From positions 1 through 47,089 of the IMG/VR virus record IMGVR_UViG_3300045996_001321: DNA of 47,089 nt. The stretch is one strand, 5' to 3'. The stretch is from a virus. The position numbers were made by a program, and so were the translations under genes. The notes beneath the pieces were generated by a model, which had not been told where the DNA came from, searched no databases, and saw nothing but the letters and a program-made list of their open reading frames with translations. Positions 1-47,089 of this stretch are shown here, piece by piece. Within the stretch, counting starts at the first letter, position 1; each line of letters starts with the position of its first letter.

Positions 1-126
1 CCCGATCGCCGATCGCGGCTCGCGGCGCGCCGTCCTCATACCCAAACGCAAGCGGGCTGACAGCTATGAGCGTCCCTTCGGTCTCCTCGAGCCGGTTCCT
101 CTCCACCTTCTGCCCGGGCAGAATGA
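1..126. repeat. Terminal direct repeat, left copy
   Basis: Bases 1-126 match 46964-47089 with one mismatch (T at 100, G at 47063). The mismatch changes an AGG arginine codon of the GroES-like gene to CGG, so it is synonymous. The copies show that the contig is circular or terminally redundant, with a unit length of 46963 bp. The mismatch makes an exact k-mer overlap unlikely and fits a strain variant or a sequencing error at the contig end. Confidence 0.95.
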
Positions 127-208
127 TGCCGCCGGCCGTCTTCTCCTCGGTCGGGTCGAGCTCAACAATGACGTTGAACTCCATCGGGATAAGGTCGATG
201 TCAGTCAT
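1..208 (-). CDS. GroES-like co-chaperonin, 5' part (cut by window start)
   Basis: N-terminal part of a 109-residue Cpn10/GroES protein. The rest is at 46842-46963 once the circle is closed (330 nt in all). The start ATG at 208-206 overlaps the stop of the preceding gene by 8 nt. Visible family features are the N-terminal beta strand MEFNVIVELDP, the mobile loop EEKTAGGIILPGQ (residues 21-33) and, in the other part, YFARYAGILVERDG followed by a C-terminal IIKDKDIVAGV. GroES caps the GroEL folding chamber. Phage versions such as T4 gp31 help fold the coat protein. It sits in the head operon just downstream of the portal gene, which fits that role. No GroEL gene is present, so it would have to work with the host GroEL. 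Confidence 0.9.
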   Translation of the reverse strand, partial: MTDIDLIPMEFNVIVELDPTEEKTAGGIILPGQKVERNRLEETEGTLIAVSPLAFGYEDGAPRAAIGDR

Positions 209-443
209 AAAGGGGATCTTCTCCGTTAATTTCGCACCACCCGGCGTAGGAAGTTTCGATAAGCGCCATGTAGGCGTCGGCGCGGATGCGAAGCTCCTGA
301 AGATGTTCCTTGCTGCACGCGCCGTTGTCCCAACTGGCCTTCATCCAGGCCGCTCGGTTCGCCTCGACGCCCATCAGGATCGCGGCGAATACCCACCGCG
401 TCACCCGGTCCTCGCGCCAGCGCGCGAATTCTTCAGCCGAGGG
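201..443 (-). CDS. Hypothetical protein between portal and GroES
   Basis: About 80 residues, rich in Trp and Ala, with one helical stretch (VFAAILMGVEANRAAW). No ATG is available in a suitable place. I chose TTG at 443 because GGGGA lies about 6 nt upstream and the reading frame looks natural from there (LAPSAEEFARWRED). GTG at 404 is an alternative. It overlaps the portal end by 11 nt and the GroES start by 8 nt, so translation is probably coupled. Its position after the portal is consistent with a small head-assembly protein, but I do not recognise a family. Confidence 0.7.
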   Translation of the reverse strand, partial: PSAEEFARWREDRVTRWVFAAILMGVEANRAAWMKASWDNGACSKEHLQELRIRADAYMALIETSYAGWCEINGEDPLYD

Positions 444-2469
444 CGCCAAGTTCCATCCCCGTCGCCAGAGCGTCCTTCGCAAGGTCGAACTTGAGCCGCT
501 CGCCTTCGAGAACGGTGTTACCTGTCTCCACCTGCGTCTTCTGCGCCGTTGCCCCGTCCTTGGCCGCCCTCGCCATGTCGGCCTGCGCCTTGGCCTGCGC
601 CACAGGGTCGGGCTGCTGCGGCTGGGGCTCAGGGAGGAGCTTGTCGATGTCCTCGATGTCGGCTGCGACGTACACCCGCCTCAGGGCCTCGCGAGGGTCG
701 CCGCCTACCGCCGCCAATTCCTTCATCGTCCCCAAGACGAACTGCCCCTTCGCCAGCTTCTGCATCTTCGTGACCGTGGAGGGATCCGACACCGGACGGA
801 TATCCATATCCTTGGAGGTGAAGTCGGCTTGGAAGTCCGCCTCCGGATCGTCCAGTACCTCCAGATAATCCTTGGCCGCCTCCTCGCCGCCGTACCTGCG
901 AAGCTTCTCCGCGATGAGCGTGTATTCGTCTTTCGCCGACCGGAATGTCCGCTTGGCGGTGGCGTTGAAGACCTGAAGCCCCTGCTCGATCAGCGCGAGG
1001 GTCGTTCCCACCTGCCCGTTGTTCGATGCGTCCCCGGTCAGGACCTCGGTGGAACCGCTGACCTCCTTCGCGGCGCCGAGCATCAAATCCAACACCTGAA
1101 AGGTAATTGTCGGCGCGTTCGGCAGCGTCTTTTCAAAGATCGCATTCTTCAGCATGTCGCCGGGCACATCCACCGTGCGATACTCGCCGGGCTGCAGCCG
1201 GATTACCGAGCCCCCACCCCTGGCTTGAAGCCTCACTCCCGACCCGATGAACCCGCCGCCGGCCGTCTGGGCATGGCCCGCGTCCATAATTTGGTTGATG
1301 GTGGTATTGATGACGTCGCCGAGCTGCTTCAGCAGGTGCCCCAGCCCGATCCCGTAGAACTTGCCCTCCGGATGCGGGAACAGGTCGTATTTGATGTAGA
1401 AGCGCCCGCGCTCGATCGACACGACATCGCCGGCCGAGTTGGCCTTCACGTCCTCCGGGCCGAAGTTCGCCTCGATCCGTAGAACCTTGTGGGTCATGTG
1501 GTCGACCGTGACGATGTAGGGCTCCTCAACCCCGTCTTCGTCCAGGTCGATCAGCCTGTGCTGCTCCAACAGCAGCCTGGGGCCGTCATCGTCCTTGCTG
1601 CGCTCGCCCTTCTCATTGACCGGGAATAGGTCGACGTCGCTGTAATGCTCGGCCCTGATCCTTTCGTTGATCTGATGCGGATAGACGTCTGGCAGCTCCT
1701 CGGTCAGCCGAGGCGTCGTCTCGCAGGATCTTGCGCCTTCAGGGACGAAGATGCGAAGGGCCGACACCATGGCCGAGCGGGGCTGTGCCTTCTGACTGTC
1801 CCACCACACCTTGCGGAAGACGCAGCCCACAATCGGTAGTTGGATCAGCAGCGCGTCGGTATCGCTCTCCCAATCCTCCATCCGATAGAATAGGACGGTG
1901 TTCAGATACTCGCTGACCCTGGCCGCCCGCTTGGCCTTGGCGCCCGGCGGAACCCTCCATTGTGGCTGAAGCTGCGCCTGCATCTCCGGAGGCATCTGCA
2001 TCGCCTGCGTGGCGGTGATCGGCCCTCCGTCCGGAGCAACCGCCAAAGGTTGGCTATCCGGCCCCATCTCCGGTTTGCCGTTGTCCTGCCCAATGACCTT
2101 GCACAGGACGGCCTCGTCGCCCTTGACGACGGCGGGATACATGCGGGCGTTGAACTGGAGGGCGGCGGTCGTGAGGATGGGGTATTTGACGTTCGAAGCC
2201 TTGTGCCAGGGATAGTCCTTGCTCTTGCCGTCATCCTTCTGCGCCGCGGAATCCAGCGCCTCCTTGACCGTTTTCTCCCACTCGCTGCGGTCCTTCTTGT
2301 CCCGCTCGTAATCCTCGACGCATTCGATCCCCAGCTTGGCCAGGTCCGCCTTGTCGATCGCGTCGGCGAAGTTCCCCGTCTTGTTCGCCAGAGCCATCAG
2401 CTTGTCGGCTGGGCTTAGTTCGACGGGCTGCTCAAGGTCCGTTTCATCGAGCGGGAGGACGGTGGCCAT
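433..2469 (-). CDS. Portal protein (P22-type head-to-tail connector)
   Basis: 678 residues, close to the 725 of P22 gp1. The portal is the dodecameric ring at one capsid vertex through which DNA is packaged and ejected. The N-terminal third carries a conserved-looking segment around SNVKYPILTTAALQFNARMYP, typical of portals from podoviruses of alphaproteobacteria. The middle is mixed alpha/beta. The last 70 residues form a Gln/Ala/Lys-rich helix, like the C-terminal barrel of P22-type portals. It lies downstream of terminase with three small genes between, and its ATG directly abuts the upstream TAG. Assignment rests on size, order and sequence feel, not on an alignment. Confidence 0.85.
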   Translation of the reverse strand: MATVLPLDETDLEQPVELSPADKLMALANKTGNFADAIDKADLAKLGIECVEDYERDKKDRSEWEKTVKEALDSAAQKDDGKSKDYPWHKASNVKYPILTTAALQFNARMYPAVVKGDEAVLCKVIGQDNGKPEMGPDSQPLAVAPDGGPITATQAMQMPPEMQAQLQPQWRVPPGAKAKRAARVSEYLNTVLFYRMEDWESDTDALLIQLPIVGCVFRKVWWDSQKAQPRSAMVSALRIFVPEGARSCETTPRLTEELPDVYPHQINERIRAEHYSDVDLFPVNEKGERSKDDDGPRLLLEQHRLIDLDEDGVEEPYIVTVDHMTHKVLRIEANFGPEDVKANSAGDVVSIERGRFYIKYDLFPHPEGKFYGIGLGHLLKQLGDVINTTINQIMDAGHAQTAGGGFIGSGVRLQARGGGSVIRLQPGEYRTVDVPGDMLKNAIFEKTLPNAPTITFQVLDLMLGAAKEVSGSTEVLTGDASNNGQVGTTLALIEQGLQVFNATAKRTFRSAKDEYTLIAEKLRRYGGEEAAKDYLEVLDDPEADFQADFTSKDMDIRPVSDPSTVTKMQKLAKGQFVLGTMKELAAVGGDPREALRRVYVAADIEDIDKLLPEPQPQQPDPVAQAKAQADMARAAKDGATAQKTQVETGNTVLEGERLKFDLAKDALATGMELGALG

Positions 2470-2847
2470 CTAGATAAACGCCAGCCGCGAGTAGACCCGG
2501 CATTTTACGGGGCCTCCATCACACTCTAGCCGGGGGCGGCACCGCCACGCGAGTTGTTTGTCCCTGTTTTCTGCGATCATCAAACGAAGTTGCTCAGCGT
2601 ACAGCTCTACAGCTTCTTGCTGGCCGAAGCATGGCGCGGCTTCCCCCTGAGTCTTTACACCGTGTGAGCAGAGAGTGACATATTCCGTTAGGGGCGAGGT
2701 GCCGATGTACGCTGTGCGCGGACCATCGAAGTCTAGCACGAAGGCCGTCAGGCCCGCCACGATCCTGTTAAGTGCGTCCACATTGGTAGAACTGGGCTCG
2801 ACAGGCAGCGCGTTCAGCGCTGTGTTCGGGGCGTTGGCGCCGTACAC
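2470..2847 (-). CDS. Hypothetical protein upstream of portal
   Basis: 125 residues from a GTG start; the stop abuts the portal ATG. It has six cysteines, two of them close together near the C-terminus (WRCRPRLECDGG), and an internal LTAFVLDFDGPRTAYIGTS segment. No known family is recognised. Its place in the terminase-portal block suggests a virion or packaging accessory role, but that is inference from context only. Confidence 0.65.
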   Translation of the reverse strand: MYGANAPNTALNALPVEPSSTNVDALNRIVAGLTAFVLDFDGPRTAYIGTSPLTEYVTLCSHGVKTQGEAAPCFGQQEAVELYAEQLRLMIAENRDKQLAWRCRPRLECDGGPVKCRVYSRLAFI

Positions 2848-2850
2848 CCG

Positions 2851-3186
2851 CTAAAACCCCCTCACAGCGAGCCGCAGGCGGGCGTCAGCAGCCGCCGTGG
2901 CGTCGGCGGTGGCGAACTGCTCGGCAACGGCCTCCTTGCGCTTGGCGAGTGTTGGCTGGGCCTCAGGGGCCTTGTCGCCGGGTGTCGTCGCGGCAGTCTT
3001 GGCGCGAGGTTTCCGCACCGCCGGTTTCTTCGCCATTGCCGTGTCTCCCTTCGGAAGTGAGCCGCCCTTGCGACCGTCGTTGTCCGGATCGTTCGTACCC
3101 TTGACGAAGCGCGAGCCGGCCTTCAGGCTTCCGCCCTTCGATCCGTCGCCGTCGTGGTCGGTTGTGCCTTTGCGGAAGCGGGCCAT
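2851..3186 (-). CDS. Small protein with two Asp-rich DxDxDG repeats
   Basis: 111 residues. The N-terminus holds two copies of a unit: RFRKGTTDHDGDGSKGGSLK and RFVKGTNDPDNDGRKGGSLP, spaced about 24 residues apart. Each has a Dx[DN]xDG loop like those that bind Ca2+ in EF-hand, dockerin or thrombospondin-3 type repeats. After an internal Met the protein turns into a Lys/Ala/Pro-rich basic linker and an Ala-rich helix. It may bind calcium and DNA or protein, but this is inference. It starts 1 nt after the stop of the upstream gene and lies between the terminase and portal genes. Confidence 0.75.
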   Translation of the reverse strand: MARFRKGTTDHDGDGSKGGSLKAGSRFVKGTNDPDNDGRKGGSLPKGDTAMAKKPAVRKPRAKTAATTPGDKAPEAQPTLAKRKEAVAEQFATADATAAADARLRLAVRGF

Positions 3187-3187
3187 G

Positions 3188-3466
3188 CTACGCTACCACT
3201 CTGAGAGCGCGTTCCTCGCGCACCATTCGGCGCTGGTAGATGATCGCGCTGTCTTCAAGGACGCCGCCGTGCGGGAGAAGCGCCGAAACGGCGATATTAT
3301 GGGCGGCGTAGACATCGAAGGCGGTATTTCGGCACATTGCTAGCCGAAATTCGATCTGCCGAAGTTGGTCGACAAGAACCCGCTTCTCTTGGGAGAGTTG
3401 CGCGACCCGGGCCGCTAGTTCATCGTCTCCCTGCCGAGAAAAGAAGCGCTTAAGTCGTGTGAACAT
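3188..3466 (-). CDS. Coiled-coil hypothetical protein after terminase
   Basis: 92 residues. The basic amphipathic N-terminus FTRLKRFFSRQG is followed by a probable coiled coil (ELAARVAQLSQEKRVLVDQLRQIEFRL, split here across residues 16-43). I chose ATG at 3466. A TTG at 3472 overlaps the terminase stop and is possible. Its function is unknown; it is part of the packaging gene block. Confidence 0.65.
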   Translation of the reverse strand: MFTRLKRFFSRQGDDELAARVAQLSQEKRVLVDQLRQIEFRLAMCRNTAFDVYAAHNIAVSALLPHGGVLEDSAIIYQRRMVREERALRVVA

Positions 3467-3468
3467 GC

Positions 3469-4989
3469 TCAATACCCCGTAGTTGCCGAGCGGCCCCTGT
3501 CGTCAATCTCGTCGTCTTCCTCGTAGGGAACCGCAGCGGGCCACGCGATGGGCAGATCCTCGTCAAGGAACCGCGCCAGTGCGTCCAGCATGTCGTCGTG
3601 AGCCGCCACCGGGAAGGCGAGATACTCTTCGTCCCTGAACGTCTTGGTGAGGTCGACGGGAATACCCTCGTAATTCGTCTTCATCAGCTTCGGCATCAGG
3701 AAGATGCGGCCCTTCTCGAACCACGGTATAAGCCGCCTGATCCTGTCGAGCTTCGGCATCGCCCCGCCGACCGCGGTGATCGTGAACCGGTAGTTCTCCC
3801 TGTCCTGCCGATCCTTGATATGCTCGATGTCGGCCATCATGCCGTACTGCTCGTAGGCCACGGCCATAGGCTGCCAGCGGCGGTGCCAGTTCATCAATAG
3901 ATCGGCGCGCTGGGTCAGCGAGAGCCTGTCCCGTACCATATCGTGCACGTAGACGTTCTTGTCGGCGCCCAGCCCAAGGACCCATCCGGCCGTGTAGTCG
4001 CTGGTCTTCTTTTTCGCGCTCGCCGGGTCGACCAGGATGACGATGTTCTGGCCTCGGGTGGGGACGGCGGCATATCTCAGCCACTCTTCCTTGAAGCCCT
4101 GGGTCTCGTCCGCCTTGGGGTCGAGGAGCATCTGGCAGGCGTAGACGTAAGGGCCTTGATCGGCGCGCTTCTTGGCAAGGTCCTCTCGGGTCAGGAAAAC
4201 AGGCTCTCCTTCCACCTTGCCGTCCTTCGTCGCGGGGTAGATGCGGGGGGTGACAGTGCCCCTCTCGATCAGCGTCCGGTAGCTGTCGTTATAGTGGTAG
4301 CGCGTGCCGGCGAAGCGACGGCGGCCCCCGTGCGCGCCAAGGTTGAACGAAAGAGCAAGCGCATCGGTGGTCTTCAGCATCATCTCAGGCGTCGAGACGG
4401 ATTCCCGAGTGACCACGTCGTCGTAATCCAGGACCTTGAAGTGCTTCGACGTGGGCTGCCCGTCCACAAGCCCCCAAGCCTCTACGGTGGCCTCTTTCGG
4501 GTTGGTCTTGCGCTTGACCGTTATCCCCTCGTCCTCTGACCACTTGGGGCTTTCCTTGCGGGGGTCGGCCCAGAGGATATCCGGAAACCACGCCTTCAGC
4601 GTCTCGTTGGTTTCGAGCTCCTGCTTGATCTGGCGGAGGAACGCCTTGGCTATCGGCCGGGTGTGGCTGAATATGCCTATCGTCACTTCCGGGTCGATCA
4701 GGATGTCCTGAATGCCGAGCGCGAAAGTTATGATCGTGGATTTGTAATGCTCGCGTGCCCAGAGATCGAGATAGCCGTCAGGGGCCGCCTGCACTTCCCG
4801 GCACCGCTCATAGACCCACCGATTGTGACAATCCTTGCGCTTCAGTCCGTACCGCAGAAGGAAATAGAGATCAGTGCGGCAGGCCTCGGCCATGATCGCC
4901 CGCGCCATCGTCGGGTCGCTCACCAAATAGCGCTCGTACCTCTTCGCTAGCTCGTTGTACTGCGGCGGTTCGATCCACAAAGTCGACAT
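3469..4989 (-). CDS. terL: Terminase large subunit (packaging ATPase-nuclease)
   Basis: 506 residues, normal for TerL. It pumps DNA into the procapsid and cuts the concatemer. The N-terminal ATPase shows a divergent Walker A, REHYKST (residues 79-85), and a Walker B-like strand ending in LDYDD (187-191). The C-terminal RNase H-like nuclease begins at IVILVDPASAKKKTSDY with Asp321 and Asp331, and a further acidic cluster AHDDMLDAL lies near residue 470. The start ATG at 4989 has AGGTG upstream. This start overlaps the small-subunit gene out of frame by 119 nt; an internal ATG at 4908 would cut that to 38 nt. Confidence 0.95.
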   Translation of the reverse strand: MSTLWIEPPQYNELAKRYERYLVSDPTMARAIMAEACRTDLYFLLRYGLKRKDCHNRWVYERCREVQAAPDGYLDLWAREHYKSTIITFALGIQDILIDPEVTIGIFSHTRPIAKAFLRQIKQELETNETLKAWFPDILWADPRKESPKWSEDEGITVKRKTNPKEATVEAWGLVDGQPTSKHFKVLDYDDVVTRESVSTPEMMLKTTDALALSFNLGAHGGRRRFAGTRYHYNDSYRTLIERGTVTPRIYPATKDGKVEGEPVFLTREDLAKKRADQGPYVYACQMLLDPKADETQGFKEEWLRYAAVPTRGQNIVILVDPASAKKKTSDYTAGWVLGLGADKNVYVHDMVRDRLSLTQRADLLMNWHRRWQPMAVAYEQYGMMADIEHIKDRQDRENYRFTITAVGGAMPKLDRIRRLIPWFEKGRIFLMPKLMKTNYEGIPVDLTKTFRDEEYLAFPVAAHDDMLDALARFLDEDLPIAWPAAVPYEEDDEIDDRGRSATTGY

Positions 4990-5200
4990 TGCTGTTCACC
5001 TGAAGCGGGATCACCTTGCCGACGAGAGTCATGAAGGCGGCCGGATTCTCCTCTGACTGCTGGACCAAATAGGCCACGCCGCCAGCTTCGTTGAGCGCCT
5101 GCACGATCATGTCCTTGATCGCCGCAGTCACCTTGTTCGCCGACCCCTTGGGCCGCCCGGGAGATCGCGGAATATTTTTCCTTTGTTTATCGCTGCCCAT
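4871..5200 (-). CDS. terS: Putative terminase small subunit
   Basis: 109 residues. The basic N-terminus SPGRPKGSANKVTAAIKDMI is typical of phage small terminases (GRPKGS-type) that recognise the packaging site on DNA. It is followed by EENPAAFMTLVGKVIPLQV, also a usual motif of this group. It lies directly upstream of terL. The C-terminal 40 residues overlap the terL start in another frame. The protein is shorter than many TerS, but the motif pair and position make the call fairly firm. Confidence 0.85.
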   Translation of the reverse strand: MGSDKQRKNIPRSPGRPKGSANKVTAAIKDMIVQALNEAGGVAYLVQQSEENPAAFMTLVGKVIPLQVNSNVDFVDRTAAVQRASEEVRALFGERPDDGAGDHGRGLPH

Positions 5201-5201
5201 G

Positions 5202-5339
5202 TCACACGATCGGCGCGAGGAAAGCCGCCGCCATGAACGCGAGGCCGGCGGACTGGAGGTTGATCCTGCTCGATACGCCGACAGCGCTGACGATGAACAG
5301 GATGATGGCGATGATGAGGAGGATGGCCGGAAGGGTCAT
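5202..5339 (-). CDS. Tiny membrane protein upstream of terS
   Basis: 45 residues. ATG at 5339 is preceded by AGAGGTG about 7 nt upstream, and the stop lies 1 nt before the terS ATG. There are two hydrophobic stretches: LPAILLIIAIILFIVSAVGV (residues 3-22) and LAFMAAAFLAPIV at the C-terminus, giving a likely hairpin of two membrane segments. Similar very small membrane proteins are common in tailed phages, with no assigned role. It is apparently the first gene of the late minus-strand cluster after a 480-nt gap. Confidence 0.75.
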   Translation of the reverse strand: MTLPAILLIIAIILFIVSAVGVSSRINLQSAGLAFMAAAFLAPIV

Positions 5340-5373
5340 GGCATTCACCTCTGCAATATGTTATGCGTTCAGC

Positions 5374-5553
5374 ATGGCTGATGATGCCCCCGAAGAGGGA
5401 TTGATCCCTGCGTTTCAGGTGACTGAAAGCACTCAGTCGCTGCCGATCAGTGATTGGAAGCGAGTGATGAAAGGACCAGGGCCGGGTCTTCGTGGCGACG
5501 ACCTGATCACGGCCGAATATCTGCGTGGCGATTGGCTTCTCGACCAACTCTGA
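5374..5553 (+). CDS. Possible small acidic protein (plus strand)
   Basis: 59 residues starting MADDAPEEGLIPAFQ and ending DLITAEYLRGDWLLDQL. Composition is protein-like with high G/C third positions, but there is no clear ribosome-binding site. It diverges from the late minus-strand genes at 5339. If real it lies alone in the gap between the early and late leftward genes, so it could be a small regulator. It could also be chance. Confidence 0.4.
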   Translation: MADDAPEEGLIPAFQVTESTQSLPISDWKRVMKGPGPGLRGDDLITAEYLRGDWLLDQL

Positions 5554-5816
5554 ATCTATCCCCGCCGCGCACGTCAGCCGTTACGCCGGAGGAAGGGGCG
5601 TTCAGCGAAGGTCTGAGGGCGGCGGGGAGGTTGGCCAGCTATGGCCCGGCTCGCAACATGCGCGAGCATGGCGTTTATGGCATGGATAAGTCCGGGGCGC
5701 AAGGGCCTTCAGAAAAGCCGAGCAATCGTCTGGCTGATCGTCGCATCTAAGACACCAGGGCTGAGATGATACCCGAGCCAGTCCCAGAATTTGCGCATTG
5801 CTCGCATGGTGCTATC
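5554..5816. other. Gap with no supported gene
   Basis: About 260 nt between the possible plus ORF and the end of the minus gene at 5817. I see no convincing ORF, tRNA or strong terminator. It is a reasonable place for a late-gene promoter or an antitermination site, but I could not identify one. Confidence 0.4.
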
Positions 5817-6434
5817 CTACTCCACCGCCAGCATATGGGCAATCCGCCCGTGCAATTGGTTCGCAGCCAGCCTGAACGCGCTCGACAGTCTCCCAGATCG
5901 CTGTGACCTCGCGAGCCTCTCCCACATCTGCCCGCCCGCTTCGTTCAGCGCGAGGCCTTCAAGCACGACCGCCTCAAACAGGGTGAGCAGGAACGGCGAG
6001 ATACCTTCCCGGGCAAAAGCGTAGTCCAGCCTCGCCTCTTCCTGGGCGCGGTAGCGAGCCCAGTGGCAAGAGACGTTGCCGCCTCGGCTTCCAGATCCAC
6101 CATAGTTCGCCGTGATGCCGAGGGTGTCGTACCCGAGCGCGTGAGCTGCCGCGTACCATTCGCAGGCCTGGGCCTCATCGCGGCTGATCGTTCCGGAGGC
6201 CTTCAGCTTGTCGATCCGGGTTAACTTGCGGACGGTGCGCGTCTCTCCCGAGCGGATGCTGTGCCGTTGCTGGGCCTCGGTGCGGTTGGAGACGTCGTGA
6301 ACGGCGATACCGTGCAGGATCTGCTCTGGCGAAAGGCCGATGCTCTTCGCTACCCTCCCCGCCTCCTGCTGCGGTGTCCGAACTTTCCTGCTCGCCTTCA
6401 CTCGCCCTCTCCCGCTCTGTGTAGATGTGGTCAT
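5817..6434 (-). CDS. Early-late boundary protein, possible regulator
   Basis: 205 residues. The first 75 are basic and Arg-rich (RGRVKASRKVRTPQQEAGR). A middle part holds GYDTLGITANYGGSGSRGG, and a C-terminal helical part (LLTLFEAVVLEGLALNEAG, then RSGRLSSAFRLAANQL) vaguely recalls the DUF6456-type helix-turn-helix proteins of alphaproteobacteria. Its ATG overlaps the upstream stop (ATGA). It is the last gene of the early leftward operon, the place where late activators or antiterminators often lie. A regulatory role is inferred from position, not shown by a motif. Confidence 0.75.
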   Translation of the reverse strand: MTTSTQSGRGRVKASRKVRTPQQEAGRVAKSIGLSPEQILHGIAVHDVSNRTEAQQRHSIRSGETRTVRKLTRIDKLKASGTISRDEAQACEWYAAAHALGYDTLGITANYGGSGSRGGNVSCHWARYRAQEEARLDYAFAREGISPFLLTLFEAVVLEGLALNEAGGQMWERLARSQRSGRLSSAFRLAANQLHGRIAHMLAVE

Positions 6435-7120
6435 GATACTGAATTACCTTGGGTTTTCGGCGCATCAAGGGTGGCAGGATCGACGCCGAGCGCGATGTAG
6501 TCCTGTCGCGTCGGCTTGCGCGGCGGGCCGAGATGCTGCCGAAGCTGGGCGCGGGTTTCGGTACGCAGGCCCAGCTCCTCCATGATCTCGGCCGCGGCCT
6601 CGGGAGTGCAGCGGGTCGATTCATCGAAAGCTTCGTCGCTGGCCTTCGCGAGCTGCTTCAGCCGCCATGCGCGACGCATCCGCTTCGTCATCAGGGGTTG
6701 CGTGAAGGCGCGGATCTCGCCTGCGCCTCGAGGAAAGAACCGCGTGCCGGGGGTGTTGACGTAGGCGTTGCAGCCGGCGCTCAGGATGTCGGCGGGGACG
6801 TCGCGAAGATCGAAAACGAGCTTGTCGAATACCGCCCTGGCCTCGGCATCGCTTTCAGTGCGGGGCACGGTGCCGAGGCGGAGCCCACGAAGGATGTCAC
6901 GGCGCGTTTGCTCGTCGGCTGGCGCCATCGCGTCTCCGTGAACCTGGGCGGCGCGGCGAAGCTGGTTTCCGTAGCCCCTCGGAACCTCAGGCGGATGGAA
7001 CTGCTCCGCGTTCAGCGTCCCCTCGTCCAGCCATCCGGGAATGCAGCTCGTCAAACGCATCGCCAAGGATGGGGTCCCGGTAACCGGTGGGCTTGCTGGG
7101 AGGTTGGGAATGGTGTCCAT
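6431..7120 (-). CDS. Putative replication protein (helicase-loader position)
   Basis: 229 residues if ATG 7120 is used (GAGAGAAG upstream). This overlaps the preceding gene by 134 nt out of frame, so ATG 7060 or later may be right. The core EQFHPPEVPRGYGNQLRR, then FDLRDVPADILSAGCNAYV and FFPRGAGEIRAF, resembles phage proteins of replication cassettes in which a Tyr/Arg helix precedes an F-F-P-x-x-G-E-I motif (lambda P-like). It is located after the replisome-organiser-like gene. The role as helicase loader is inference. Confidence 0.65.
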   Translation of the reverse strand: MDTIPNLPASPPVTGTPSLAMRLTSCIPGWLDEGTLNAEQFHPPEVPRGYGNQLRRAAQVHGDAMAPADEQTRRDILRGLRLGTVPRTESDAEARAVFDKLVFDLRDVPADILSAGCNAYVNTPGTRFFPRGAGEIRAFTQPLMTKRMRRAWRLKQLAKASDEAFDESTRCTPEAAAEIMEELGLRTETRAQLRQHLGPPRKPTRQDYIALGVDPATLDAPKTQGNSVS

Positions 7121-7628
7121 TTCGTAGCTTCTCTCTCGGATCATTGATCGAGCCCCAGCCCTTGGCGGCGGCGTGCTGGACGAGGCGGCCGGGGGGCCAT
7201 TCGTCGTCGGCGAGTTTGGCGATGTCGCTGAGAATGCCCTCGTAGGCCGTTTGGGTTTTCGCGAGGTTCTTCCGCTGCCGATTGGCAAGGAAGTCGCGCC
7301 AGTGACCGGGGTCCACCATCGCCGGGCAGGGGAAGGGGTGGGGCTTTGGCCGTCCGTTTGTTACGGAAGGGGCTTTAGCCCCTGAAGTAACTTCTTCCTT
7401 GGGGTTAGAAGATACTTCATTAGGGGGTTGTCCCAGCCTGTCACGGTGCGTCACGTGACTTCCCGTGACGCACCGTGATTTCGCCTTCCTATCCCGCTCG
7501 TTTTTGCGTCGACCAGCGAGCGCTTCTCGCTCAGCCTCTCCCACGAACAGCTCTCTAGCTACAGCCGCCAGCAACTCCGGGGGCGTGCCGACCGCCGCGA
7601 GTTGAGCGACAAGGCTTGCCGCGCTCAT
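6987..7628 (-). CDS. Putative replisome organiser-like replication protein
   Basis: 213 residues. ATG 7628 overlaps the methylase stop (ATGA). The first 35 residues are helical (SLVAQLAAVGTPPELLAAVA). A low-complexity Lys/Pro/Ser linker follows. The C-terminal domain WRDFLANRQRKNLAKTQTAY...LVQHAAAKGWGSINDP matches the pattern of the C-terminal part of phage replication initiators and DnaD-like organisers (W-x-x-F ... R-K ... A-x-x-x-G-W). It probably acts with the DnaA-domain protein two genes upstream and the next gene downstream to start phage DNA replication. Confidence 0.65.
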   Translation of the reverse strand: MSAASLVAQLAAVGTPPELLAAVARELFVGEAEREALAGRRKNERDRKAKSRCVTGSHVTHRDRLGQPPNEVSSNPKEEVTSGAKAPSVTNGRPKPHPFPCPAMVDPGHWRDFLANRQRKNLAKTQTAYEGILSDIAKLADDEWPPGRLVQHAAAKGWGSINDPREKLRNGHHSQPPSKPTGYRDPILGDAFDELHSRMAGRGDAERGAVPSA

Positions 7629-8542
7629 GCTGTCTCTCCGACGAACATGCTGAGCTGGTCGACGGCGCGGTTTATCCACAGAACTTCAGTCCGTGTGCGG
7701 GCGCCGTCGGCGAGGGATGGCCGCTCTATCCGTCGCCAGCTTGCCAGAGCGTTGTCGTAGAGCGCGCTGGGGTAGCCACTGACGAGGACCGCGCCCTTCA
7801 TCCCCAGGAGGGCCGACAACAGGGCCTCGTGATCGGCAACGGTCATCTCGTGCTGATAGTCGCGCCCCTTATCGCGGGTTTCGGGTAGGTACGGCGGATC
7901 GACAAAATGAACCGTTTCAGGCGCGTCATGCGTCCGCATTACTTCCGTAGCGTCGCGCCGCTCGATGACGACGCCTTGTAGCCGTTCAACGATGCCCGCC
8001 AACGCGTCGGGATAGTTGATCCAGTCGTGCGCGGGCGTTGTGCCTGAACGGTTTGAATTTGACCGGAAGCCGGTTTTGCGAGCGTGACCGTTGCTTCCAA
8101 AGCCCATAAAACTTCTGATGACGAGGCGCCGAGCGCGCTCTACAGGACACTCGGCAGCCTCATAGGATTCGGCGAATTCCGAGCGGGCAAACGGCGTCAA
8201 CCGCAAAAGGTCAATCAGCCTGGGTGCGTCGGTCGAGCGCAGCACTTGGAAGAGATTGACCACCTCGTCATCAAGGTCATTGTAGACTTCGGCATAGGAG
8301 CGGGGTTTGCGGAGCAGCACGGACGCGGCACCGCCGAATGGCTCGACGTAACAACGGTGCTTCGGAAGATGGGAGATAATCCACGGCGCAAGGATCCACT
8401 TGCCGCCATGCCAGCGGAGCGCTGGACGGCGAACCGCGCCGCGCAATGGGACGAGCGCCTTTGGCTGAGACGCGGAGCGGCTCAGGTCCGAAGGACCGCC
8501 GGCCCGGTCCTCGCGAAGTGAGGATGCGCCCTGATGGCTCAT
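7625..8542 (-). CDS. D12-class N6-adenine DNA methyltransferase
   Basis: 305 residues. It methylates adenine in a short recognition sequence using S-adenosylmethionine. Family marks are RWHGGKWILAPWI (residues 43-55, replacing the FRYPGGK-type motif), the SAM-binding YVEPFGGAASVLL (65-77), YNDLDDEVVNLF and the catalytic VDPPY (near residue 216). The first 35 residues (GASSLREDRAGGPSDLSRSA) are not part of the fold and coincide with a copy of the dispersed palindromic repeat at 8462-8535. It may protect phage DNA from host restriction or time replication. No matching endonuclease is seen nearby. Confidence 0.93.
   Translation of the reverse strand: MSHQGASSLREDRAGGPSDLSRSASQPKALVPLRGAVRRPALRWHGGKWILAPWIISHLPKHRCYVEPFGGAASVLLRKPRSYAEVYNDLDDEVVNLFQVLRSTDAPRLIDLLRLTPFARSEFAESYEAAECPVERARRLVIRSFMGFGSNGHARKTGFRSNSNRSGTTPAHDWINYPDALAGIVERLQGVVIERRDATEVMRTHDAPETVHFVDPPYLPETRDKGRDYQHEMTVADHEALLSALLGMKGAVLVSGYPSALYDNALASWRRIERPSLADGARTRTEVLWINRAVDQLSMFVGETA
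8462..8535 (-). repeat. Dispersed palindromic repeat, copy in methylase N-terminus
   Basis: Shares an 18-nt block (8467-8484) with the copy at 21799-21816 at one mismatch. It codes for part of the extra N-terminal residues of the methylase. Confidence 0.55.
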
Positions 8543-8925
8543 TTCCCCTCCTTCAGCGTGGAGGGCGACGACAGTACGGCGGTCAGCTCGAATATGGCCT
8601 GATCAAGCTCTTGATCCAGGATACGGCGACGCTGCACCTTGTAGCGCGCATCATGAACGGTAGACGGATCACGGCCTCCGAAGCGGCGGCCGATCTCTGC
8701 ATCCGAGCGTCCGGTGAAGTTCTTGGCAAGGTACATGCTAAGTTGGCGGGGGTGAGACAGATCGCGGTCGTGCCGTGGCCCTCTCAAATCGTCCACTGTG
8801 AGCCCGTAGCGGGCCGCTACAGCGCGTTGGACGTCGGCGATGAGCAAGCGTCGCCCCGGAGCGCCTGGCACAGGGTAGCCGCGGCGGGCGAGGTCGTGGC
8901 GAAAGGCGCTGACTGTCTCGATCAC
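8539..8925 (-). CDS. DnaA domain IV-like DNA-binding protein
   Basis: 128 residues from GTG 8925, which overlaps the upstream stop (GTGA). Residues 30-110 match the DnaA C-terminal DNA-binding domain: LLIADVQRAVAARYGLTVDDL, then HPRQLSMYLAKNFTGRSDAEIGRRF and the signature GGRDPSTVHDA (83-93, DnaA GGRDHSTVLHA). The ATPase domain of DnaA is absent. It probably binds DnaA-box-like sites at the phage origin, or competes with host DnaA. It lies in the replication block with the methylase and the organiser-like protein. Confidence 0.9.
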   Translation of the reverse strand: MIETVSAFRHDLARRGYPVPGAPGRRLLIADVQRAVAARYGLTVDDLRGPRHDRDLSHPRQLSMYLAKNFTGRSDAEIGRRFGGRDPSTVHDARYKVQRRRILDQELDQAIFELTAVLSSPSTLKEGK

Positions 8926-9344
8926 GCCGCCACCCTCCACTCTCGCACGTTCGTCGGAGCTCCACGCTCCTTGAGGAACGCGAAGGCCTCTTCAGGCGAT
9001 GTGACGATGCCTGGAGCCCAGCCCATCTCGGACAGGGTTTCGTGGATCTTGAGCTGTTCGGGGCGGACGTCGCTCGGCGAATAGCGGGGCCTCTTCACCT
9101 CCATCAGGCAATGGCCCCTGTTCCAGTAGCAAATGAGGTCCGGAAAGCCGTTCTTCAGCCCGTCGCCTTTCAGTGCTCCGATCTGGATTCCGCGCTCCTG
9201 TCTGTCACCGGCCAGGTGGGCGCCGTTCGGGACGTGGGCGACGAACACGCGCGGGAAGGCTGTCCCCATCATGGCGAGGATCGATCGTTGAACTTGGCGC
9301 TCCGTCGGAGTCTCTCGCTGTTGGGGTTTTGAGGGGGTTGTCAT
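8922..9344 (-). CDS. VRR-NUC domain nuclease
   Basis: 140 residues. The VRR-NUC fold is a PD-(D/E)XK nuclease. Visible marks are TERQVQRSILAMM at the N-terminus, GLKNGFPDLICYW (Asp of the active site) and CLMEVKRP (E-x-K). A GRPEQL-like segment (VRPEQLKIHETLSEMGW) ends the domain. Phage members act as stand-alone structure-specific or junction-resolving nucleases during replication or recombination. Its start ATG overlaps the upstream stop. Confidence 0.92.
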   Translation of the reverse strand: MTTPSKPQQRETPTERQVQRSILAMMGTAFPRVFVAHVPNGAHLAGDRQERGIQIGALKGDGLKNGFPDLICYWNRGHCLMEVKRPRYSPSDVRPEQLKIHETLSEMGWAPGIVTSPEEAFAFLKERGAPTNVREWRVAA

Positions 9345-9745
9345 AATGGTTGATTTTCAGGATGTTGGGCGATTGCGCTATGCGCACCGCCGCTTTCGTC
9401 CGCTTCGCGGATCGAGCCCGTTCCGGTCTCGACCAAAGGCTTCAATCGGCTATCGCAGCCGTGCAACTCAGTTAGAGGCCCGAGATAGACCGGCGGATAT
9501 TGCTTGAAAGCCGGGAAGTTGAACTGATCGGCGGTCGGATCGAGCGCCCGCCCGTCCTCCAACCTGATCCAGACGTGGTTGCAGTCGCCAAGATCGCTTT
9601 CAACCGTCTCGCATGGCACGCCCGAGCAACGCAAAAGCGCGGCAAGCGGCCACGACACGGCAGCGCACATGAACCGGCTGGGATGGCCGCCTAGGATGCC
9701 TTCGCGAAACTCGCTAGCGAACTCGATTAGTTCCGCGTCCGTCAA
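9341..9745 (-). CDS. Small transglutaminase/cysteine-protease-like protein
   Basis: 134 residues from TTG 9745, which overlaps the upstream stop (TTGA). GTG 9772 is an alternative. The order Cys (FMCAAVSWPLAALLRCSG), His (CNHVWIRLEDG) and Asp (ALDPTADQF) matches the Cys-His-Asp triad of transglutaminase-like folds, with the Cys at the start of a helix. The C-terminal 35 residues overlap a palindromic repeat copy at 9363-9460 and are probably not part of the fold. Its substrate is unknown; it could be a protease, amidase or deamidase acting on host proteins. The fold is inferred from motif spacing. Confidence 0.7.
   Translation of the reverse strand: MTDAELIEFASEFREGILGGHPSRFMCAAVSWPLAALLRCSGVPCETVESDLGDCNHVWIRLEDGRALDPTADQFNFPAFKQYPPVYLGPLTELHGCDSRLKPLVETGTGSIREADESGGAHSAIAQHPENQPL
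9363..9460 (+). repeat. Dispersed palindromic repeat copy
   Basis: Begins GTTGGGCGATTGCGC and contains CGAGCCCGTTCCGGTCTCG (9413-9431), identical to 28179-28197. It is made of short TTCG-type self-complementary units. It is used as the coding end of the cysteine-protease-like gene. Confidence 0.65.
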
Positions 9746-10089
9746 GCCGCCATCTCCCGTTCGATCTGGCACAGCTTCGTGGCGGCGGCATATTTGCGCG
9801 GCTGTTCGGCGAGGCGGCGCAGTTCGGCTTCCTCAGCCTCAGCGTCGGCCCGTGCTCGGAACATCGTGCATTGCTCGGCGCCAAGGTCATCCTTGGTGCG
9901 CGGAATCAAGAGATCCAGGATCGTCTCTATCGCCTTGCCGCGCGGGTCCTCATTGCATTGGTCGTAATTGAACAGGTCGTGGATCAGCATGACGGGACAG
10001 CCGCCGTCGGTGCCGCGCGAATGGATGCAGTTGTCGCAATACTCGCCCTCGTAGATCATGCCGGAGGTGCCGTTGGGAAAGTAGGCCAT
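9742..10089 (-). CDS. Hypothetical Cys-rich phage protein
   Basis: 115 residues. The N-terminus MIYEGEYCDNCIHSRGTDGGCPV carries a Cys-x2-Cys and a further Cys that may bind metal, and is followed by NYDQCNED. The rest is a helical acidic region (ARADAEAEEAELRRLAEQ). Proteins of this look are common in phages, without known function. The ATG shares bases with the TAA stop upstream. Confidence 0.75.
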   Translation of the reverse strand: MAYFPNGTSGMIYEGEYCDNCIHSRGTDGGCPVMLIHDLFNYDQCNEDPRGKAIETILDLLIPRTKDDLGAEQCTMFRARADAEAEEAELRRLAEQPRKYAAATKLCQIEREMAA

Positions 10090-10337
10090 TAGGCAGCCTC
10101 CGCTTCGATCTGACCGGGTTCGGTCTCGTCTAGAGCCCGCCGCAGGCACGCCGTCGCCAGCTTGAACACCTCGGCTTTGGCCTTCTGCTTGCGGCGCTCG
10201 GCGGGCGTGAAACCAGTCCAGCCGCTGGACAAAATCGTCCAACCAGTCTCCGACACCGCCTGGTCGAAAATGGCGCGGATGCGCTTTCGCTCCGCCTCGG
10301 CCGAACGAGTGAGCTTGCGTGGGGGTGTCGCGCTCAC
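10089..10337 (-). CDS. Hypothetical early protein
   Basis: 82 residues from GTG, overlapping the upstream stop (GTGA). It is Arg/Lys-rich and probably helical, with a Trp pair (GWTILSSGWTGFTPAERRK). No family is recognised. Confidence 0.65.
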   Translation of the reverse strand: MSATPPRKLTRSAEAERKRIRAIFDQAVSETGWTILSSGWTGFTPAERRKQKAKAEVFKLATACLRRALDETEPGQIEAEAA

Positions 10338-10462
10338 CCTCCCTTCGCCTTGCCATCTGGAGAGGGCCGGTGCTGTGCGGGAGGATCGAACTCAGCGAGG
10401 TCGGGCCAGTCGGTCGTACGGGGGCCTATCCAGCCTCCGGGGGGGGTGTCGTCGTGGGTCAT
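10334..10462 (-). CDS. Tiny Pro-rich hypothetical protein
   Basis: 42 residues, with Trp-Pro and Asp-Pro motifs (GWIGPRTTDWPDLAEFDPP). It is supported mainly by ATGA and GTGA overlaps with the genes on both sides, which is the pattern of this whole operon. Confidence 0.6.
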   Translation of the reverse strand: MTHDDTPPGGWIGPRTTDWPDLAEFDPPAQHRPSPDGKAKGG

Positions 10463-10665
10463 GTCGCTATCTTCCCTTCGATCTGGCCGAGCTTAGGGGC
10501 GGCTTCGTAGCGAGCCCGGTCATAGGCCCGACGAGCCTCCAGCGCCGCTTCCTCGTCCGTCAGTCCGCGCCCTTCGCACTCAGGGCAGCGGATGTAGTAC
10601 AGGGTGCGCCCGTGGCGATTTATTACAGGGTAGGTCCCCTCGCCTTCGCAGACAGCGCAGGTCAT
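10459..10665 (-). CDS. DnaJ-type zinc-finger small protein
   Basis: 68 residues. Two CxxCxGxG units, CAVCEGEG (residues 3-10) and CPECEGRG, together form one zinc site as in the Cys-rich domain of DnaJ. The rest is an Ala/Arg/Glu helix. It may bind nucleic acid or unfolded protein. Its ATG overlaps the upstream stop (ATGA). Confidence 0.8.
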   Translation of the reverse strand: MTCAVCEGEGTYPVINRHGRTLYYIRCPECEGRGLTDEEAALEARRAYDRARYEAAPKLGQIEGKIAT

Positions 10666-11132
10666 GCGACTGCCTTCGGCTTGCGAAGCTGGCGGACATG
10701 GGCGATAAGCCTCTCGACCCGGAGCAAGTCCTCCTCGGGGATCGTGCGCGATTCGTGTTCGGTGATCGCCACCCCGCCGTGGCTTTCCGGGTGCTCGGCC
10801 TGGGCGACATGATGTAGAAGCGTGGCGAGCGGCAATGTGCCGGGGTCGCTGGAGCAAACCGAGTCCGACGGGACCGCTCGGAGATTGTATCTCCGGAGCA
10901 CCGCTGCTATAGCGGTTTCGTCCTTCGCGAGGACATTGAAGATGTGAATTGCGCTGGGCGTGCTGCCCTTGTGGATGTTGCCGAGCTGGCGAACGGTAAG
11001 ACCGGCCGCGAGCGCGAACTTACCTTTCCCGCCCAGCTTGGAAGTCAGCCGCGACCAGTCCTCCATTAGGACATCGTGGAACTCGTCTTCCGTTAAGGGG
11101 TGCGGTTTCGGAACGACACGGTCAATGCTCAC
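10662..11132 (-). CDS. Putative HTH regulator (CII-like position)
   Basis: 156 residues from GTG 11132 (GTGA overlap). Residues 20-75 look like a helix-turn-helix fold: DVLMEDWSRLTSKLGGKGKF, then ALAAGLTVRQLGNIHKGSTP with the recognition-helix pattern. The C-terminal part is helical (EEDLLRVERLIAHVRQLRK). It could be a CII- or repressor-type phage regulator. No target site was identified. Confidence 0.65.
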   Translation of the reverse strand: MSIDRVVPKPHPLTEDEFHDVLMEDWSRLTSKLGGKGKFALAAGLTVRQLGNIHKGSTPSAIHIFNVLAKDETAIAAVLRRYNLRAVPSDSVCSSDPGTLPLATLLHHVAQAEHPESHGGVAITEHESRTIPEEDLLRVERLIAHVRQLRKPKAVA

Positions 11133-11269
11133 GGTCTAGCCCCGCTTTCATGGAAGGAGTTGTTCAGGATCGGCGCAGGAAAGCAGTCCCCATAGGCTCG
11201 CTGGTGCGCCGTATCCTTCAACGCATCCCTCCGCCGAGCGATGAAGCGCGAGATGGCGGGGATACGCAT
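11129..11269 (-). CDS. Small hypothetical protein
   Basis: 46 residues with basic N-terminal half (RFIARRRDALKDTAHQRAYG). It starts 3 nt after the upstream stop, and its TGA overlaps the next GTG. The linkage argues that it is real; the function is unknown. Confidence 0.5.
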   Translation of the reverse strand: MRIPAISRFIARRRDALKDTAHQRAYGDCFPAPILNNSFHESGARP

Positions 11270-11272
11270 GGA

Positions 11273-11683
11273 TCAGGCGGCCTCCCCTTGCTGCGCACGA
11301 GCAGCCCAGTGCGTCAGAAATTGGATGAAGCGGTCGAAGTCGCACTCCTTCCACTCGCCGACGTGGCCACCCTTGATCACTTTCAGGCCAAAGATTTCGG
11401 AGGTTCGATAATCGCAGCGAACGACAAGAACCTTGATCCGCTCGGAGAGGGCCGTCAGCGCCTGGAAAGCGCGCTGTTGTCCTCCCGTCGCGTCGGCGCC
11501 GTTCATCTTAAACTCCACCACCAAAAAGTTTCCGCCGAGCTCCACGAAGCCATCGAGGTCGGTGAAGTTTATTCCTCGGGGGAAGCACTGGGCGAGGTGC
11601 TCAATGTCGAAATGGCGGTGGTAATTGAAGCATCCGCTGATGATGCAATTCCACTCCAAGGGGTTGAAGCCGGGAGGGTTCAT
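11273..11683 (-). CDS. PD-(D/E)XK-like phage protein
   Basis: 136 residues. The stretch INFTDLDGFVELGGNFLVVEFK has the shape of a PD-(D/E)XK core: Asp after a turn, a beta strand, then E-x-K. YRTSEIFGLKVIKGG follows. It is likely a small nuclease or an inactive relative. It is the next gene after the ParB-Dam fusion, with an ATGA overlap, so it may act with it on phage or host DNA. No restriction specificity can be read from sequence. Confidence 0.7.
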   Translation of the reverse strand: MNPPGFNPLEWNCIISGCFNYHRHFDIEHLAQCFPRGINFTDLDGFVELGGNFLVVEFKMNGADATGGQQRAFQALTALSERIKVLVVRCDYRTSEIFGLKVIKGGHVGEWKECDFDRFIQFLTHWAARAQQGEAA

Positions 11684-12771
11684 TGACGCACCTCCACGAC
11701 AAATCCGACATCGGCAAAGTGGGCGGTGAACGTCTGGAGGCGTGCGCCGAAATAGAAGAATGCCTGCCCCTGCGTCGGCGCCGCCACCCTTCCGTCAGGC
11801 GAAACGAATTTGATTCTGCCGCGCGTGAAACAGATGGCCGTCGCCGCGCTCGCGAGCTTCTGGAACCACGCGGTATCTGTGTAATTGTGCGTGAGCATGA
11901 TGGCCTCGGAGACACGTCCCGCCTCGCGCTCGGCGATCATCTTCTCAGCAAAATCCCCGATGGCCGGCTGGGCGTAGGGCGGGTTCAGCCACACCTTGCC
12001 GCACCACTTCTGCGCCAAGCCGTTGTCGGCTTCGGTAAAGAAGGTTTTCGCCTTGACGGTGCGCTGGGCTTCCGGATGGCTGGCCGGGTCGACCTGGATG
12101 GTTCCGAGCACCTTGCGCGCCAACTCGACGTATTCGGGCGGCGTGAACCACTCGTTGTTGCCGGTGAAGCTGGTGCGGTTGACGGTCTTCTGCTCGACGG
12201 CCTCAGCCTGCTCCTCTTTCGGCAGACGGGCGATCTCTGCCGCCGCGGAGACGGCGATCTCGCCGGTTTCTACGGCATCGACCAACTCCGGGATGCCGTC
12301 GCGCTGAACGGTTTTGGCATTGCGAAGCGACCGCTCGCTCACATTCAGCAACGCCGCCGCCTCAGGCTGGCTTACGGGGGCCACAACTTCCGGCAAATTT
12401 GCCGAAGGTTGGATGTCAGTTCGGGCGCCTTGCGGCATCTTCGCCAGCTTAGCCGCCACCATGGCGCGCTGGCTTTCGGACAAGTGGCGCCGAGCGAGAT
12501 TCTTCGCGATGACGAAGGCGAGCGGGTTGGAGCCATGATACTCGATGCGGGGATATTCCATCCCGAGGTCGCGAGCCGCCATGTAGCGGTTGCGCCCGTC
12601 CAGGATCGTGTCGCCGATGAAGACGATGGGCTCGAGAACGCCGTTCTTGGCGATGTCGGCCTTCAGCTCCTCGAAAGCCGCGCCCTCGATCCAGGGGAAG
12701 AGGTCGGCAAATTCGTGAAACCTCACGCCTACGGACGGGACGCGCTCCAGGAGGACGGGCTGCGTAGCCAT
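11680..12771 (-). CDS. ParB-like domain fused to phage Dam-type adenine methylase
   Basis: 363 residues. Residues 1-115 form a ParB/Srx-like domain (FEELKADIAKNGVLEPIVF, ILDGRNRYMAARDLG, FVIAKNLARRHLSESQRAMV), and 115-200 a helix-turn-helix linker (QPEAAALLNVSERSLRNAK). Residues 205-363 match the phage DNA N-6-adenine methyltransferase family (WFTPPEYVELAR, IQVDPASHPEAQ, AKTFFTEADNGL, VWLNPPYAQP). The NPPY motif is the catalytic site. ParB-like heads are often found on phage methylases. It is the second adenine methylase in this phage. Confidence 0.93.
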   Translation of the reverse strand: MATQPVLLERVPSVGVRFHEFADLFPWIEGAAFEELKADIAKNGVLEPIVFIGDTILDGRNRYMAARDLGMEYPRIEYHGSNPLAFVIAKNLARRHLSESQRAMVAAKLAKMPQGARTDIQPSANLPEVVAPVSQPEAAALLNVSERSLRNAKTVQRDGIPELVDAVETGEIAVSAAAEIARLPKEEQAEAVEQKTVNRTSFTGNNEWFTPPEYVELARKVLGTIQVDPASHPEAQRTVKAKTFFTEADNGLAQKWCGKVWLNPPYAQPAIGDFAEKMIAEREAGRVSEAIMLTHNYTDTAWFQKLASAATAICFTRGRIKFVSPDGRVAAPTQGQAFFYFGARLQTFTAHFADVGFVVEVRQ

Positions 12772-12921
12772 CTACCCCCTCCCCTGTCTTGCCGGCGCCA
12801 TGAAGTGACGCATTGCATCGGAGAGGAAGATGAAGGACCCGAGGGGTGGAATGTTGACGTAGGCTATCTGATCGACACCGAACGGAAGCACGCGCGCGGC
12901 AGAGGGAGCCTGGCCGTTCAT
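12772..12921 (-). CDS. Small hypothetical protein upstream of ParB-Dam
   Basis: 49 residues, with a hydrophobic middle (DQIAYVNIPPLGSFIFLSDA). The stop directly abuts the ParB-Dam ATG. No clear ribosome-binding site. Likely a real small gene because of the tight junction. Confidence 0.5.
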   Translation of the reverse strand: MNGQAPSAARVLPFGVDQIAYVNIPPLGSFIFLSDAMRHFMAPARQGRG

Positions 12922-13289
12922 GCCGCGACCGAAATGTATCGTTGCGGACTAAAATCTGTCGGATACGCCGTGCATGATTTGCGTTTATCTGATTCGGCCC
13001 CAGTCGGTCGACTCCGGCCCCCGCTGCCAGGGTCTGCAGCCGTTTCTCCGTGGTATGGAGAACGCCCATGCCGGTCGAATATTTCGATGAACCGCTTTCC
13101 GTCGAGATCAAGGACGGAAACGCGACCCTCTCTTGGCGTGACGGAACGAGGTTTTTCATGCCGATCAGGGTGTTGCGCGAGAATGTGGCGAAGTGCGCTG
13201 CGGCGCTGGCGGAGCATGATCGCGGCAATGTCTTCCGCTTTCCCCGCAAGAAGCCGGGCGCGAGGCGCGAGGGCGGCGAGGGCTGACAC
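12918..13289 (-). CDS. Alternative minus-strand ORF (123 aa)
   Basis: This frame starts at a GTG next to the stop of the Cro-like gene and ends with an ATGA overlap onto the next gene, as operon members here do. The sequence is Arg/Ala-rich in the first 50 residues and poor in structure later. It competes with the plus-strand ORF at 13068-13286, which has better composition. Confidence 0.35.
   Translation of the reverse strand: MSALAALAPRARLLAGKAEDIAAIMLRQRRSALRHILAQHPDRHEKPRSVTPREGRVSVLDLDGKRFIEIFDRHGRSPYHGETAADPGSGGRSRPTGAESDKRKSCTAYPTDFSPQRYISVAA
13068..13286 (+). CDS. Small hypothetical protein (plus strand, antisense to operon)
   Basis: 72 residues. GGAG lies 7 nt before the ATG. The sequence is well balanced and protein-like (VEYFDEPLSVEIKDGNATLS, then RDGTRFFMPIRVLRENVAKC), ending in a basic tail (FRFPRKKPGARRE). 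A small beta-strand protein with an Arg-rich tail is likely. It points into the Cro-like gene and lies within the leftward early operon, so if expressed it would be antisense to it. Confidence 0.45.
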   Translation: MPVEYFDEPLSVEIKDGNATLSWRDGTRFFMPIRVLRENVAKCAAALAEHDRGNVFRFPRKKPGARREGGEG

Positions 13290-13517
13290 CTACGCCGCCG
13301 CAGCTTCGCGGGGCTGGTACGGCTCGATCCGCGCCAGAAGGCCTATCTCTTCATCCGACAGCCCGGCGATGATATCGTGCCGCCAGCCGGTCGTCTGGAA
13401 TATGTGGATGGCGAGCGGCCGGGACGGTGCCCGCTTGTCGCCAAGAATCTCGCTCGCATAGGACATGCTGATGCCCGCTGCGGAAACCAGGTCGGAAGGT
13501 CGCGGCACTTTTTGCAT
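13290..13517 (-). CDS. Cro/YdaS-like repressor of the lytic operon
   Basis: 75 residues. Helix-turn-helix of the YdaS/Cro kind: PRPSDLVSAAGISMSYASEI, then LGDKRAPSRPLAIHIFQTTG. It is the first gene of the leftward lytic transcription unit and is divergent from the CI-like gene at 13612. A promoter (TTGACT, 17 nt, GAATAA) places the transcript start at about its ATG, so the mRNA is probably leaderless. It presumably shuts off repressor synthesis during the lytic cycle. Function is inferred from fold and position. Confidence 0.8.
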   Translation of the reverse strand: MQKVPRPSDLVSAAGISMSYASEILGDKRAPSRPLAIHIFQTTGWRHDIIAGLSDEEIGLLARIEPYQPREAAAA

Positions 13518-13523
13518 GCCTGC

Positions 13524-13552
13524 TTATTCGCATGGTGCGAATTCGCAGTCAA
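13524..13552 (-). promoter_or_regulatory. Leftward early promoter (lytic)
   Basis: On the minus strand -35 TTGACT (13552-13547), 17-nt spacer, -10 GAATAA (13529-13524). Operator 1 covers the spacer end and part of the -10, so repressor binding would block it. The expected start point (13517-13518) coincides with the Cro-like ATG. Confidence 0.6.
13527..13541. promoter_or_regulatory. Operator 1
   Basis: TTCGCATGGTGCGAA, perfect dyad arms (TTCGCA/TGCGAA) about a 3-nt centre; the symmetry extends one base each side. Confidence 0.75.
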
Positions 13553-13561
13553 GAGGCCGAA

Positions 13562-13577
13562 TTCGCATGGTGCCGAA
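13562..13577. promoter_or_regulatory. Operator 2 (imperfect)
   Basis: TTCGCATGGTGCCGAA, the operator sequence with one extra C in the right arm. It lies about 35-50 nt upstream of the expected CI transcript start, where a bound repressor could activate. Confidence 0.6.
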
Positions 13578-13605
13578 AGCCGGTGCTGTAGGACTTTCGT
13601 ATGAT
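13577..13605 (+). promoter_or_regulatory. Repressor-maintenance promoter
   Basis: -10 TATGAT at 13600-13605 with no good -35 (13577-13582), the usual form of an activator-dependent promoter. Start would fall at about 13612, the A of the CI ATG, giving a leaderless message like lambda PRM. Confidence 0.5.
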
Positions 13606-13610
13606 GCGAA
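13596..13610. promoter_or_regulatory. Operator 3
   Basis: TTCGTATGATGCGAA, two differences from operator 1. It overlaps the -10 of the CI promoter, so binding here would repress CI itself. Confidence 0.65.
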
Positions 13611-13611
13611 C

Positions 13612-13941
13612 ATGCCGAGGAAGAGAGAAAAGCCTGCCCCCGCTCCCGTCGGTCCGGACTGGTTCCTGCCCGAATGGATGGCCTCGCTAGAGGTCTCACA
13701 GGCCGATCTCGCGCGCGAGTGCGGATGGACGAACAGCACCATGCACGGCATTTATCACGGCAGGACAGCGTACTACCGAGAGATTGTCAATCTGATCGCG
13801 GAGAAGCTGAACCTTCGCCCCTATGAGCTGCTGATGCACCCCGACGAAGCGAACGCTATCCGGCAGATCCAGCGTGAGGCCCTTCGCGTTGTCGAGATCG
13901 GCGAGCCGCTGCGGGAGGGCGGCAACCGGGCCGCGCGATAA
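13612..13941 (+). CDS. CI-like XRE-family phage repressor
   Basis: 109 residues. A basic N-terminus (PRKREKPAPAPVGP) is followed by an XRE helix-turn-helix: WMASLEVSQADLARECGWTN, STMHGIYHGRT, REIVNLIAEKLNLRPYELLM. The protein lacks a peptidase domain, so induction would not be by LexA-style self-cleavage. It is flanked by three operators upstream and two downstream, so it can control both early promoters and itself. There is no ribosome-binding site before the ATG, in line with a leaderless transcript. Confidence 0.88.
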   Translation: MPRKREKPAPAPVGPDWFLPEWMASLEVSQADLARECGWTNSTMHGIYHGRTAYYREIVNLIAEKLNLRPYELLMHPDEANAIRQIQREALRVVEIGEPLREGGNRAAR

Positions 13942-13945
13942 AAAG

Positions 13946-13960
13946 TTCGCGCCATGCGAA
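13946..13960. promoter_or_regulatory. Operator 4
   Basis: TTCGCGCCATGCGAA; its reverse complement is operator 1 with one change. It starts 4 nt after the CI stop codon. Confidence 0.7.
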
Positions 13961-13967
13961 TAACCAC

Positions 13968-13997
13968 TTGACGGCATAGTTCGCGCCATGCGAATAG
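13968..13997 (+). promoter_or_regulatory. Rightward early promoter
   Basis: -35 TTGACG (13968-13973), 18-nt spacer, -10 GAATAG (13992-13997). Operator 5 occupies the spacer and the start of the -10, in the same arrangement as in the leftward promoter. It would drive the plus-strand accessory operon. Confidence 0.6.
13980..13994. promoter_or_regulatory. Operator 5
   Basis: TTCGCGCCATGCGAA, identical to operator 4 and 34 nt from it (about three helical turns), suited to cooperative binding on one face of the DNA. Confidence 0.7.
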
Positions 13998-14027
13998 GGC
14001 TTCATCGAGATAGATGGAGCCCGAACG

Positions 14028-14288
14028 ATGGCATCAGCATTCAAAGTCGAAAAAGGTGTGCCGCTCGCCCCCGGCGGGCAGATGGGCCCCGCTACCCGCT
14101 ACCCTTGGGACGAGCTAGAGGTTGGCGACAGCTTCTACGCCCCCCTTTCTGCATATCAGTGCAGAACCGGCGAACCCTCAGTCGGTAAATACCTCGCATC
14201 AATGCAGCGCGTGGCCTCGCAAAAGAGGCGCGGCACCTTCCGGGTCCGGCGTGAGGGCGAGGGTCTTCGCGTGTGGCGGATCGCCTAA
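14028..14288 (+). CDS. Hypothetical protein, first gene of rightward operon
   Basis: 86 residues with GGAG before the ATG. Core text: YPWDELEVGDSFYAPLS, then GKYLASMQRVASQKRRGTFR and VRREGEGLRVWRIA. Similar small proteins with W-x-E-L-x-V-G-D-S-F recur in phages and mobile elements, without a known job. As the first gene after the rightward promoter it would be expressed early. Confidence 0.8.
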   Translation: MASAFKVEKGVPLAPGGQMGPATRYPWDELEVGDSFYAPLSAYQCRTGEPSVGKYLASMQRVASQKRRGTFRVRREGEGLRVWRIA

Positions 14289-14357
14289 ATCCCCCGGACT
14301 GTGTCGCTCTCCCCAAGCGCCACAGCGAGGATGAATTTAGACGTGAGGAATGACGAG

Positions 14358-14513
14358 ATGCCGAAAGGTCCAACGCTCACCGTCCGCTGCGTAGGCTGCA
14401 AGGCCAAGCGGGTGCTCGATCAAGACGAGTGCGCGCGTCTGGCAGAGCGTGGGTCCGTCCCGATGTGCGAGACGTGCTTCATGCCGATGGTCGCGGAAAG
14501 CGTTTCGGCATGA
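14358..14513 (+). CDS. Small zinc-ribbon protein
   Basis: 51 residues with two Cys-x2-Cys pairs (CVGCKAK and CETCFMP) about 25 residues apart, the form of a zinc ribbon. GTGAGGAATGACGAG precedes the ATG. Probably binds nucleic acid or a protein partner. Confidence 0.7.
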   Translation: MPKGPTLTVRCVGCKAKRVLDQDECARLAERGSVPMCETCFMPMVAESVSA

Positions 14514-14728
14514 CCGTCACCCCCGGCGAGTGGATCCCTTGGGAAGGGGGAGAGTGTCCCGTTGAGCCGGGAACTCCAGTCGAGGTTATCCTGCGGGCCG
14601 AGGAGGACGGCGGAGACGATAACCGAGGCCCCACGTGCAGGCCTGAGCGCTTGCGCTGGATCCATCTTCGCAGCGAAACCCTGATCGGTCTCGGCGACAT
14701 CATCGCTTACCGTGTGGTGTCGAAATGA
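14510..14728 (+). CDS. Hypothetical small protein
   Basis: 72 residues, ATGA overlap with the gene before and with the gene after. It begins MTVTPGEWIPWEGGECPV and contains PGTPVEVILRAEEDGGDD. Small all-beta phage proteins with this W-x-P-W-x-G-G start are frequent; the role is unknown. Confidence 0.75.
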   Translation: MTVTPGEWIPWEGGECPVEPGTPVEVILRAEEDGGDDNRGPTCRPERLRWIHLRSETLIGLGDIIAYRVVSK

Positions 14729-14961
14729 ACGCGCAAGTGAACAGCAAGGTGGAAGCGGCATTAGCTAAGTGGATCGACGGCGAAGAAATCGGTCGCGAGG
14801 TCGGTGGGCACGGAACCGTTGTGGCGGTCACTCGCAACGAGGACGGCTATTCGGTCTTCCGTGCTTTTCCGATCGGCGATGGCACCGGCGTTTCGGTCGA
14901 CTTGGCGGACGCGACAACGGACGATCTGATCCGCCATCTGCTCGCGAGGTACGCGCTGTGA
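14725..14961 (+). CDS. Hypothetical small acidic protein
   Basis: 78 residues, acidic, ATGA overlap upstream and GTGA downstream. Sequence such as HGTVVAVTRNEDGYSVFRAF suggests a small beta-sheet protein. No family recognised. Confidence 0.65.
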   Translation: MNAQVNSKVEAALAKWIDGEEIGREVGGHGTVVAVTRNEDGYSVFRAFPIGDGTGVSVDLADATTDDLIRHLLARYAL

Positions 14962-15200
14962 CCCCCTCCATCTCCTCTATCCTCGACAGGCTGACGGATG
15001 CGCAGAAGACCGTCTTGTGCCGGTGCGCGCCAGACGAGCGCTTGATGGGAGGCTTCTACGGACTGGCATGGACCGACCCGCCGCTAGTCGATCCCGTTGG
15101 CCTCAACCATCCAGTCTTCGGCAGCCATTATCAGCTGAACGCAACCGGCCTCGCCGTGCAATCCGCCCTTCGTGAAGCATCGGAAGGAAATCGGTCATGA
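14958..15200 (+). CDS. Hypothetical small protein
   Basis: 80 residues from GTG. It contains SILDRLTDAQKTVLCRCAPD and SHYQLNATGLAVQSALREA, the look of a small helical winged-helix-like phage protein. GTGA and ATGA overlaps link it to its neighbours. Confidence 0.65.
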   Translation: MTPSISSILDRLTDAQKTVLCRCAPDERLMGGFYGLAWTDPPLVDPVGLNHPVFGSHYQLNATGLAVQSALREASEGNRS

Positions 15201-15349
15201 CGAAAGCCGACAAGGCCGAATTGCGGGGCCTTATGCGCCGAGGAGACGAGCGCTCCAACCGCGAGATAGCGGCCGATCTCGGATGCTCCGAGGCGACCGT
15301 CCGCAAGTACAGGCGGATTCTCGCGCCTCTGACGGGAACCCGCCCATGA
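15197..15349 (+). CDS. Small HTH DNA-binding protein
   Basis: 50 residues, essentially one helix-turn-helix: LRGLMRRGDERSNREIAADL then GCSEATVRKYRRIL, as in the C-terminal domain of resolvases or homeodomain-like HTH proteins. Stop-start overlaps (ATGA) occur on both sides. It could be a regulator of the accessory operon. Confidence 0.7.
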   Translation: MTKADKAELRGLMRRGDERSNREIAADLGCSEATVRKYRRILAPLTGTRP

Positions 15350-15432
15350 CGACCCCCTCCGAACTCGACAGGCTGGCAGAGCGCGCTTCGCCCTGTCGGG
15401 CGGCCCCAGCTATCGCAAGGAGCCTCGCATGA
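15346..15432 (+). CDS. Possible 28-residue peptide gene
   Basis: Starts MTTPSELDRLAERASP and links its neighbours by ATGA at both ends. Too short to judge from composition alone; it may be a leader peptide that couples translation. Confidence 0.35.
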   Translation: MTTPSELDRLAERASPCRAAPAIARSLA

Positions 15433-15836
15433 CGGATGAACTTGGCCGCTTCGGCCACCACCCCGACTCCGCCATCGATTTCTGCATTGAGGTGGAGGAG
15501 CTTGAAGCCATCGCTGAAAATGCGCGGCTCGGGCTGACCGGCAACGGCCACGAAGCTGACCGCACTACGCTCGATAGCCGAATTGAGCGCGCCATGGATT
15601 TCCGAGTGGGCGGCGATAAGAACTGCGTCACGGCGAAAGCTGGACTGCGCATTCTCGCGGCGGCTCGCGGCTTCGATGTGAGTGGGGCGGCTGCCTACGC
15701 CGGGCAGCCGATGCGGCGCACTCGCGATAGCGGCAGCGACCGTCAGGCGGAGACCGTGCAACGGGCTCCGGGCGAAGCCTCGCAGAGCGGCCCCGCAGGG
15801 GCATCGCCCAACCCTGAGGACCAAACCCATGGGTAA
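15429..15836 (+). CDS. Hypothetical protein with repeat-derived tail
   Basis: 135 residues. Residues 1-95 read as a normal helical protein (IDFCIEVEELEAIAENARLG). The last 40 (RRTRDSGSDRQAETVQRAPG onward) are low-complexity and coded by a palindromic repeat copy at 15745-15825. No function is recognised. Confidence 0.65.
   Translation: MTDELGRFGHHPDSAIDFCIEVEELEAIAENARLGLTGNGHEADRTTLDSRIERAMDFRVGGDKNCVTAKAGLRILAAARGFDVSGAAAYAGQPMRRTRDSGSDRQAETVQRAPGEASQSGPAGASPNPEDQTHG
15745..15825 (-). repeat. Dispersed palindromic repeat copy
   Basis: Read on the minus strand it begins GGTTGGGCGATGCCCC and runs to GAGCCCGTTGCACGGTCTC, matching the family outline. It codes for the tail of the preceding protein. 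Confidence 0.6.
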
Positions 15837-16122
15837 GTCAGCCGCCGCAAGGCGCGTGCCCCTAATCGCCGACAGCGCGAGACTGTTCCTGCGCCAGGAC
15901 AGGGCGATCGATATCAACGCCGTCGCTCACCAGGAGAGCCGCCTTCAAACGGCGCCGCTCGTCACTCTTGCGCTCGAGCATGACGAGCTCAGCCGCTGGC
16001 TGAACCGGCCCTACGCCGAGATGTGGGCTGACGATCACGCTGTGAAGACGGAGCGGATCAAGGCTGTCTGGCAAGCGATCCGGCGTCGGTTTCCTGAATA
16101 CGCGGCGAGGCAGATGCGATGA
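15829..16122 (+). CDS. Hypothetical protein
   Basis: 97 residues, overlapping the previous gene by 8 nt. Helical: HDELSRWLNRPYAEMWADDH and RIKAVWQAIRRRFPEYAAR. No family recognised. Confidence 0.6.
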   Translation: MGKSAAARRVPLIADSARLFLRQDRAIDINAVAHQESRLQTAPLVTLALEHDELSRWLNRPYAEMWADDHAVKTERIKAVWQAIRRRFPEYAARQMR

Positions 16123-16298
16123 CTTCCTTCCGCAAAGATCGGGCGATTGCGCTTCGCGCACCGTCGCCAGTCGCGAGTGGAGCCCGCAAGCGGTCTCCAG
16201 CCTTCGGCCGACTGTCAACTATCGCGGAGCGCGTCTCCGTCGCCGCGATAATCCTCGTCCTCTGCCTCGCCATCCCCGCCATTTTTGCAGGAGATTGA
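16119..16298 (+). CDS. Small single-pass membrane protein with repeat-derived N-terminus
   Basis: 59 residues. The C-terminal third (VAAIILVLCLAIPAIFA) is a membrane segment. Residues 7-34 are Arg/Ala/Ser-rich and coded by a palindromic repeat copy. ATGA overlap upstream; 3 nt to the next gene. It looks like a membrane peptide that gained a cytoplasmic tail by repeat insertion. Confidence 0.55.
   Translation: MTSFRKDRAIALRAPSPVASGARKRSPAFGRLSTIAERVSVAAIILVLCLAIPAIFAGD
16140..16230 (+). repeat. Dispersed palindromic repeat copy
   Basis: Starts GGGCGATTGCGCTTCGCGC and continues through GGAGCCCGCAAGCGGTCTCC. Inside the coding sequence of the small membrane protein. Confidence 0.6.
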
Positions 16299-16301
16299 AC
16301 G

Positions 16302-16757
16302 ATGACCTTGGAAACCTCTACCCGATCGCCGCTGGCACATCAGCCCGTCTTCCCCGTCGCGACCTACACGGACGAATACGGCGACACTCGCATCATCCAC
16401 GCTGAGCGTGGCAAAGGGGGTAAGCTTCGGCGCCTGAAAGGCATGGATACGCCTGCGGGGCTGCTCAACCGAGCTATCGCGATTCTTCTGGGCCGGCGAG
16501 TTCGCGAGCGCCGCCTCCATCTGGGCCTCACTATGCCGGAAGTGGCGAAGCGGGCGGGGCTCGCCAGCGCCAGCCCAAAGCAATACATCTACCATATCGA
16601 AACGGCCCATCGCCGCGAAGGGGTGCGACTCGGGACGCTGTTCGCCCTTGCCCACGCGCTGGAGTGCGAGCCCGCCGACCTGTTGCCGAGCGCAGCCGAG
16701 GCGATGAATCTGGCAAGTGTGAAGCCCGCCACTTCCGACACGCTGGCGGTCCTGTGA
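16302..16757 (+). CDS. XRE-family HTH regulator
   Basis: 151 residues with AGGAGA before the ATG. Residues 60-130 are an XRE helix-turn-helix: GRRVRERRLHLGLTMPEVAK, RAGLASASPKQYIYHIE, RLGTLFALAHALECEPADLL. The N-terminal 50 residues are of unknown fold. It may act as a second regulator of accessory or recombination genes. Confidence 0.8.
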   Translation: MTLETSTRSPLAHQPVFPVATYTDEYGDTRIIHAERGKGGKLRRLKGMDTPAGLLNRAIAILLGRRVRERRLHLGLTMPEVAKRAGLASASPKQYIYHIETAHRREGVRLGTLFALAHALECEPADLLPSAAEAMNLASVKPATSDTLAVL

Positions 16758-16978
16758 GCATTACAAGCAGCCCCTTCGGCGGGACGAAGCTTACCGGCAT
16801 CGACGCGCGGCGATTTCGCGAGATGACGGGTCTTGACAGGACGGCCCCGGCGTCAGTCGACACTCACCCGGAGGGCGGAGACGCCTTGGCGGCTCCGTTC
16901 ATGAGTGGCGCGGTGCCCGCCGAAGAGCGGGCAGACGCCCAAAAACCTGCATCGAAAGGCACATCCAATGCCACCTAA
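16754..16978 (+). CDS. Small hypothetical protein with repeat-derived tail
   Basis: 74 residues from GTG (GTGA overlap). Residues 1-32 (ITSSPFGGTKLTGIDARRF) look like a genuine domain fragment. The remainder is coded by a palindromic repeat copy at 16845-16957. Confidence 0.5.
   Translation: MSITSSPFGGTKLTGIDARRFREMTGLDRTAPASVDTHPEGGDALAAPFMSGAVPAEERADAQKPASKGTSNAT
16845..16957 (-). repeat. Dispersed palindromic repeat copy
   Basis: Shares GCGTCAGTCGACACTC (16850-16865) exactly with the copy at 26062-26077. Minus-strand reading ends the same way as other members (GCGTCTGCCCGCTCTTCGG start). Confidence 0.6.
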
Positions 16979-17204
16979 TGACTCCGCGCTCTCGCATAGC
17001 TGCGCCTGCATCGGCCAAGTCAACGAGCGGCTGCTCCCTCACAACGCCATCGTGGTCGAGACGTTCTACCCGGTGGCCCGGCCGGTCATCGAAACAACGA
17101 AGCTGGACAGCAAAGCGCGTTCAAAACGCCCCCCGCTAGTGATCGCAAGCTTCTGCCCGTTCTGCGGTGTCAAATACCCCGAAACCGGGAGCGTCGGATC
17201 ATGA
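16968..17204 (+). CDS. Small Cys-rich zinc-binding protein
   Basis: 78 residues. It ends in a zinc-knuckle-like CPFCGVKYP, the usual ending of a family of small phage proteins in which Cys-x2-Cys-G closes the chain; a CAC motif near residue 11 could complete the site. The ATG overlaps the gene before by 11 nt, and the next gene by ATGA. Confidence 0.7.
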   Translation: MPPNDSALSHSCACIGQVNERLLPHNAIVVETFYPVARPVIETTKLDSKARSKRPPLVIASFCPFCGVKYPETGSVGS

Positions 17205-17554
17205 CAGATGCTATCCTTGTAACGCCGTCTGTTCGGCCCGGCACGTATTGCGCCAAGAGCTACGCTGCTTTCCGGGTGACCGAGGGGCGCATGTACCCTG
17301 TGCATCTGGGCGAGCGGCCCCTGACCGTCCTGTCGGCTGTGGACGCGGCGCTCGGCGCTCAAAACTTCTACGCCAAGGAGCAATTGATAGTCCGCGAGAC
17401 CGACGGCGCGACGAAGATCCACATCTTCTGCATCAAGCGCCAGTCGGCGCCGACCTACGTCTGGCGCGATCACGTTCAGCATCGGGTGCATCGCCACTAC
17501 GCCGACCCGCTCTGCGTCCTGGACGGCGATATGCTGATGGGGGCGGGCAAGTGA
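17201..17554 (+). CDS. Hypothetical protein upstream of RecE-like exonuclease
   Basis: 117 residues, mixed alpha/beta (RPLTVLSAVDAALGAQNFYA, KIHIFCIKRQSAPTYVWRDH). No recognised family. ATGA/GTGA overlaps bind it to the recombination genes. Confidence 0.65.
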   Translation: MTDAILVTPSVRPGTYCAKSYAAFRVTEGRMYPVHLGERPLTVLSAVDAALGAQNFYAKEQLIVRETDGATKIHIFCIKRQSAPTYVWRDHVQHRVHRHYADPLCVLDGDMLMGAGK

Positions 17555-18774
17555 GACACAATCCCGGCAACCCTCCCGAGCTGCGGCGGCCGATGATGGT
17601 CGCCGAAGCCGAGCGGTTGCGCGAACAAGGACTCGATGTGGAAAGCGTCAGCGAAATTCTCGAAGGCCGGCGCGGGCAGCCGGGTGAACCAACCCGCGTC
17701 GATCCTCCCCGGCTCCCGGACACCCCCATGTTCCCGGAGCCGGGGATCTACTTCAACATGCCTGAGGCGGAATACCATGCAATCCCGGCGCTGTCGAATA
17801 GCGGGATCAAGTGCCTCGCCTCGTCGCCAATGCTGTTCTGGGCCAAGTCCTGGCTGAACCCGAACAAGGAAGAGATCGACCGCGAGCACCATATCCTCGG
17901 CCGCGCCTACCACTGTCGGTTGATGGAGGGCGCGAGTGCCTTTGCGCTGCGTTTCGCCGTCCTGCCCGACAAGTCCGAGTTCAAGGACTTGCTCGTCACT
18001 GACGAGGATATCCGACAGGCGATCAAGGACGCTGGCGGCTGGCCGGTAAGCGGCAACAAGAACAAGCGCGTCGAGCAGCTTCTAGACCTCGACCCGTCGG
18101 CGAACGTCTGGGACATCATCGTCGGCGAGCACGCCATCGAGAACGGCGGCAAGGCCTTCATAACCGCCGAGCAATGGAAGCGGCTCGAAATCGCCGCCTA
18201 CATGATCGACCGTGACCCGGAGCTGTCCAAAGCGTTTTCAGGCGGCCATCCGGAAGTGTCGCTGTTCTGGCACTGCCCGACCACCGGCGTTCCGATGAAG
18301 GCGCGGGTAGATTACCTCAAGCACCGGGCGATGATCGACCTGAAGAGCTTCGGCAACCAGCGCGAGCGGAGCATTGAGCGGGCCATCGCTTATGAGATCG
18401 CGGGCTACCACTACAACATCCAGCCCAGCGTCTATTTCGAAGGCGCGGCCGAAGTCCGCAAGATCGTCCAGCGGCACGGGGCATCGGCTGTGCACGGGCT
18501 CGAGGACCCGTCTTGGGCGCTCGAATGGGGCCAGCACTTGAAGCCCGACGAGTGGCTCTGGGTATTCCAGCAAAAGGGGCCGGCGCCCGTTACTCGCGGA
18601 GTTTGGTATCCGAGGGCCGGCACGACCAAAATGGTCACGGATGAAATCGTGGCCGTCCAGAAGCGCAAGTTTGCCCGCTGTGTCGAGAAGTTCGGCGCCG
18701 AGCCGTGGCTGGACATCGAGCCGATCTACAAGCTCGCCGATGAAGACATCCCCCCATTCGCAACGGAGATTTGA
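17551..18774 (+). CDS. RecE/exodeoxyribonuclease VIII-like exonuclease
   Basis: 407 residues from GTG (GTGA overlap). The nuclease part starts near residue 70 (YFNMPEAEYHAIPALSNSGI) and shows the PD-(D/E)XK core: GRAYHCRLMEG (His/Glu of motif I), VPMKARVDYLKH (Asp) and AMIDLKSFG (D-x-K). A later GYHYNIQPSVYFEGA segment gives the Q-x-x-x-Y motif. It would digest one strand from double-strand ends to produce single strands for the RecT protein encoded next. The pair forms a phage homologous-recombination system. Confidence 0.9.
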   Translation: MRHNPGNPPELRRPMMVAEAERLREQGLDVESVSEILEGRRGQPGEPTRVDPPRLPDTPMFPEPGIYFNMPEAEYHAIPALSNSGIKCLASSPMLFWAKSWLNPNKEEIDREHHILGRAYHCRLMEGASAFALRFAVLPDKSEFKDLLVTDEDIRQAIKDAGGWPVSGNKNKRVEQLLDLDPSANVWDIIVGEHAIENGGKAFITAEQWKRLEIAAYMIDRDPELSKAFSGGHPEVSLFWHCPTTGVPMKARVDYLKHRAMIDLKSFGNQRERSIERAIAYEIAGYHYNIQPSVYFEGAAEVRKIVQRHGASAVHGLEDPSWALEWGQHLKPDEWLWVFQQKGPAPVTRGVWYPRAGTTKMVTDEIVAVQKRKFARCVEKFGAEPWLDIEPIYKLADEDIPPFATEI

Positions 18775-18776
18775 GC

Positions 18777-19577
18777 ATGGCCACGCAAGCCGAAGATGTA
18801 GCCGACGCCCCGAAGCTGCCCGCCAAAGTGCCTGTGCAGTTAGAGGCTCAGGACGGCGTAAGGGCCATTCTGCCGACGAACCTGGACGAGGCTCAGCGCT
18901 ACGCTGCGGGGATCATCCGGGCAGGCATCGTCCCCGAACCCTACAAGCACAAGCAGGACGTGGTGGAGGGCGAGCAGCTCATCCACCGGCGAGGCGATCC
19001 GAACGCGCCCTTGATTCTGATGGGCGTCTTGAAGGCGATGGAGATCGGAGCTCCGCCGCAGACAGGCCTCGCCGGCCTCTTGCCGATCAACGACCGCTGG
19101 GCAGTATGGGGAGACTTGGCCGTTGGCCTGGCGCAGTCGAAGGGGCTGGTAGCCAACCAGCAAAAGCGCTTTGTAGGCCCGTCCTTCGATCCTTCCACCC
19201 CGCTGGGAGAGTGGCCGGACGAATACGGTGTCGTTTACTCCATCTGGAGGCGCGGCCAGCCTGACCCGTATGTCGGCGAGTTCACCGTTCGCGATGCTCG
19301 GCGGGCCAACCTGTGGCTGAACACGCGCAAGCAGCCGTGGATTCAATACCCCAACCGGATGCTGTTCAACCGCGCCCGCGCTTTCGCGCTCCGCGACGGT
19401 TTCGCCGACACCCTTCAGGGCCTGGCCATAGCCGAAGAGGCGCTCGACTTCGCGCCTGAGCCGCACGCCGACGGCGGCATTCTCACCGTCGACAACTCAG
19501 CCCTTAATGACGGGCCGGTGACCGATGCTCAGAACAACACGGCTGAAGAGCTGCAGGGAGAGGCCGCGCCGCAATGA
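18777..19577 (+). CDS. RecT-family single-strand annealing protein
   Basis: 266 residues. ATG 18777 has GGAG upstream, while TTG at 18771 is also in frame. RecT proteins anneal complementary single strands. Visible marks are HRRGDPNAPLILMGVLKAME, TGLAGLLPINDRWAVWGDLA and KQPWIQYPNRMLFNRARAFA LRD, with the last two close to the RecT consensus (split across residues 185-210). The C-terminal tail is acidic and likely disordered. It is encoded directly after the RecE-like exonuclease. Confidence 0.9.
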   Translation: MATQAEDVADAPKLPAKVPVQLEAQDGVRAILPTNLDEAQRYAAGIIRAGIVPEPYKHKQDVVEGEQLIHRRGDPNAPLILMGVLKAMEIGAPPQTGLAGLLPINDRWAVWGDLAVGLAQSKGLVANQQKRFVGPSFDPSTPLGEWPDEYGVVYSIWRRGQPDPYVGEFTVRDARRANLWLNTRKQPWIQYPNRMLFNRARAFALRDGFADTLQGLAIAEEALDFAPEPHADGGILTVDNSALNDGPVTDAQNNTAEELQGEAAPQ

Positions 19578-19665
19578 GGGGCGCATCCAGCACAAGCGGA
19601 CGCGGCCAAGGGCCGGAGCCCCACCTACGGCGGCTGAGAAGCGCCACAGGGCACGCGTGGCGGCC

Positions 19666-19914
19666 ATGCCGTGCATCGTGCCGGGGTGCGGGGGCCTGGC
19701 GACCGTCCATCATGTCACAGCGGGCATCTACGGCGGCAGGATCGCACGTTCGCACCGCCGGATCGTCCCGCTCTGCCGGCCGCACCACCAACACGACCAC
19801 GGGCCGAAATGTGTCGAGCGCCTGTCGCACGCCGGATTCTGGCGCGTCCACGGCATCAACCTTCTCGCCGAAGCCGATCGCCTGTGGATCGAAAGCGAGA
19901 CACTGGAAAGGTGA
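19666..19914 (+). CDS. HNH-like (Ref/DUF968-type) zinc protein, start uncertain
   Basis: At least 82 residues. CIVPGCGGLATVHHVTAG, then RSHRRIVPLCRPHHQHDHGP give a Cys2/His2 HNH-type zinc fold like that of the Ref recombination nuclease and DUF968 proteins. It lies after RecT, the usual place. The conserved-looking text continues upstream in frame (PPTAAEKRHRARVAA) but no ATG is present before the RecT stop. GTG 19657 is the nearest usable start. A one-base indel could also join it to the ATG at 19574 in another frame. Confidence 0.7.
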   Translation: MPCIVPGCGGLATVHHVTAGIYGGRIARSHRRIVPLCRPHHQHDHGPKCVERLSHAGFWRVHGINLLAEADRLWIESETLER

Positions 19915-19920
19915 CGCAGC

Positions 19921-20187
19921 ATGAAGACCGAATACGGTATCCCTGTGCCTCGCGGAGTCCCGAAGGATTGGGCGGCGAGCTTGAATGCTGAACGCGGGTC
20001 CGTTCCTGACGCGGCGGTATTCGGTTCCGTCAGAATGGGGCGGGCCGACCAACTGCGTCACTTGGCGAGATCGCTTTCAGCGCCTCCGCTTGATCGTCGC
20101 CCACTATCCCAACGGTCGCTCTGCCACCGTTCGTATCGACGCCAACGGAAATCGGAAATGGACCGAATTCGGGGACATTGCGCATGA
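19921..20187 (+). CDS. Hypothetical ORF, frame uncertain (a)
   Basis: 88 residues starting MKTEYGIPVPRGVPKDWAA, which looks natural; after about residue 45 the text becomes Arg/Ser-rich and unlike a fold. It ends with an ATGA overlap on the HNH gene. It overlaps the alternative frame at 19985-20200. One of the two, or a frameshifted join, is real. Confidence 0.35.
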   Translation: MKTEYGIPVPRGVPKDWAASLNAERGSVPDAAVFGSVRMGRADQLRHLARSLSAPPLDRRPLSQRSLCHRSYRRQRKSEMDRIRGHCA

Positions 20188-20200
20188 CGATTCAAAGTGA
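19985..20200 (+). CDS. Hypothetical ORF, frame uncertain (b)
   Basis: 71 residues. The sequence after residue 15 looks like a real beta-rich protein (WRDRFQRLRLIVAHYPNGRS, then ATVRIDANGNRKWTEFGDIA). Better composition than the overlapping frame, but less fitting start and end positions. Confidence 0.45.
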   Translation: MLNAGPFLTRRYSVPSEWGGPTNCVTWRDRFQRLRLIVAHYPNGRSATVRIDANGNRKWTEFGDIAHDDSK

Positions 20201-20783
20201 GGATGGGCGTTCCGGCGCTGACGCGCCGTCGGGCTGCCAGCCTGAGGAGTGGCGGGATGTTGTCGGCTACGAGGGGCTTTACGAGGTCTCGAGCCTCGGA
20301 AGGGTCCGTTCCAGGTTCGCGGTCAACGGGCACTGTCTAAGCACGGCTGGCACCGACAAGGACGGCTATCCCGTCGTGTCGCTGAGCGCGCCAGATGGGC
20401 GGCATACGTTCACGCTACATCGCGTCGTTTGCCGCGCCTTCCACGGCGAGCCGACCGCGCTGCACAACGAGGTGGCGCACCTGGACGGGGTTCGGACCAA
20501 TGCTCGCGCTGACAACCTCCAATGGGCCAGCAAGGTTGAAAACCACTTTCACATGCGCGCCCACGGGACTCATCCGGCAGGCGACCGCCATCCCAAGGCA
20601 CGCCTGACTTGGGGCGACGTGCATGACATTAGGGCGCTGCCTGATCCCGTGAATAACGCCGCTGTCGGGCGCCGATACGGCGTCACGGCTGGCGCAATTT
20701 GGGATGTTCGCCGGGGAAGGACATGGCGCGCCCAACCTTCATCGGATGTGACCGAACTTAAGAGGGAAGGAGAGGGACAATGA
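20184..20783 (+). CDS. NUMOD4-HNH homing-type endonuclease
   Basis: 199 residues. NUMOD4 motif EEWRDVVGYEGLYEVSSLGR at residues 21-40; HNH_3 core LHRVVCRAFHGEPT...NEVAHLDGVRTNARADNLQWAS (residues 74-115); then a C-terminal helix-turn-helix-like segment (AAVGRRYGVTAGAIWDVRRG). Free-standing NUMOD-HNH enzymes cut DNA and move their own gene between phages. It is in line with its neighbours, with an ATGA overlap, so it has not obviously interrupted a gene. Confidence 0.9.
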   Translation: MTIQSEDGRSGADAPSGCQPEEWRDVVGYEGLYEVSSLGRVRSRFAVNGHCLSTAGTDKDGYPVVSLSAPDGRHTFTLHRVVCRAFHGEPTALHNEVAHLDGVRTNARADNLQWASKVENHFHMRAHGTHPAGDRHPKARLTWGDVHDIRALPDPVNNAAVGRRYGVTAGAIWDVRRGRTWRAQPSSDVTELKREGEGQ

Positions 20784-21205
20784 ACGCGAGAGAAGCTGCA
20801 CAGACGCTTGATGGCAGCGATTACGGCAAGGAGGGGTCGGCGGGTCTGTTCGCGGAGATGAAGGCTGCCGGACTCGTCGCCGCGTTTGGGGCCAGCGACG
20901 ACTTGATCGAGTTCCGGGGCGCCATTGACGACGAACAGGGCGCAGGTGAGCATAGCACACATTCGCTGGCCCGAAAGGGTCTTCTCAAAAGCGAGTGCGA
21001 CTGCGACGACTGCCCCTACTACAAGAAAATCGAGGACGCTGCGCCGTTCATTGAGGCCATCTGGGATGATGGCGGTTTCTCGTGGCGCTATTGTTTGGTC
21101 GGCCCCGATGGATCGCCCATCGCGCACGAAAAATTCCTCGTCATGGAGGACGGCGACACCTATTGCGAGGGCATCGTCTTCGCGCTCGCGGACTTGCCGG
21201 AATGA
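20780..21205 (+). CDS. Hypothetical acidic protein
   Basis: 141 residues, acidic. It carries a compact Cys cluster CDCDDCPYYKK and a beta-type region WRYCLVGPDGSPIAHEKFLV. Similar early phage proteins exist without function. ATGA overlaps at both ends. Confidence 0.65.
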   Translation: MNAREAAQTLDGSDYGKEGSAGLFAEMKAAGLVAAFGASDDLIEFRGAIDDEQGAGEHSTHSLARKGLLKSECDCDDCPYYKKIEDAAPFIEAIWDDGGFSWRYCLVGPDGSPIAHEKFLVMEDGDTYCEGIVFALADLPE

Positions 21206-22017
21206 CCCGCGATAGCAACAGCGGCCCGCAGGGCGAAAACCCGGAGCGTAGCGGAGGGGTTGAGTGCGAAGCACCGCAGAGCGGCGGGAGCGAAGCGAGC
21301 GCATCGCCCAAACTTCAAACTCGCGAGAACATGCTTCTCAGCCTCGACCGCGAACAACTCCTTAACGAGTCCCGATCTCCTACCGAAGGAGTGAAAGAGC
21401 GGGCGAGGGAATTGCTGGCGGCTGAGTACGAGGCCGACGACGTCTTGCTCGGCTATGCCCATCACATTCGGCACGGTTCGGGAGGGTTTTTCGCGCCAGC
21501 AATTCGTGCCATAACTGCCGCCCTCTCACCCCCTATCCAGGATGAGCGACCGACAGCCTCTGGGCGCGTGCCTGCGGCACCGGGCTCTCGTGAACCGAGC
21601 CCTTCGGTCTCGGCCGCAAGCGGCTTCGATCCCTCGCGCGCGGTCGAAATCTTAGAAGACGCACTCCAAGAGGTCGCCGAACGGTACAGCCCAGAAGGTA
21701 TGGGCACGGCGAACGCGTTAGCCGCAGTTGCTGTCGACGCTCTCGAAGAACTGGCCGAACTTCGCGCCCGCGATAGGGATCGAAGCGGCGAAGCCGATGA
21801 GACGCGTAGCGGCTCAGCCGAAGGCGAGAGCCCGGCCCGAAGGGATCGCCCAACCTCTAGCGTATCCGATAAGCCGGAAGGGGAAGCGCTGTGGGAGGCG
21901 CTGAAGAAAAACGACCGCAATCCTCACGGACCGACTTTGCACATTCTCAAGTCGCAATTTCTGGCGGTGGTTGCCTCTCTCCCCACCGATAAGACGGGAG
22001 GCGATCATGTCCGGTGA
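21202..22017 (+). CDS. Mosaic protein built around three repeat copies
   Basis: 271 residues. Normal helical segments (about 38-110, 148-193 and 228-271; for example NMLLSLDREQLLNESRSPTE, RAVEILEDALQEVAERYSPE, EALWEALKKNDRNPHGPTLH) alternate with three low-complexity segments coded by palindromic repeats at 21222-21315, 21560-21640 and 21765-21862. The helical blocks resemble small ead/Ea-type early proteins. The gene seems to be several small ORFs joined by in-frame repeats, or one gene interrupted by them. Confidence 0.6.
   Translation: MTRDSNSGPQGENPERSGGVECEAPQSGGSEASASPKLQTRENMLLSLDREQLLNESRSPTEGVKERARELLAAEYEADDVLLGYAHHIRHGSGGFFAPAIRAITAALSPPIQDERPTASGRVPAAPGSREPSPSVSAASGFDPSRAVEILEDALQEVAERYSPEGMGTANALAAVAVDALEELAELRARDRDRSGEADETRSGSAEGESPARRDRPTSSVSDKPEGEALWEALKKNDRNPHGPTLHILKSQFLAVVASLPTDKTGGDHVR
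21222..21315 (-). repeat. Dispersed palindromic repeat copy
   Basis: Minus reading: AGTTTGGGCGATGCGCTCGC, then TTCG-centred units and CTCCGCTACGCTCCGGG. Codes for residues about 7-38 of the mosaic protein. Confidence 0.6.
21560..21640 (+). repeat. Dispersed palindromic repeat copy
   Basis: GGGCGCGTGCCTGCGGC..., then CGAGCCCTTCGGTCTCGG and GCTTCGATCC, closely parallel to the copy at 28145-28230 (GGGCGCGTGTATCCGGC..., GCTTCGATCC). Confidence 0.6.
21765..21862 (-). repeat. Dispersed palindromic repeat copy
   Basis: Minus reading starts AGGTTGGGCGATCCCTTCGG and includes the 18-nt block shared with 8467-8484. Confidence 0.6.
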
Positions 22018-22339
22018 CAAATACCCCCGTGAGGCGGTAAGCCTCGAAGCCCACTCGATCCCGACCATGCCCGGTAATCCCGAACTGCTGGCGTGCGTGT
22101 CGGAGCAATTCCGTTGCTATGAAACCTCGTCCTATTACGAAGAGCGCGTTCGGGACCTTGGTTCCAACTCAGCCTCCGAAGGCTTCGGACTGCTTTTTGA
22201 CTACATCCACGATCCAGAGCGCACCGACAAAGAGCTTTCGGCTCTGTTCGGTCCGATGCGGCTATTAATGGGCCGTTGCCAAGACATTCAGTCCGTTCGG
22301 AGGGACGAGGCTTCTTCTACCGAGAGAGGTGGGCGATGA
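22007..22339 (+). CDS. Hypothetical early protein
   Basis: 110 residues, overlapping the mosaic gene by 11 nt. Helical, Ser/Glu-rich (ELLACVSEQFRCYETSSYYE). Function unknown. Confidence 0.6.
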   Translation: MSGDKYPREAVSLEAHSIPTMPGNPELLACVSEQFRCYETSSYYEERVRDLGSNSASEGFGLLFDYIHDPERTDKELSALFGPMRLLMGRCQDIQSVRRDEASSTERGGR

Positions 22340-23229
22340 TTGAGCTTGAACTGATCAGCGGTAGAGAAGGCCTCTGCCTTGCCATTAACGGATCTAGAGT
22401 CGCTGGACCAAAGCCCTGGGGCGGAGGAACGGTCACTCAAAAGTGGCAAGCAGACGCCGCCGTAATTCGCTCAGTTCTTCCCGACGCTGGAACGGGTGAG
22501 CCGCCATACCCGTCCGACGACTGGAGGGAGCAGGGGTACAAGTCGGCGGCAGATGAGATTGACGACATGGCGAGGGTCGGACGCGCCCTGGTCGAAGCCA
22601 TCGCCAGTTGCGCGAAGTCGGGGCCGTTGAAGGGCTGGCACCCCATGGACTGCCCGAGCGAGATCGTCGCTGATCTCGTCAACCGCCTGGAAGAGGCTCA
22701 ATCTCGCGCCACCCCGGCTCTACCGGAGGAGCGGGAGCCGGTGCTGCTGGTCTGCGGGTATTGTCGCGTCGAGCGGCCCGACCAGAAGGCCATGCGTCTG
22801 CACGTCATCGCGGCCCATGATAACGGCGGCTCCCCTGTAGGCGACGGGGAGCGGGCGGAAGCTCGGCAGGAGGAGGCCCGCATCGCTGCCGAATGGGTTG
22901 CCTCCTACAACCCCGCCCCATCTCTACCGGACGAGGGGGCGGAGAAATTTCGCAGCTTGCTCTATCGGCTTCGGGATTCTCAGATCGCCGTCGATCCGGA
23001 CTACGTACAGGTGCCTCTCCGCTATCTCGCCGATGTGCTTGTCGCGGGCCACGATCTCGCCCCCATCCCCTCCCCAAACGGGCTGAGGGAAGCGGCAGAA
23101 CGCGGGCTTGAGTGCGCCATTGAATATGCGAACGAGCTTGGAGGTGGCCCGGTCTTCGACAATGTAATGCGTGAGATCGGGCGCATCGAAGCCGCCCTCC
23201 GCGCTTCACCCAATGGAGGGGAGCGATGA
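22336..23229 (+). CDS. Early protein with C2H2-like zinc motif
   Basis: 297 residues. Residues 1-55 form a beta-rich start, 60-125 a helical region, and residues about 139-160 carry a C2H2-like motif CGYCRVERPDQKAMRLHVIA AH (Cys-x2-Cys-x12-His-x4-His). The last 130 residues are helical and acidic (EKFRSLLYRLRDSQIAVDPD). Likely a fusion of small phage early modules. ATGA overlap upstream. Confidence 0.65.
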   Translation: MIELELISGREGLCLAINGSRVAGPKPWGGGTVTQKWQADAAVIRSVLPDAGTGEPPYPSDDWREQGYKSAADEIDDMARVGRALVEAIASCAKSGPLKGWHPMDCPSEIVADLVNRLEEAQSRATPALPEEREPVLLVCGYCRVERPDQKAMRLHVIAAHDNGGSPVGDGERAEARQEEARIAAEWVASYNPAPSLPDEGAEKFRSLLYRLRDSQIAVDPDYVQVPLRYLADVLVAGHDLAPIPSPNGLREAAERGLECAIEYANELGGGPVFDNVMREIGRIEAALRASPNGGER

Positions 23230-23519
23230 CGCACGAAGCCGGTCTTCTGGCGCGACTCGCGGCTCTTGCGGCAAAGGCGACAGCGCCTCCTTGGACCGTC
23301 TCCAAGGGGTCGCCCTTTTGCGACCTTCGCGCCAAAGAAACGCGTCGGGGGGAGCGCATAGACGGCCCGCTCGTCACCTTCCACCAGCATGGCGGCTCTG
23401 CCGCAGCTATGGAGGAACAGCAGGCCAATCGCGCGCTCATCGCCGAAGTCGTCAACAACCTGCCGGCCCTGCTCGCCGCCTCTTCCTATTCTCCTGTGGG
23501 GGTGTCGCGAGATGCTTAG
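23226..23519 (+). CDS. ead/Ea22-like early protein
   Basis: 97 residues. The pattern L-L-A-R-L-A-A-L-A-A-K-A-T-x-P-P-W and a late ANRALIAEVVNNLPALLA match a widespread family of phage early proteins (Ea22/ead type) with no firm function. Confidence 0.7.
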   Translation: MTHEAGLLARLAALAAKATAPPWTVSKGSPFCDLRAKETRRGERIDGPLVTFHQHGGSAAAMEEQQANRALIAEVVNNLPALLAASSYSPVGVSRDA

Positions 23520-23622
23520 GACGGCCTTCGGCAACCTGCTACCCTTGCTTCGCACCAAGCCAGCTACGCCGTCTTGGCCCTGCGGGAGGGTATCAGGCGT
23601 AGGGCGCGCGGCCCATGGCTAG
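23512..23622 (+). CDS. Possible tiny ORF before excisionase
   Basis: 36 residues, bridging the neighbouring genes with overlaps at both ends. Another frame through the same stretch (SYAVLALREGIRRRARG) also looks protein-like, so the true coding here is uncertain. Confidence 0.25.
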   Translation: MLRTAFGNLLPLLRTKPATPSWPCGRVSGVGRAAHG

Positions 23623-23866
23623 AGAATACCCCTACCCGCCCCGGATGATGACCCGCGCCAGGGCAGCGCACTATTGCGACCTGCCCGAAGCCGAGTTCGA
23701 GCGCGAGGTCGCCGCAGGCACCTTGCCGCCGCCGATCCTGCTGGGTCGAAAGCCGCACTGGAGCCGCAAGGATCTGGACGAGCGGCTTGACATGCTGGCC
23801 GGCGGCGATGCTCCTGACTGGAGAGCGAATTCCAACTTCTACAGCAGGAAGAAGCGTGTCGCGTAA
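23615..23866 (+). CDS. Putative excisionase/AlpA-like HTH protein
   Basis: 83 residues. YPPRMMTRARAAHYCDLPEA then EFEREVAAGTLPPPILLGRK and PHWSRKDLDERLDML is the winged helix pattern of phage excisionases and AlpA regulators. It lies just upstream of the integrase and overlaps it by 11 nt, the usual pairing for direction control of integration. Confidence 0.8.
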   Translation: MAREYPYPPRMMTRARAAHYCDLPEAEFEREVAAGTLPPPILLGRKPHWSRKDLDERLDMLAGGDAPDWRANSNFYSRKKRVA

Positions 23867-24911
23867 GCAACATACCCTGGAGCACGTCAAGCAGGTGAAG
23901 CGAGGCAATGTGACCTATCTCTATTTCAATACCGGAGAGAAGGTGGACAAGAGGCCCGTTTACGTCGCGCTGGGCCGCAAGGGCTCGCTCGAGGTGGGCA
24001 CGCGCTACTCGGCGGCCCTGGCAGCACGCACACGCCGGGCTGGGCTTCCTTCGTCCCTGACGGTGCCGCAGCTCGTCCAGCGCTATGAGCGCAGCCCGGA
24101 GTTCACCCGCAAGAGCGTAGGGACGCAGCGAGCCTACAGCGTCTATCTCAACCGCTTGGCGAAAGAGTTCAACACGGCGCCGGCCGGCGCCTTCGCCGCG
24201 AGCGACATCTATGCGCTGCTGGACGAGATGGGGAACCGCCCGGCCGCAGTGCAAATGCTCCTCCTGGCAGGCGGGCAGATGTTCGCTTGGGCGCTCAAAC
24301 GAAAATTCGTCATCCAGAATCCCTTCGACGGGATCGATCGCGAGGATTGGGAGGCGCGGCAATATGAGCCTTGGCCGGAGGCGGTCGTTGAGGAAGCGCT
24401 GGCGGACCCACGCTTGGAACTGGCCGTCGCCCTGCTCTACTTCACGGGCCAGCGCATCGGCGACTGTTGCAAGATGAAATGGGCCGACGTCGACGGCGAC
24501 GAGATCCACGTCGTCCAGCAAAAGACGGGGAAGGAGCTTTTCATCCCGGTTCACTCCCGGCTGGCGGATATCCTCGCCCGGGCGCCTCGGGATGGCGATA
24601 CGATCCTCGCCGACGTGCGAGGCTTCAAAGCGAAGGATCAGACGATCCGGGGGTGGATTGCCGCGTTCGGCGTGAAGAAGGGCATCAAGCTCGTCCCCCA
24701 CGGGCTCCGTAAAAATGCGGTCAACGCGCTTTTGGAGGCCGGATGCACGGCGGCACAGGTGTCCTCGATCACCGGACAGTCGCTCCAGATGATCGAGCAC
24801 TACGCCCGCAAACGCAACAACCGGCGGCTTGGCCGGGCCGCCATGGCTAAATGGGAACGGGCCGGAAACGGGGAAACGGCGGGGAAAACTTCGCAGGAAG
24901 GTGAGGAATAA
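23856..24911 (+). CDS. int: Tyrosine recombinase (phage integrase)
   Basis: 351 residues from GTG 23856 with AGGAAG upstream. The N-terminal arm-binding and core-binding domains span 1-165. The catalytic domain has Arg200 (TGQRIGDCCKMKW), a beta-hairpin Lys (QQKTGKELF), His282-x-x-Arg285 (PHGLRKNA) and the nucleophile Tyr316 (MIEHYARKR). The second His of the R-H-R-H-Y set is replaced by Gln (ITGQSL), which is tolerated in some family members. It inserts the phage into the host chromosome, so this is a temperate phage. Confidence 0.96.
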   Translation: MSRKQHTLEHVKQVKRGNVTYLYFNTGEKVDKRPVYVALGRKGSLEVGTRYSAALAARTRRAGLPSSLTVPQLVQRYERSPEFTRKSVGTQRAYSVYLNRLAKEFNTAPAGAFAASDIYALLDEMGNRPAAVQMLLLAGGQMFAWALKRKFVIQNPFDGIDREDWEARQYEPWPEAVVEEALADPRLELAVALLYFTGQRIGDCCKMKWADVDGDEIHVVQQKTGKELFIPVHSRLADILARAPRDGDTILADVRGFKAKDQTIRGWIAAFGVKKGIKLVPHGLRKNAVNALLEAGCTAAQVSSITGQSLQMIEHYARKRNNRRLGRAAMAKWERAGNGETAGKTSQEGEE

Positions 24912-25048
24912 TGCGGCATTGCGTTTATAGCGCCGTTAGTTTAGCCTCCGCAGGAATGCTGGGGTTTCGCCCTTCGTTCCGGGAAAACGGCGCCCTTTGC
25001 AGCCAGCGACTTAGCGACCCTCAGGAAAACGAAGGAGGCCGAAAATGA
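24911..25048 (+). CDS. Possible small ORF after integrase
   Basis: 45 residues. It begins within the integrase stop (TAATG) and ends in an ATGA overlap with the next gene, but its composition is not strongly protein-like. The same 133 nt could hold the phage attachment site, which I could not identify without the host sequence. Confidence 0.3.
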   Translation: MRHCVYSAVSLASAGMLGFRPSFRENGALCSQRLSDPQENEGGRK

Positions 25049-25551
25049 CGGCGAACATCCATCAAATGCTGATCGACGGGGTGCTCCGGCAATTCCCGGA
25101 GGCCAAGACTGCGGGGCTATGGAAGGCGCTGCGAGCTCACCCCGAGCTTGATTACGCGGCAGACCTCCTGGCAAACGACAAGGAGTGGGCGCAGGCCGTC
25201 AGGTTCGTTCCCGATGCTTGGCTGATAGACTCCGAAAACGGGCTCGTTGTGGTGTTCGAGGCCGTTCACTCCCATGAGGTGTCGGAAGACAAGTTCGCCC
25301 GAATGGTGGAGCTGTCCTGGGCGCTGGACGAAGACTATTTTAGGGTTCTGCTGGTCAGATGCGATGTGACCGGCCGGCGCGCCTACGATGTCCAGTGGAC
25401 GGAACTGGCGATGATCCACGCCGGGCGCGAGATTGGCGATCACACGCTGTGGCAGCGCTACACGGCCGAGCACTGCTCGAGCCTCTTGCAAGACCTTCCC
25501 GAAGAAGCGGCGGCCCCGGTCGAGGCTGACTCCGAACTGGCAGACGCATGA
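25045..25551 (+). CDS. PD-(D/E)XK-like hypothetical protein
   Basis: 168 residues; GGAGG before the ATG. FVPDAWLIDSENGLVVVFEA is consistent with a PD-(D/E)XK core (P-D ... strand ... E), but a Lys after the Glu is lacking (EAVHSH). Possibly an inactive or divergent nuclease. Located between integrase and small accessory genes. Confidence 0.65.
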   Translation: MTANIHQMLIDGVLRQFPEAKTAGLWKALRAHPELDYAADLLANDKEWAQAVRFVPDAWLIDSENGLVVVFEAVHSHEVSEDKFARMVELSWALDEDYFRVLLVRCDVTGRRAYDVQWTELAMIHAGREIGDHTLWQRYTAEHCSSLLQDLPEEAAAPVEADSELADA

Positions 25552-25579
25552 CGGCACATTCTGTTCTTGGGAGGTTCGC

Positions 25580-25819
25580 ATGAGCGTGACAATCGACAGC
25601 CGCATCTACAAGGACTCGTTCTACGGCATCCTGAACGCCAACGGAGCTTTTTGGACGCCGCTAGCCTTCGACAGTCCAGCTAAGGCCGAAAAGCACCTTC
25701 GCGACTTCTTTAATCCCGCCGACTGTCAGTGGCAGGGCATGCGCAGCAAGTTCAGGATCGTGCCTGTCCGGATCCAGCTCACCGCGATCACTGAAGCTGA
25801 CGAGGCCAAAGCAGCATGA
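25580..25819 (+). CDS. Hypothetical accessory protein
   Basis: 79 residues with GGGAGG upstream. Core: YGILNANGAFWTPLAFDSPA, AEKHLRDFFNPADCQW. A compact alpha/beta phage protein without an assigned role. Confidence 0.75.
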   Translation: MSVTIDSRIYKDSFYGILNANGAFWTPLAFDSPAKAEKHLRDFFNPADCQWQGMRSKFRIVPVRIQLTAITEADEAKAA

Positions 25820-26160
25820 CTCCTTCCTCTGCCTTCGGAGGGCAGGCCGTTGTCCGTCCTAACGCGCGGCGGCGCCGGGTTAGTCCGTTCACATCAACGA
25901 TTGGGCGGCTAGCAGAATGCGAAGCTCAGCTAATCAGCGCGCGGGCCGAGATCGAAATGCGCAGCCTCTTCCTGGATGCTGTCTTTGAAGAGGTTCAGCC
26001 AAGCGTCGAGCAGATCATCAAATGGGCTACGCGGGTAGGTGAATTGAGGCGGGAGGCCGCCGCGTCAGTCGACACTCGTCCGAAGGACGGAGACGCGAAG
26101 CAGGCTCCATCGCCGAAGGCGACGACAGCGCGGTGGCGAAGCCAGACGCCAAACCTCTAG
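25816..26160 (+). CDS. Hypothetical protein with repeat-derived tail
   Basis: 114 residues. Residues 25-83 are helical (RLAECEAQLISARAEIEMRS); the last 30 (VDTRPKDGDAKQAPSPKA) come from a palindromic repeat copy. ATGA overlap upstream. Confidence 0.6.
   Translation: MTPSSAFGGQAVVRPNARRRRVSPFTSTIGRLAECEAQLISARAEIEMRSLFLDAVFEEVQPSVEQIIKWATRVGELRREAAASVDTRPKDGDAKQAPSPKATTARWRSQTPNL
26060..26158 (-). repeat. Dispersed palindromic repeat copy
   Basis: Contains GCGTCAGTCGACACTC (26062-26077), shared with 16850-16865. Minus reading begins AGGTTTGGCGTCTGGCTTCG. Confidence 0.6.
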
Positions 26161-26174
26161 CGGAGGGAGAGTAG

Positions 26175-26426
26175 ATGAAGACAATGCGCGAGAGATTGGC
26201 GAGCCGAATTTGCTGCCCGAGCGGGCTTTGCGAGAACGCTGATCAGCAATACGCCGTCTGCCAAGCTCATACCTACCTGAGGACCGCCGATGCCATCCTG
26301 GACGAGCTGCGTGATCCGGATAAGGGGATGCTTGAAGCTGGGGGAGCCTACGAGATCGGGCTCAACGGCTGGCAAGCCATGATCAAGGCCGCCCGTCAGC
26401 CCTCTATAGAGACTGTGGAAAAATGA
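26175..26426 (+). CDS. Hypothetical accessory protein with Cys-rich start
   Basis: 83 residues; GGAGGGAG upstream. RICCPSGLCENADQQYAVCQ carries four Cys that may bind zinc or iron, followed by a helix (RTADAILDELRDPDKGM). Similar to small phage proteins of the EaA/Eae type; function unknown. Confidence 0.7.
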   Translation: MKTMRERLASRICCPSGLCENADQQYAVCQAHTYLRTADAILDELRDPDKGMLEAGGAYEIGLNGWQAMIKAARQPSIETVEK

Positions 26427-26621
26427 AGGTTGGGCGATTTCGCTTCGCGAACCGTCGCTGGTCGGGCTTCGCCCCGAGCCGCTCAGCTTCTCCCTCGGCC
26501 CTGCTTTCGTGCGTGTCCATCCACGCCGCCGCAGCCTCGTGCCAGACCTACCCCGATCTGCATCGGCTCAGACTAGCAAAGGCGTAGCTACCACGAAAGC
26601 GCTATGCGCGCAAGGTCGGAT
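26427..26621 (+). repeat. Non-coding gap containing a palindromic repeat copy
   Basis: The repeat covers about 26427-26510 (GTTGGGCGATTTCGCTTCGC, then GGGCTTCGCCCCGAGCCGC). The remaining bases hold no gene I can support. Confidence 0.6.
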
Positions 26622-26873
26622 ATGGTAGGCAGGGGGATGGATCGTCGACAGATTGCGCTGCGTCTCGGGCTCCTTTTGATGGCGCTCTCAGGCGCGGCCG
26701 GGATGGGGGCAATGTTCTACAGCGCCGGCCTCCAGTCTGCGTATCAGGCGGCTGGTGGCACGGACGTTTTACCGGCCGCGGCCTTTTACCTGAGGCTCGC
26801 ATGGATCGGCCTCGGGACATGCGCCTACTCGGCGATCCTCATTGGCATCTATGTTGTGCGGCACTTGCGATAG
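26622..26873 (+). CDS. Small integral membrane protein
   Basis: 83 residues if ATG 26622 is used; ATG 26604 and 26637 are alternatives. Two membrane segments: LRLGLLLMALSGAAGMGAMF and WIGLGTCAYSAILIGIYVV. The N-terminus and C-terminus are basic, so both are probably cytoplasmic. It could act in superinfection exclusion or lysogenic conversion, given its position at the end of the accessory operon, but nothing proves that. Confidence 0.65.
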   Translation: MVGRGMDRRQIALRLGLLLMALSGAAGMGAMFYSAGLQSAYQAAGGTDVLPAAAFYLRLAWIGLGTCAYSAILIGIYVVRHLR

Positions 26874-26879
26874 TGGCCG

Positions 26880-26955
26880 CCGGGCGCAGCCCTGAGACCA
26901 CTTGCGGACTCGGCCCGAAGGGCGGCAGAGCGGCGGCGAAGCCGCATCGCCCGAC
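26880..26955 (-). repeat. Dispersed palindromic repeat copy
   Basis: Minus reading: AAGTCGGGCGATGCGGCTTC, GCCGCCCTTCGGGCCGAG. Between two genes. Confidence 0.6.
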
Positions 26956-27021
26956 TTATGAAGCTTACGAAACTTACGCAATAACTCGATAAGTTGGCGG
27001 GCACACGCTATAGGGGAAGGT

Positions 27022-27312
27022 ATGGACGACATCCGAATCAGCGAAATCAGTTTCGCCATCGAAGTGCCAGACGTTGAAGCGCCGCTCGCGCTGGTCAAGG
27101 CCGCACGCGAAGAGATCGACCGTCTCCTCTATGCTGAGGTTCTGGGCGCACCCGCCAATCACCGATCGGCGCCTACGAGCTTTCCGTTAAGGCAGCCCCG
27201 GCAAGCCGCTTCGCGTCTTGTCCCTCCGGGTGACGATCCTCGCGCGGCGCCTTGCGCCATAGGCGGTCTTCGGCTATCAAAGGTACGTGAGGGCGCGCGC
27301 CGGGGGCCATAA
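27022..27312 (+). CDS. Last accessory protein of rightward operon
   Basis: 96 residues with GGGGAAGG before the ATG. The first 45 residues (IRISEISFAIEVPDVEAPLA, LVKAAREEIDRLLYAEVLG) look like a small folded unit; the rest is Pro/Arg/Ala-rich and probably unstructured. Function unknown. Confidence 0.6.
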   Translation: MDDIRISEISFAIEVPDVEAPLALVKAAREEIDRLLYAEVLGAPANHRSAPTSFPLRQPRQAASRLVPPGDDPRAAPCAIGGLRLSKVREGARRGP

Positions 27313-27330
27313 CCCCGTCGCAGTCCCGGC

Positions 27331-27377
27331 CGCCAGCGGCCCCGGATGCTGGTAACATTCGGAACCGGCCGCTGGCG
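27331..27377. terminator. Convergent-operon terminator-like inverted repeat
   Basis: CGCCAGCGGCC (27331-27341) and GGCCGCTGGCG (27367-27377), 11-bp perfect arms with a 25-nt loop. It lies where the plus-strand operon (ending 27312) meets the minus-strand late operon (ending 27428). No T-run follows, so it may act as a barrier between transcription units rather than a classical terminator. Confidence 0.5.
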
Positions 27378-27427
27378 CCTAACCCCTCGCCTTGTGAGCC
27401 GCTAGCCCGCGCTTCCGCCGTCGTGAG

Positions 27428-27640
27428 TCATGGCCTCGCCTTCCCCGCTTCCTGCATCCCCTGCCCGGCCTTCTTGCGAGCTGCCACGCCAGCCTCGAGG
27501 GCGACGTTCAGCTCTTCCGCAGTCGCGCCGCCCACAGACTTGCCGAGGCGTCCGACGATGCCCCGCAAGGCCTCTTCGTTCGTTGCCGCCGTCTTGACGA
27601 GGTTCAAGGCGAAGAGGGCGATTTCCCTTACCTGGCTCAT
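27428..27640 (-). CDS. Hypothetical protein, end of late operon
   Basis: 70 residues, helical and Ala-rich (EIALFALNLVKTAATNEEAL; AEELNVALEAGVAARKKAGQ). ATGA overlap with the lipoprotein gene upstream, so the two probably work together. Unknown family. Confidence 0.65.
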   Translation of the reverse strand: MSQVREIALFALNLVKTAATNEEALRGIVGRLGKSVGGATAEELNVALEAGVAARKKAGQGMQEAGKARP

Positions 27641-28122
27641 TTCGAAGATCCTCTCAGGACAGCGGTTGAAATCATTCGGGTGAGCGTGGCATTGTACGCT
27701 CCGGCCTTGGCGAGGTTCTCGGCATAGGCCACGGCGTTGTTGGACTTCCTCGCGAGGCCGGCCATGTCGAGATGATGCTCGATCCGGCAGCGAAGGGCGA
27801 GCGCGGACCCGCCCTCGTCGGTAATGACTGCCAATGATGGCTCCGCGGTCACCATGTCGCAGAAGTTCTCGCGCGCCGTATCCGCGTCCTGAGACCTCGG
27901 AAGCGCGCCGGTCTGGAAAGCCATCGTGCCGGCCAGGAACGTGGTCTCCGCGAGGCTGTTGGCGCCGATGAGGAGGCGTTCGTCAATGGTCGTGGATGAA
28001 GCGGCGATCGGCCTCGCGCTGAGGAACAGCCCCGCCAGTCCCGCGCCCGTCGACGCTATCTCCCCAGCCCCACACCCCCCGAGCAACAGGGGAACGAATA
28101 GCGCAGTGAATCTCTTCTTCAT
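27637..28122 (-). CDS. Putative lipoprotein of the lysis region
   Basis: 161 residues; GGAG before the ATG. Signal peptide of class II with lipobox LLLGGC (Cys17), so lipid-anchored. The mature part is helical (DERLLIGANSLAETTFLAGT) with two Cys (FCDMVTAEP, LRCRIEHH). It could be a spanin-type or virion-exported lipoprotein. It follows the tailspike/lysis-like genes. Confidence 0.75.
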   Translation of the reverse strand: MKKRFTALFVPLLLGGCGAGEIASTGAGLAGLFLSARPIAASSTTIDERLLIGANSLAETTFLAGTMAFQTGALPRSQDADTARENFCDMVTAEPSLAVITDEGGSALALRCRIEHHLDMAGLARKSNNAVAYAENLAKAGAYNATLTRMISTAVLRGSSK

Positions 28123-28144
28123 CTCGTCTCTCCTCGTTGAAGAT

Positions 28145-28230
28145 TTGGGCGCGTGTATCCGGCTCTCGCCCTTCGGGCCGAGCCCGTTCCGGTCTCGTCG
28201 CTTCGCGCTTCGATCCGGCGCGCGGCGACT
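28145..28230 (+). repeat. Dispersed palindromic repeat copy
   Basis: TTTGGGCGCGTGTATCCGGC, then CGAGCCCGTTCCGGTCTCG (28179-28197, identical to 9413-9431). Between the lipoprotein gene and the tRNA-like region. Confidence 0.65.
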
Positions 28231-28249
28231 TGCAAAGAGGCCCGCGCTA

Positions 28250-28361
28250 TGCTACGCACCGCCTTGGTTGCGGCGCTACCGGCTGGAGCGCAGTTCGAGT
28301 CTGCGGGGGCAATCGAGGTTGCTCCGCATGGGCCTCGGCGGTTCGAATCCGCCCGCCGCAC
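28250..28361 (+). other. tRNA-like region (degenerate or fragmentary)
   Basis: Two T-arm-like hairpins occur on the plus strand: CGCAGTTCGAGTCTGCG (28289-28305) and GGCGGTTCGAATCCGCC (28337-28353). TGCGGCG (28269-28275) pairs fully with CGCCGCA (28354-28360) like an acceptor stem. The 92-nt span could be folded as a serine-type tRNA with a CGA loop, but the D-arm space (13 nt) is too short. Best read as one or two tRNA remnants or a tRNA-like RNA. Its left edge, 28250-28273, repeats at 40112-40135. Confidence 0.45.
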
Positions 28362-28427
28362 ATATGGGTAGTCGCCGGGACCGGGTGACGGAAATGCGGG
28401 GACGCCTCCTCGTGCCAAACCTTCCGC

Positions 28428-28501
28428 TCCCCCGTCGTCTAGCGGTAGGACTACGGCCTTTGAAGCCGTCAACCGTGGTTCGAGTCCACGCGGGGGAACC
28501 A
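28428..28501 (+). tRNA. tRNA-Gln (anticodon TTG)
   Basis: Complete cloverleaf of 74 nt: acceptor TCCCCCG/CGGGGGA (7 bp), D-arm GTC...GAC with GGTAGG loop, anticodon arm ACGGC-CTTTGAA-GCCGT with TTG, T-arm CGTGG-TTCGAGT-CCACG, discriminator A and encoded CCA (28499-28501). It reads CAA codons, which are rare in high-G+C hosts, and lies on the strand opposite to its late-gene neighbours. Confidence 0.95.
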
Positions 28502-28521
28502 TCCGGGCCGAAGGCATCGCC

Positions 28522-28737
28522 CTATCCACGCGCCGCCTTTAACTGCGCCAGAAACAGCCGAGCTCTCTTCCGGTAAAGCTGCCACCTCGGTCCTCTCCGC
28601 CCCGGATCGACTCCCCCTTTGGCGCGGCTGATCTCGTCAAAAGCTGGGACGGATTCGACCGCGGTGACCTGATCCGGATCACGCCTCTCTTCGACGCAGA
28701 TGGCCCGACAGACGGCTTCGAGACGCGGGTCAGTCAC
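28522..28737 (-). CDS. Hypothetical protein of lysis region
   Basis: 71 residues from GTG, overlapping the previous gene by 8 nt. RLEAVCRAICVEERRDPDQV and a basic end (WQLYRKRARLFLAQLKA). Small proteins starting with L-E-A-V-A-R-A-I-C are frequent in phages of alphaproteobacteria; unknown function. Confidence 0.7.
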   Translation of the reverse strand: MTDPRLEAVCRAICVEERRDPDQVTAVESVPAFDEISRAKGGVDPGRRGPRWQLYRKRARLFLAQLKAARG

Positions 28738-28900
28738 AGGAGTTTCCGCCCTTGACGGCCTCCTCGGCCATCAGAGTCAGTTCGGAAAACACGTCCTCCG
28801 CATTGCTCGCCACACCGGCTTGAGATCCCTGATGGATAACGTCGGCAAGAGACGGGGCTTCCTCGAGAAAGCGTTCGGCGAAAGCGCGAGGTGTGATCAT
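28730..28900 (-). CDS. Small hypothetical protein
   Basis: 56 residues, acidic and helical (RAFAERFLEEAPSLADVIHQ). It links two genes by an ATGA overlap at its start and an 8-nt overlap at its end. Function unknown. Confidence 0.6.
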   Translation of the reverse strand: MITPRAFAERFLEEAPSLADVIHQGSQAGVASNAEDVFSELTLMAEEAVKGGNSCD

Positions 28901-29262
28901 GGCCGTTCCTTCACATTTGCTGGGTCGCTGGGCTCGTTCGCCACCCGCACGTCGAGCGGTTCGCCGGCTTTTTCGCCCACCCGAAGCGCGTCCGTTACCG
29001 CCGTTGCCATCAGGCCGGTGTTGTCGGCTCGCTTGGCGTCCAGCGCGTCCTGCCCAACCTTGCTGACGAAGTAGAAGCCGAGCGCCAGCGTTGCCATGCC
29101 GCTGAGCTGTCCGACCATGTAGACGACAAGTTCCTTGTTCTCCGCCGGGATGACCTTGAACACGAACATCGGCAGCGTCGAGATGAAGGCCCCCACGAGC
29201 AGGAAGGCGAGCAGGTTCCGGACCCGCTCGATCTCGTCAATCGGGGTGCGGGGCTCGGTCAA
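28897..29262 (-). CDS. Holin-like membrane protein
   Basis: 121 residues. Two membrane segments, NLLAFLLVGAFISTLPMFVF (17-36) and MVGQLSGMATLALGFYFVSK (48-67), with a charged, mainly polar C-terminal tail. Size and layout fit class II holins, which make holes in the inner membrane at lysis. The neighbours on both sides also carry membrane or coiled-coil segments, so this is probably the lysis cassette. ATGA overlap upstream. Confidence 0.65.
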   Translation of the reverse strand: MTEPRTPIDEIERVRNLLAFLLVGAFISTLPMFVFKVIPAENKELVVYMVGQLSGMATLALGFYFVSKVGQDALDAKRADNTGLMATAVTDALRVGEKAGEPLDVRVANEPSDPANVKERP

Positions 29263-29903
29263 TTCGCGGCCCCTCCGAAGCTATTGTAGAGGGTGATCGC
29301 CGCGATGATCGCTCCAATGATTATGACGATCATGCTGGTATTGGAGCGGAGGTCGACGCGCCCGTCATTCTTGCCCTGACCCTCGGACATATTCCGGCTC
29401 AGCGCCTCGATCGTCGCGGCCATCCGGGCAAGCTGCGGATCGCGTTCGGCGCTCTTGCCGCTGCCCTCATAGCTGGCGCGTTCGAGCTGGGCGATGCGCT
29501 CGGCCAGCGGCGTGTAGATGGCGGCTGCGGCCTTTGCCGCAGCGTCGGCGGTCGTGGCTACCAGATCGCGTAGCGTCGACGCCGAGACCGACACTTGCAT
29601 CGCCAGCGCCGACGCGGCCGCCGCAGCCCTTTCTCTGTCCAGCGCGGCTGCTGCCACATCGACATCGCGGATCGCGTCGAGACGCTGGGATTCCTTCTCG
29701 TCAAGCTCGCGGGCGTGCGCGGCGCGAAGATCTCCTATTTCCTTCGCGTGGGCGTGCTTGGTATCGCTAAGCTTCTCGGCTGCCTCAAGCGCCTGATCCA
29801 CTCGGCGCCCTTCGGCCGCAACGAGATCGAGGACGTTCTTGGTCGGATCGACGGCCGGATTCCCCTGCGGATCGACCCCCTCCCCGGGTCGCGGCTCAGC
29901 CAC
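29259..29903 (-). CDS. Coiled-coil protein with C-terminal membrane anchor
   Basis: 214 residues. I chose GTG 29903 (GGAGGG upstream) over TTG 29921. Residues 20-110 are coiled coil (AEGRRVDQALEAAEKLSDTK, ARELDEKESQRLDAIRDVDV), and the last 25 hold a membrane segment (MIVIIIGAIIAAITLYNSF). Tail-anchored coiled-coil proteins of this type occur in phage lysis regions; it may be a spanin-like or holin-partner protein. Confidence 0.75.
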   Translation of the reverse strand: MAEPRPGEGVDPQGNPAVDPTKNVLDLVAAEGRRVDQALEAAEKLSDTKHAHAKEIGDLRAAHARELDEKESQRLDAIRDVDVAAAALDRERAAAAASALAMQVSVSASTLRDLVATTADAAAKAAAAIYTPLAERIAQLERASYEGSGKSAERDPQLARMAATIEALSRNMSEGQGKNDGRVDLRSNTSMIVIIIGAIIAAITLYNSFGGAAN

Positions 29904-30345
29904 TCCGCCCTCCCCTTGCAAGTCGGTCGTGCTGCTTCAACAGTGAGTCGAGAACTGGCGTGCGATGCTCCGGCGGAATGGCGCGCCCGACCTCAAGCTG
30001 ATATGCGATGAACTGGCGCTCGATCCCGTCGAGCTTCTTGCTCTGCTTTCGGTAGTTTTCATCTCTTTCGCGGCCGGCCTCGCGCATCCTTTGCAGCTCC
30101 CCTTCGCAGCGTTCATGCGCTTCCCGCTGCGCCGTTATGTCGCGCACAAGATTGTCGATCACGAACTGCAAGTTCGTCCGGCCATCCGCGCTGATCTCAA
30201 GCTGAAAGTCCTGGTCGCGGGCCTTTTCCGCGAGCTTCAGGCGCCGGTTGTCGACATAGAGCTTGACGGCGATGCCGAGAATGCCAGCGATAAAGCCGGT
30301 CGTCATCCATGGCCTGATCAACTCAAGCGCGTTTCCCCAATCCAT
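29896..30345 (-). CDS. Membrane-anchored coiled-coil protein (inner-spanin-like)
   Basis: 149 residues. An N-terminal membrane segment (WMTTGFIAGILGIAVKLYV, residues 13-31) is followed by a long charged coiled coil (DNLVRDITAQREAHERCEGE, REAGRERDENYRKQSKKLDG). This is the layout of an inner-membrane spanin (Rz). The start shares bases with the upstream stop (TAATG). Confidence 0.7.
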   Translation of the reverse strand: MDWGNALELIRPWMTTGFIAGILGIAVKLYVDNRRLKLAEKARDQDFQLEISADGRTNLQFVIDNLVRDITAQREAHERCEGELQRMREAGRERDENYRKQSKKLDGIERQFIAYQLEVGRAIPPEHRTPVLDSLLKQHDRLARGGRSG

Positions 30346-30824
30346 TATTTCGCCTCCCCTTCCCGAGCAGCATTCGGTTGAGGAGGACGCCGACGAAAAC
30401 GAAGCCTGAAACGGCCAGTACGATACCCATGAGCAATCCCCACGCCCAAGGTTAAGAAACACTCCACGGCGAAACAGATGTTCGTCCCCACGACGAAGAC
30501 GAATATCTGATATCGCGACGGGTCGGCGCCGGCCGCCGCGAAGTTCACGGTGATCCCGATGGAGGCGAGATTGACGGCCACCAAAGCAATCAGGAGGCGA
30601 TAGCCCGTCGCCCCCCAAGCACAGTAGGCGGCCAGCGCCACCAGGACCTCGATCAGCGTGTAAGGGCCTGAATGGGCGGTGATCGGCACGGTGAAATAGA
30701 GGATGTTGGTCACGACGTAGCCAGCCGCCAGCATCCAGCCGATCCAGCGCAGATCCTCATCCTTCCACGTCGCCCAGACGGCCAGCGCGGCAAGGGCGCC
30801 GTAGAAGACGAGAGCGAGCATCAT
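30345..30824 (-). CDS. Multi-pass membrane protein of lysis region
   Basis: 159 residues with four probable membrane segments (LALVFYGALAALAVWATW; MLAAGYVVTNILYFTVPI; YRLLIALVAVNLASIGITV; IFVFVVGTNICFAVECFLTL) and an Arg-rich C-terminus. Not a typical holin in size. It may be a holin/antiholin or an unrelated conversion protein. ATGA overlap upstream. Confidence 0.75.
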   Translation of the reverse strand: MMLALVFYGALAALAVWATWKDEDLRWIGWMLAAGYVVTNILYFTVPITAHSGPYTLIEVLVALAAYCAWGATGYRLLIALVAVNLASIGITVNFAAAGADPSRYQIFVFVVGTNICFAVECFLTLGVGIAHGYRTGRFRLRFRRRPPQPNAAREGEAK

Positions 30825-31015
30825 CCTTCGGGGTCCTTGGGCCGGCCGCCGCCGAAGGTCGTCACATCGTCATCAGACAGGCCTAGCAAGTCCTTGTGCC
30901 TCACCATCAGCTCGGCAAGCAGGTTGTGGAGATTGCGGACGTTGCGGCGCGACGGGTCCGCCTCGGCATTGTTGAGGGCGTCGCGAATGCTCTGGATGTC
31001 ACTTTGAACCGACAT
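30821..31015 (-). CDS. Small hypothetical protein after tailspike
   Basis: 64 residues. Start ATG 31015 has AAGGAG 7 nt upstream. Helical (DIQSIRDALNNAEADPSRRN, LHNLLAELMVRHKDLLGLSD). Unknown function; first gene of the lysis-like cassette. Confidence 0.7.
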   Translation of the reverse strand: MSVQSDIQSIRDALNNAEADPSRRNVRNLHNLLAELMVRHKDLLGLSDDDVTTFGGGRPKDPEG

Positions 31016-31026
31016 GTTCATTCTCC

Positions 31027-33099
31027 TTATGGATCAATCGCTCCGTAGAGATTCCATACGCCGGGCTCTCCAGCGGTCACACATACCCAGCCGATCTTGC
31101 CTCCGGCAACGGGCACAGTATTGTAAACGATTTCTCCGACAGCATGATAACCGCTAGTTGGCGCCGCTGCCGCACGACTGATTGACCTTGCGGCAGCACC
31201 GGTGCCGAGAAAGATTTCCGAAACCACAACCTTGCCCGCTTGAGCGGTAGACCTCCCCCCGGTGAAGGCCGTATTCGTCCCCGTGAAGGTGATAAATGCG
31301 CCGGATACCCCAAGCTCGAACTTCGTGTCGACGTCCTGGTTTCCGTAGAAGGCGTCCGGGTGCAGCGTCGGATGACTGAGGGTCAGCCACCCACCGGCGC
31401 CGAGATCGCCCCCGAACTTGGCCGTCAGGAACTCTCCGTTGTAGTAGCGCTTTTCGGCGAGGAAGCCGCCCGGATTCAGGATGGCGCCGTTTCGGCCCTT
31501 AATCTGGGCACTGGCGCTCCACTGGCTGACAGCGGCTTGCCCACCGATCGATAACTGCGGGCTTCGAACCTGGGCTGGGGGCTGTCCGTCCTCGCCGTAG
31601 CAAGCCTCCCAAACGCTGTCCGCGACGGCGCTGTTGCCGCCGTAGCTCCCGCCGTTCTTCCACGTCATTCCACTGACCCACAGCGGTATCCCGTCGATCG
31701 GGCCGGTACCGAAGTAGAAGGGCACCCACACCGCCTGATTAGTGCCGGGGGTTGTGGTTGATGCCGCGACTGTCTGCCCGATGGCGGTATGATACCAGCA
31801 ATATAGGGACGTTCCGGCATAGGCCCATTTATAGCCGTCGGCCTCCGTGACTCCATCCGTGTCCGTGTGGGTAGGCGCGTTGGCGGTGTTCCCGGCCCCG
31901 GCCTTCTGGAGGAGATAGAGCTTGCTCGCGTTCGTCCGGTACTGGCCGCCGGGGTTGACGACGGCATAGGCGGTCCCCGTCACCCAGGCGGGCCATGGAA
32001 CGGCGCAGGCGGCGCCAACCGCGCCCATCTTATGCCCCTCGTAAATAAACCCAAGCCCATTTCCCGCAGAATGATGGCCGATATGGCTGTTGCTGAGAAA
32101 GGCGTCGTCATAAATTCCAAATCCGCCGTTGGAGTACACGTCGCAACCGTAGGTGGAAATGACGTTGGCATCGCCGTTCAGGAGATGGATGCCGTTTCCA
32201 CCGTTGCCGCCGCACTGGCAGAAAAGGATGCGCGCGCTGTTCGCGTTGTTGGGATGAAGTCCGGACGAAGCACCGAAGCCGGTTATGCTCTCGATCCGGA
32301 TCCCGTCGCCGGGAAAGGCGTTGAAGGTGCAGCGGATAACGTCGCCGCGGATAACGGCATGGAGGCCATGATGTCCGGTCCCGGCCGCCGCCCGGCTGTT
32401 GCAGGCGATGTTCTCGAGCCGCCATCCCGAGGCGGTGGTCGTCGCCGCGCCGAGTATCCCATCGTGATCGGTCCAGGGGCCGTGAAACTCGAACCCGCCC
32501 AAGTCGAAGTCGAACGTGGTCGCATAACCGGCACGCTGGGAATTGGACTGCCCCTCGAGCCACAGCGCGCATTTGACAACCCATGGCTCGGCAAAGCGGA
32601 AATGGCCGGCCGGGGCGGTGACTCGGATCGCGGGATTGCCGCCAGAGGCAGGCGTCGGGTTGTTGGCGAGGAGAAAGGCGAGGAGTCCGTCTACGGCGTC
32701 GCTGTTGGACTCCGCCAGCGCATCATCGTCGCCGGCCACGATCCCGAAGTCGGTTATGTCGACCGTTTGGCCGGCGGTGCCCGTGCCGGTGTTGTACGGA
32801 TCGATATCGTCTATTGTGCTGCTGTCTTCGTCCTCCAGGACGGCGCGGTAGGTGACGGTCGGATCCAGGTAGATCGGCACGAACTTGCCGCTGCTGTTCG
32901 CCGTGACGACCGCGCCCAACTCCGTCTCGAGCTCGAAATCGGCGTAGACCGACTCCGGCGAAGAGGTTCCCGTGCGATAGAAATTCCACGTCGCCCCGCT
33001 AATCGGGTTGCCGTTGCTGTCGAGCGCGGGCGTGAGCGCGGGGATGAAAAGGCTCAATTGCGCCTCCATTGCGGGATTGGTAAGAAGGGTCGATGACAC
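31027..33099 (-). CDS. Tailspike protein (parallel beta-helix)
   Basis: 690 residues from GTG 33099, or about 680 from ATG 33069; neither has a good ribosome-binding site. Residues 12-100 form a head-binding-like start (SGATWNFYRTGTSSPESVYA, SGKFVPIYLDPTVTYRAVLE) known from many phage tailspikes. Residues 150-350 show the Gly/Asn/Asp-rich repeated strands of a right-handed beta-helix (GFEFHGPWTDHDGI, NAFPGDGIRIESITGFGASS). Such spikes bind and often cleave surface polysaccharide. It replaces a tail fibre in a short-tailed phage. The C-terminal 100 residues are a separate, probably trimerising domain. Confidence 0.85.
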   Translation of the reverse strand: MSSTLLTNPAMEAQLSLFIPALTPALDSNGNPISGATWNFYRTGTSSPESVYADFELETELGAVVTANSSGKFVPIYLDPTVTYRAVLEDEDSSTIDDIDPYNTGTGTAGQTVDITDFGIVAGDDDALAESNSDAVDGLLAFLLANNPTPASGGNPAIRVTAPAGHFRFAEPWVVKCALWLEGQSNSQRAGYATTFDFDLGGFEFHGPWTDHDGILGAATTTASGWRLENIACNSRAAAGTGHHGLHAVIRGDVIRCTFNAFPGDGIRIESITGFGASSGLHPNNANSARILFCQCGGNGGNGIHLLNGDANVISTYGCDVYSNGGFGIYDDAFLSNSHIGHHSAGNGLGFIYEGHKMGAVGAACAVPWPAWVTGTAYAVVNPGGQYRTNASKLYLLQKAGAGNTANAPTHTDTDGVTEADGYKWAYAGTSLYCWYHTAIGQTVAASTTTPGTNQAVWVPFYFGTGPIDGIPLWVSGMTWKNGGSYGGNSAVADSVWEACYGEDGQPPAQVRSPQLSIGGQAAVSQWSASAQIKGRNGAILNPGGFLAEKRYYNGEFLTAKFGGDLGAGGWLTLSHPTLHPDAFYGNQDVDTKFELGVSGAFITFTGTNTAFTGGRSTAQAGKVVVSEIFLGTGAAARSISRAAAAPTSGYHAVGEIVYNTVPVAGGKIGWVCVTAGEPGVWNLYGAIDP

Positions 33100-33263
33100 C
33101 GAAACAGCGGGCTTTGTTGGCGGGCGGAGTGGCCGGAGTGGCTGTCGCTGCCTTCCGGCTGCGTGGCGATGTGGCTTTCGATGTCGGCGTTTTGATCGGT
33201 GGTGCGCTGGGTGGGATGGCCCTGGCCTATTTGATATCGCTGGCCGTCGGCTGGCTTAGGTGA
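33093..33263 (+). CDS. Small two-segment membrane protein (plus strand, immI-like position)
   Basis: 56 residues. AAGAAGGG lies just before the ATG. Two membrane segments: ALLAGGVAGVAVAAF (7-21) and VGVLIGGALGGMALAYLISL (31-50). It is encoded on the strand opposite to the late genes, between the large ejection gene and the tailspike. That is where P22 keeps its oppositely transcribed immI/sieA region. Its stop overlaps the start of a second small membrane gene (GTGA). A role in superinfection exclusion or conversion is inferred from position and topology only; it is not similar in length to SieA. Confidence 0.65.
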   Translation: MTPKQRALLAGGVAGVAVAAFRLRGDVAFDVGVLIGGALGGMALAYLISLAVGWLR

Positions 33264-33376
33264 GGGAGTTCTTTTCCCCGCTGCGGCGCCCGATATTCTG
33301 GATTCTTCTGCCTGTGGGGTGGTATTTCCTGCCGAATCTATTCATCTTCCTTAGCGGCAGCCGAGGTGGTTGGTGA
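33260..33376 (+). CDS. Tiny membrane protein (plus strand, second of pair)
   Basis: 38 residues from GTG 33260, coupled to the gene before by GTGA. One hydrophobic segment, IFWILLPVGWYFLPNLFIFL (12-31), rich in aromatic residues, with basic N-terminus (REFFSPLRRP). Its last 39 nt overlap the end of the minus-strand ejection gene in antisense. Confidence 0.55.
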   Translation: MREFFSPLRRPIFWILLPVGWYFLPNLFIFLSGSRGGW

Positions 33377-35965
33377 GGCGCTGAATGCGCTTTCCAGCCG
33401 AGCCTGGAGCGCGGTGATCTGGTTTGCCAGCGCAGGGTTGCGCGCCGCTGCCACACTCAGCGATCGAACCGCCGACTGACCTTCGCTAGGCGTCTTAGCG
33501 CTTCCGATACGAGCCAGAGCCCTAGCCACAGACGGAGATGCCAAGAGGCTGCCCGCAGCGTATTGCGTCCCCAAGGCCGCCGCCAGAGGGACAATGCCAG
33601 CAAACGCCGACGTCACGGTAAGGCCGGTCATGCCGACGCTCCCCGTATTGGACCTGTTCGCATACCGCCCGGCGCGCTTCACCTCACTCGAAATGCGCGC
33701 CAGCTTATCGATCGCCTCGCGTCCCTCGCCGGTGAAAAGAGCGTTGCGCGCAGTACGCTCCATGTCGTTCCAGCGAGTGAGGAACCCATCGAAGGTGAAA
33801 GCCCCCCCGACGTCATCCTGAGCGCCGCTGGAAGCCTTACCCAGAGCGTTGATGAGGGTTGCCCGGACTGTGCCGGCCTCTTCCTCCGGAAGCGCCTGGA
33901 CAAAGCCGCGCAGCCGTTCACCATTGCCCTTTGCGGCAGCTTGAAGCGCTCTGAACACTTCCTCGCCGGACCTCTCACCCTTTTTGCCGACGATGGGCAT
34001 AAGGAAGTTGTCGAGCGCGTCCACCCGCGCCGCCCATGCTGCATCCGCTTGCCGGTAAATGTCTGCGGCCTCGCTTTTGCCCAAAGCCGTCAAGGAGTCG
34101 GCGATGTCGTCGCTGGCGCTCTGGACGATCTCGTTAACCCGCCGCTCGATGTCGGAACCGCGAAGGCCGTCCTTGAAGAACTTGTCCCTAAGCTGGGTTC
34201 GCATTCCGCGGATGCCCTGGACCGTTACTCCGTCCGGAAACCGAGTGGTCAATTCGTCCCGAAGGGCCTGCAAATATTTTGCGCCTTCCGTTCCGCCTGG
34301 AATGCTGTTCAGGTCGGCCAAATTGTCGTCTATAGTCGCAAGGGCTTTGACCGGAACTACGCGCGCGTCGGCAGCGACGTTGGCGGCGCGGTCATAAAGT
34401 CTGCTGATGTCAGTGCGACTGGCGGAGCGGTACTTGAGCGCGCCCCGCACCGCCGCTTGGCCTGCAGCTTCGGAATTGAGAATGGCCCCCTCCGCACCGG
34501 CTATCGTGCGCAGCGCTCGGGAACCCCCCTCGGTCATGCGTTCGACGGCTCGAGCTACGGGGTAGGCTCCGCCTGGCGTCTGGGCTGCCGCTGCCGTAGC
34601 GAGGCGCGTTGTCGGGCCTCCGGTGACAACCGGCATGATGTCGATCTTCAAAGCGGCTGCGTCATCGGCCACTTGGCGCCGGGATGTCCGTGGCGGGGGC
34701 GTTGGACGCGGAGCAATCGGCACTTTCCCGACGGCGCGCTCCGCCAATCCAGCAAGGGCGCTTTGGGGGGCGCCTAGGACCCCTCCCGTGAATTGTGAGG
34801 CTATACGCGCTGCCTTTCCGGCGCCGTCTTGAGGAGTCGGAGCGATTTTCTCGATCACTCCGCCGATGGTGCCAGGATTGCGCCACTGCTCGGCGGCCCA
34901 CCGGGCGTTTTCTTCCACACCGGTTGCCCCCAGAGCGCTGGCAACGCCCGCCACTCCTTCGGCTCCCAGCGAGAGTGTCCCGCTCAAGGCATTCGTGAAC
35001 GCGTCCGGGATGGCGGCCATGCCCTGGCCTATCCCCGCGACCGTGTTAATCGAGGCGTCGCCTAATTGGCTCAGCAGACTCGGTGTGCCTGAGGCGCTCG
35101 GGGCGTCCCCAACGACTTTCGCGTCCTTGCGGCCGATCGCCTGCCGAAGCTCGACAGGATCAAAGGTCAGGTTCAACTCCTGGCCGTAGCGAGCCACGTC
35201 TTCGTAGGACGCTCCGCTGCGGATTTTCTCTTGAAACAAACGGTTGCGCTGCTCGAACGGCAGCGATGGGAGGCTGACTTCCTTCGCCCCAGGGCCAGAG
35301 CCCATTTTTAGCCCTTCGATGGTCTCCGCGCGCAGGCGCTTCTTGGCCTCAAGGGTGGCAGGGTCATCGCCCGACTGCGGGAAATAGGTCCGATATGCGG
35401 ATGCAAACTCTTCCGGCGGGATAGCGGCGCCAGACTCATAGCGCAGGGCGGCGGTGATAAATCCGCGCGCGTTGGCATCTGCCGCCTGCCTCTCGGCAGA
35501 GGTAATGTAGCTTTCATAGTCGTCCGGAACGATGGCCCGGCCGATAGTCAGAGAAAGCGGGGGCGCGCCGACGCCGGTTTGCTCATAGGCTTGATTCGCC
35601 TTTGCGGCGCGGCTGTAGAAGCCTGTCGCCTTGCTCTGCTCTACCCCGAGGGCGCCGGTCGGGTCGGCCGCCTTCCTCTCCAACGCCTGAAGCTCAAGCT
35701 CGGCCTTCCGGGCGTCTGCCTCGGCCTTCCTGGCGTCTGCCGGCGCATTCCCCAAAGCAGCACGGTCGCGAGCAAGGCCCACCTCGTCGCGCTCCGCTAC
35801 GATAGGCCGAACAGGAGCGGGGGCAGGCTGACGGGGCGCTACAACCTGCCGAAGAGGCGGAGGCGCGGCGGCTTCAGGAGTGTCAACGACAATCTGCCCG
35901 CCGACAATCCGCCCCATTTCTCCATTCGGACCGCGAACGCGCTTGCCCTCAAGCTCCTGAAGCAT
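33338..35965 (-). CDS. Large internal/ejection protein (gp16-like position)
   Basis: 875 residues. ATG 35965 shares a base with the stop of the transglycosylase gene (TGATG). The N-terminal 120 residues are low-complexity and coiled coil (DARKAEADARKAELELQALE); the middle has Gly/Ala-rich amphipathic stretches (INTVAGIGQGMAAIPDAFTN, LGAEGVAGVASALGATGVEE) suited to membrane entry; the rest is helical. The order transglycosylase, large Ala-rich protein, tailspike matches the ejection-protein block of P22-like phages, whose proteins leave the virion with the DNA and form a channel into the cell. Assignment by position and composition. Confidence 0.8.
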   Translation of the reverse strand: MLQELEGKRVRGPNGEMGRIVGGQIVVDTPEAAAPPPLRQVVAPRQPAPAPVRPIVAERDEVGLARDRAALGNAPADARKAEADARKAELELQALERKAADPTGALGVEQSKATGFYSRAAKANQAYEQTGVGAPPLSLTIGRAIVPDDYESYITSAERQAADANARGFITAALRYESGAAIPPEEFASAYRTYFPQSGDDPATLEAKKRLRAETIEGLKMGSGPGAKEVSLPSLPFEQRNRLFQEKIRSGASYEDVARYGQELNLTFDPVELRQAIGRKDAKVVGDAPSASGTPSLLSQLGDASINTVAGIGQGMAAIPDAFTNALSGTLSLGAEGVAGVASALGATGVEENARWAAEQWRNPGTIGGVIEKIAPTPQDGAGKAARIASQFTGGVLGAPQSALAGLAERAVGKVPIAPRPTPPPRTSRRQVADDAAALKIDIMPVVTGGPTTRLATAAAAQTPGGAYPVARAVERMTEGGSRALRTIAGAEGAILNSEAAGQAAVRGALKYRSASRTDISRLYDRAANVAADARVVPVKALATIDDNLADLNSIPGGTEGAKYLQALRDELTTRFPDGVTVQGIRGMRTQLRDKFFKDGLRGSDIERRVNEIVQSASDDIADSLTALGKSEAADIYRQADAAWAARVDALDNFLMPIVGKKGERSGEEVFRALQAAAKGNGERLRGFVQALPEEEAGTVRATLINALGKASSGAQDDVGGAFTFDGFLTRWNDMERTARNALFTGEGREAIDKLARISSEVKRAGRYANRSNTGSVGMTGLTVTSAFAGIVPLAAALGTQYAAGSLLASPSVARALARIGSAKTPSEGQSAVRSLSVAAARNPALANQITALQARLESAFSASPTTSAAAKEDE

Positions 35966-36369
35966 CAGCGTCCTCTCATTCTGGCTAGAACCTGATCGGC
36001 ATAGCGACGGGTTTTTGGCCCCCACAGTTGCTGATCCGGCCCGCCATGGTAGTACATCAGCGCCTTGCGTGGGTCGCCACCGTGGCGCTCAAGACCTTCC
36101 CGCAGATAAGCTTCGCCGATCGCTCGCTGGTAGCTGGCAGCGGCTTCGTCCGTTCCGCGCATCAGGTCGGGCCGCCACGGCAGGCCCAGCTTTTGCGCCA
36201 TCTCCTTGCCTGTCCCGTCTTGAACCTGCATCAGCCCGAAGGCCTGCCCGTAGGGCGTCTGCGGCCCGGCAACCCCTGCCCTGCCGCCGCTCTCCTGCTG
36301 AAGCACGGCGGCCGACAGATCAGGGAAAGGTGCCCGAGCCGGCCGGGCTCGGACCTCCTTCTTCATCAT
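35965..36369 (-). CDS. Lytic transglycosylase (SLT domain)
   Basis: 134 residues. The SLT fold is visible: AAVLQQESGGR with the catalytic Glu26, YGQAFGLMQVQDGTGKEMA, AIGEAYLREGLERHGGDPRK and ALMYYHGGPDQQL. It cuts peptidoglycan between MurNAc and GlcNAc. In the ejection block it probably opens the cell wall during DNA entry. No other endolysin was found, so it may also serve at lysis. ATG 36369 overlaps the previous gene by 50 nt. Confidence 0.9.
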   Translation of the reverse strand: MMKKEVRARPARAPFPDLSAAVLQQESGGRAGVAGPQTPYGQAFGLMQVQDGTGKEMAQKLGLPWRPDLMRGTDEAAASYQRAIGEAYLREGLERHGGDPRKALMYYHGGPDQQLWGPKTRRYADQVLARMRGR

Positions 36370-37126
36370 CGATCACTTCCCAACCGGGCGGCAAGGCGCC
36401 TTGAACGACCCGCGCCGCTGGTACGGCCCCCGCACCCCCGCGACCAATGCCGATGCGATCCTGCACATGAATGCCCCCGGCCCCGGATACGACCTTCGGG
36501 TAGGGAGACTCGAAAAGCGCTTCGCCGGTCGCCTTGTCTATCGCCACGCCGTCGATGACGACGATATCCCGCGCCCCGGCCTTCTTCCCAAGCGCGATGT
36601 CCGCCTGCAAATTGGCGTCGGATGGATCGTAGCCCGCGATCACATTTTCGGGGATGCCTCGCGCGATCAGGCGCGGCGCGATTGAGGCCAGGAACGGCTT
36701 GCGCTCCTCATAAGGCATTTCCGCGAGCTGGCGATAGATAGGCGTCAGGACGGTCGCTGTCTCTCCCAACTGCTTGCGCTGGTCGTCCGACATCTCCCCG
36801 AGCTGCTTGGCGTAGTCCATATCGCCGACGGTCAGGGCCGCCGTTCGGGCTCCGGCCAAATCTCCTCGCGCGGCCTGTTGCCCGATCGTCCGGCGGGAGG
36901 TGATCTGCTCGCGCTCCAGAGCGGCTCGCTGAACGCGCATCCCCAGCTCCGGATTGACCGCCGTCAGGCCCGCCAGTGCGCTTTGGTTCGTCGGATCTCG
37001 CGCGAAGGCCGCCAAGGCGCTGTCCTGCCTGCCCTGGATGCGCAAGGCCCGCCCGTGCTGCATTCCTTCGCTGAAGCGCGCGCCGACGTCGACGGGAGGG
37101 CCGAGCAATTCCCACCGGATATTCAT
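36320..37126 (-). CDS. Putative ejection/internal virion protein
   Basis: 268 residues, helical with Gln/Arg/Ala-rich repeats (LAGLTAVNPELGMRVQRAAL, EQITSRRTIGQQAARGDLAG), and a C-terminal beta-type part with VIDGVAIDKATGEALFESPY. Located between the gp7-like protein and the transglycosylase. The pattern of repeated hydrophilic helices is usual for phage internal proteins. The ATG overlaps the upstream stop (ATGA). Confidence 0.7.
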   Translation of the reverse strand: MNIRWELLGPPVDVGARFSEGMQHGRALRIQGRQDSALAAFARDPTNQSALAGLTAVNPELGMRVQRAALEREQITSRRTIGQQAARGDLAGARTAALTVGDMDYAKQLGEMSDDQRKQLGETATVLTPIYRQLAEMPYEERKPFLASIAPRLIARGIPENVIAGYDPSDANLQADIALGKKAGARDIVVIDGVAIDKATGEALFESPYPKVVSGAGGIHVQDRIGIGRGGAGAVPAARVVQGALPPGWEVIDDEEGGPSPAGSGTFP

Positions 37127-37254
37127 TCGGCGCCCTCCAACTCGGCGAGCCTTGCCTTCAATGCGGCGACATTCGAGGCAAAGCCGAGTTTCCCTTGCCG
37201 GGCCTTGATCTTCGCCTTGAGGACGGCGATTTCCTCGGCCATCAGGTCCGCCAT
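37123..37254 (-). CDS. Small coiled-coil protein in ejection block
   Basis: 43 residues, or 39 if the second ATG at 37242 is used, which shares a base with the upstream stop (TGATG). A single charged coiled coil (EEIAVLKAKIKARQGKLGFA, LKARLAELE). Linked to both neighbours by stop-start overlaps. Confidence 0.6.
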   Translation of the reverse strand: MADLMAEEIAVLKAKIKARQGKLGFASNVAALKARLAELEGAE

Positions 37255-38153
37255 GCTGGAAGCATCCCGCCGTAAGGCAGGGCCGTTGCGCCTCCGCCGA
37301 TTCCGCCGCCGTAGCTGCTGCCGAAGGTGCCAGCGAGGTTGCCCAGCGCGCCCGCGATACCTCCCCACATCTGGCCGTTCGCCTGTCCTCCGATCAATGC
37401 CGCGTTCGCCGCCGCGCTCGCTCCGGAATTGTTGTTGGCGGTGACGTTGTTGACCATGTTCTGCCCGACCCCCGCGAGAGCCGAGGCGCCGGCCATGCCC
37501 ATGTTCTGCTGTCCGGAGAGGAGGGCCATGTAATTGCCAAGCTCGTTCGAGGCGAAGTTCTGGGCGTAGTTGTTGATGCCCTTCATCGCCGCGCCGCTCT
37601 CGAGAAGCCCCCGAGCCGCGTAGTTCCGGTTCAGCGCGCCCATCCCTTCGTTCAGGCGGAACTGATAGTTGGTCGAATTGCGGAACTGATCCCACGGGTT
37701 AACCGGGGGGGCGGTCACCCCGCCCGGCTGCATCGCCATCTGAGGGGCCTGGATTGCCGGGTTCTGCTCTGCCCAGACTTCTTCGGCGGTCCTGCCGTAG
37801 TGGCCCGGCTGGTCCCACGGGTAGAAGCCTTCCGGCATAGCGCCTCCCATCGAAGAGGCGGGCGTGCCGAGGCCGTAGAGCGCGCTGGCGGGGGTAGAGG
37901 ACGCAGGCTGCCCCGGAGCGGCTGGGGAGCCCAGCAGGAGGCCGTTGAGGGCATTGGAGGCCGCCAGCCCGTTGTTCATGAAGGGGGAGAGGTTGGCGGT
38001 GTTCTTGCCGTATATCTCGCGCGTCAGGGCGTTGTTCGCCGCCGTGTTATCCGCGGCGATCCCAGCCGCCTTCTTCGCCGCCTTCTTGTTCGAAGACGCG
38101 CCGAGGATGGAGCCGCCAATCGTGGCTGCGGCGCCGATGAGAGCTCCGATCAT
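37242..38153 (-). CDS. gp7-like DNA ejection protein
   Basis: 303 residues; ATG 38153 is preceded by TTTTGGAG. The start MIGALIGAAATIGGSILGAS is hydrophobic. Later segments (NLSPFMNNGLAASNALNGLL, FRLNEGMGALNRNYAARGLL, NYAQNFASNELGNYMALLSG) closely follow the pattern of P22 gp7 and related injection proteins. It ends in Gly/Ala-rich segments. Packed in the head and ejected first with the DNA. Confidence 0.8.
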   Translation of the reverse strand: MIGALIGAAATIGGSILGASSNKKAAKKAAGIAADNTAANNALTREIYGKNTANLSPFMNNGLAASNALNGLLLGSPAAPGQPASSTPASALYGLGTPASSMGGAMPEGFYPWDQPGHYGRTAEEVWAEQNPAIQAPQMAMQPGGVTAPPVNPWDQFRNSTNYQFRLNEGMGALNRNYAARGLLESGAAMKGINNYAQNFASNELGNYMALLSGQQNMGMAGASALAGVGQNMVNNVTANNNSGASAAANAALIGGQANGQMWGGIAGALGNLAGTFGSSYGGGIGGGATALPYGGMLPAWRT

Positions 38154-38169
38154 AGACGACACTCCAAAA

Positions 38170-38727
38170 TCACGGCTCAATGCCCCCATAGCCAGGCGGC
38201 CGGGCGTAGCCCCCGCTCTGCGTACCGACCGCCGGGATCTCCACCGCTCCCACATTGTGGACATCGCCAATCTGCGCCGCGTCCGCCTCGGCGGTGGAAT
38301 ATTGGTAGGTGACGGCGCCCCCTGCCCTCGTCGGGTCGGAATAGTAGATGTAGACGATGATCCCCGGCGCCGCGCCCGTTGCGATCGTGTCTCCGGTCAC
38401 CGCGACGACCGTCCCATCTCCATAATGCCTGTCGTGGTTCGCTATGGTGACGAGTCCGGTATTGTCGGCGCTCACGACGGGGGGCGTGAAATTCTCCACG
38501 AAGCTGGTCGAAAGCGCGCTTCCTGACGTAATCTCTTCGGCAGCGGTGTTCGCGGCTTCAGCGGCGTCATTGGCCGCGTCGGCGGCGGCTTGGGCGTTCT
38601 GTATCGCCTCAATCGCTTCGTCCTGCCGCGCCTCGTTCGCCTCAATCGCCTCGGCTATCTGCTGCCACCAGAACTGGAACTCGTCTGGCGTGTATTTCGG
38701 CGGAAGTCGGGGAAGCTGAAGGCTCAC
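38170..38727 (-). CDS. Tail-region protein with N-terminal coiled coil
   Basis: 185 residues. N-terminus YTPDEFQFWWQQIAEAIEAN then an Ala/Glu coiled coil (NAQAAADAANDAAEAANTAA), then a beta-rich C-terminal half. Such proteins follow gp10-like genes in alphaproteobacterial podoviruses; it may plug the tail or connect to the needle. ATGA overlap upstream. Confidence 0.75.
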   Translation of the reverse strand: MSLQLPRLPPKYTPDEFQFWWQQIAEAIEANEARQDEAIEAIQNAQAAADAANDAAEAANTAAEEITSGSALSTSFVENFTPPVVSADNTGLVTIANHDRHYGDGTVVAVTGDTIATGAAPGIIVYIYYSDPTRAGGAVTYQYSTAEADAAQIGDVHNVGAVEIPAVGTQSGGYARPPGYGGIEP

Positions 38728-40097
38728 CTTGCCCTCCCCCCGCCCGGCTCGTTGACCTTCACGCTGCTGACCCTCAACGGAACCGGATCAGAGCATCGGA
38801 ACCCGAAAACCGCTACAGGAGCATCGAACATGCCCAAGGCGCGATAGCGGGTGCGGGTGCGATATTCTCCCTGCCGTCCCAGAGAAGCTGAACGATAATG
38901 CCCCCAGGTCGCGCCGCTGTCCCTCGATGAGCGCATTTCCAGCACCGGGTCGGAGCCTTGCCCAGCCAGCTCGTCAGTCCAGCCGCTGTTCGACTCAACC
39001 TCGAGATTGTCGACGTGGATGGCGCCCTTGACCGGGAAGGCGCCCGTGAACTCCCGTACAAGGGGTTCAGTCCCGTCCAGAAAGCCGCCGAGCCCCCAAA
39101 GCTGCCCCGTGCTATCGTCGCCCAGGATGACCGTTCGCCGCTGCGTCGCGGCGCAACTGGCGCGGAAATTGTCCTGCCCGTAGGTGGCAAGCTCGCACCA
39201 TTGCTTGGTGGCCGCGTCGAAGGCCCAGGTGCCTTGATCCAGACGCAGGCAGAAGAAGTTATGCCCCTCGTAAACGAACCCCCAGCAGGAGACCGAATTT
39301 GACCCCTCTATCCGCTCCTCGATGCCGTGATCCGAAATCCGCTCGGGAACCTCGGCGATGCGGTAGACGATCCCGTCGTGGCCGACGAAGGTAAGGCTGT
39401 TGTCCTGTTCCACCGCGCAACCGGTTGCGATCACCCCCTTTCGGTAGAGCCGCTGCTGGATGCGGCTGAAGGGTATCTCGGCGGCACCGGTGGCCGCCCA
39501 GACTTCGATGCTGGCCTGCCCCATCAGATAGAGGCTGTCCCCGACCGCCTTGACGTCTCTCAGTTCGTCGGGCGCGTTCTCGGCCGAAGCAAAGTCGAGC
39601 ACATCCCAGGAGCGGCTGTCGCGGACGGCTGACCAGAAGAAGCGATGCGAGCCCGCTTCAAGGGCAATGAACAGGCCAGCGAGATAAGCAACCGCAGTCA
39701 CCTCGTTGCTGAACAGGCCGGTGAAGCCGGAATTTACCAGATCCGTTCCGTCATAGCTGTAGGACGTCGATCCGCGAGCGATCAGCAATTCGTCCGCCGA
39801 CGCTGCCCAGGACACCGGCCCTGATCCAGTTAACGCCCCGATCTGATCTCCCTCGCGATAGAGCGTGTTTCCGAGGATCGCGAACAGGTCGCCGCCGAAC
39901 GATCCATCCTGGCAGAACAACCCTACTACCGGCCCGGCGCCCCAATTCGCGACTTCCTGAAGGCCCGGCCGCGAGAGGAGCGTTACCCCCGCCTCAGCCG
40001 AGGGTGTTTGCTCCACGAACAGATTGACCAGCTTGAACTCGGGCAGGTTGCCGTTGTCGCGCTTGTAGGCCCCGACACCATAGCGGATTGCTGGCAT
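38724..40097 (-). CDS. gp10-like packaged-DNA stabilisation protein
   Basis: 457 residues (P22 gp10 has 472). AAAGGGG lies before the ATG. N-terminus GNLPEFKLVNLFVEQTPSAE, then repeated blades of beta strands (GALTGSGPVSWAASADELLI, VGDSLYLMGQASIEVWAATG, FVYEGHNFFCLRLDQGTWAF) consistent with a beta-propeller-like tail hub. It closes the portal after packaging and carries the spike or needle. Confidence 0.85.
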   Translation of the reverse strand: MPAIRYGVGAYKRDNGNLPEFKLVNLFVEQTPSAEAGVTLLSRPGLQEVANWGAGPVVGLFCQDGSFGGDLFAILGNTLYREGDQIGALTGSGPVSWAASADELLIARGSTSYSYDGTDLVNSGFTGLFSNEVTAVAYLAGLFIALEAGSHRFFWSAVRDSRSWDVLDFASAENAPDELRDVKAVGDSLYLMGQASIEVWAATGAAEIPFSRIQQRLYRKGVIATGCAVEQDNSLTFVGHDGIVYRIAEVPERISDHGIEERIEGSNSVSCWGFVYEGHNFFCLRLDQGTWAFDAATKQWCELATYGQDNFRASCAATQRRTVILGDDSTGQLWGLGGFLDGTEPLVREFTGAFPVKGAIHVDNLEVESNSGWTDELAGQGSDPVLEMRSSRDSGATWGHYRSASLGRQGEYRTRTRYRALGMFDAPVAVFGFRCSDPVPLRVSSVKVNEPGGGRAR

Positions 40098-40111
40098 TCA
40101 ATCCCCTTTCG

Positions 40112-40212
40112 TGCTACGCAGAGCCTTGGTTGCGGACGGCCTTGAAATCGCAGGTAGGGGGCCGCCCTGAGCGGCATCTGGTAAGCCGGGTTAGCGTCCG
40201 GCCCGCAACCAA
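40112..40212 (-). other. Structured intergenic element with 10-bp inverted repeat
   Basis: TTGGTTGCGG (40126-40135) and CCGCAACCAA (40203-40212) can pair, with inner hairpins GCCGG/CCGGC and GCCGC/GCGGC. It fills the 116-nt gap between the gp4-like and gp10-like genes. Its edge (40112-40135) matches 28250-28273 at 22 of 24 bases. Either strand ends in ...CCGCAACCA like a tRNA acceptor with CCA, but no proper T-arm or D-arm is present. Confidence 0.55.
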
Positions 40213-40213
40213 A

Positions 40214-40903
40214 CTACCCGTAAGCGCAATATTCAGAGGGGCCGAAAAAGTAGCTGTCGGGCCGGTCGCTATCCAATAGCTGCTGGTAAAGGGCTTCGGC
40301 CCGCTGCTTCACGTCCGCCACAGTGCCAGGGTCGATCCGAGTGGCGCCGAACATGCCCGCGATTCTCGCGGCGAGCCCAAGATAGACCGCTTCATGCCAC
40401 TCCTGAAGGATGTCGAGCGTCTCGCCTGCGTTCGTCACCGTCTCGGCCGTGCGCGAATAGTCGATCTTGAGGGTGACTGAGGCGGCTGGGACAGGCCACA
40501 GGTGCAGGACATCCCCGCCAGCCTGTTGGGAGACGTAATAGATCGTCGGCGCACCCACCGCGTCCTTGTTCGGCAGGGACAAGTATTGGCTGCGCTGCCA
40601 GGGGTAAAGCAGGCGCTCCTGGGTTGCGGAAACGACCAGCCGGACACCCGAGATGTCGCGGATTTCAGGGGGAAGGGCTCCCGACGCCTCGCCCCCGACC
40701 GTCGTCACCTCGCCGGTCGCCTCGCGGAAGAGGTTGGCCTTGGTCGACCAGCTTTTCAGCATCGCGTTCAGTCGAACGATGCAGTCAGCTAACTCCGACG
40801 CCTCCGGCTCCTCGCCCGAGCTCAGCACACCAAGCTCCTGCATCGCGTGCTTCACGAAGTCGCGGGCCGTCAGCTCCCATGCGGTCTCGCCGGAGGTCGT
40901 CAT
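40214..40903 (-). CDS. gp4-like tail adaptor protein
   Basis: 229 residues. TARDFVKHAMQELGVLSSGE, VRLNAMLKSWSTKANLFRE, then RDISGVRLVVSATQERLLYP and WHEAVYLGLAARIAGMFGAT are typical of the head-completion adaptor of podoviruses (P22 gp4/T7 gp11-like) that binds below the portal ring. It is just upstream of the gp10-like gene. Confidence 0.85.
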   Translation of the reverse strand: MTTSGETAWELTARDFVKHAMQELGVLSSGEEPEASELADCIVRLNAMLKSWSTKANLFREATGEVTTVGGEASGALPPEIRDISGVRLVVSATQERLLYPWQRSQYLSLPNKDAVGAPTIYYVSQQAGGDVLHLWPVPAASVTLKIDYSRTAETVTNAGETLDILQEWHEAVYLGLAARIAGMFGATRIDPGTVADVKQRAEALYQQLLDSDRPDSYFFGPSEYCAYG

Positions 40904-41148
40904 AGGTCGCTGCCTCCCTTGTCGCCTTCGGCCCGGTAGATGACCGGCGTTTCCGGCGCCGCGCCGCGCACGGGAAGCCCCTCAGGCCCGACGCGGGGCG
41001 GACGGGTGTCGGGCGGGCGCGGGTCCCTGCATGTGTCCCTGCACACCTTCAGCCCCGTCCACTCCGTGCAGAGCTTCGTCAGGCGCCGCTTGAAGCCACA
41101 GCGGGCACATTCGCCGTAGGGTCCGCCGCGCATCATCCGCCTTGCCAT
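40900..41148 (-). CDS. Small zinc-binding protein of connector region
   Basis: 82 residues. A zinc ribbon, CARCGFKRRLTKLCTEWTGL, and then CRDTCRDPRP provide five Cys. It ends in a Pro-rich tail. Genes of this type sit between coat and adaptor genes in many alphaproteobacterial phages. ATGA overlap downstream. Confidence 0.8.
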   Translation of the reverse strand: MARRMMRGGPYGECARCGFKRRLTKLCTEWTGLKVCRDTCRDPRPPDTRPPRVGPEGLPVRGAAPETPVIYRAEGDKGGSDL

Positions 41149-41495
41149 TCGAACATTTCGTGGAAGACGTCGCGAGCGCCTTCATTGGCGATCAGGTCTC
41201 TGCGCACAACCTCTGCGATGAACGATGGCAATAGCGCGCGAGGAATCGCGCCTTTGGCGGTGGTGTCGTAGCGATATCCGACGCTGGTCGCACCGTCGCC
41301 ATAGAGCCCGAGCAAGACGTAGCCTACAAGCGGACTGTCTTCTGTCGCTAGATCGGCGACCTTGCGAGCGTTGCGAACGACCGCCCCGCGCCAGTCGTCT
41401 CCGCCGTCCGGCCCGGGCTGGCTTCTCAGGACCCGAACCTCGGCTCCGCCCTGCTTCAGGCGAACCTTTCGCAGCCGGACGGCGAACTCGATCAT
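41133..41495 (-). CDS. Hypothetical head-completion-region protein
   Basis: 120 residues, alpha/beta (VVRNARKVADLATEDSPLVG, LLPSFIAEVVRRDLIANEGA). Position between coat-block and adaptor genes suggests a head-completion role, but no family is recognised. It overlaps the next gene by 16 nt. Confidence 0.65.
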   Translation of the reverse strand: MIEFAVRLRKVRLKQGGAEVRVLRSQPGPDGGDDWRGAVVRNARKVADLATEDSPLVGYVLLGLYGDGATSVGYRYDTTAKGAIPRALLPSFIAEVVRRDLIANEGARDVFHEMFEWQGG

Positions 41496-41500
41496 CCCCG

Positions 41501-42385
41501 TTACGCCGGATCAGCCGCCGTCAGGCCGCCGCTGGTCGAGTTGTAGTTCCCGCCCCACTCATCGTCCGTCCCGGCCTTGTAGCCTCCGGAGATGCTGTAC
41601 GTGCCGGAGAAGTGGTTGCCGTACAGGCAGTTATTCGCCCCGCCGGTGAGGTCGATGCTCATGGTCGTGAACTTGCCGAAATTGTTGTTCCGGATCGTGC
41701 TCTGCGTGAACCCGGAATCGACATGGTTCGTGTTCGCCATGAAGATGTTATCGTGGATGTCCCAGCGATGGGCATAGGCGCCGGGGCTGTCGATCGCGTC
41801 CGTCAGGTCGTTGAACTGGCACCCCGCGACCTCGACGTTGAATATGTTCTCGGTGCCGCTGATGAGAATCCCGGTGGCGCCCGAGGCGAAGCGGCAGCCG
41901 AGAATGCGGCTGTGCGAGGAATCGCGCTCGCTGTCGCCGCTAGCCGCATCGCGGATGAACTCGATTGCCGCATCCGAGGTCGGGCAGTCGAAGAGGATGT
42001 TCTGGAGCGTCCAGCCCTGCTGCCGCAGGATGAGCAACGGGTCGGTCTGGGTCGAAGCCTTCCACGTCGCCGCCGAATAGCCGTTATTGCCCGTGTGGGC
42101 GTCGGCATGACGAGGGCGCGGCCCGACTCCGATAATGGTGATGTCGAAGAGGCCGGCGGGAGCGGTGACGTTCTCGGTCACGTTGCCGCGAAGGTAGATC
42201 GTGTCGCCCGAACTGGCGTTGGCGAGGGCCTTCGCCATCGTCCCATAGGCCCTCCCGGTGGACTTGCCGTTGTTGCCGTCCGCGCCGCGATTGCCGTCAA
42301 CGAAAAGAACCCTGCCGTAGGGATTGGGCAGGTTGCCGATAACGGGGGCGCCGGCAACGGAAAGCGCGCTGAAATTGGTGGTCAT
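41501..42385 (-). CDS. Right-handed beta-helix protein next to coat gene
   Basis: 294 residues with CAGGAGAC before the ATG. It begins GRVLFVDGNRGADGNNGKST, the opening common to phage pectate-lyase-fold proteins, followed by turns rich in N/D/G (GCRFASGATGILISGTENIF, NNNFGKFTTMSIDLTGGANN). The end, YKAGTDDEWGGNYNSTSGG, is also typical. Its place directly after the coat gene suggests a capsid-surface fibre or a structural helix, not a tailspike. Confidence 0.8.
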   Translation of the reverse strand: MTTNFSALSVAGAPVIGNLPNPYGRVLFVDGNRGADGNNGKSTGRAYGTMAKALANASSGDTIYLRGNVTENVTAPAGLFDITIIGVGPRPRHADAHTGNNGYSAATWKASTQTDPLLILRQQGWTLQNILFDCPTSDAAIEFIRDAASGDSERDSSHSRILGCRFASGATGILISGTENIFNVEVAGCQFNDLTDAIDSPGAYAHRWDIHDNIFMANTNHVDSGFTQSTIRNNNFGKFTTMSIDLTGGANNCLYGNHFSGTYSISGGYKAGTDDEWGGNYNSTSGGLTAADPA

Positions 42386-42452
42386 ACTCTGTCTCCTGAA
42401 GAAGCGCGACAGCCGGAGGGGCCAGGAATGACCATCCCATCGCGCTTGAAAT

Positions 42453-42479
42453 GCCCCGCCTTTGGATCAGGCGCGGGGC
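42453..42479 (-). terminator. Hairpin downstream of coat gene
   Basis: On the minus strand GCCCCGCGCC-TGATCCAAA-GGCGGGGC followed by ATTTC. A strong G+C stem (with a 2-nt bulge) in the 109-nt gap between the coat gene and the beta-helix gene. It may trim coat mRNA or partly terminate so that coat is made in excess. Confidence 0.5.
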
Positions 42480-42494
42480 CTTCCTGTCGTTCGC

Positions 42495-43397
42495 TTAGGC
42501 GCCGGCGTTGCCGTAGAGCGCCCTCGGATCGCCCCAGCCGCAGCTATAGCGCTCCGTCGACTTGTGCTTATTGTTCTCGGTGTCGAATTCGTTGTCCTGC
42601 TCCAAGGCAACGGCGCGACGCTGATAGGAGATGAGCCCATTGGGCACGTTGGTCTGGATGAACCAGGCGTCGGGATCGTCCAGGTAATGATTGACCACGA
42701 CCTCCGGGACCAGCCCGAGGGTCTTGATCGCGTTGACGTCGTTGTCGGCCGAGTCGACGCGCCCGCTGCTCTCCAGAATGCGGGTGGCGTTGAAGATCTG
42801 GCCGGGGCCGACGATCAGCCGGACGGCGCGGACAGCGATGGGCAGGCCCGCGCTGTTCTTTGCCGTCATGACCGTCGTCAGGGCGTCCTCGAGCGAAGCT
42901 TCCGAGAGGTCCGCCGAGGTCAGCAGGTTGCTCTGCGTTCCGTTGGCGGTCGGATGGCTCGCGGAGATGAGCGGCTGCCCGTTCCCTCCGAGATACGAGG
43001 TGTTGAAGGCCCGGTTGAGGACGTTGGCGTGAACGATTTCCTTGGTCGTCCACATCGACCAGGGCAGGGCCGCCGCGTTGGCTTCCGCGACCTCCTGATA
43101 CTGGTTGTCCTCCTTCGCCTCACGCGTCATGATATAGCCGAGGCCATAGGTGACGTGGGTGAAGACGTTGGTCGGACCCTGGCCGGGGGCGTCGTAGATG
43201 ATCGAGGAGCCTTCCGGCTTCACCGCGGCGAGGCCGAGGCCGGTAGCTTCCGCCACCTTCTCGTAAGCCTTGGTGGACCGGCGGACATCGAAAATCCGCG
43301 TATATTCCTTCGGCAGCTTCTCGTAGGTCGTGCCGAAGATGGCCTGAATCCCGGGCCAGAGAAGGTCGGGATGGGTCGAGCGGGTGATAAGTGCCAT
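42495..43397 (-). CDS. Major capsid (coat) protein
   Basis: 300 residues; strong AGGAGGG before the ATG. HPDLLWPGIQAIFGTTYEKL, then YIMTREAKEDNQYQEVAEAN and LGGNGQPLISASHPTANGTQ follow the Mu gpT-like branch of HK97-fold major capsid proteins. The scaffold-like gene lies a little upstream, and a strong RBS and following hairpin suit the most abundant protein of the phage. It is a likely client of the encoded GroES. Confidence 0.88.
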   Translation of the reverse strand: MALITRSTHPDLLWPGIQAIFGTTYEKLPKEYTRIFDVRRSTKAYEKVAEATGLGLAAVKPEGSSIIYDAPGQGPTNVFTHVTYGLGYIMTREAKEDNQYQEVAEANAAALPWSMWTTKEIVHANVLNRAFNTSYLGGNGQPLISASHPTANGTQSNLLTSADLSEASLEDALTTVMTAKNSAGLPIAVRAVRLIVGPGQIFNATRILESSGRVDSADNDVNAIKTLGLVPEVVVNHYLDDPDAWFIQTNVPNGLISYQRRAVALEQDNEFDTENNKHKSTERYSCGWGDPRALYGNAGA

Positions 43398-43409
43398 GAC
43401 TCGGCCCTC

Positions 43410-43982
43410 CTAGATGCCGGCCGAGGCGTTGGCCTCGGTGCTGTTGTTGATTTTGACGACGAACTTGGCGTTGGCGCCGAAGTCGTTGCCGGGAACCTGC
43501 TTTAGGCCGACGATCTTCAGCTCGAGCCCCGCCGTGGTGGCAGCGGTCGAACTGTCGAGCATCGCCCCGGAACGGTGGCTGTAGGCGTTACCCGTGCCCG
43601 CGACGAAGGAGGCGTTCAGCCCCACGCTCGCAACGGTAAGGGTGCCGCCCACGCCGTCTTCCTGGATCTCGTACAGCGTATCCGGGTCGGTATTGACCAG
43701 GACATAGGCTGCCGTGGAAGCGGCGCGATAGCCGGCCATGTCGACGGTGCCGTTGGGCATGAAGCCCTGGACGACGCCGGTGATCGGGCCGCCAGCCGTC
43801 GCGAGGATGACGCCGGCAACCCCTTCGGGGCTGGCCGAGCCGTTCTTGACGACGGGATCGCCGATGTAGAGGGCGGTGCCGTCGCTGGCGGGAACGTAGA
43901 ACATCTCCACGCCTCCGCTGTGCGGCTTGCTGCCCGCGTCGCGCAGGGGAACGAGTCCCCTGGGGGTGTTGGGATTCGCCAT
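43410..43982 (-). CDS. Capsid decoration/stabilisation-like protein
   Basis: 190 residues. It starts ANPNTPRGLVPLRDAGSKPH and has Gly/Ala/Thr-rich beta stretches (YIGDPVVKNGSASPEGVAGV). Proteins of this kind precede the coat gene in many phages with gpT-like coats and are thought to sit on the capsid. The assignment is by neighbourhood and general pattern. Confidence 0.75.
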   Translation of the reverse strand: MANPNTPRGLVPLRDAGSKPHSGGVEMFYVPASDGTALYIGDPVVKNGSASPEGVAGVILATAGGPITGVVQGFMPNGTVDMAGYRAASTAAYVLVNTDPDTLYEIQEDGVGGTLTVASVGLNASFVAGTGNAYSHRSGAMLDSSTAATTAGLELKIVGLKQVPGNDFGANAKFVVKINNSTEANASAGI

Positions 43983-44000
43983 GATCTGGCCTTTCGAAGA

Positions 44001-44456
44001 TTAGAGGATCTGGTTGCCCCGTTCGATCTTGTTCGCCGTGTCGGCGTACGTGCCCGTCGGGGGCGTGGGGTTGCCGGGAACCTCGCCTTTCAGCATCGCC
44101 GTTTCTCTCTCACGGCGGCCCGCCTCTCGCTTCGCCGCATCTTGGGCGATGAAGGCATTGGGCTTGCTGACGAGGATGGTCTTAGCGGTCGTGCCGGCCT
44201 TGCGGTCAATGACCACTTCGCGAGGCTCGACGCCTTCGACCACATCCCAGTCATCGCGCACGGTGAGGTCCTCGACCCGGGAACCAACGTCGTTGATCCA
44301 GCGGGCGGTTCGGCCTTGCGCGGCTAATCTGGCTTTGATGTCGGCGGGAATCGCAAGCTTGTGGGCCTGCCCCCCGTCGAGTGTCGTGTCGTCACGACGG
44401 CGGCGCTCCTGCCGCACTTCGTCCTGGCGCGATTGGCGCCCTCTCTCCTCGGTCAT
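44001..44456 (-). CDS. Hypothetical head-region protein
   Basis: 151 residues; very basic N-terminus (RQSRQDEVRQERRRRDD) followed by alpha/beta text (IPADIKARLAAQGRTARWIN, EVVIDRKAGTTAKTILVSKP). Occurs between scaffold and decoration genes. ATGA overlap with the scaffold gene. Confidence 0.7.
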   Translation of the reverse strand: MTEERGRQSRQDEVRQERRRRDDTTLDGGQAHKLAIPADIKARLAAQGRTARWINDVGSRVEDLTVRDDWDVVEGVEPREVVIDRKAGTTAKTILVSKPNAFIAQDAAKREAGRRERETAMLKGEVPGNPTPPTGTYADTANKIERGNQIL

Positions 44457-45265
44457 CCGACCTTCCTTTGCTGCTCAAACCAATTTTTGACGTACGGGTC
44501 CGTACTCGGGATTACCCCGCGCTCGACCATATCCCTCGCCGTATCTTGAGCGGCCTTGGGCATGTGGTGGAAAGTCTCTCGGCTGGTCGTCGTCGCCGTT
44601 CGGCTCGCGGGAGCCGCCACGCTGGCGGGAGCCTTCGCGGGCGCCGGAAACAGTTCCGGAAACTCCTTTTTCACTCCCCGCTCCGCCGCAGCCAGTTGCT
44701 CGGCGGCGCTATACCCTTGGGCCGCTAGCCGCTCGGCTATCTCGTGTGCCCGCGCTGTTGCGAGCGGATCGCCGCTGCGGCCAAACCAAGACTTGTTACG
44801 TTCCGCGAAGGCGAGAGCCTCAGGCGGCGTCTGAACGCTCGGCATGGGGTCCTCAAGCCGGTCAATCTTCCTGCTGAGCTGCCTAGCGGCCACGGGGTCG
44901 CCCTCGTCCACCGCCCGGACATGCTGGGCCTCCAGTTCGGCACGCTGCCGCTCAAGCTGCTGTTCGAGGAGCGCGGCCGACGTGCGGCTCATATTGGAAA
45001 CAGTGTCCTTCAGACCCTTCACGTCCCGCGACAGGTTGCGCTGGATTTCGCGGCCGGCGCGGATAAACTCGTCGGCGGGCTTCCAGTCGTCGGGATTGCC
45101 CCGGAACTGGTCCTTGGGCGCCCAGCCGAGCTCGGTAGCGAGCGCGGCGATGGGGTCATCCTGCTGAGTATCGTCGTCGGCAGTCGCCGTGGTAGCGCCC
45201 TGATCTTCCTCAAGCGCAACCGTGCCGCCCTCCTCTTCGGAGAGCGTCTGTAGTTCTTCAGCCAC
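44453..45265 (-). CDS. Scaffolding-like protein
   Basis: 270 residues. An acidic, low-complexity N-terminus (EEGGTVALEEDQGATTATAD) and LGWAPKDQFRGNPDDWKPAD, then a long coiled coil (ALLEQQLERQRAELEAQHVR), an Ala/Pro linker and a short basic end. This is the layout of internal capsid scaffolds, which guide coat assembly and then leave. The segment L-G-W-x-P-K-x-x-F-x-G is frequent in scaffold or head proteins of phages of this group. Confidence 0.8.
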   Translation of the reverse strand: MAEELQTLSEEEGGTVALEEDQGATTATADDDTQQDDPIAALATELGWAPKDQFRGNPDDWKPADEFIRAGREIQRNLSRDVKGLKDTVSNMSRTSAALLEQQLERQRAELEAQHVRAVDEGDPVAARQLSRKIDRLEDPMPSVQTPPEALAFAERNKSWFGRSGDPLATARAHEIAERLAAQGYSAAEQLAAAERGVKKEFPELFPAPAKAPASVAAPASRTATTTSRETFHHMPKAAQDTARDMVERGVIPSTDPYVKNWFEQQRKVG

Positions 45266-45350
45266 TTATGGCCTCCTGTGGATTGCCCGTTCAGCCGGGC
45301 GGCTTCATCCCCGCTCTTGGGGAGTTCTCAGAATGTCAGGACCGTCTCGG

Positions 45351-46007
45351 CTATGTGGCCGACTTCCGTTGAAGCATCTGCCAACGTGCGCGGTCCATGT
45401 TGGCGTGCATGTTCGTGAATATCCGCTCGCCGATGTGGCCTATTTCCCCTGAAAGCCCTTGGTCGATCTTCACCTTGAAGCCAGCGGCGCGGGCCTTGCG
45501 ACAGAAGTAGTGATCCTCGCCGATCAACCTGTTCTCTGAATCCCATTCCATGCTGAACCATGGGGCGGGGACGGCCTCAAAGACGCAGCGAGCAACGAGG
45601 CAGACTCCCATGCCCATAGCATCGACCTCAATCAATCCGCTGCTATCCGATGCGGTCCAGACCAGATCGCGACCGCTCTCCGCGCCGAGTCGCAATGCCG
45701 TTGGGCTGGCAGGGTCCGACTTGCGGGAATAATTGCATCCGACGAAATCCTCGCCGTGCTCCACAAGCCGGCTAAGCGTGTCTGGCGGAAATGTTTGATC
45801 GGCATCCAGCCACAAGAGAAGGTCGGCGCCCCAATCGAGAGCGGATTGAGCGAGTAGGGTGCGGCCCGCAACGACTGTGCTGCTCTTCATGTTGCGGTAG
45901 GCGACCTCAACCCCCGCCTTTGCCGTCTCTATGAGGAGGGCCGTCAAGCTGTTTACATGATCAGCCTTCAGGCTATCGTGAACGGGTGAGCAGATCGCTA
46001 TCTTCAC
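45351..46007 (-). CDS. GT-A fold glycosyltransferase
   Basis: 218 residues. KIAICSPVHDS start, then LLLWLDADQTFPPDTLSRLV with the DXD motif (Asp68-Asp70) for sugar-nucleotide metal, FVGCNYSRKSDP, EVDAMGMGVCLVARCVFEAV and IGEDHYFCRKARAAGFKVKI. It would transfer a sugar to an unknown acceptor. Its place within the head operon, between the scaffold gene and two beta-rich structural genes, suggests that it modifies a virion protein. Host-surface conversion is less likely because it is in a late operon. Confidence 0.9.
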   Translation of the reverse strand: MKIAICSPVHDSLKADHVNSLTALLIETAKAGVEVAYRNMKSSTVVAGRTLLAQSALDWGADLLLWLDADQTFPPDTLSRLVEHGEDFVGCNYSRKSDPASPTALRLGAESGRDLVWTASDSSGLIEVDAMGMGVCLVARCVFEAVPAPWFSMEWDSENRLIGEDHYFCRKARAAGFKVKIDQGLSGEIGHIGERIFTNMHANMDRARWQMLQRKSAT

Positions 46008-46042
46008 CCGCGCACACTACCAACTATTCGAGAGGTTTGCTA

Positions 46043-46483
46043 TCAAAGAACCTGCTTGATCGAGAACGAGTCGAGGATGATGCTCGCGGAATCGAAGTCT
46101 CGCATCCGAATGACCTGGTTTATGATAGTGCCGATCACCACGTCCTCCGAGAAAGAACCCGTGGCCACCCCTGCATTGAGATTGACAGTGGTACCCCCGA
46201 TCTGGAGGTTGAGGTCGCCGCCGCCGTTGGTGATCACCGTGTGGGCCACCCGGTAGGTTCCTGGGACGAGCGTGTCCAGGGCCGTGGCCGTAAGGAAGCC
46301 GGGTTGGGCGTTGCTCTGGGCGAGGGAACTGCTGACCGTCCAGCCATTGAGCGTAAGGCCGGTGTCCGCGTCGAACTCCGGCTGCGGCCACAGCTCCGGC
46401 CCAAGCGTAGGCCCCGGGTCCTCGGCCGGAGGGATAGTCACGGTTCCCGTGATAGCGAGGCTGATCCCAATCTGCATGCTCAT
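46043..46483 (-). CDS. Beta-rich structural protein (carbohydrate-binding-like)
   Basis: 146 residues. WTVSSSLAQSNAQPGFLTAT, GTYRVAHTVITNGGGDLNLQ, FDSASIILDSFSIKQ show the strand pattern of jelly-roll (CBM-like) domains found in virion proteins. Possibly a capsid-surface or tail protein. Adjacent to the glycosyltransferase gene. Confidence 0.7.
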   Translation of the reverse strand: MSMQIGISLAITGTVTIPPAEDPGPTLGPELWPQPEFDADTGLTLNGWTVSSSLAQSNAQPGFLTATALDTLVPGTYRVAHTVITNGGGDLNLQIGGTTVNLNAGVATGSFSEDVVIGTIINQVIRMRDFDSASIILDSFSIKQVL

Positions 46484-46487
46484 TCCC

Positions 46488-46838
46488 CTAGTAGAGCGCG
46501 ACCATATCGGCCGCCGTCGTTCCCGTGACCCGCACGTATTGAAGCCGGTAGGCGTAGCAGACGCCCGCCACGACCTTGAGCGTCACGTCCGCCGAGCTGT
46601 CCTTGAACCGGCACGCAAGGTCTCCAGCCGTGCCGACGTGGATTGCGCGGGGAACGGGAGAGATTGCGTTCGTGTTGTGCGGCGTGATCGCCACTCCGCC
46701 GCCAGCTGATCCAATGTCGGCCATAAGCTCAGTCTCCAGTACCGAAGGCGGGCTGTCCGCCGTGAAGGTCGATGCGGCCGGGATCGCGTCCGCCGTATGG
46801 GTCAGCGCGGCCGATGCGGGCGTGCGAACGAAATCCAC
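46488..46838 (-). CDS. Beta-rich hypothetical virion protein
   Basis: 116 residues from GTG, 3 nt after the GroES stop. C-terminal part (DVTLKVVAGVCYAYRLQYVR, VTGTTAADMVALY) is beta-rich like phage decoration or fibre units. N-terminal half rich in Ala/Thr/Ser. No family recognised. Confidence 0.65.
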   Translation of the reverse strand: MDFVRTPASAALTHTADAIPAASTFTADSPPSVLETELMADIGSAGGGVAITPHNTNAISPVPRAIHVGTAGDLACRFKDSSADVTLKVVAGVCYAYRLQYVRVTGTTAADMVALY

Positions 46839-46841
46839 GCA

Positions 46842-47089
46842 TCAGGCCGCTTCTGCCAGGGCGGGCTTCGACCGAACGCCGGCCACAATGTCCTTGTCCT
46901 TGATGATCCGGACCCATCGCCCGTCGCGTTCGACCAAAATCCCGGCATAGCGGGCAAAATACACCCGATCGCCGATCGCGGCTCGCGGCGCGCCGTCCTC
47001 ATACCCAAACGCAAGCGGGCTGACAGCTATGAGCGTCCCTTCGGTCTCCTCGAGCCGGTTCCGCTCCACCTTCTGCCCGGGCAGAATGA
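46842..47089 (-). CDS. GroES-like co-chaperonin, 3' part (cut by window end)
   Basis: C-terminal part of the same 109-residue co-chaperonin as at 1-208, counted a second time over the terminal repeat. It carries the dome and second barrel half: YFARYAGILVERDGRWV, RIIKDKDIVAGV. The partial reading frame from 47069 (GTG) only appears complete because the contig ends; the real start is at 208 after closing the circle. Confidence 0.9.
   Translation of the reverse strand, partial: ILPGQKVERNRLEETEGTLIAVSPLAFGYEDGAPRAAIGDRVYFARYAGILVERDGRWVRIIKDKDIVAGVRSKPALAEAA
46964..47089. repeat. Terminal direct repeat, right copy
   Basis: Matches 1-126 with one mismatch at 47063. See left copy. Confidence 0.95.

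Follow-up and report, generated by a model that had tools for sequence, protein, structure and literature searches.

A Folded DNA Element of About 90 nt Shared by Temperate Tailed Phages, Conjugative Plasmids and a Filamentous Phage: A Candidate Single-Strand Signal

The stretch of DNA analyzed here (hereafter, the window) is the whole of the 47,089-base virus record IMGVR_UViG_3300045996_001321. The same 126-nt repeat is found at both of its ends, and the contig is thus probably circular and complete. Its genes code for a portal protein, a terminase, head proteins, an integrase, a RecE-like exonuclease, a RecT-like annealing protein, an HTH regulator, and a D12 methylase, and this gene content identifies a temperate tailed phage. 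A tRNA-Gln gene is located at position 28428. The direct search of genome contigs with the terminase recovered no match, and the host genomes were reached through an alignment query, which found the nearest terminase of a bacterial assembly in a Sphingomonadales MAG, at 72%.

A sequence-only reading of the window had proposed a family of about 12 palindromic repeats, present in both orientations, mostly absorbed into coding sequences, and absent from the late genes. The copies were searched for by a covariance model (R1), run with the filters off, which is based on an alignment of six copies (A5), only one of them (8439–8534) being from the window. The copies from relatives were needed for this alignment, given that MAFFT, when applied to the window copies alone, misaligned the hairpins, and its alignment was not used. 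The R1 model recovers 11 of the 12 proposed copies at E ≤ 0.004 and the twelfth at E 0.03, as well as a thirteenth copy, and the relatives found through the terminase carry the same element. The matches occur on both strands, the exact blocks said to be shared by pairs of copies are all present where they had been reported, and the best match in the late region has an E of only 0.28, which agrees with the proposed absence of copies from the late genes. A hand-made descriptor, composed of the outer stem P1 and the GAGC...TCTC hairpin H3, recovers eight elements in the window, compared with 0.03 per shuffled window.

The copy at 8439–8535 (minus strand; P1 GCGCA/TGCGC; R1 E 1.6e-17, as a training copy) codes for the N-terminal end of the D12 methylase ORF (7625–8542, minus strand), in which the methylase domain begins at residue 44, after the portion encoded by the element, just as the initial reading had it; an orthologous copy is found in the phage locus L071. 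The copy at 9364–9458 (plus strand; P1 GCGAT/ATCGC; E 3.6e-10) is antisense to the 3' end of the ORF 9341–9745 (minus strand), and L071 has a 92.6% identical copy in the same place. The same P1 allele is found in the copy at 15722–15812 (minus strand; E 1.9e-7), which is antisense, in the C-terminal tail of the ORF 15429–15836 (plus strand), and in the copy at 16138–16227 (plus strand; E 1e-5; DNA fold z −2.85), which lies to the left of the HTH regulator ORF (16302–16757) and faces it, as does the copy on its right, at 16848–16943 (minus strand; P1 GCGTC/GACGC; E 2e-6; DNA fold z −4.5). A divergent copy, 21207–21313 (minus strand; E 0.03), with an outer stem GCGAT/ATCGC identified by eye, is located just past the end of the ORF 20780–21205 (plus strand).

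Two copies lie in the ORF 21202–22017 (plus strand). One of them, at 21558–21641 (plus strand; P1 GCGCG/CGCGC; E 3e-9), belongs to a subtype without H2, and contains the sequence CTCTCGTGAACCGAGCC, which is common to copies upstream of ardC, while the other, at 21768–21854 (minus strand; P1 GCGAT/ATCGC; E 2e-9), has its first 28 nt 96% identical to the phage Pf1. The copy at 26060–26154 (minus strand; P1 GCGTC/GACGC; E 1.4e-8) forms the C-terminal tail of the ORF 25957–26160 (plus strand), and the ORF 26622–26873 (plus strand) has one copy on its left, at 26429–26531 (plus strand; E 0.0036), which is partly degenerate in its right half, and another at its right end, at 26865–26956 (minus strand; P1 GCGAT/ATCGC; E 5.5e-5). 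The thirteenth copy, which is missing from the original list, is found at 27141–27247 (plus strand; E 3e-5), and the copy at 28143–28225 (plus strand; P1 GCGCG/CGCGC; E 2.3e-6) is located between the ORF 27637–28122 (minus strand) and the tRNA-Gln gene. Most of the window copies overlap or adjoin the ends of predicted ORFs, and the description of the repeats as the tails of proteins is supported. Better folding than that of shuffled sequences, examined here in the complement strand with the copies treated as DNA, was observed in nine of 12 window copies (z between −1.7 and −4.5), but not in those at 21207, 26865, and 27141, which are indistinguishable from the shuffles.

The element, of about 90 nt, comprises a closing helix P1 (GCGNN/NNCGC), H1, an inner helix P2, H2, H3 (GAG-C...T-CTC), and H4. 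By hand alignment, its layout from 5' to 3' is (G)TTGG, P1a GCGNN, H1, CC, P2a GSG-C-TN, H2, H3 GAG-C-...-T-CTC, H4, P2b N'A-T-CSC, T, P1b N'N'CGC, and RR, and its borders are sharp. IMG/VR was scanned for the pattern, and the R1 search was then applied, which resulted in 121 matches in the 80 loci searched and, together with the first set, in 137 distinct elements, with up to 14 on a single phage contig. The variable pairs of P1 form eight main allele combinations, and 125 of the 137 copies are wholly Watson–Crick, compared with a mean of 23 and a maximum of 40 when the partners are shuffled. The P2 helix also covaries (GSG with CSC, and N with N'), and the pairs of H1 and H3 swap freely between C-G and G-C, while a C.T mismatch is retained in both H3 (102 of 105) and P2 (103 of 109). 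Together with the rule of position described below, this covariation and the conserved mismatch point to a working structure. The self-correction of palindromes was ruled out as the source of the covariation, given that it should erase the C.T mismatch, yet the mismatch is kept. The attC sites of integrons were also discarded, even though many copies start with GTTGGGC, as this start is variable and has no RYYYAAC partner.

The helix of an RNA is expected to tolerate G.U better than A.C. When P1, H1, and H3 are summed, there are approximately nine G.T and nine A.C pairs alongside approximately 844 Watson–Crick pairs. The triloops of the phage copies (hairpin stems of at least 4) are TNC in 177 cases and GNA in only one. 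On the complement these become C(GNA)G loops, which are known as very stable DNA mini-hairpins, and the complement strand folds better in 130 of the 137 elements when DNA parameters are used. The equal frequency of G.T and A.C, the retained C.T mismatch, and the TNC loops point to a fold of single-stranded DNA rather than RNA, and are read here as selection acting on the folded single strand, with a loop bias that is weaker outside the phages (TNC 12 versus GNA 4).

In the tailed phages, for which ORFs were predicted by a purpose-built codon-usage gene caller, the position of the element depends on its orientation. Of the 36 sense copies inside predicted ORFs, 33 lie close to the start (median of 17.5 nt in), and of the 38 antisense copies, 32 lie close to the end (median of 30 nt from it), a rule supported by a Fisher p of 1.3e-11. 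Neighboring elements no more than 1.2 kb apart face inward in 31 of 58 cases, and many phage ORFs hold one element at each end. The tails are not universal in homologous proteins: within the RusA-like family, the element forms the C-terminal tail in L140 and the N-terminal tail in L065, and is absent from L075, L037, L005, and L074. The ten element-flanked phage proteins tested had no match in Pfam.

Beyond the tailed phages, two phage copies used as BLAST queries led to enterobacterial plasmids and to Pf1, a filamentous single-stranded DNA phage, and R1 confirmed full-length elements there. The F plasmid has a copy in each of its Frpo intergenic regions, at 58088–58174 (R1 E 1.5e-8) and 63476–63562 (6e-8), each 469–470 nt before the leading gene that follows (ssb in one case and the second gene of the leading region in the other), while R100 has a single copy (E 1.6e-8) with the same spacing. 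By BLAST, 4,233 plasmid records contain relatives of the F copy. In two MOBF plasmids, five and four copies, all on the same strand, are found in a region with anti-restriction and toxin-antitoxin genes, and some of them lie in the gap that precedes the antirestriction gene. Location in the leading region upstream of the early genes, on the strand shared with them, is seen in F, R100, and the Salmonella and Enterobacter plasmids, but not in the tailed phages. The single copy of Pf1 is antisense to its genes.

Further plasmid copies were found in Bradyrhizobium, Xanthobacter, Methylocystis, Klebsiella, and Denitratisoma, and ssb lies downstream of the element in a betaproteobacterial plasmid. 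Among the 17 matches in bacterial genomes (alphaproteobacterial and related), the ArdC gene is directly downstream, in the same direction, in 11, and ArdA in one. Some of the copies outside the phages share the primary sequence CTCTCGTGAACCGAGCC with the window copy at 21558–21641. Not every leading region has the element, however, given that the stretch of ColIb-P9 that was searched yielded no match, and the matches in R388 were only weak (E 0.2). A host repeat of the REP type was ruled out, as only one or two copies are found in a minority of the host genomes among the best-scored candidates of the genome search. That the phage, plasmid, and Pf1 copies constitute one family is well supported, and leaves little room for doubt.

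The copies are best explained as a structured DNA that would be active when single-stranded, rather than as random insertions, and as a candidate for an entry-linked signal of the ssi/Frpo class, a putative function in which our confidence is evenly balanced. In F, the T-strand is the template for the leading genes, and it therefore bears the complement of the element in the orientation used here. The virion strand of filamentous phages is the sense strand and, given that the Pf1 element is antisense, it also carries the complement. From the orientation of the genes and this established background, the entering strand would thus bear the same face of the element in both F and Pf1. As the incoming strand of Pf1 is not the template for the sense mRNA, a promoter of gene expression cannot explain this phage, whereas a site where synthesis of the complementary strand begins, or where a protein that reads single strands can land, would suit both cases.

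Under this mechanism, the replication or transcription machinery of the host would recognize the element as a single-strand initiation or landing signal, and priming or transcription would then cross the neighboring gene. In the temperate tailed phages, the arrays are arranged along the borders of early accessory genes and face inward, and the inward pairs would place the active face, whichever strand is considered, close to the 3' side of the gene, so that copying or transcribing from there would cross the gene. Tailed phages inject double-stranded DNA, and the source of their single strands, which may arise in replication or in RecE/RecT recombination, is thus an assumption; some copies are also translated as protein tails. 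A broader and distinctly more tentative proposal is that the mobile DNA of proteobacteria (conjugative plasmids, filamentous phage, and temperate tailed phages) has one single-stranded DNA fold as a common signal of entry or establishment, and that the phage genes bracketed by it are unrecognized early cassettes, probably anti-defence, that move between plasmids and phages. The element-flanked phage ORFs provide a ready list of candidate anti-defence genes.

The many copies in both orientations, the sharp borders, and the existence of RusA homologs with or without tails would also be compatible with a miniature mobile repeat of the RPE, REP/RAYT, or MITE type, which is spread by transposition and tolerated only at the ends of proteins. 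This appears unlikely, however, given that no target-site duplication was seen by eye at the 31 inward pairs, and that the strict orientation by gene end, the conserved mismatch and covariation, the fixed place beside Frpo and ardC, and the small number of copies in bacterial genomes all argue against it. The elements may otherwise be recombination joints, that is, short common folded sites for the exchange of gene cassettes between phages and plasmids, similar to attC and read as folded single strands, which would fit the inward pairs around single genes. Alignment ends fall within 60 nt of elements 31 times, versus 16.6 expected, a modest enrichment in which HSP pairs are counted twice and which compares with a maximum of 34 in 300 random sets. 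A 411-nt homology between G104 and G001 ends 12–15 nt from both G104 elements, and the L071 element retains its 92.6% identity even though the gene that it ends is different. No recombinase is known, however, and the paired elements differ in their P1 allele, and are thus not tuned to each other, which leaves these joints a rather improbable explanation.

A structured RNA of the early transcripts (a leader, sRNA, or terminator-like sequence) would account for the strong covariation, and for the usually sense position upstream of genes in the plasmids and bacterial genomes. It is nevertheless very unlikely, as G.U is no more common than A.C, the tetraloops of the complement are mostly GNYA rather than GNRA, the phages use both strands, and the copy in Pf1 runs antisense to the genes of that phage. 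The element has no match in Rfam either, with only a tRNA being found in the window up to E 5, and nothing over the elements of F and the Salmonella plasmid up to E 3.

The single-strand signal favored here can be compared with the Frpo/ssi sequences of the F-like plasmids. Frpo is described as a 328-bp region with a promoter-like stem-loop, which serves early expression and possibly priming (PMC7690428, PMC9849209, PMC11541004). The element resembles it in its folded DNA, its leading-region location ahead of ssb and anti-restriction genes, and its several same-strand copies (PMC9849209; PMC11541004), and the two matches in F lie in the Frpo1 and Frpo2 intergenic regions themselves. Frpo has −35/−10 boxes in an AT-rich hairpin, however, whereas the element is GC-rich (0.53–0.79 across the matches, mostly 0.63–0.76), with no such boxes and no TATAAT-like stretch seen, and is also found alone, without Frpo, in Pf1 and the tailed phages. 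In F, the AT-rich hairpin is approximately 245 nt from the element, which is thus not the Frpo promoter hairpin itself, and represents a second structured module of the Frpo regions, separately deletable. The element also provides a handle on the handling of single-stranded DNA in the leading regions of plasmids and the early regions of phages.

Repeated sequences rich in inverted repeats are also found upstream of ardC and other establishment genes in the pLS20 plasmids of Bacillus, in the form of EGeRS1, which is reported to block read-through transcription (PMC8708921). Compared by description only, EGeRS1 is much longer, with 420–750 bp versus the approximately 90 nt of the element (PMC8708921). 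No earlier description of the element itself was found in the literature searched, which omits most subscription papers, and its fold links four kinds of mobile DNA. The PeSL cassettes of the T4-type phages and the SAS/ESAS sequences of the cluster K mycobacteriophages are also small repeated elements at the boundaries of early or accessory phage genes, but they carry promoters or short asymmetric boxes, whereas the present element is a multi-hairpin fold that is also found in plasmids and Pf1.

The Rickettsia palindromic elements, to which the initial reading had likened the repeats, in what was taken to be a phage setting, are dispersed palindromic repeats inside ORFs that are tolerated in proteins. 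The resemblance stands with regard to the dispersal of palindromes in ORFs and their variable presence in homologs, as in the RusA family, but not to the invasion of genes of the Rickettsia type, nor to the restriction to phages, given the full-length copies in plasmids, bacterial genomes, and Pf1. The present element covaries, is common to plasmids and a single-stranded DNA phage, and is placed by rule at the ends of ORFs. The free placement expected of a Rickettsia-type element is contradicted both by this orientation rule and by the presence of ArdC or ArdA downstream of the element in 12 of the 17 bacterial-genome matches.

An element is found at each end of the ORFs at 311-1018 and 1015-1506 in phage locus L126, as well as those at 2741-3277 in L107, 1011-1517 in L135, 3735-4250 in L103, and 4019-4417 in L033. 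These element-bracketed ORFs have no matches in Pfam, and represent candidates for unrecognised anti-defence genes.

In the filamentous phage Pf1, the element (2001-2097) overlaps the end of PA0719, to which some Pf records give the annotation 'putative toxin'. The element is retained in 21 of the 21 matching Pf-type records.

Weak matches to the covariance model were also recovered from plasmids. Those in R388, at 20077-20190 and 24083-24196, both on the minus strand (E 0.2-0.3), are located in gaps upstream of leading genes, with one of the two gaps preceding a metallopeptidase (ArdC-like) gene, and are perhaps diverged members of the element. The weak match in a Rhizobium plasmid (2487-2560, E 0.014) has two genes nearby, one carrying the annotation Shedu immune nuclease and the other coding for a TIR domain, which make its surroundings a defence-like neighbourhood.

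In the window, a partial element start (GATAGGGCGATGCCTTCGGC; 28504-28526, minus strand), perhaps a fragment of a further copy, adjoins the tRNA-Gln gene at 28428-28501. A 51-nt direct repeat of a distinct kind (9736-9786 and 10453-10503, 78% identical) overlaps the starts of minus-strand ORFs. Both ends of the record carry a 126-nt direct repeat (1-126 and 46964-47089, 99% identical), which makes the genome probably circular or terminally redundant.

What the first reader, a model, noticed from the sequence alone, without database searches (positions are those of the whole stretch)
33093..33376. Hidden pair of tiny antisense membrane-protein genes where P22 has immI/sieA
On the plus strand, against the late genes, a 56-residue protein with two membrane segments has a good ribosome-binding site and overlaps (GTGA) a 38-residue protein with one aromatic membrane segment. 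They lie between the large ejection gene and the tailspike. In P22 the superinfection-exclusion gene sieA and the immI region lie between gene 16 and gene 9. This suggests an unrelated, very small exclusion or conversion module at the same locus.
Basis: partly seen in the sequence, partly recalled or inferred. Interest (0 to 1): 0.68.

Follow-up and report, generated by a model that had tools for sequence, protein, structure and literature searches.

The report
Tiny antisense membrane genes beside tailspike
Between the DNA-ejection gene and the tailspike gene of this virus of bacteria lie two very small, genuine membrane-protein genes that run against their neighbours, in a genome slot where many distantly related short-tailed phages also keep such a gene and where phage P22 keeps one that blocks rival phages, so the pair probably shuts out competing phages.

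Summary
ORFs 33093-33263 (56 aa) and 33260-33376 (38 aa, GTGA overlap) lie on the + strand against the late genes. The one close relative with this region (G001, 67% ejection-protein identity) keeps both ORFs, the overlap and the place, with protein-level purifying selection (dN/dS about 0.12). The slot generalises: in 14 of 15 podovirus genomes with an ejection-to-next-late-gene gap of 80 nt or more, the gap holds an antisense ORF with a predicted membrane segment; other late gaps give 2 of 35. P22 holds sieA there. In 11 of these 15 the ORF's start codon sits 6-7 nt after an extended -10 element (TGnTA), against 0.7% of background ORF starts, which predicts leaderless mRNAs from a promoter of their own. 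One held-out phage (P26218) met the prediction. Best reading: a leaderless, SieA-position exclusion module whose inner-membrane proteins interfere with the ejection conduit of related phages. Genes and architecture are well supported; the promoter is a sequence inference; exclusion rests on position and analogy. The ribosome-binding site is not conserved, 'lysogen-only' is doubtful (most relatives show no integrase), and no sequence relation to SieA was found.

The parts
33058..33337 (.). Gap between the tailspike start (TTG 33057, -) and the ejection-gene stop (33338, -): the slot that corresponds to the P22 gene 16 to gene 9 interval
   Evidence: ORF calls and conserved GGAGG-TTG start; P22 order
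33058..33086 (+). Predicted promoter: TTGCGC, 17-nt spacer, extended -10 TGGTAAGAA ending 6 nt before the ATG; G001 has TTGCGC-N17-TGGTAAGAT at the same place
   Evidence: sequence only, no transcription data
33093..33263 (+). Gene A: 56-aa membrane protein, predicted helical hairpin, predicted leaderless start
   Evidence: conserved as 52 aa in G001
33260..33376 (+). Gene B: 38-aa single-span, aromatic-rich membrane protein starting in the GTGA overlap (translational coupling inferred); overlaps the last 39 nt of the ejection gene
   Evidence: conserved as 38 aa in G001; resembles a 34-aa antisense ORF of phage Pan3
33338..35965 (-). Last (largest) ejection-type gene, convergent with the pair; presumed target class of the exclusion
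   Evidence: position; C-terminal homology to annotated ejection/injection proteins of Pan3 and RHph_Y1_10
31027..33057 (-). Tailspike gene, starts at TTG 33057 after a conserved GGAGG
   Evidence: homolog in G001

Best explanation
The pair is a compact superinfection-exclusion module in the SieA position of a P22-like podovirus. Shown by sequence: two real protein-coding genes, antisense to the late operon, between the last ejection gene and the tailspike, with purifying selection and a conserved GTGA overlap. Inferred strongly: transcription starts at or next to the ATG from an extended -10 promoter, giving a leaderless mRNA expressed independently of the late operon (in the prophage, early in infection, or both) and opposed by convergent late transcription. 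Gene B is probably translated by coupling to gene A. Inferred more weakly, by analogy with SieA: the two proteins sit in the inner membrane and interfere with assembly or function of the DNA conduit that an incoming related phage builds from its ejection proteins. Physical linkage to the ejection gene would keep shield and target matched, and would explain why the slot is filled by unrelated, fast-replaced proteins in different phages.
For: Conserved pair, dN/dS about 0.12, correct frame only. The pair stays with the structural cassette in G001 while the early region is replaced. Antisense TM ORFs in 11 of 14 ejection gaps against 2 of 35 other late gaps, Fisher P 8e-7. With the TM required to lie wholly inside gaps of 140 nt or more, 8 of 9 against 1 of 17, P 5e-5. 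A motif-only scan of the gaps (TGnTA, N4, 5-8 nt, start) returns the TM ORF in ten of them. Held-out P26218 also fits. P22 sieA has the same position and orientation and its own promoter. [quoted passage not shown] The slot is a moron site inside the P22 late operon (PMC2629481, PMC8022706).
Against: No expression or phenotype data. No sequence or family link to SieA or any exclusion protein. Most IMG/VR relatives with such ORFs lack a detectable integrase, so a prophage-expressed role cannot be general. The -10 match of the window itself is weak (TAAGAA) and alone is not significant against shuffles (P 0.2). SieA (164 aa) is about three times as long as the 56-mer.
Confidence: 0.55

Rival explanations
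1. The pair and its analogues are phage membrane genes with another host-directed function (host conversion, membrane protection, receptor or secretion effects), not exclusion.
For: Position and promoter logic only show independent expression; moron genes have many functions; no exclusion homology; the P22 moron also holds non-exclusion genes.
Against: The recurring property is a small membrane protein next to the ejection gene, which is what a shield against conduit formation would need; SieA itself sits there.
Confidence: 0.25
2. The proteins assist the phage's own infection: early-made membrane factors that help the ejection conduit or DNA entry, or take over the membrane.
For: Present in apparently non-temperate relatives and linked to ejection genes; G001 shares mainly the structural cassette plus the pair.
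Against: A helper of the first DNA entry would have to be present before its own gene enters; sequence turnover between phages is high while the ejection genes stay recognisable.
Confidence: 0.08
3. A lysis function (pinholin/antiholin-like pair).
For: Two tiny overlapping membrane genes, Gly-rich hairpin; no certain holin was recognised elsewhere in the window.
Against: Transcribed against the late operon; other membrane genes lie in late orientation after the tailspike (28897-29262 and 30345-30824).
Confidence: 0.06
4. Not protein genes: hydrophobic antisense ORFs that arise because a frame antisense to a hydrophilic C-terminus, with matching codon boundaries, is hydrophobic, or a regulatory RNA.
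For: The small ORFs of L034-L036 and Pan3 partly overlap the ejection gene's 3' end in a codon-aligned antisense frame; those TM calls weaken when only gap sequence is counted.
Against: In the window and G001 the membrane segments lie in the gap; the codon signature is that of the + frame; the gap RNA does not fold better than shuffles; the leaderless motif fits the starts.
Confidence: 0.06

Closest known systems
P22 SieA and the gene 16 to gene 9 'ant moron' / immI region
   Same: Same place between last ejection gene and tailspike; antisense to the late genes; own promoter; small inner-membrane protein beside the ejection gene (PMC10883804; PMC2629481).
   Different: No detectable homology; 56+38 aa instead of 164 aa; predicted leaderless promoter, whereas the annotated sieA promoter lies some 30 nt upstream of its start; no mnt/arc/ant; relatives often lack an integrase.
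Antisense gp54 (89 aa, two TM) of Phage CBW1004C-Prop1
   Same: Antisense, starts 6 nt after TGGTAAAGT, ends 4 nt from the ejection-gene stop, before the tail fibre gene.
   Different: No sequence similarity; the neighbouring second antisense gene (gp55) is annotated as an exported protein; function unknown.
Unannotated antisense ORF of Pseudanabaena phage Pan3 (34 aa) and of IMG/VR relatives L034-L036 (30-32 aa)
   Same: Same slot, same frame relation to the ejection gene, aromatic single span; Pan3 aligns with gene B (shuffle P about 0.001) and with L036 (P about 0.002 or less).
   Different: No gene A; the shared similarity is short and partly confounded by overlap with the ejection C-terminus; hhalign does not confirm gene B against L034-L036.
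Antisense pair of L037 (34 aa + 31 aa, ATGA overlap)
   Same: Two tiny TM proteins with overlapping stop-start, right after the ejection gene; TGATATACG ends 6 nt before the first ATG.
   Different: No recognisable sequence similarity to A or B.

Membership tests
SieA superinfection-exclusion proteins (P22 type) | Sequence homology to SieA (PHROG 7745) including the FxRYPxEAxxFNK motif | tested here: not met
   No PHROG/NCBIfam hit for A or B; hhalign against P22 SieA 0.2 and 0.7% probability; motif absent
SieA superinfection-exclusion proteins (P22 type) | Gene lies between the gene 16 and gene 9 homologues, antisense to the late operon | tested here: met
SieA superinfection-exclusion proteins (P22 type) | Inner-membrane location | tested here: inconclusive
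   Predicted TM helices only
SieA superinfection-exclusion proteins (P22 type) | Blocks DNA entry of related phages | not testable with these tools
   needs plating and DNA-entry assays
Moron (independently expressed insertion in a phage operon) | Absent between the same two genes in some relatives | tested here: met
   VSN-002, DSL-LC05, L038 and L039 have 6-34 nt gaps there with no such gene
Moron (independently expressed insertion in a phage operon) | Own promoter | tested here: inconclusive
   Extended -10 like element at a fixed distance from the start, strong across the set; no transcript data
Moron (independently expressed insertion in a phage operon) | Own terminator | tested here: inconclusive
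   Only one weak terminator-like site in the region, at the level of shuffles
Holin/pinholin | Expressed with the late genes next to an endolysin | tested here: not met
   Antisense to the late genes; flanked by ejection and tailspike genes

The most novel reading that the evidence does not exclude
Podoviruses of the P22 type across Alpha-, Beta- and Gammaproteobacteria, and phages from cyanobacterial sources, share a previously unnoticed 'shield slot': directly behind the last ejection gene lies a leaderless antisense gene for a tiny inner-membrane protein, swapped between unrelated families, which protects the infected or lysogenic cell against phages with the same ejection proteins. It exists in virulent as well as temperate members, and SieA is only the enterobacterial, longer example.
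Probability: 0.4. Interest if true: 0.8.

Novelty: new variant of a known kind. Interest (0 to 1): 0.62.

Why it matters
It turns one curious ORF pair into a rule that predicts where to look. In short-tailed phages of the P22 type, the gap between the last ejection gene and the tailspike predicts a small antisense membrane gene, usually with the start codon 6-7 nt behind an extended -10 element. Most of these genes are too short for annotation pipelines (Pan3, Pam1, PBR31, P26218 and the TM gene of phiAX1 have none annotated there). If they exclude related phages, SieA would be one case of a widespread strategy, and a set of 30-90 residue blockers of DNA entry would become testable.

Tried and rejected
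Homology searches for A and B in Pfam, PHROGs, NCBIfam, PADLOC, INPHARED phages, PLSDB plasmids and IMG/VR gave only G001. Two GTDB genome scans with the ejection and Hc3 proteins found no relative. Foldseek of the hairpin model: nothing with E below 2. RNA-structure explanation: not supported. The long + strand shadow ORF 31867-33096, which ends in ATGA at gene A's start in both phages: rejected as a gene, because its part outside the tailspike has 5 nonsynonymous and 2 synonymous codon changes. The minus-strand 66-aa ORF over gene B: open in both phages but fits the changes worse than the + frame. Frameshift fusion of A and B: gene B is in the -1 frame but no canonical slippery heptamer was seen at the overlap (read). 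Sigma-70 scan with full hexamers: no site. Gene A against the first ORF of L037: no similarity. PAE2 has a 248-nt gap without such an ORF; Pam5 and PBR31 lack the -10 motif.

Full report
WHAT IS THERE. The window is a 47,089-base IMG/VR virus record of a podovirus with P22-type tail genes: terminase 3469-4989 (-), portal 433-2469 (-), head protein 42495-43397 (-), Hc3 38724-40097 (-), a transglycosylase-domain protein 35965-36369 (-), a large ejection-type protein 33338-35965 (-) and a tailspike. It carries an integrase (23856-24911 +) and an HTH repressor-like gene (16302-16757 +), so it is probably temperate. The two ORFs of the finding are present exactly as described. The tailspike most likely starts at TTG 33057, behind a GGAGG that is conserved in the relative, so the pair occupies a 280-nt gap and overlaps the last 39 nt of the ejection gene.

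ARE THEY GENES? One close relative was found, IMGVR_UViG_3300018429_000009 (G001). It shares terminase, portal and the block from the coat region to the tailspike, while its early region is almost wholly different. In the same gap, on the same strand, it has a 52-aa and a 38-aa ORF with the same GTGA overlap, 77% and 82% identical to A and B. Differences fall on codon positions 16/8/39 of the + frame. dN is 0.126 and dS 1.01; all other frames have stops in at least one phage, except the minus frame that shares wobble positions over gene B, which fits worse. Amino-acid differences are fewer than in neutral simulations (P 5e-5 for A, 8e-4 for B, 0.0035 for the part of B outside the ejection gene). 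The tailspike's first 60 codons gave the same kind of pattern as a positive control. Both indels in A are 6 nt. The RNA of the gap folds no better than shuffles. AlphaFold2 with two-row alignments gives a helical hairpin for A and one helix for B at moderate confidence; this supports helices, not a function.

THE SLOT IN OTHER PHAGES. P22 itself has sieA, orf59a and mnt antisense between genes 16 and 9. [quoted passage not shown]). I collected relatives by Hc3 and by the ejection C-terminus and read the interval. Antisense ORFs with a membrane segment are present in G001; L034, L035, L036 (30-32 aa); L037 (a 34-aa plus 31-aa pair with ATGA overlap); L040 (39 aa); Pan3 (34 aa); Pam1 (52 aa); Pam5 (45 aa, annotated gp14); CBW1004C-Prop1 (89 aa, annotated gp54); phiAX1 (90 aa, behind a 173-aa antisense gene and next to Arc-type repressor and KilA-N genes, an immI-like region); PBR31 (116 aa); P26218 (53 aa). 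PAE2 has a gap without one. Phages with gaps of 6-34 nt have none (VSN-002, DSL-LC05, L038, L039).

STATISTICS AND THEIR LIMITS. With a uniform rule, 11 of 14 ejection gaps against 2 of 35 other late gaps of the same kinds of phages contain an antisense ORF of 28 aa or more with a hydropathy peak of 1.5 or more (Fisher P 8e-7). If the membrane segment must lie wholly in the gap and gaps are at least 140 nt, it is 8 of 9 against 1 of 17 (P 5e-5). The stricter test matters, because a codon-aligned antisense frame of a hydrophilic C-terminus is hydrophobic anyway, and the small ORFs of L034-L036 and Pan3 overlap the ejection gene in that frame. Dinucleotide shuffles of 18 intervals give 2.9 expected, 13 observed, 0 on the sense strand (this set includes P22, chosen because of sieA, and one interval whose limits were set after looking). 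The figure of 14 of 15 in the summary is the looser tally: the 14 gaps plus held-out P26218, counting Pam1 and PBR31, whose ORFs were missed by the ORF-boundary rule but found. Lineages are not independent (G000/G001; L034/L035), and control gaps are shorter on average.

PROMOTER. In G000 and G001 a TTGCGC-N17-TGGTAAGA(A/T) element ends 6 nt before the ATG. The same distance is seen in L034, L035, L036 (7), L037, L040, Pan3, Pam1 and CBW1004C gp54, against 22 of 3,133 background ORF starts (0.7%). The start codons were fixed before the motif was noticed; those of L035 and L036 were set by homology with L034. A scan of the gaps for the motif alone, without a membrane criterion, gave exactly these ORFs in ten gaps; in phiAX1 and P22 it gave other ORFs. 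As a held-out test four further phages were fetched. Only P26218 has a gap of 80 nt or more, and it contains TGTTAAAAA, 7 nt, then the ATG of a 53-aa ORF with a strong membrane segment. That ORF is similar to the PBR31 ORF (alignment score above all 2,000 shuffles). Pam5, PBR31 and PAE2 lack the motif. The reading is a leaderless transcript from an extended -10 promoter. It is a sequence inference. For the window alone the element is not significant; the weight comes from the set.

WHAT IT DOES. [quoted passage not shown] Linkage of shield and ejection gene, and replacement of the shield by unrelated families, fit such a role. What is shown: genes, selection, slot recurrence. What is inferred: promoter and leaderless start (strong), coupling of B to A (moderate), exclusion (moderate to weak). 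Against a purely lysogenic role, no tyrosine integrase or serine recombinase was found in G001 or in the IMG/VR relatives L034-L037 and L039; records may be incomplete.

RELATION TO KNOWN FAMILIES. The pair sits in the place and orientation of SieA but is not a SieA by sequence. Gene B may belong to a broader family of single-span proteins with an aromatic-LP core: Pan3 aligns with B (shuffle P about 0.001) and with L036 (about 0.002 or less), but direct comparison of B with L034-L036 is not significant, and part of the similarity could come from overlap with the ejection gene. I do not claim this family as established.

Noticed in passing
window 31867-33096 (+) and L002 8870-9364 (-): A long antisense ORF over the tailspike (409 aa here, 164 aa in G001) ends in ATGA exactly at the start of gene A in both phages. 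Codon changes do not support it as a gene, but the shared stop at the start codon is curious.
   Followed up: partly
window 5202-5339 (-): A 45-aa one-span membrane protein upstream of the terminase gene, conserved in G001 (69% identity).
   Followed up: no
window 28428-28501 (+): A tRNA-Gln (TTG) gene on the strand opposite the late genes, between two late-strand genes.
   Followed up: no
window 28897-31015 (-) and L019 11768-13125: After the tailspike both phages have a similar order (a 3-TM protein, then coiled-coil/TM proteins) without tblastn similarity; perhaps an unrecognised lysis cassette. No endolysin was recognised there by the family searches that were run.
   Followed up: partly
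L023 18223-18495 (-) with 18492-19597: Acetobacter phage phiAX1 has an unannotated 90-aa TM ORF overlapping (ATGA) a 173-aa antisense gene, next to Arc-type repressors and a KilA-N gene: an immI-like region in an alphaproteobacterial phage.
   Followed up: partly
L014 9274-9397 (Pam1) and L012 7183-7294 (Pan3): A G+C-rich hairpin (in Pam1 followed by a T-rich run on the late strand) lies just upstream of the antisense -10 element, so late transcription may stop between the ejection gene and the tailspike.
   Followed up: no
window 11680-12771 (-): A protein with both ParB-like partition and DNA methyltransferase matches.
   Followed up: no
L042 4789-5478 (-): Pseudoalteromonas virus H6/1 has four small antisense genes between the portal and scaffold genes; a TGnTA-type element precedes a 34-aa TM ORF there (5421).
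   Followed up: no
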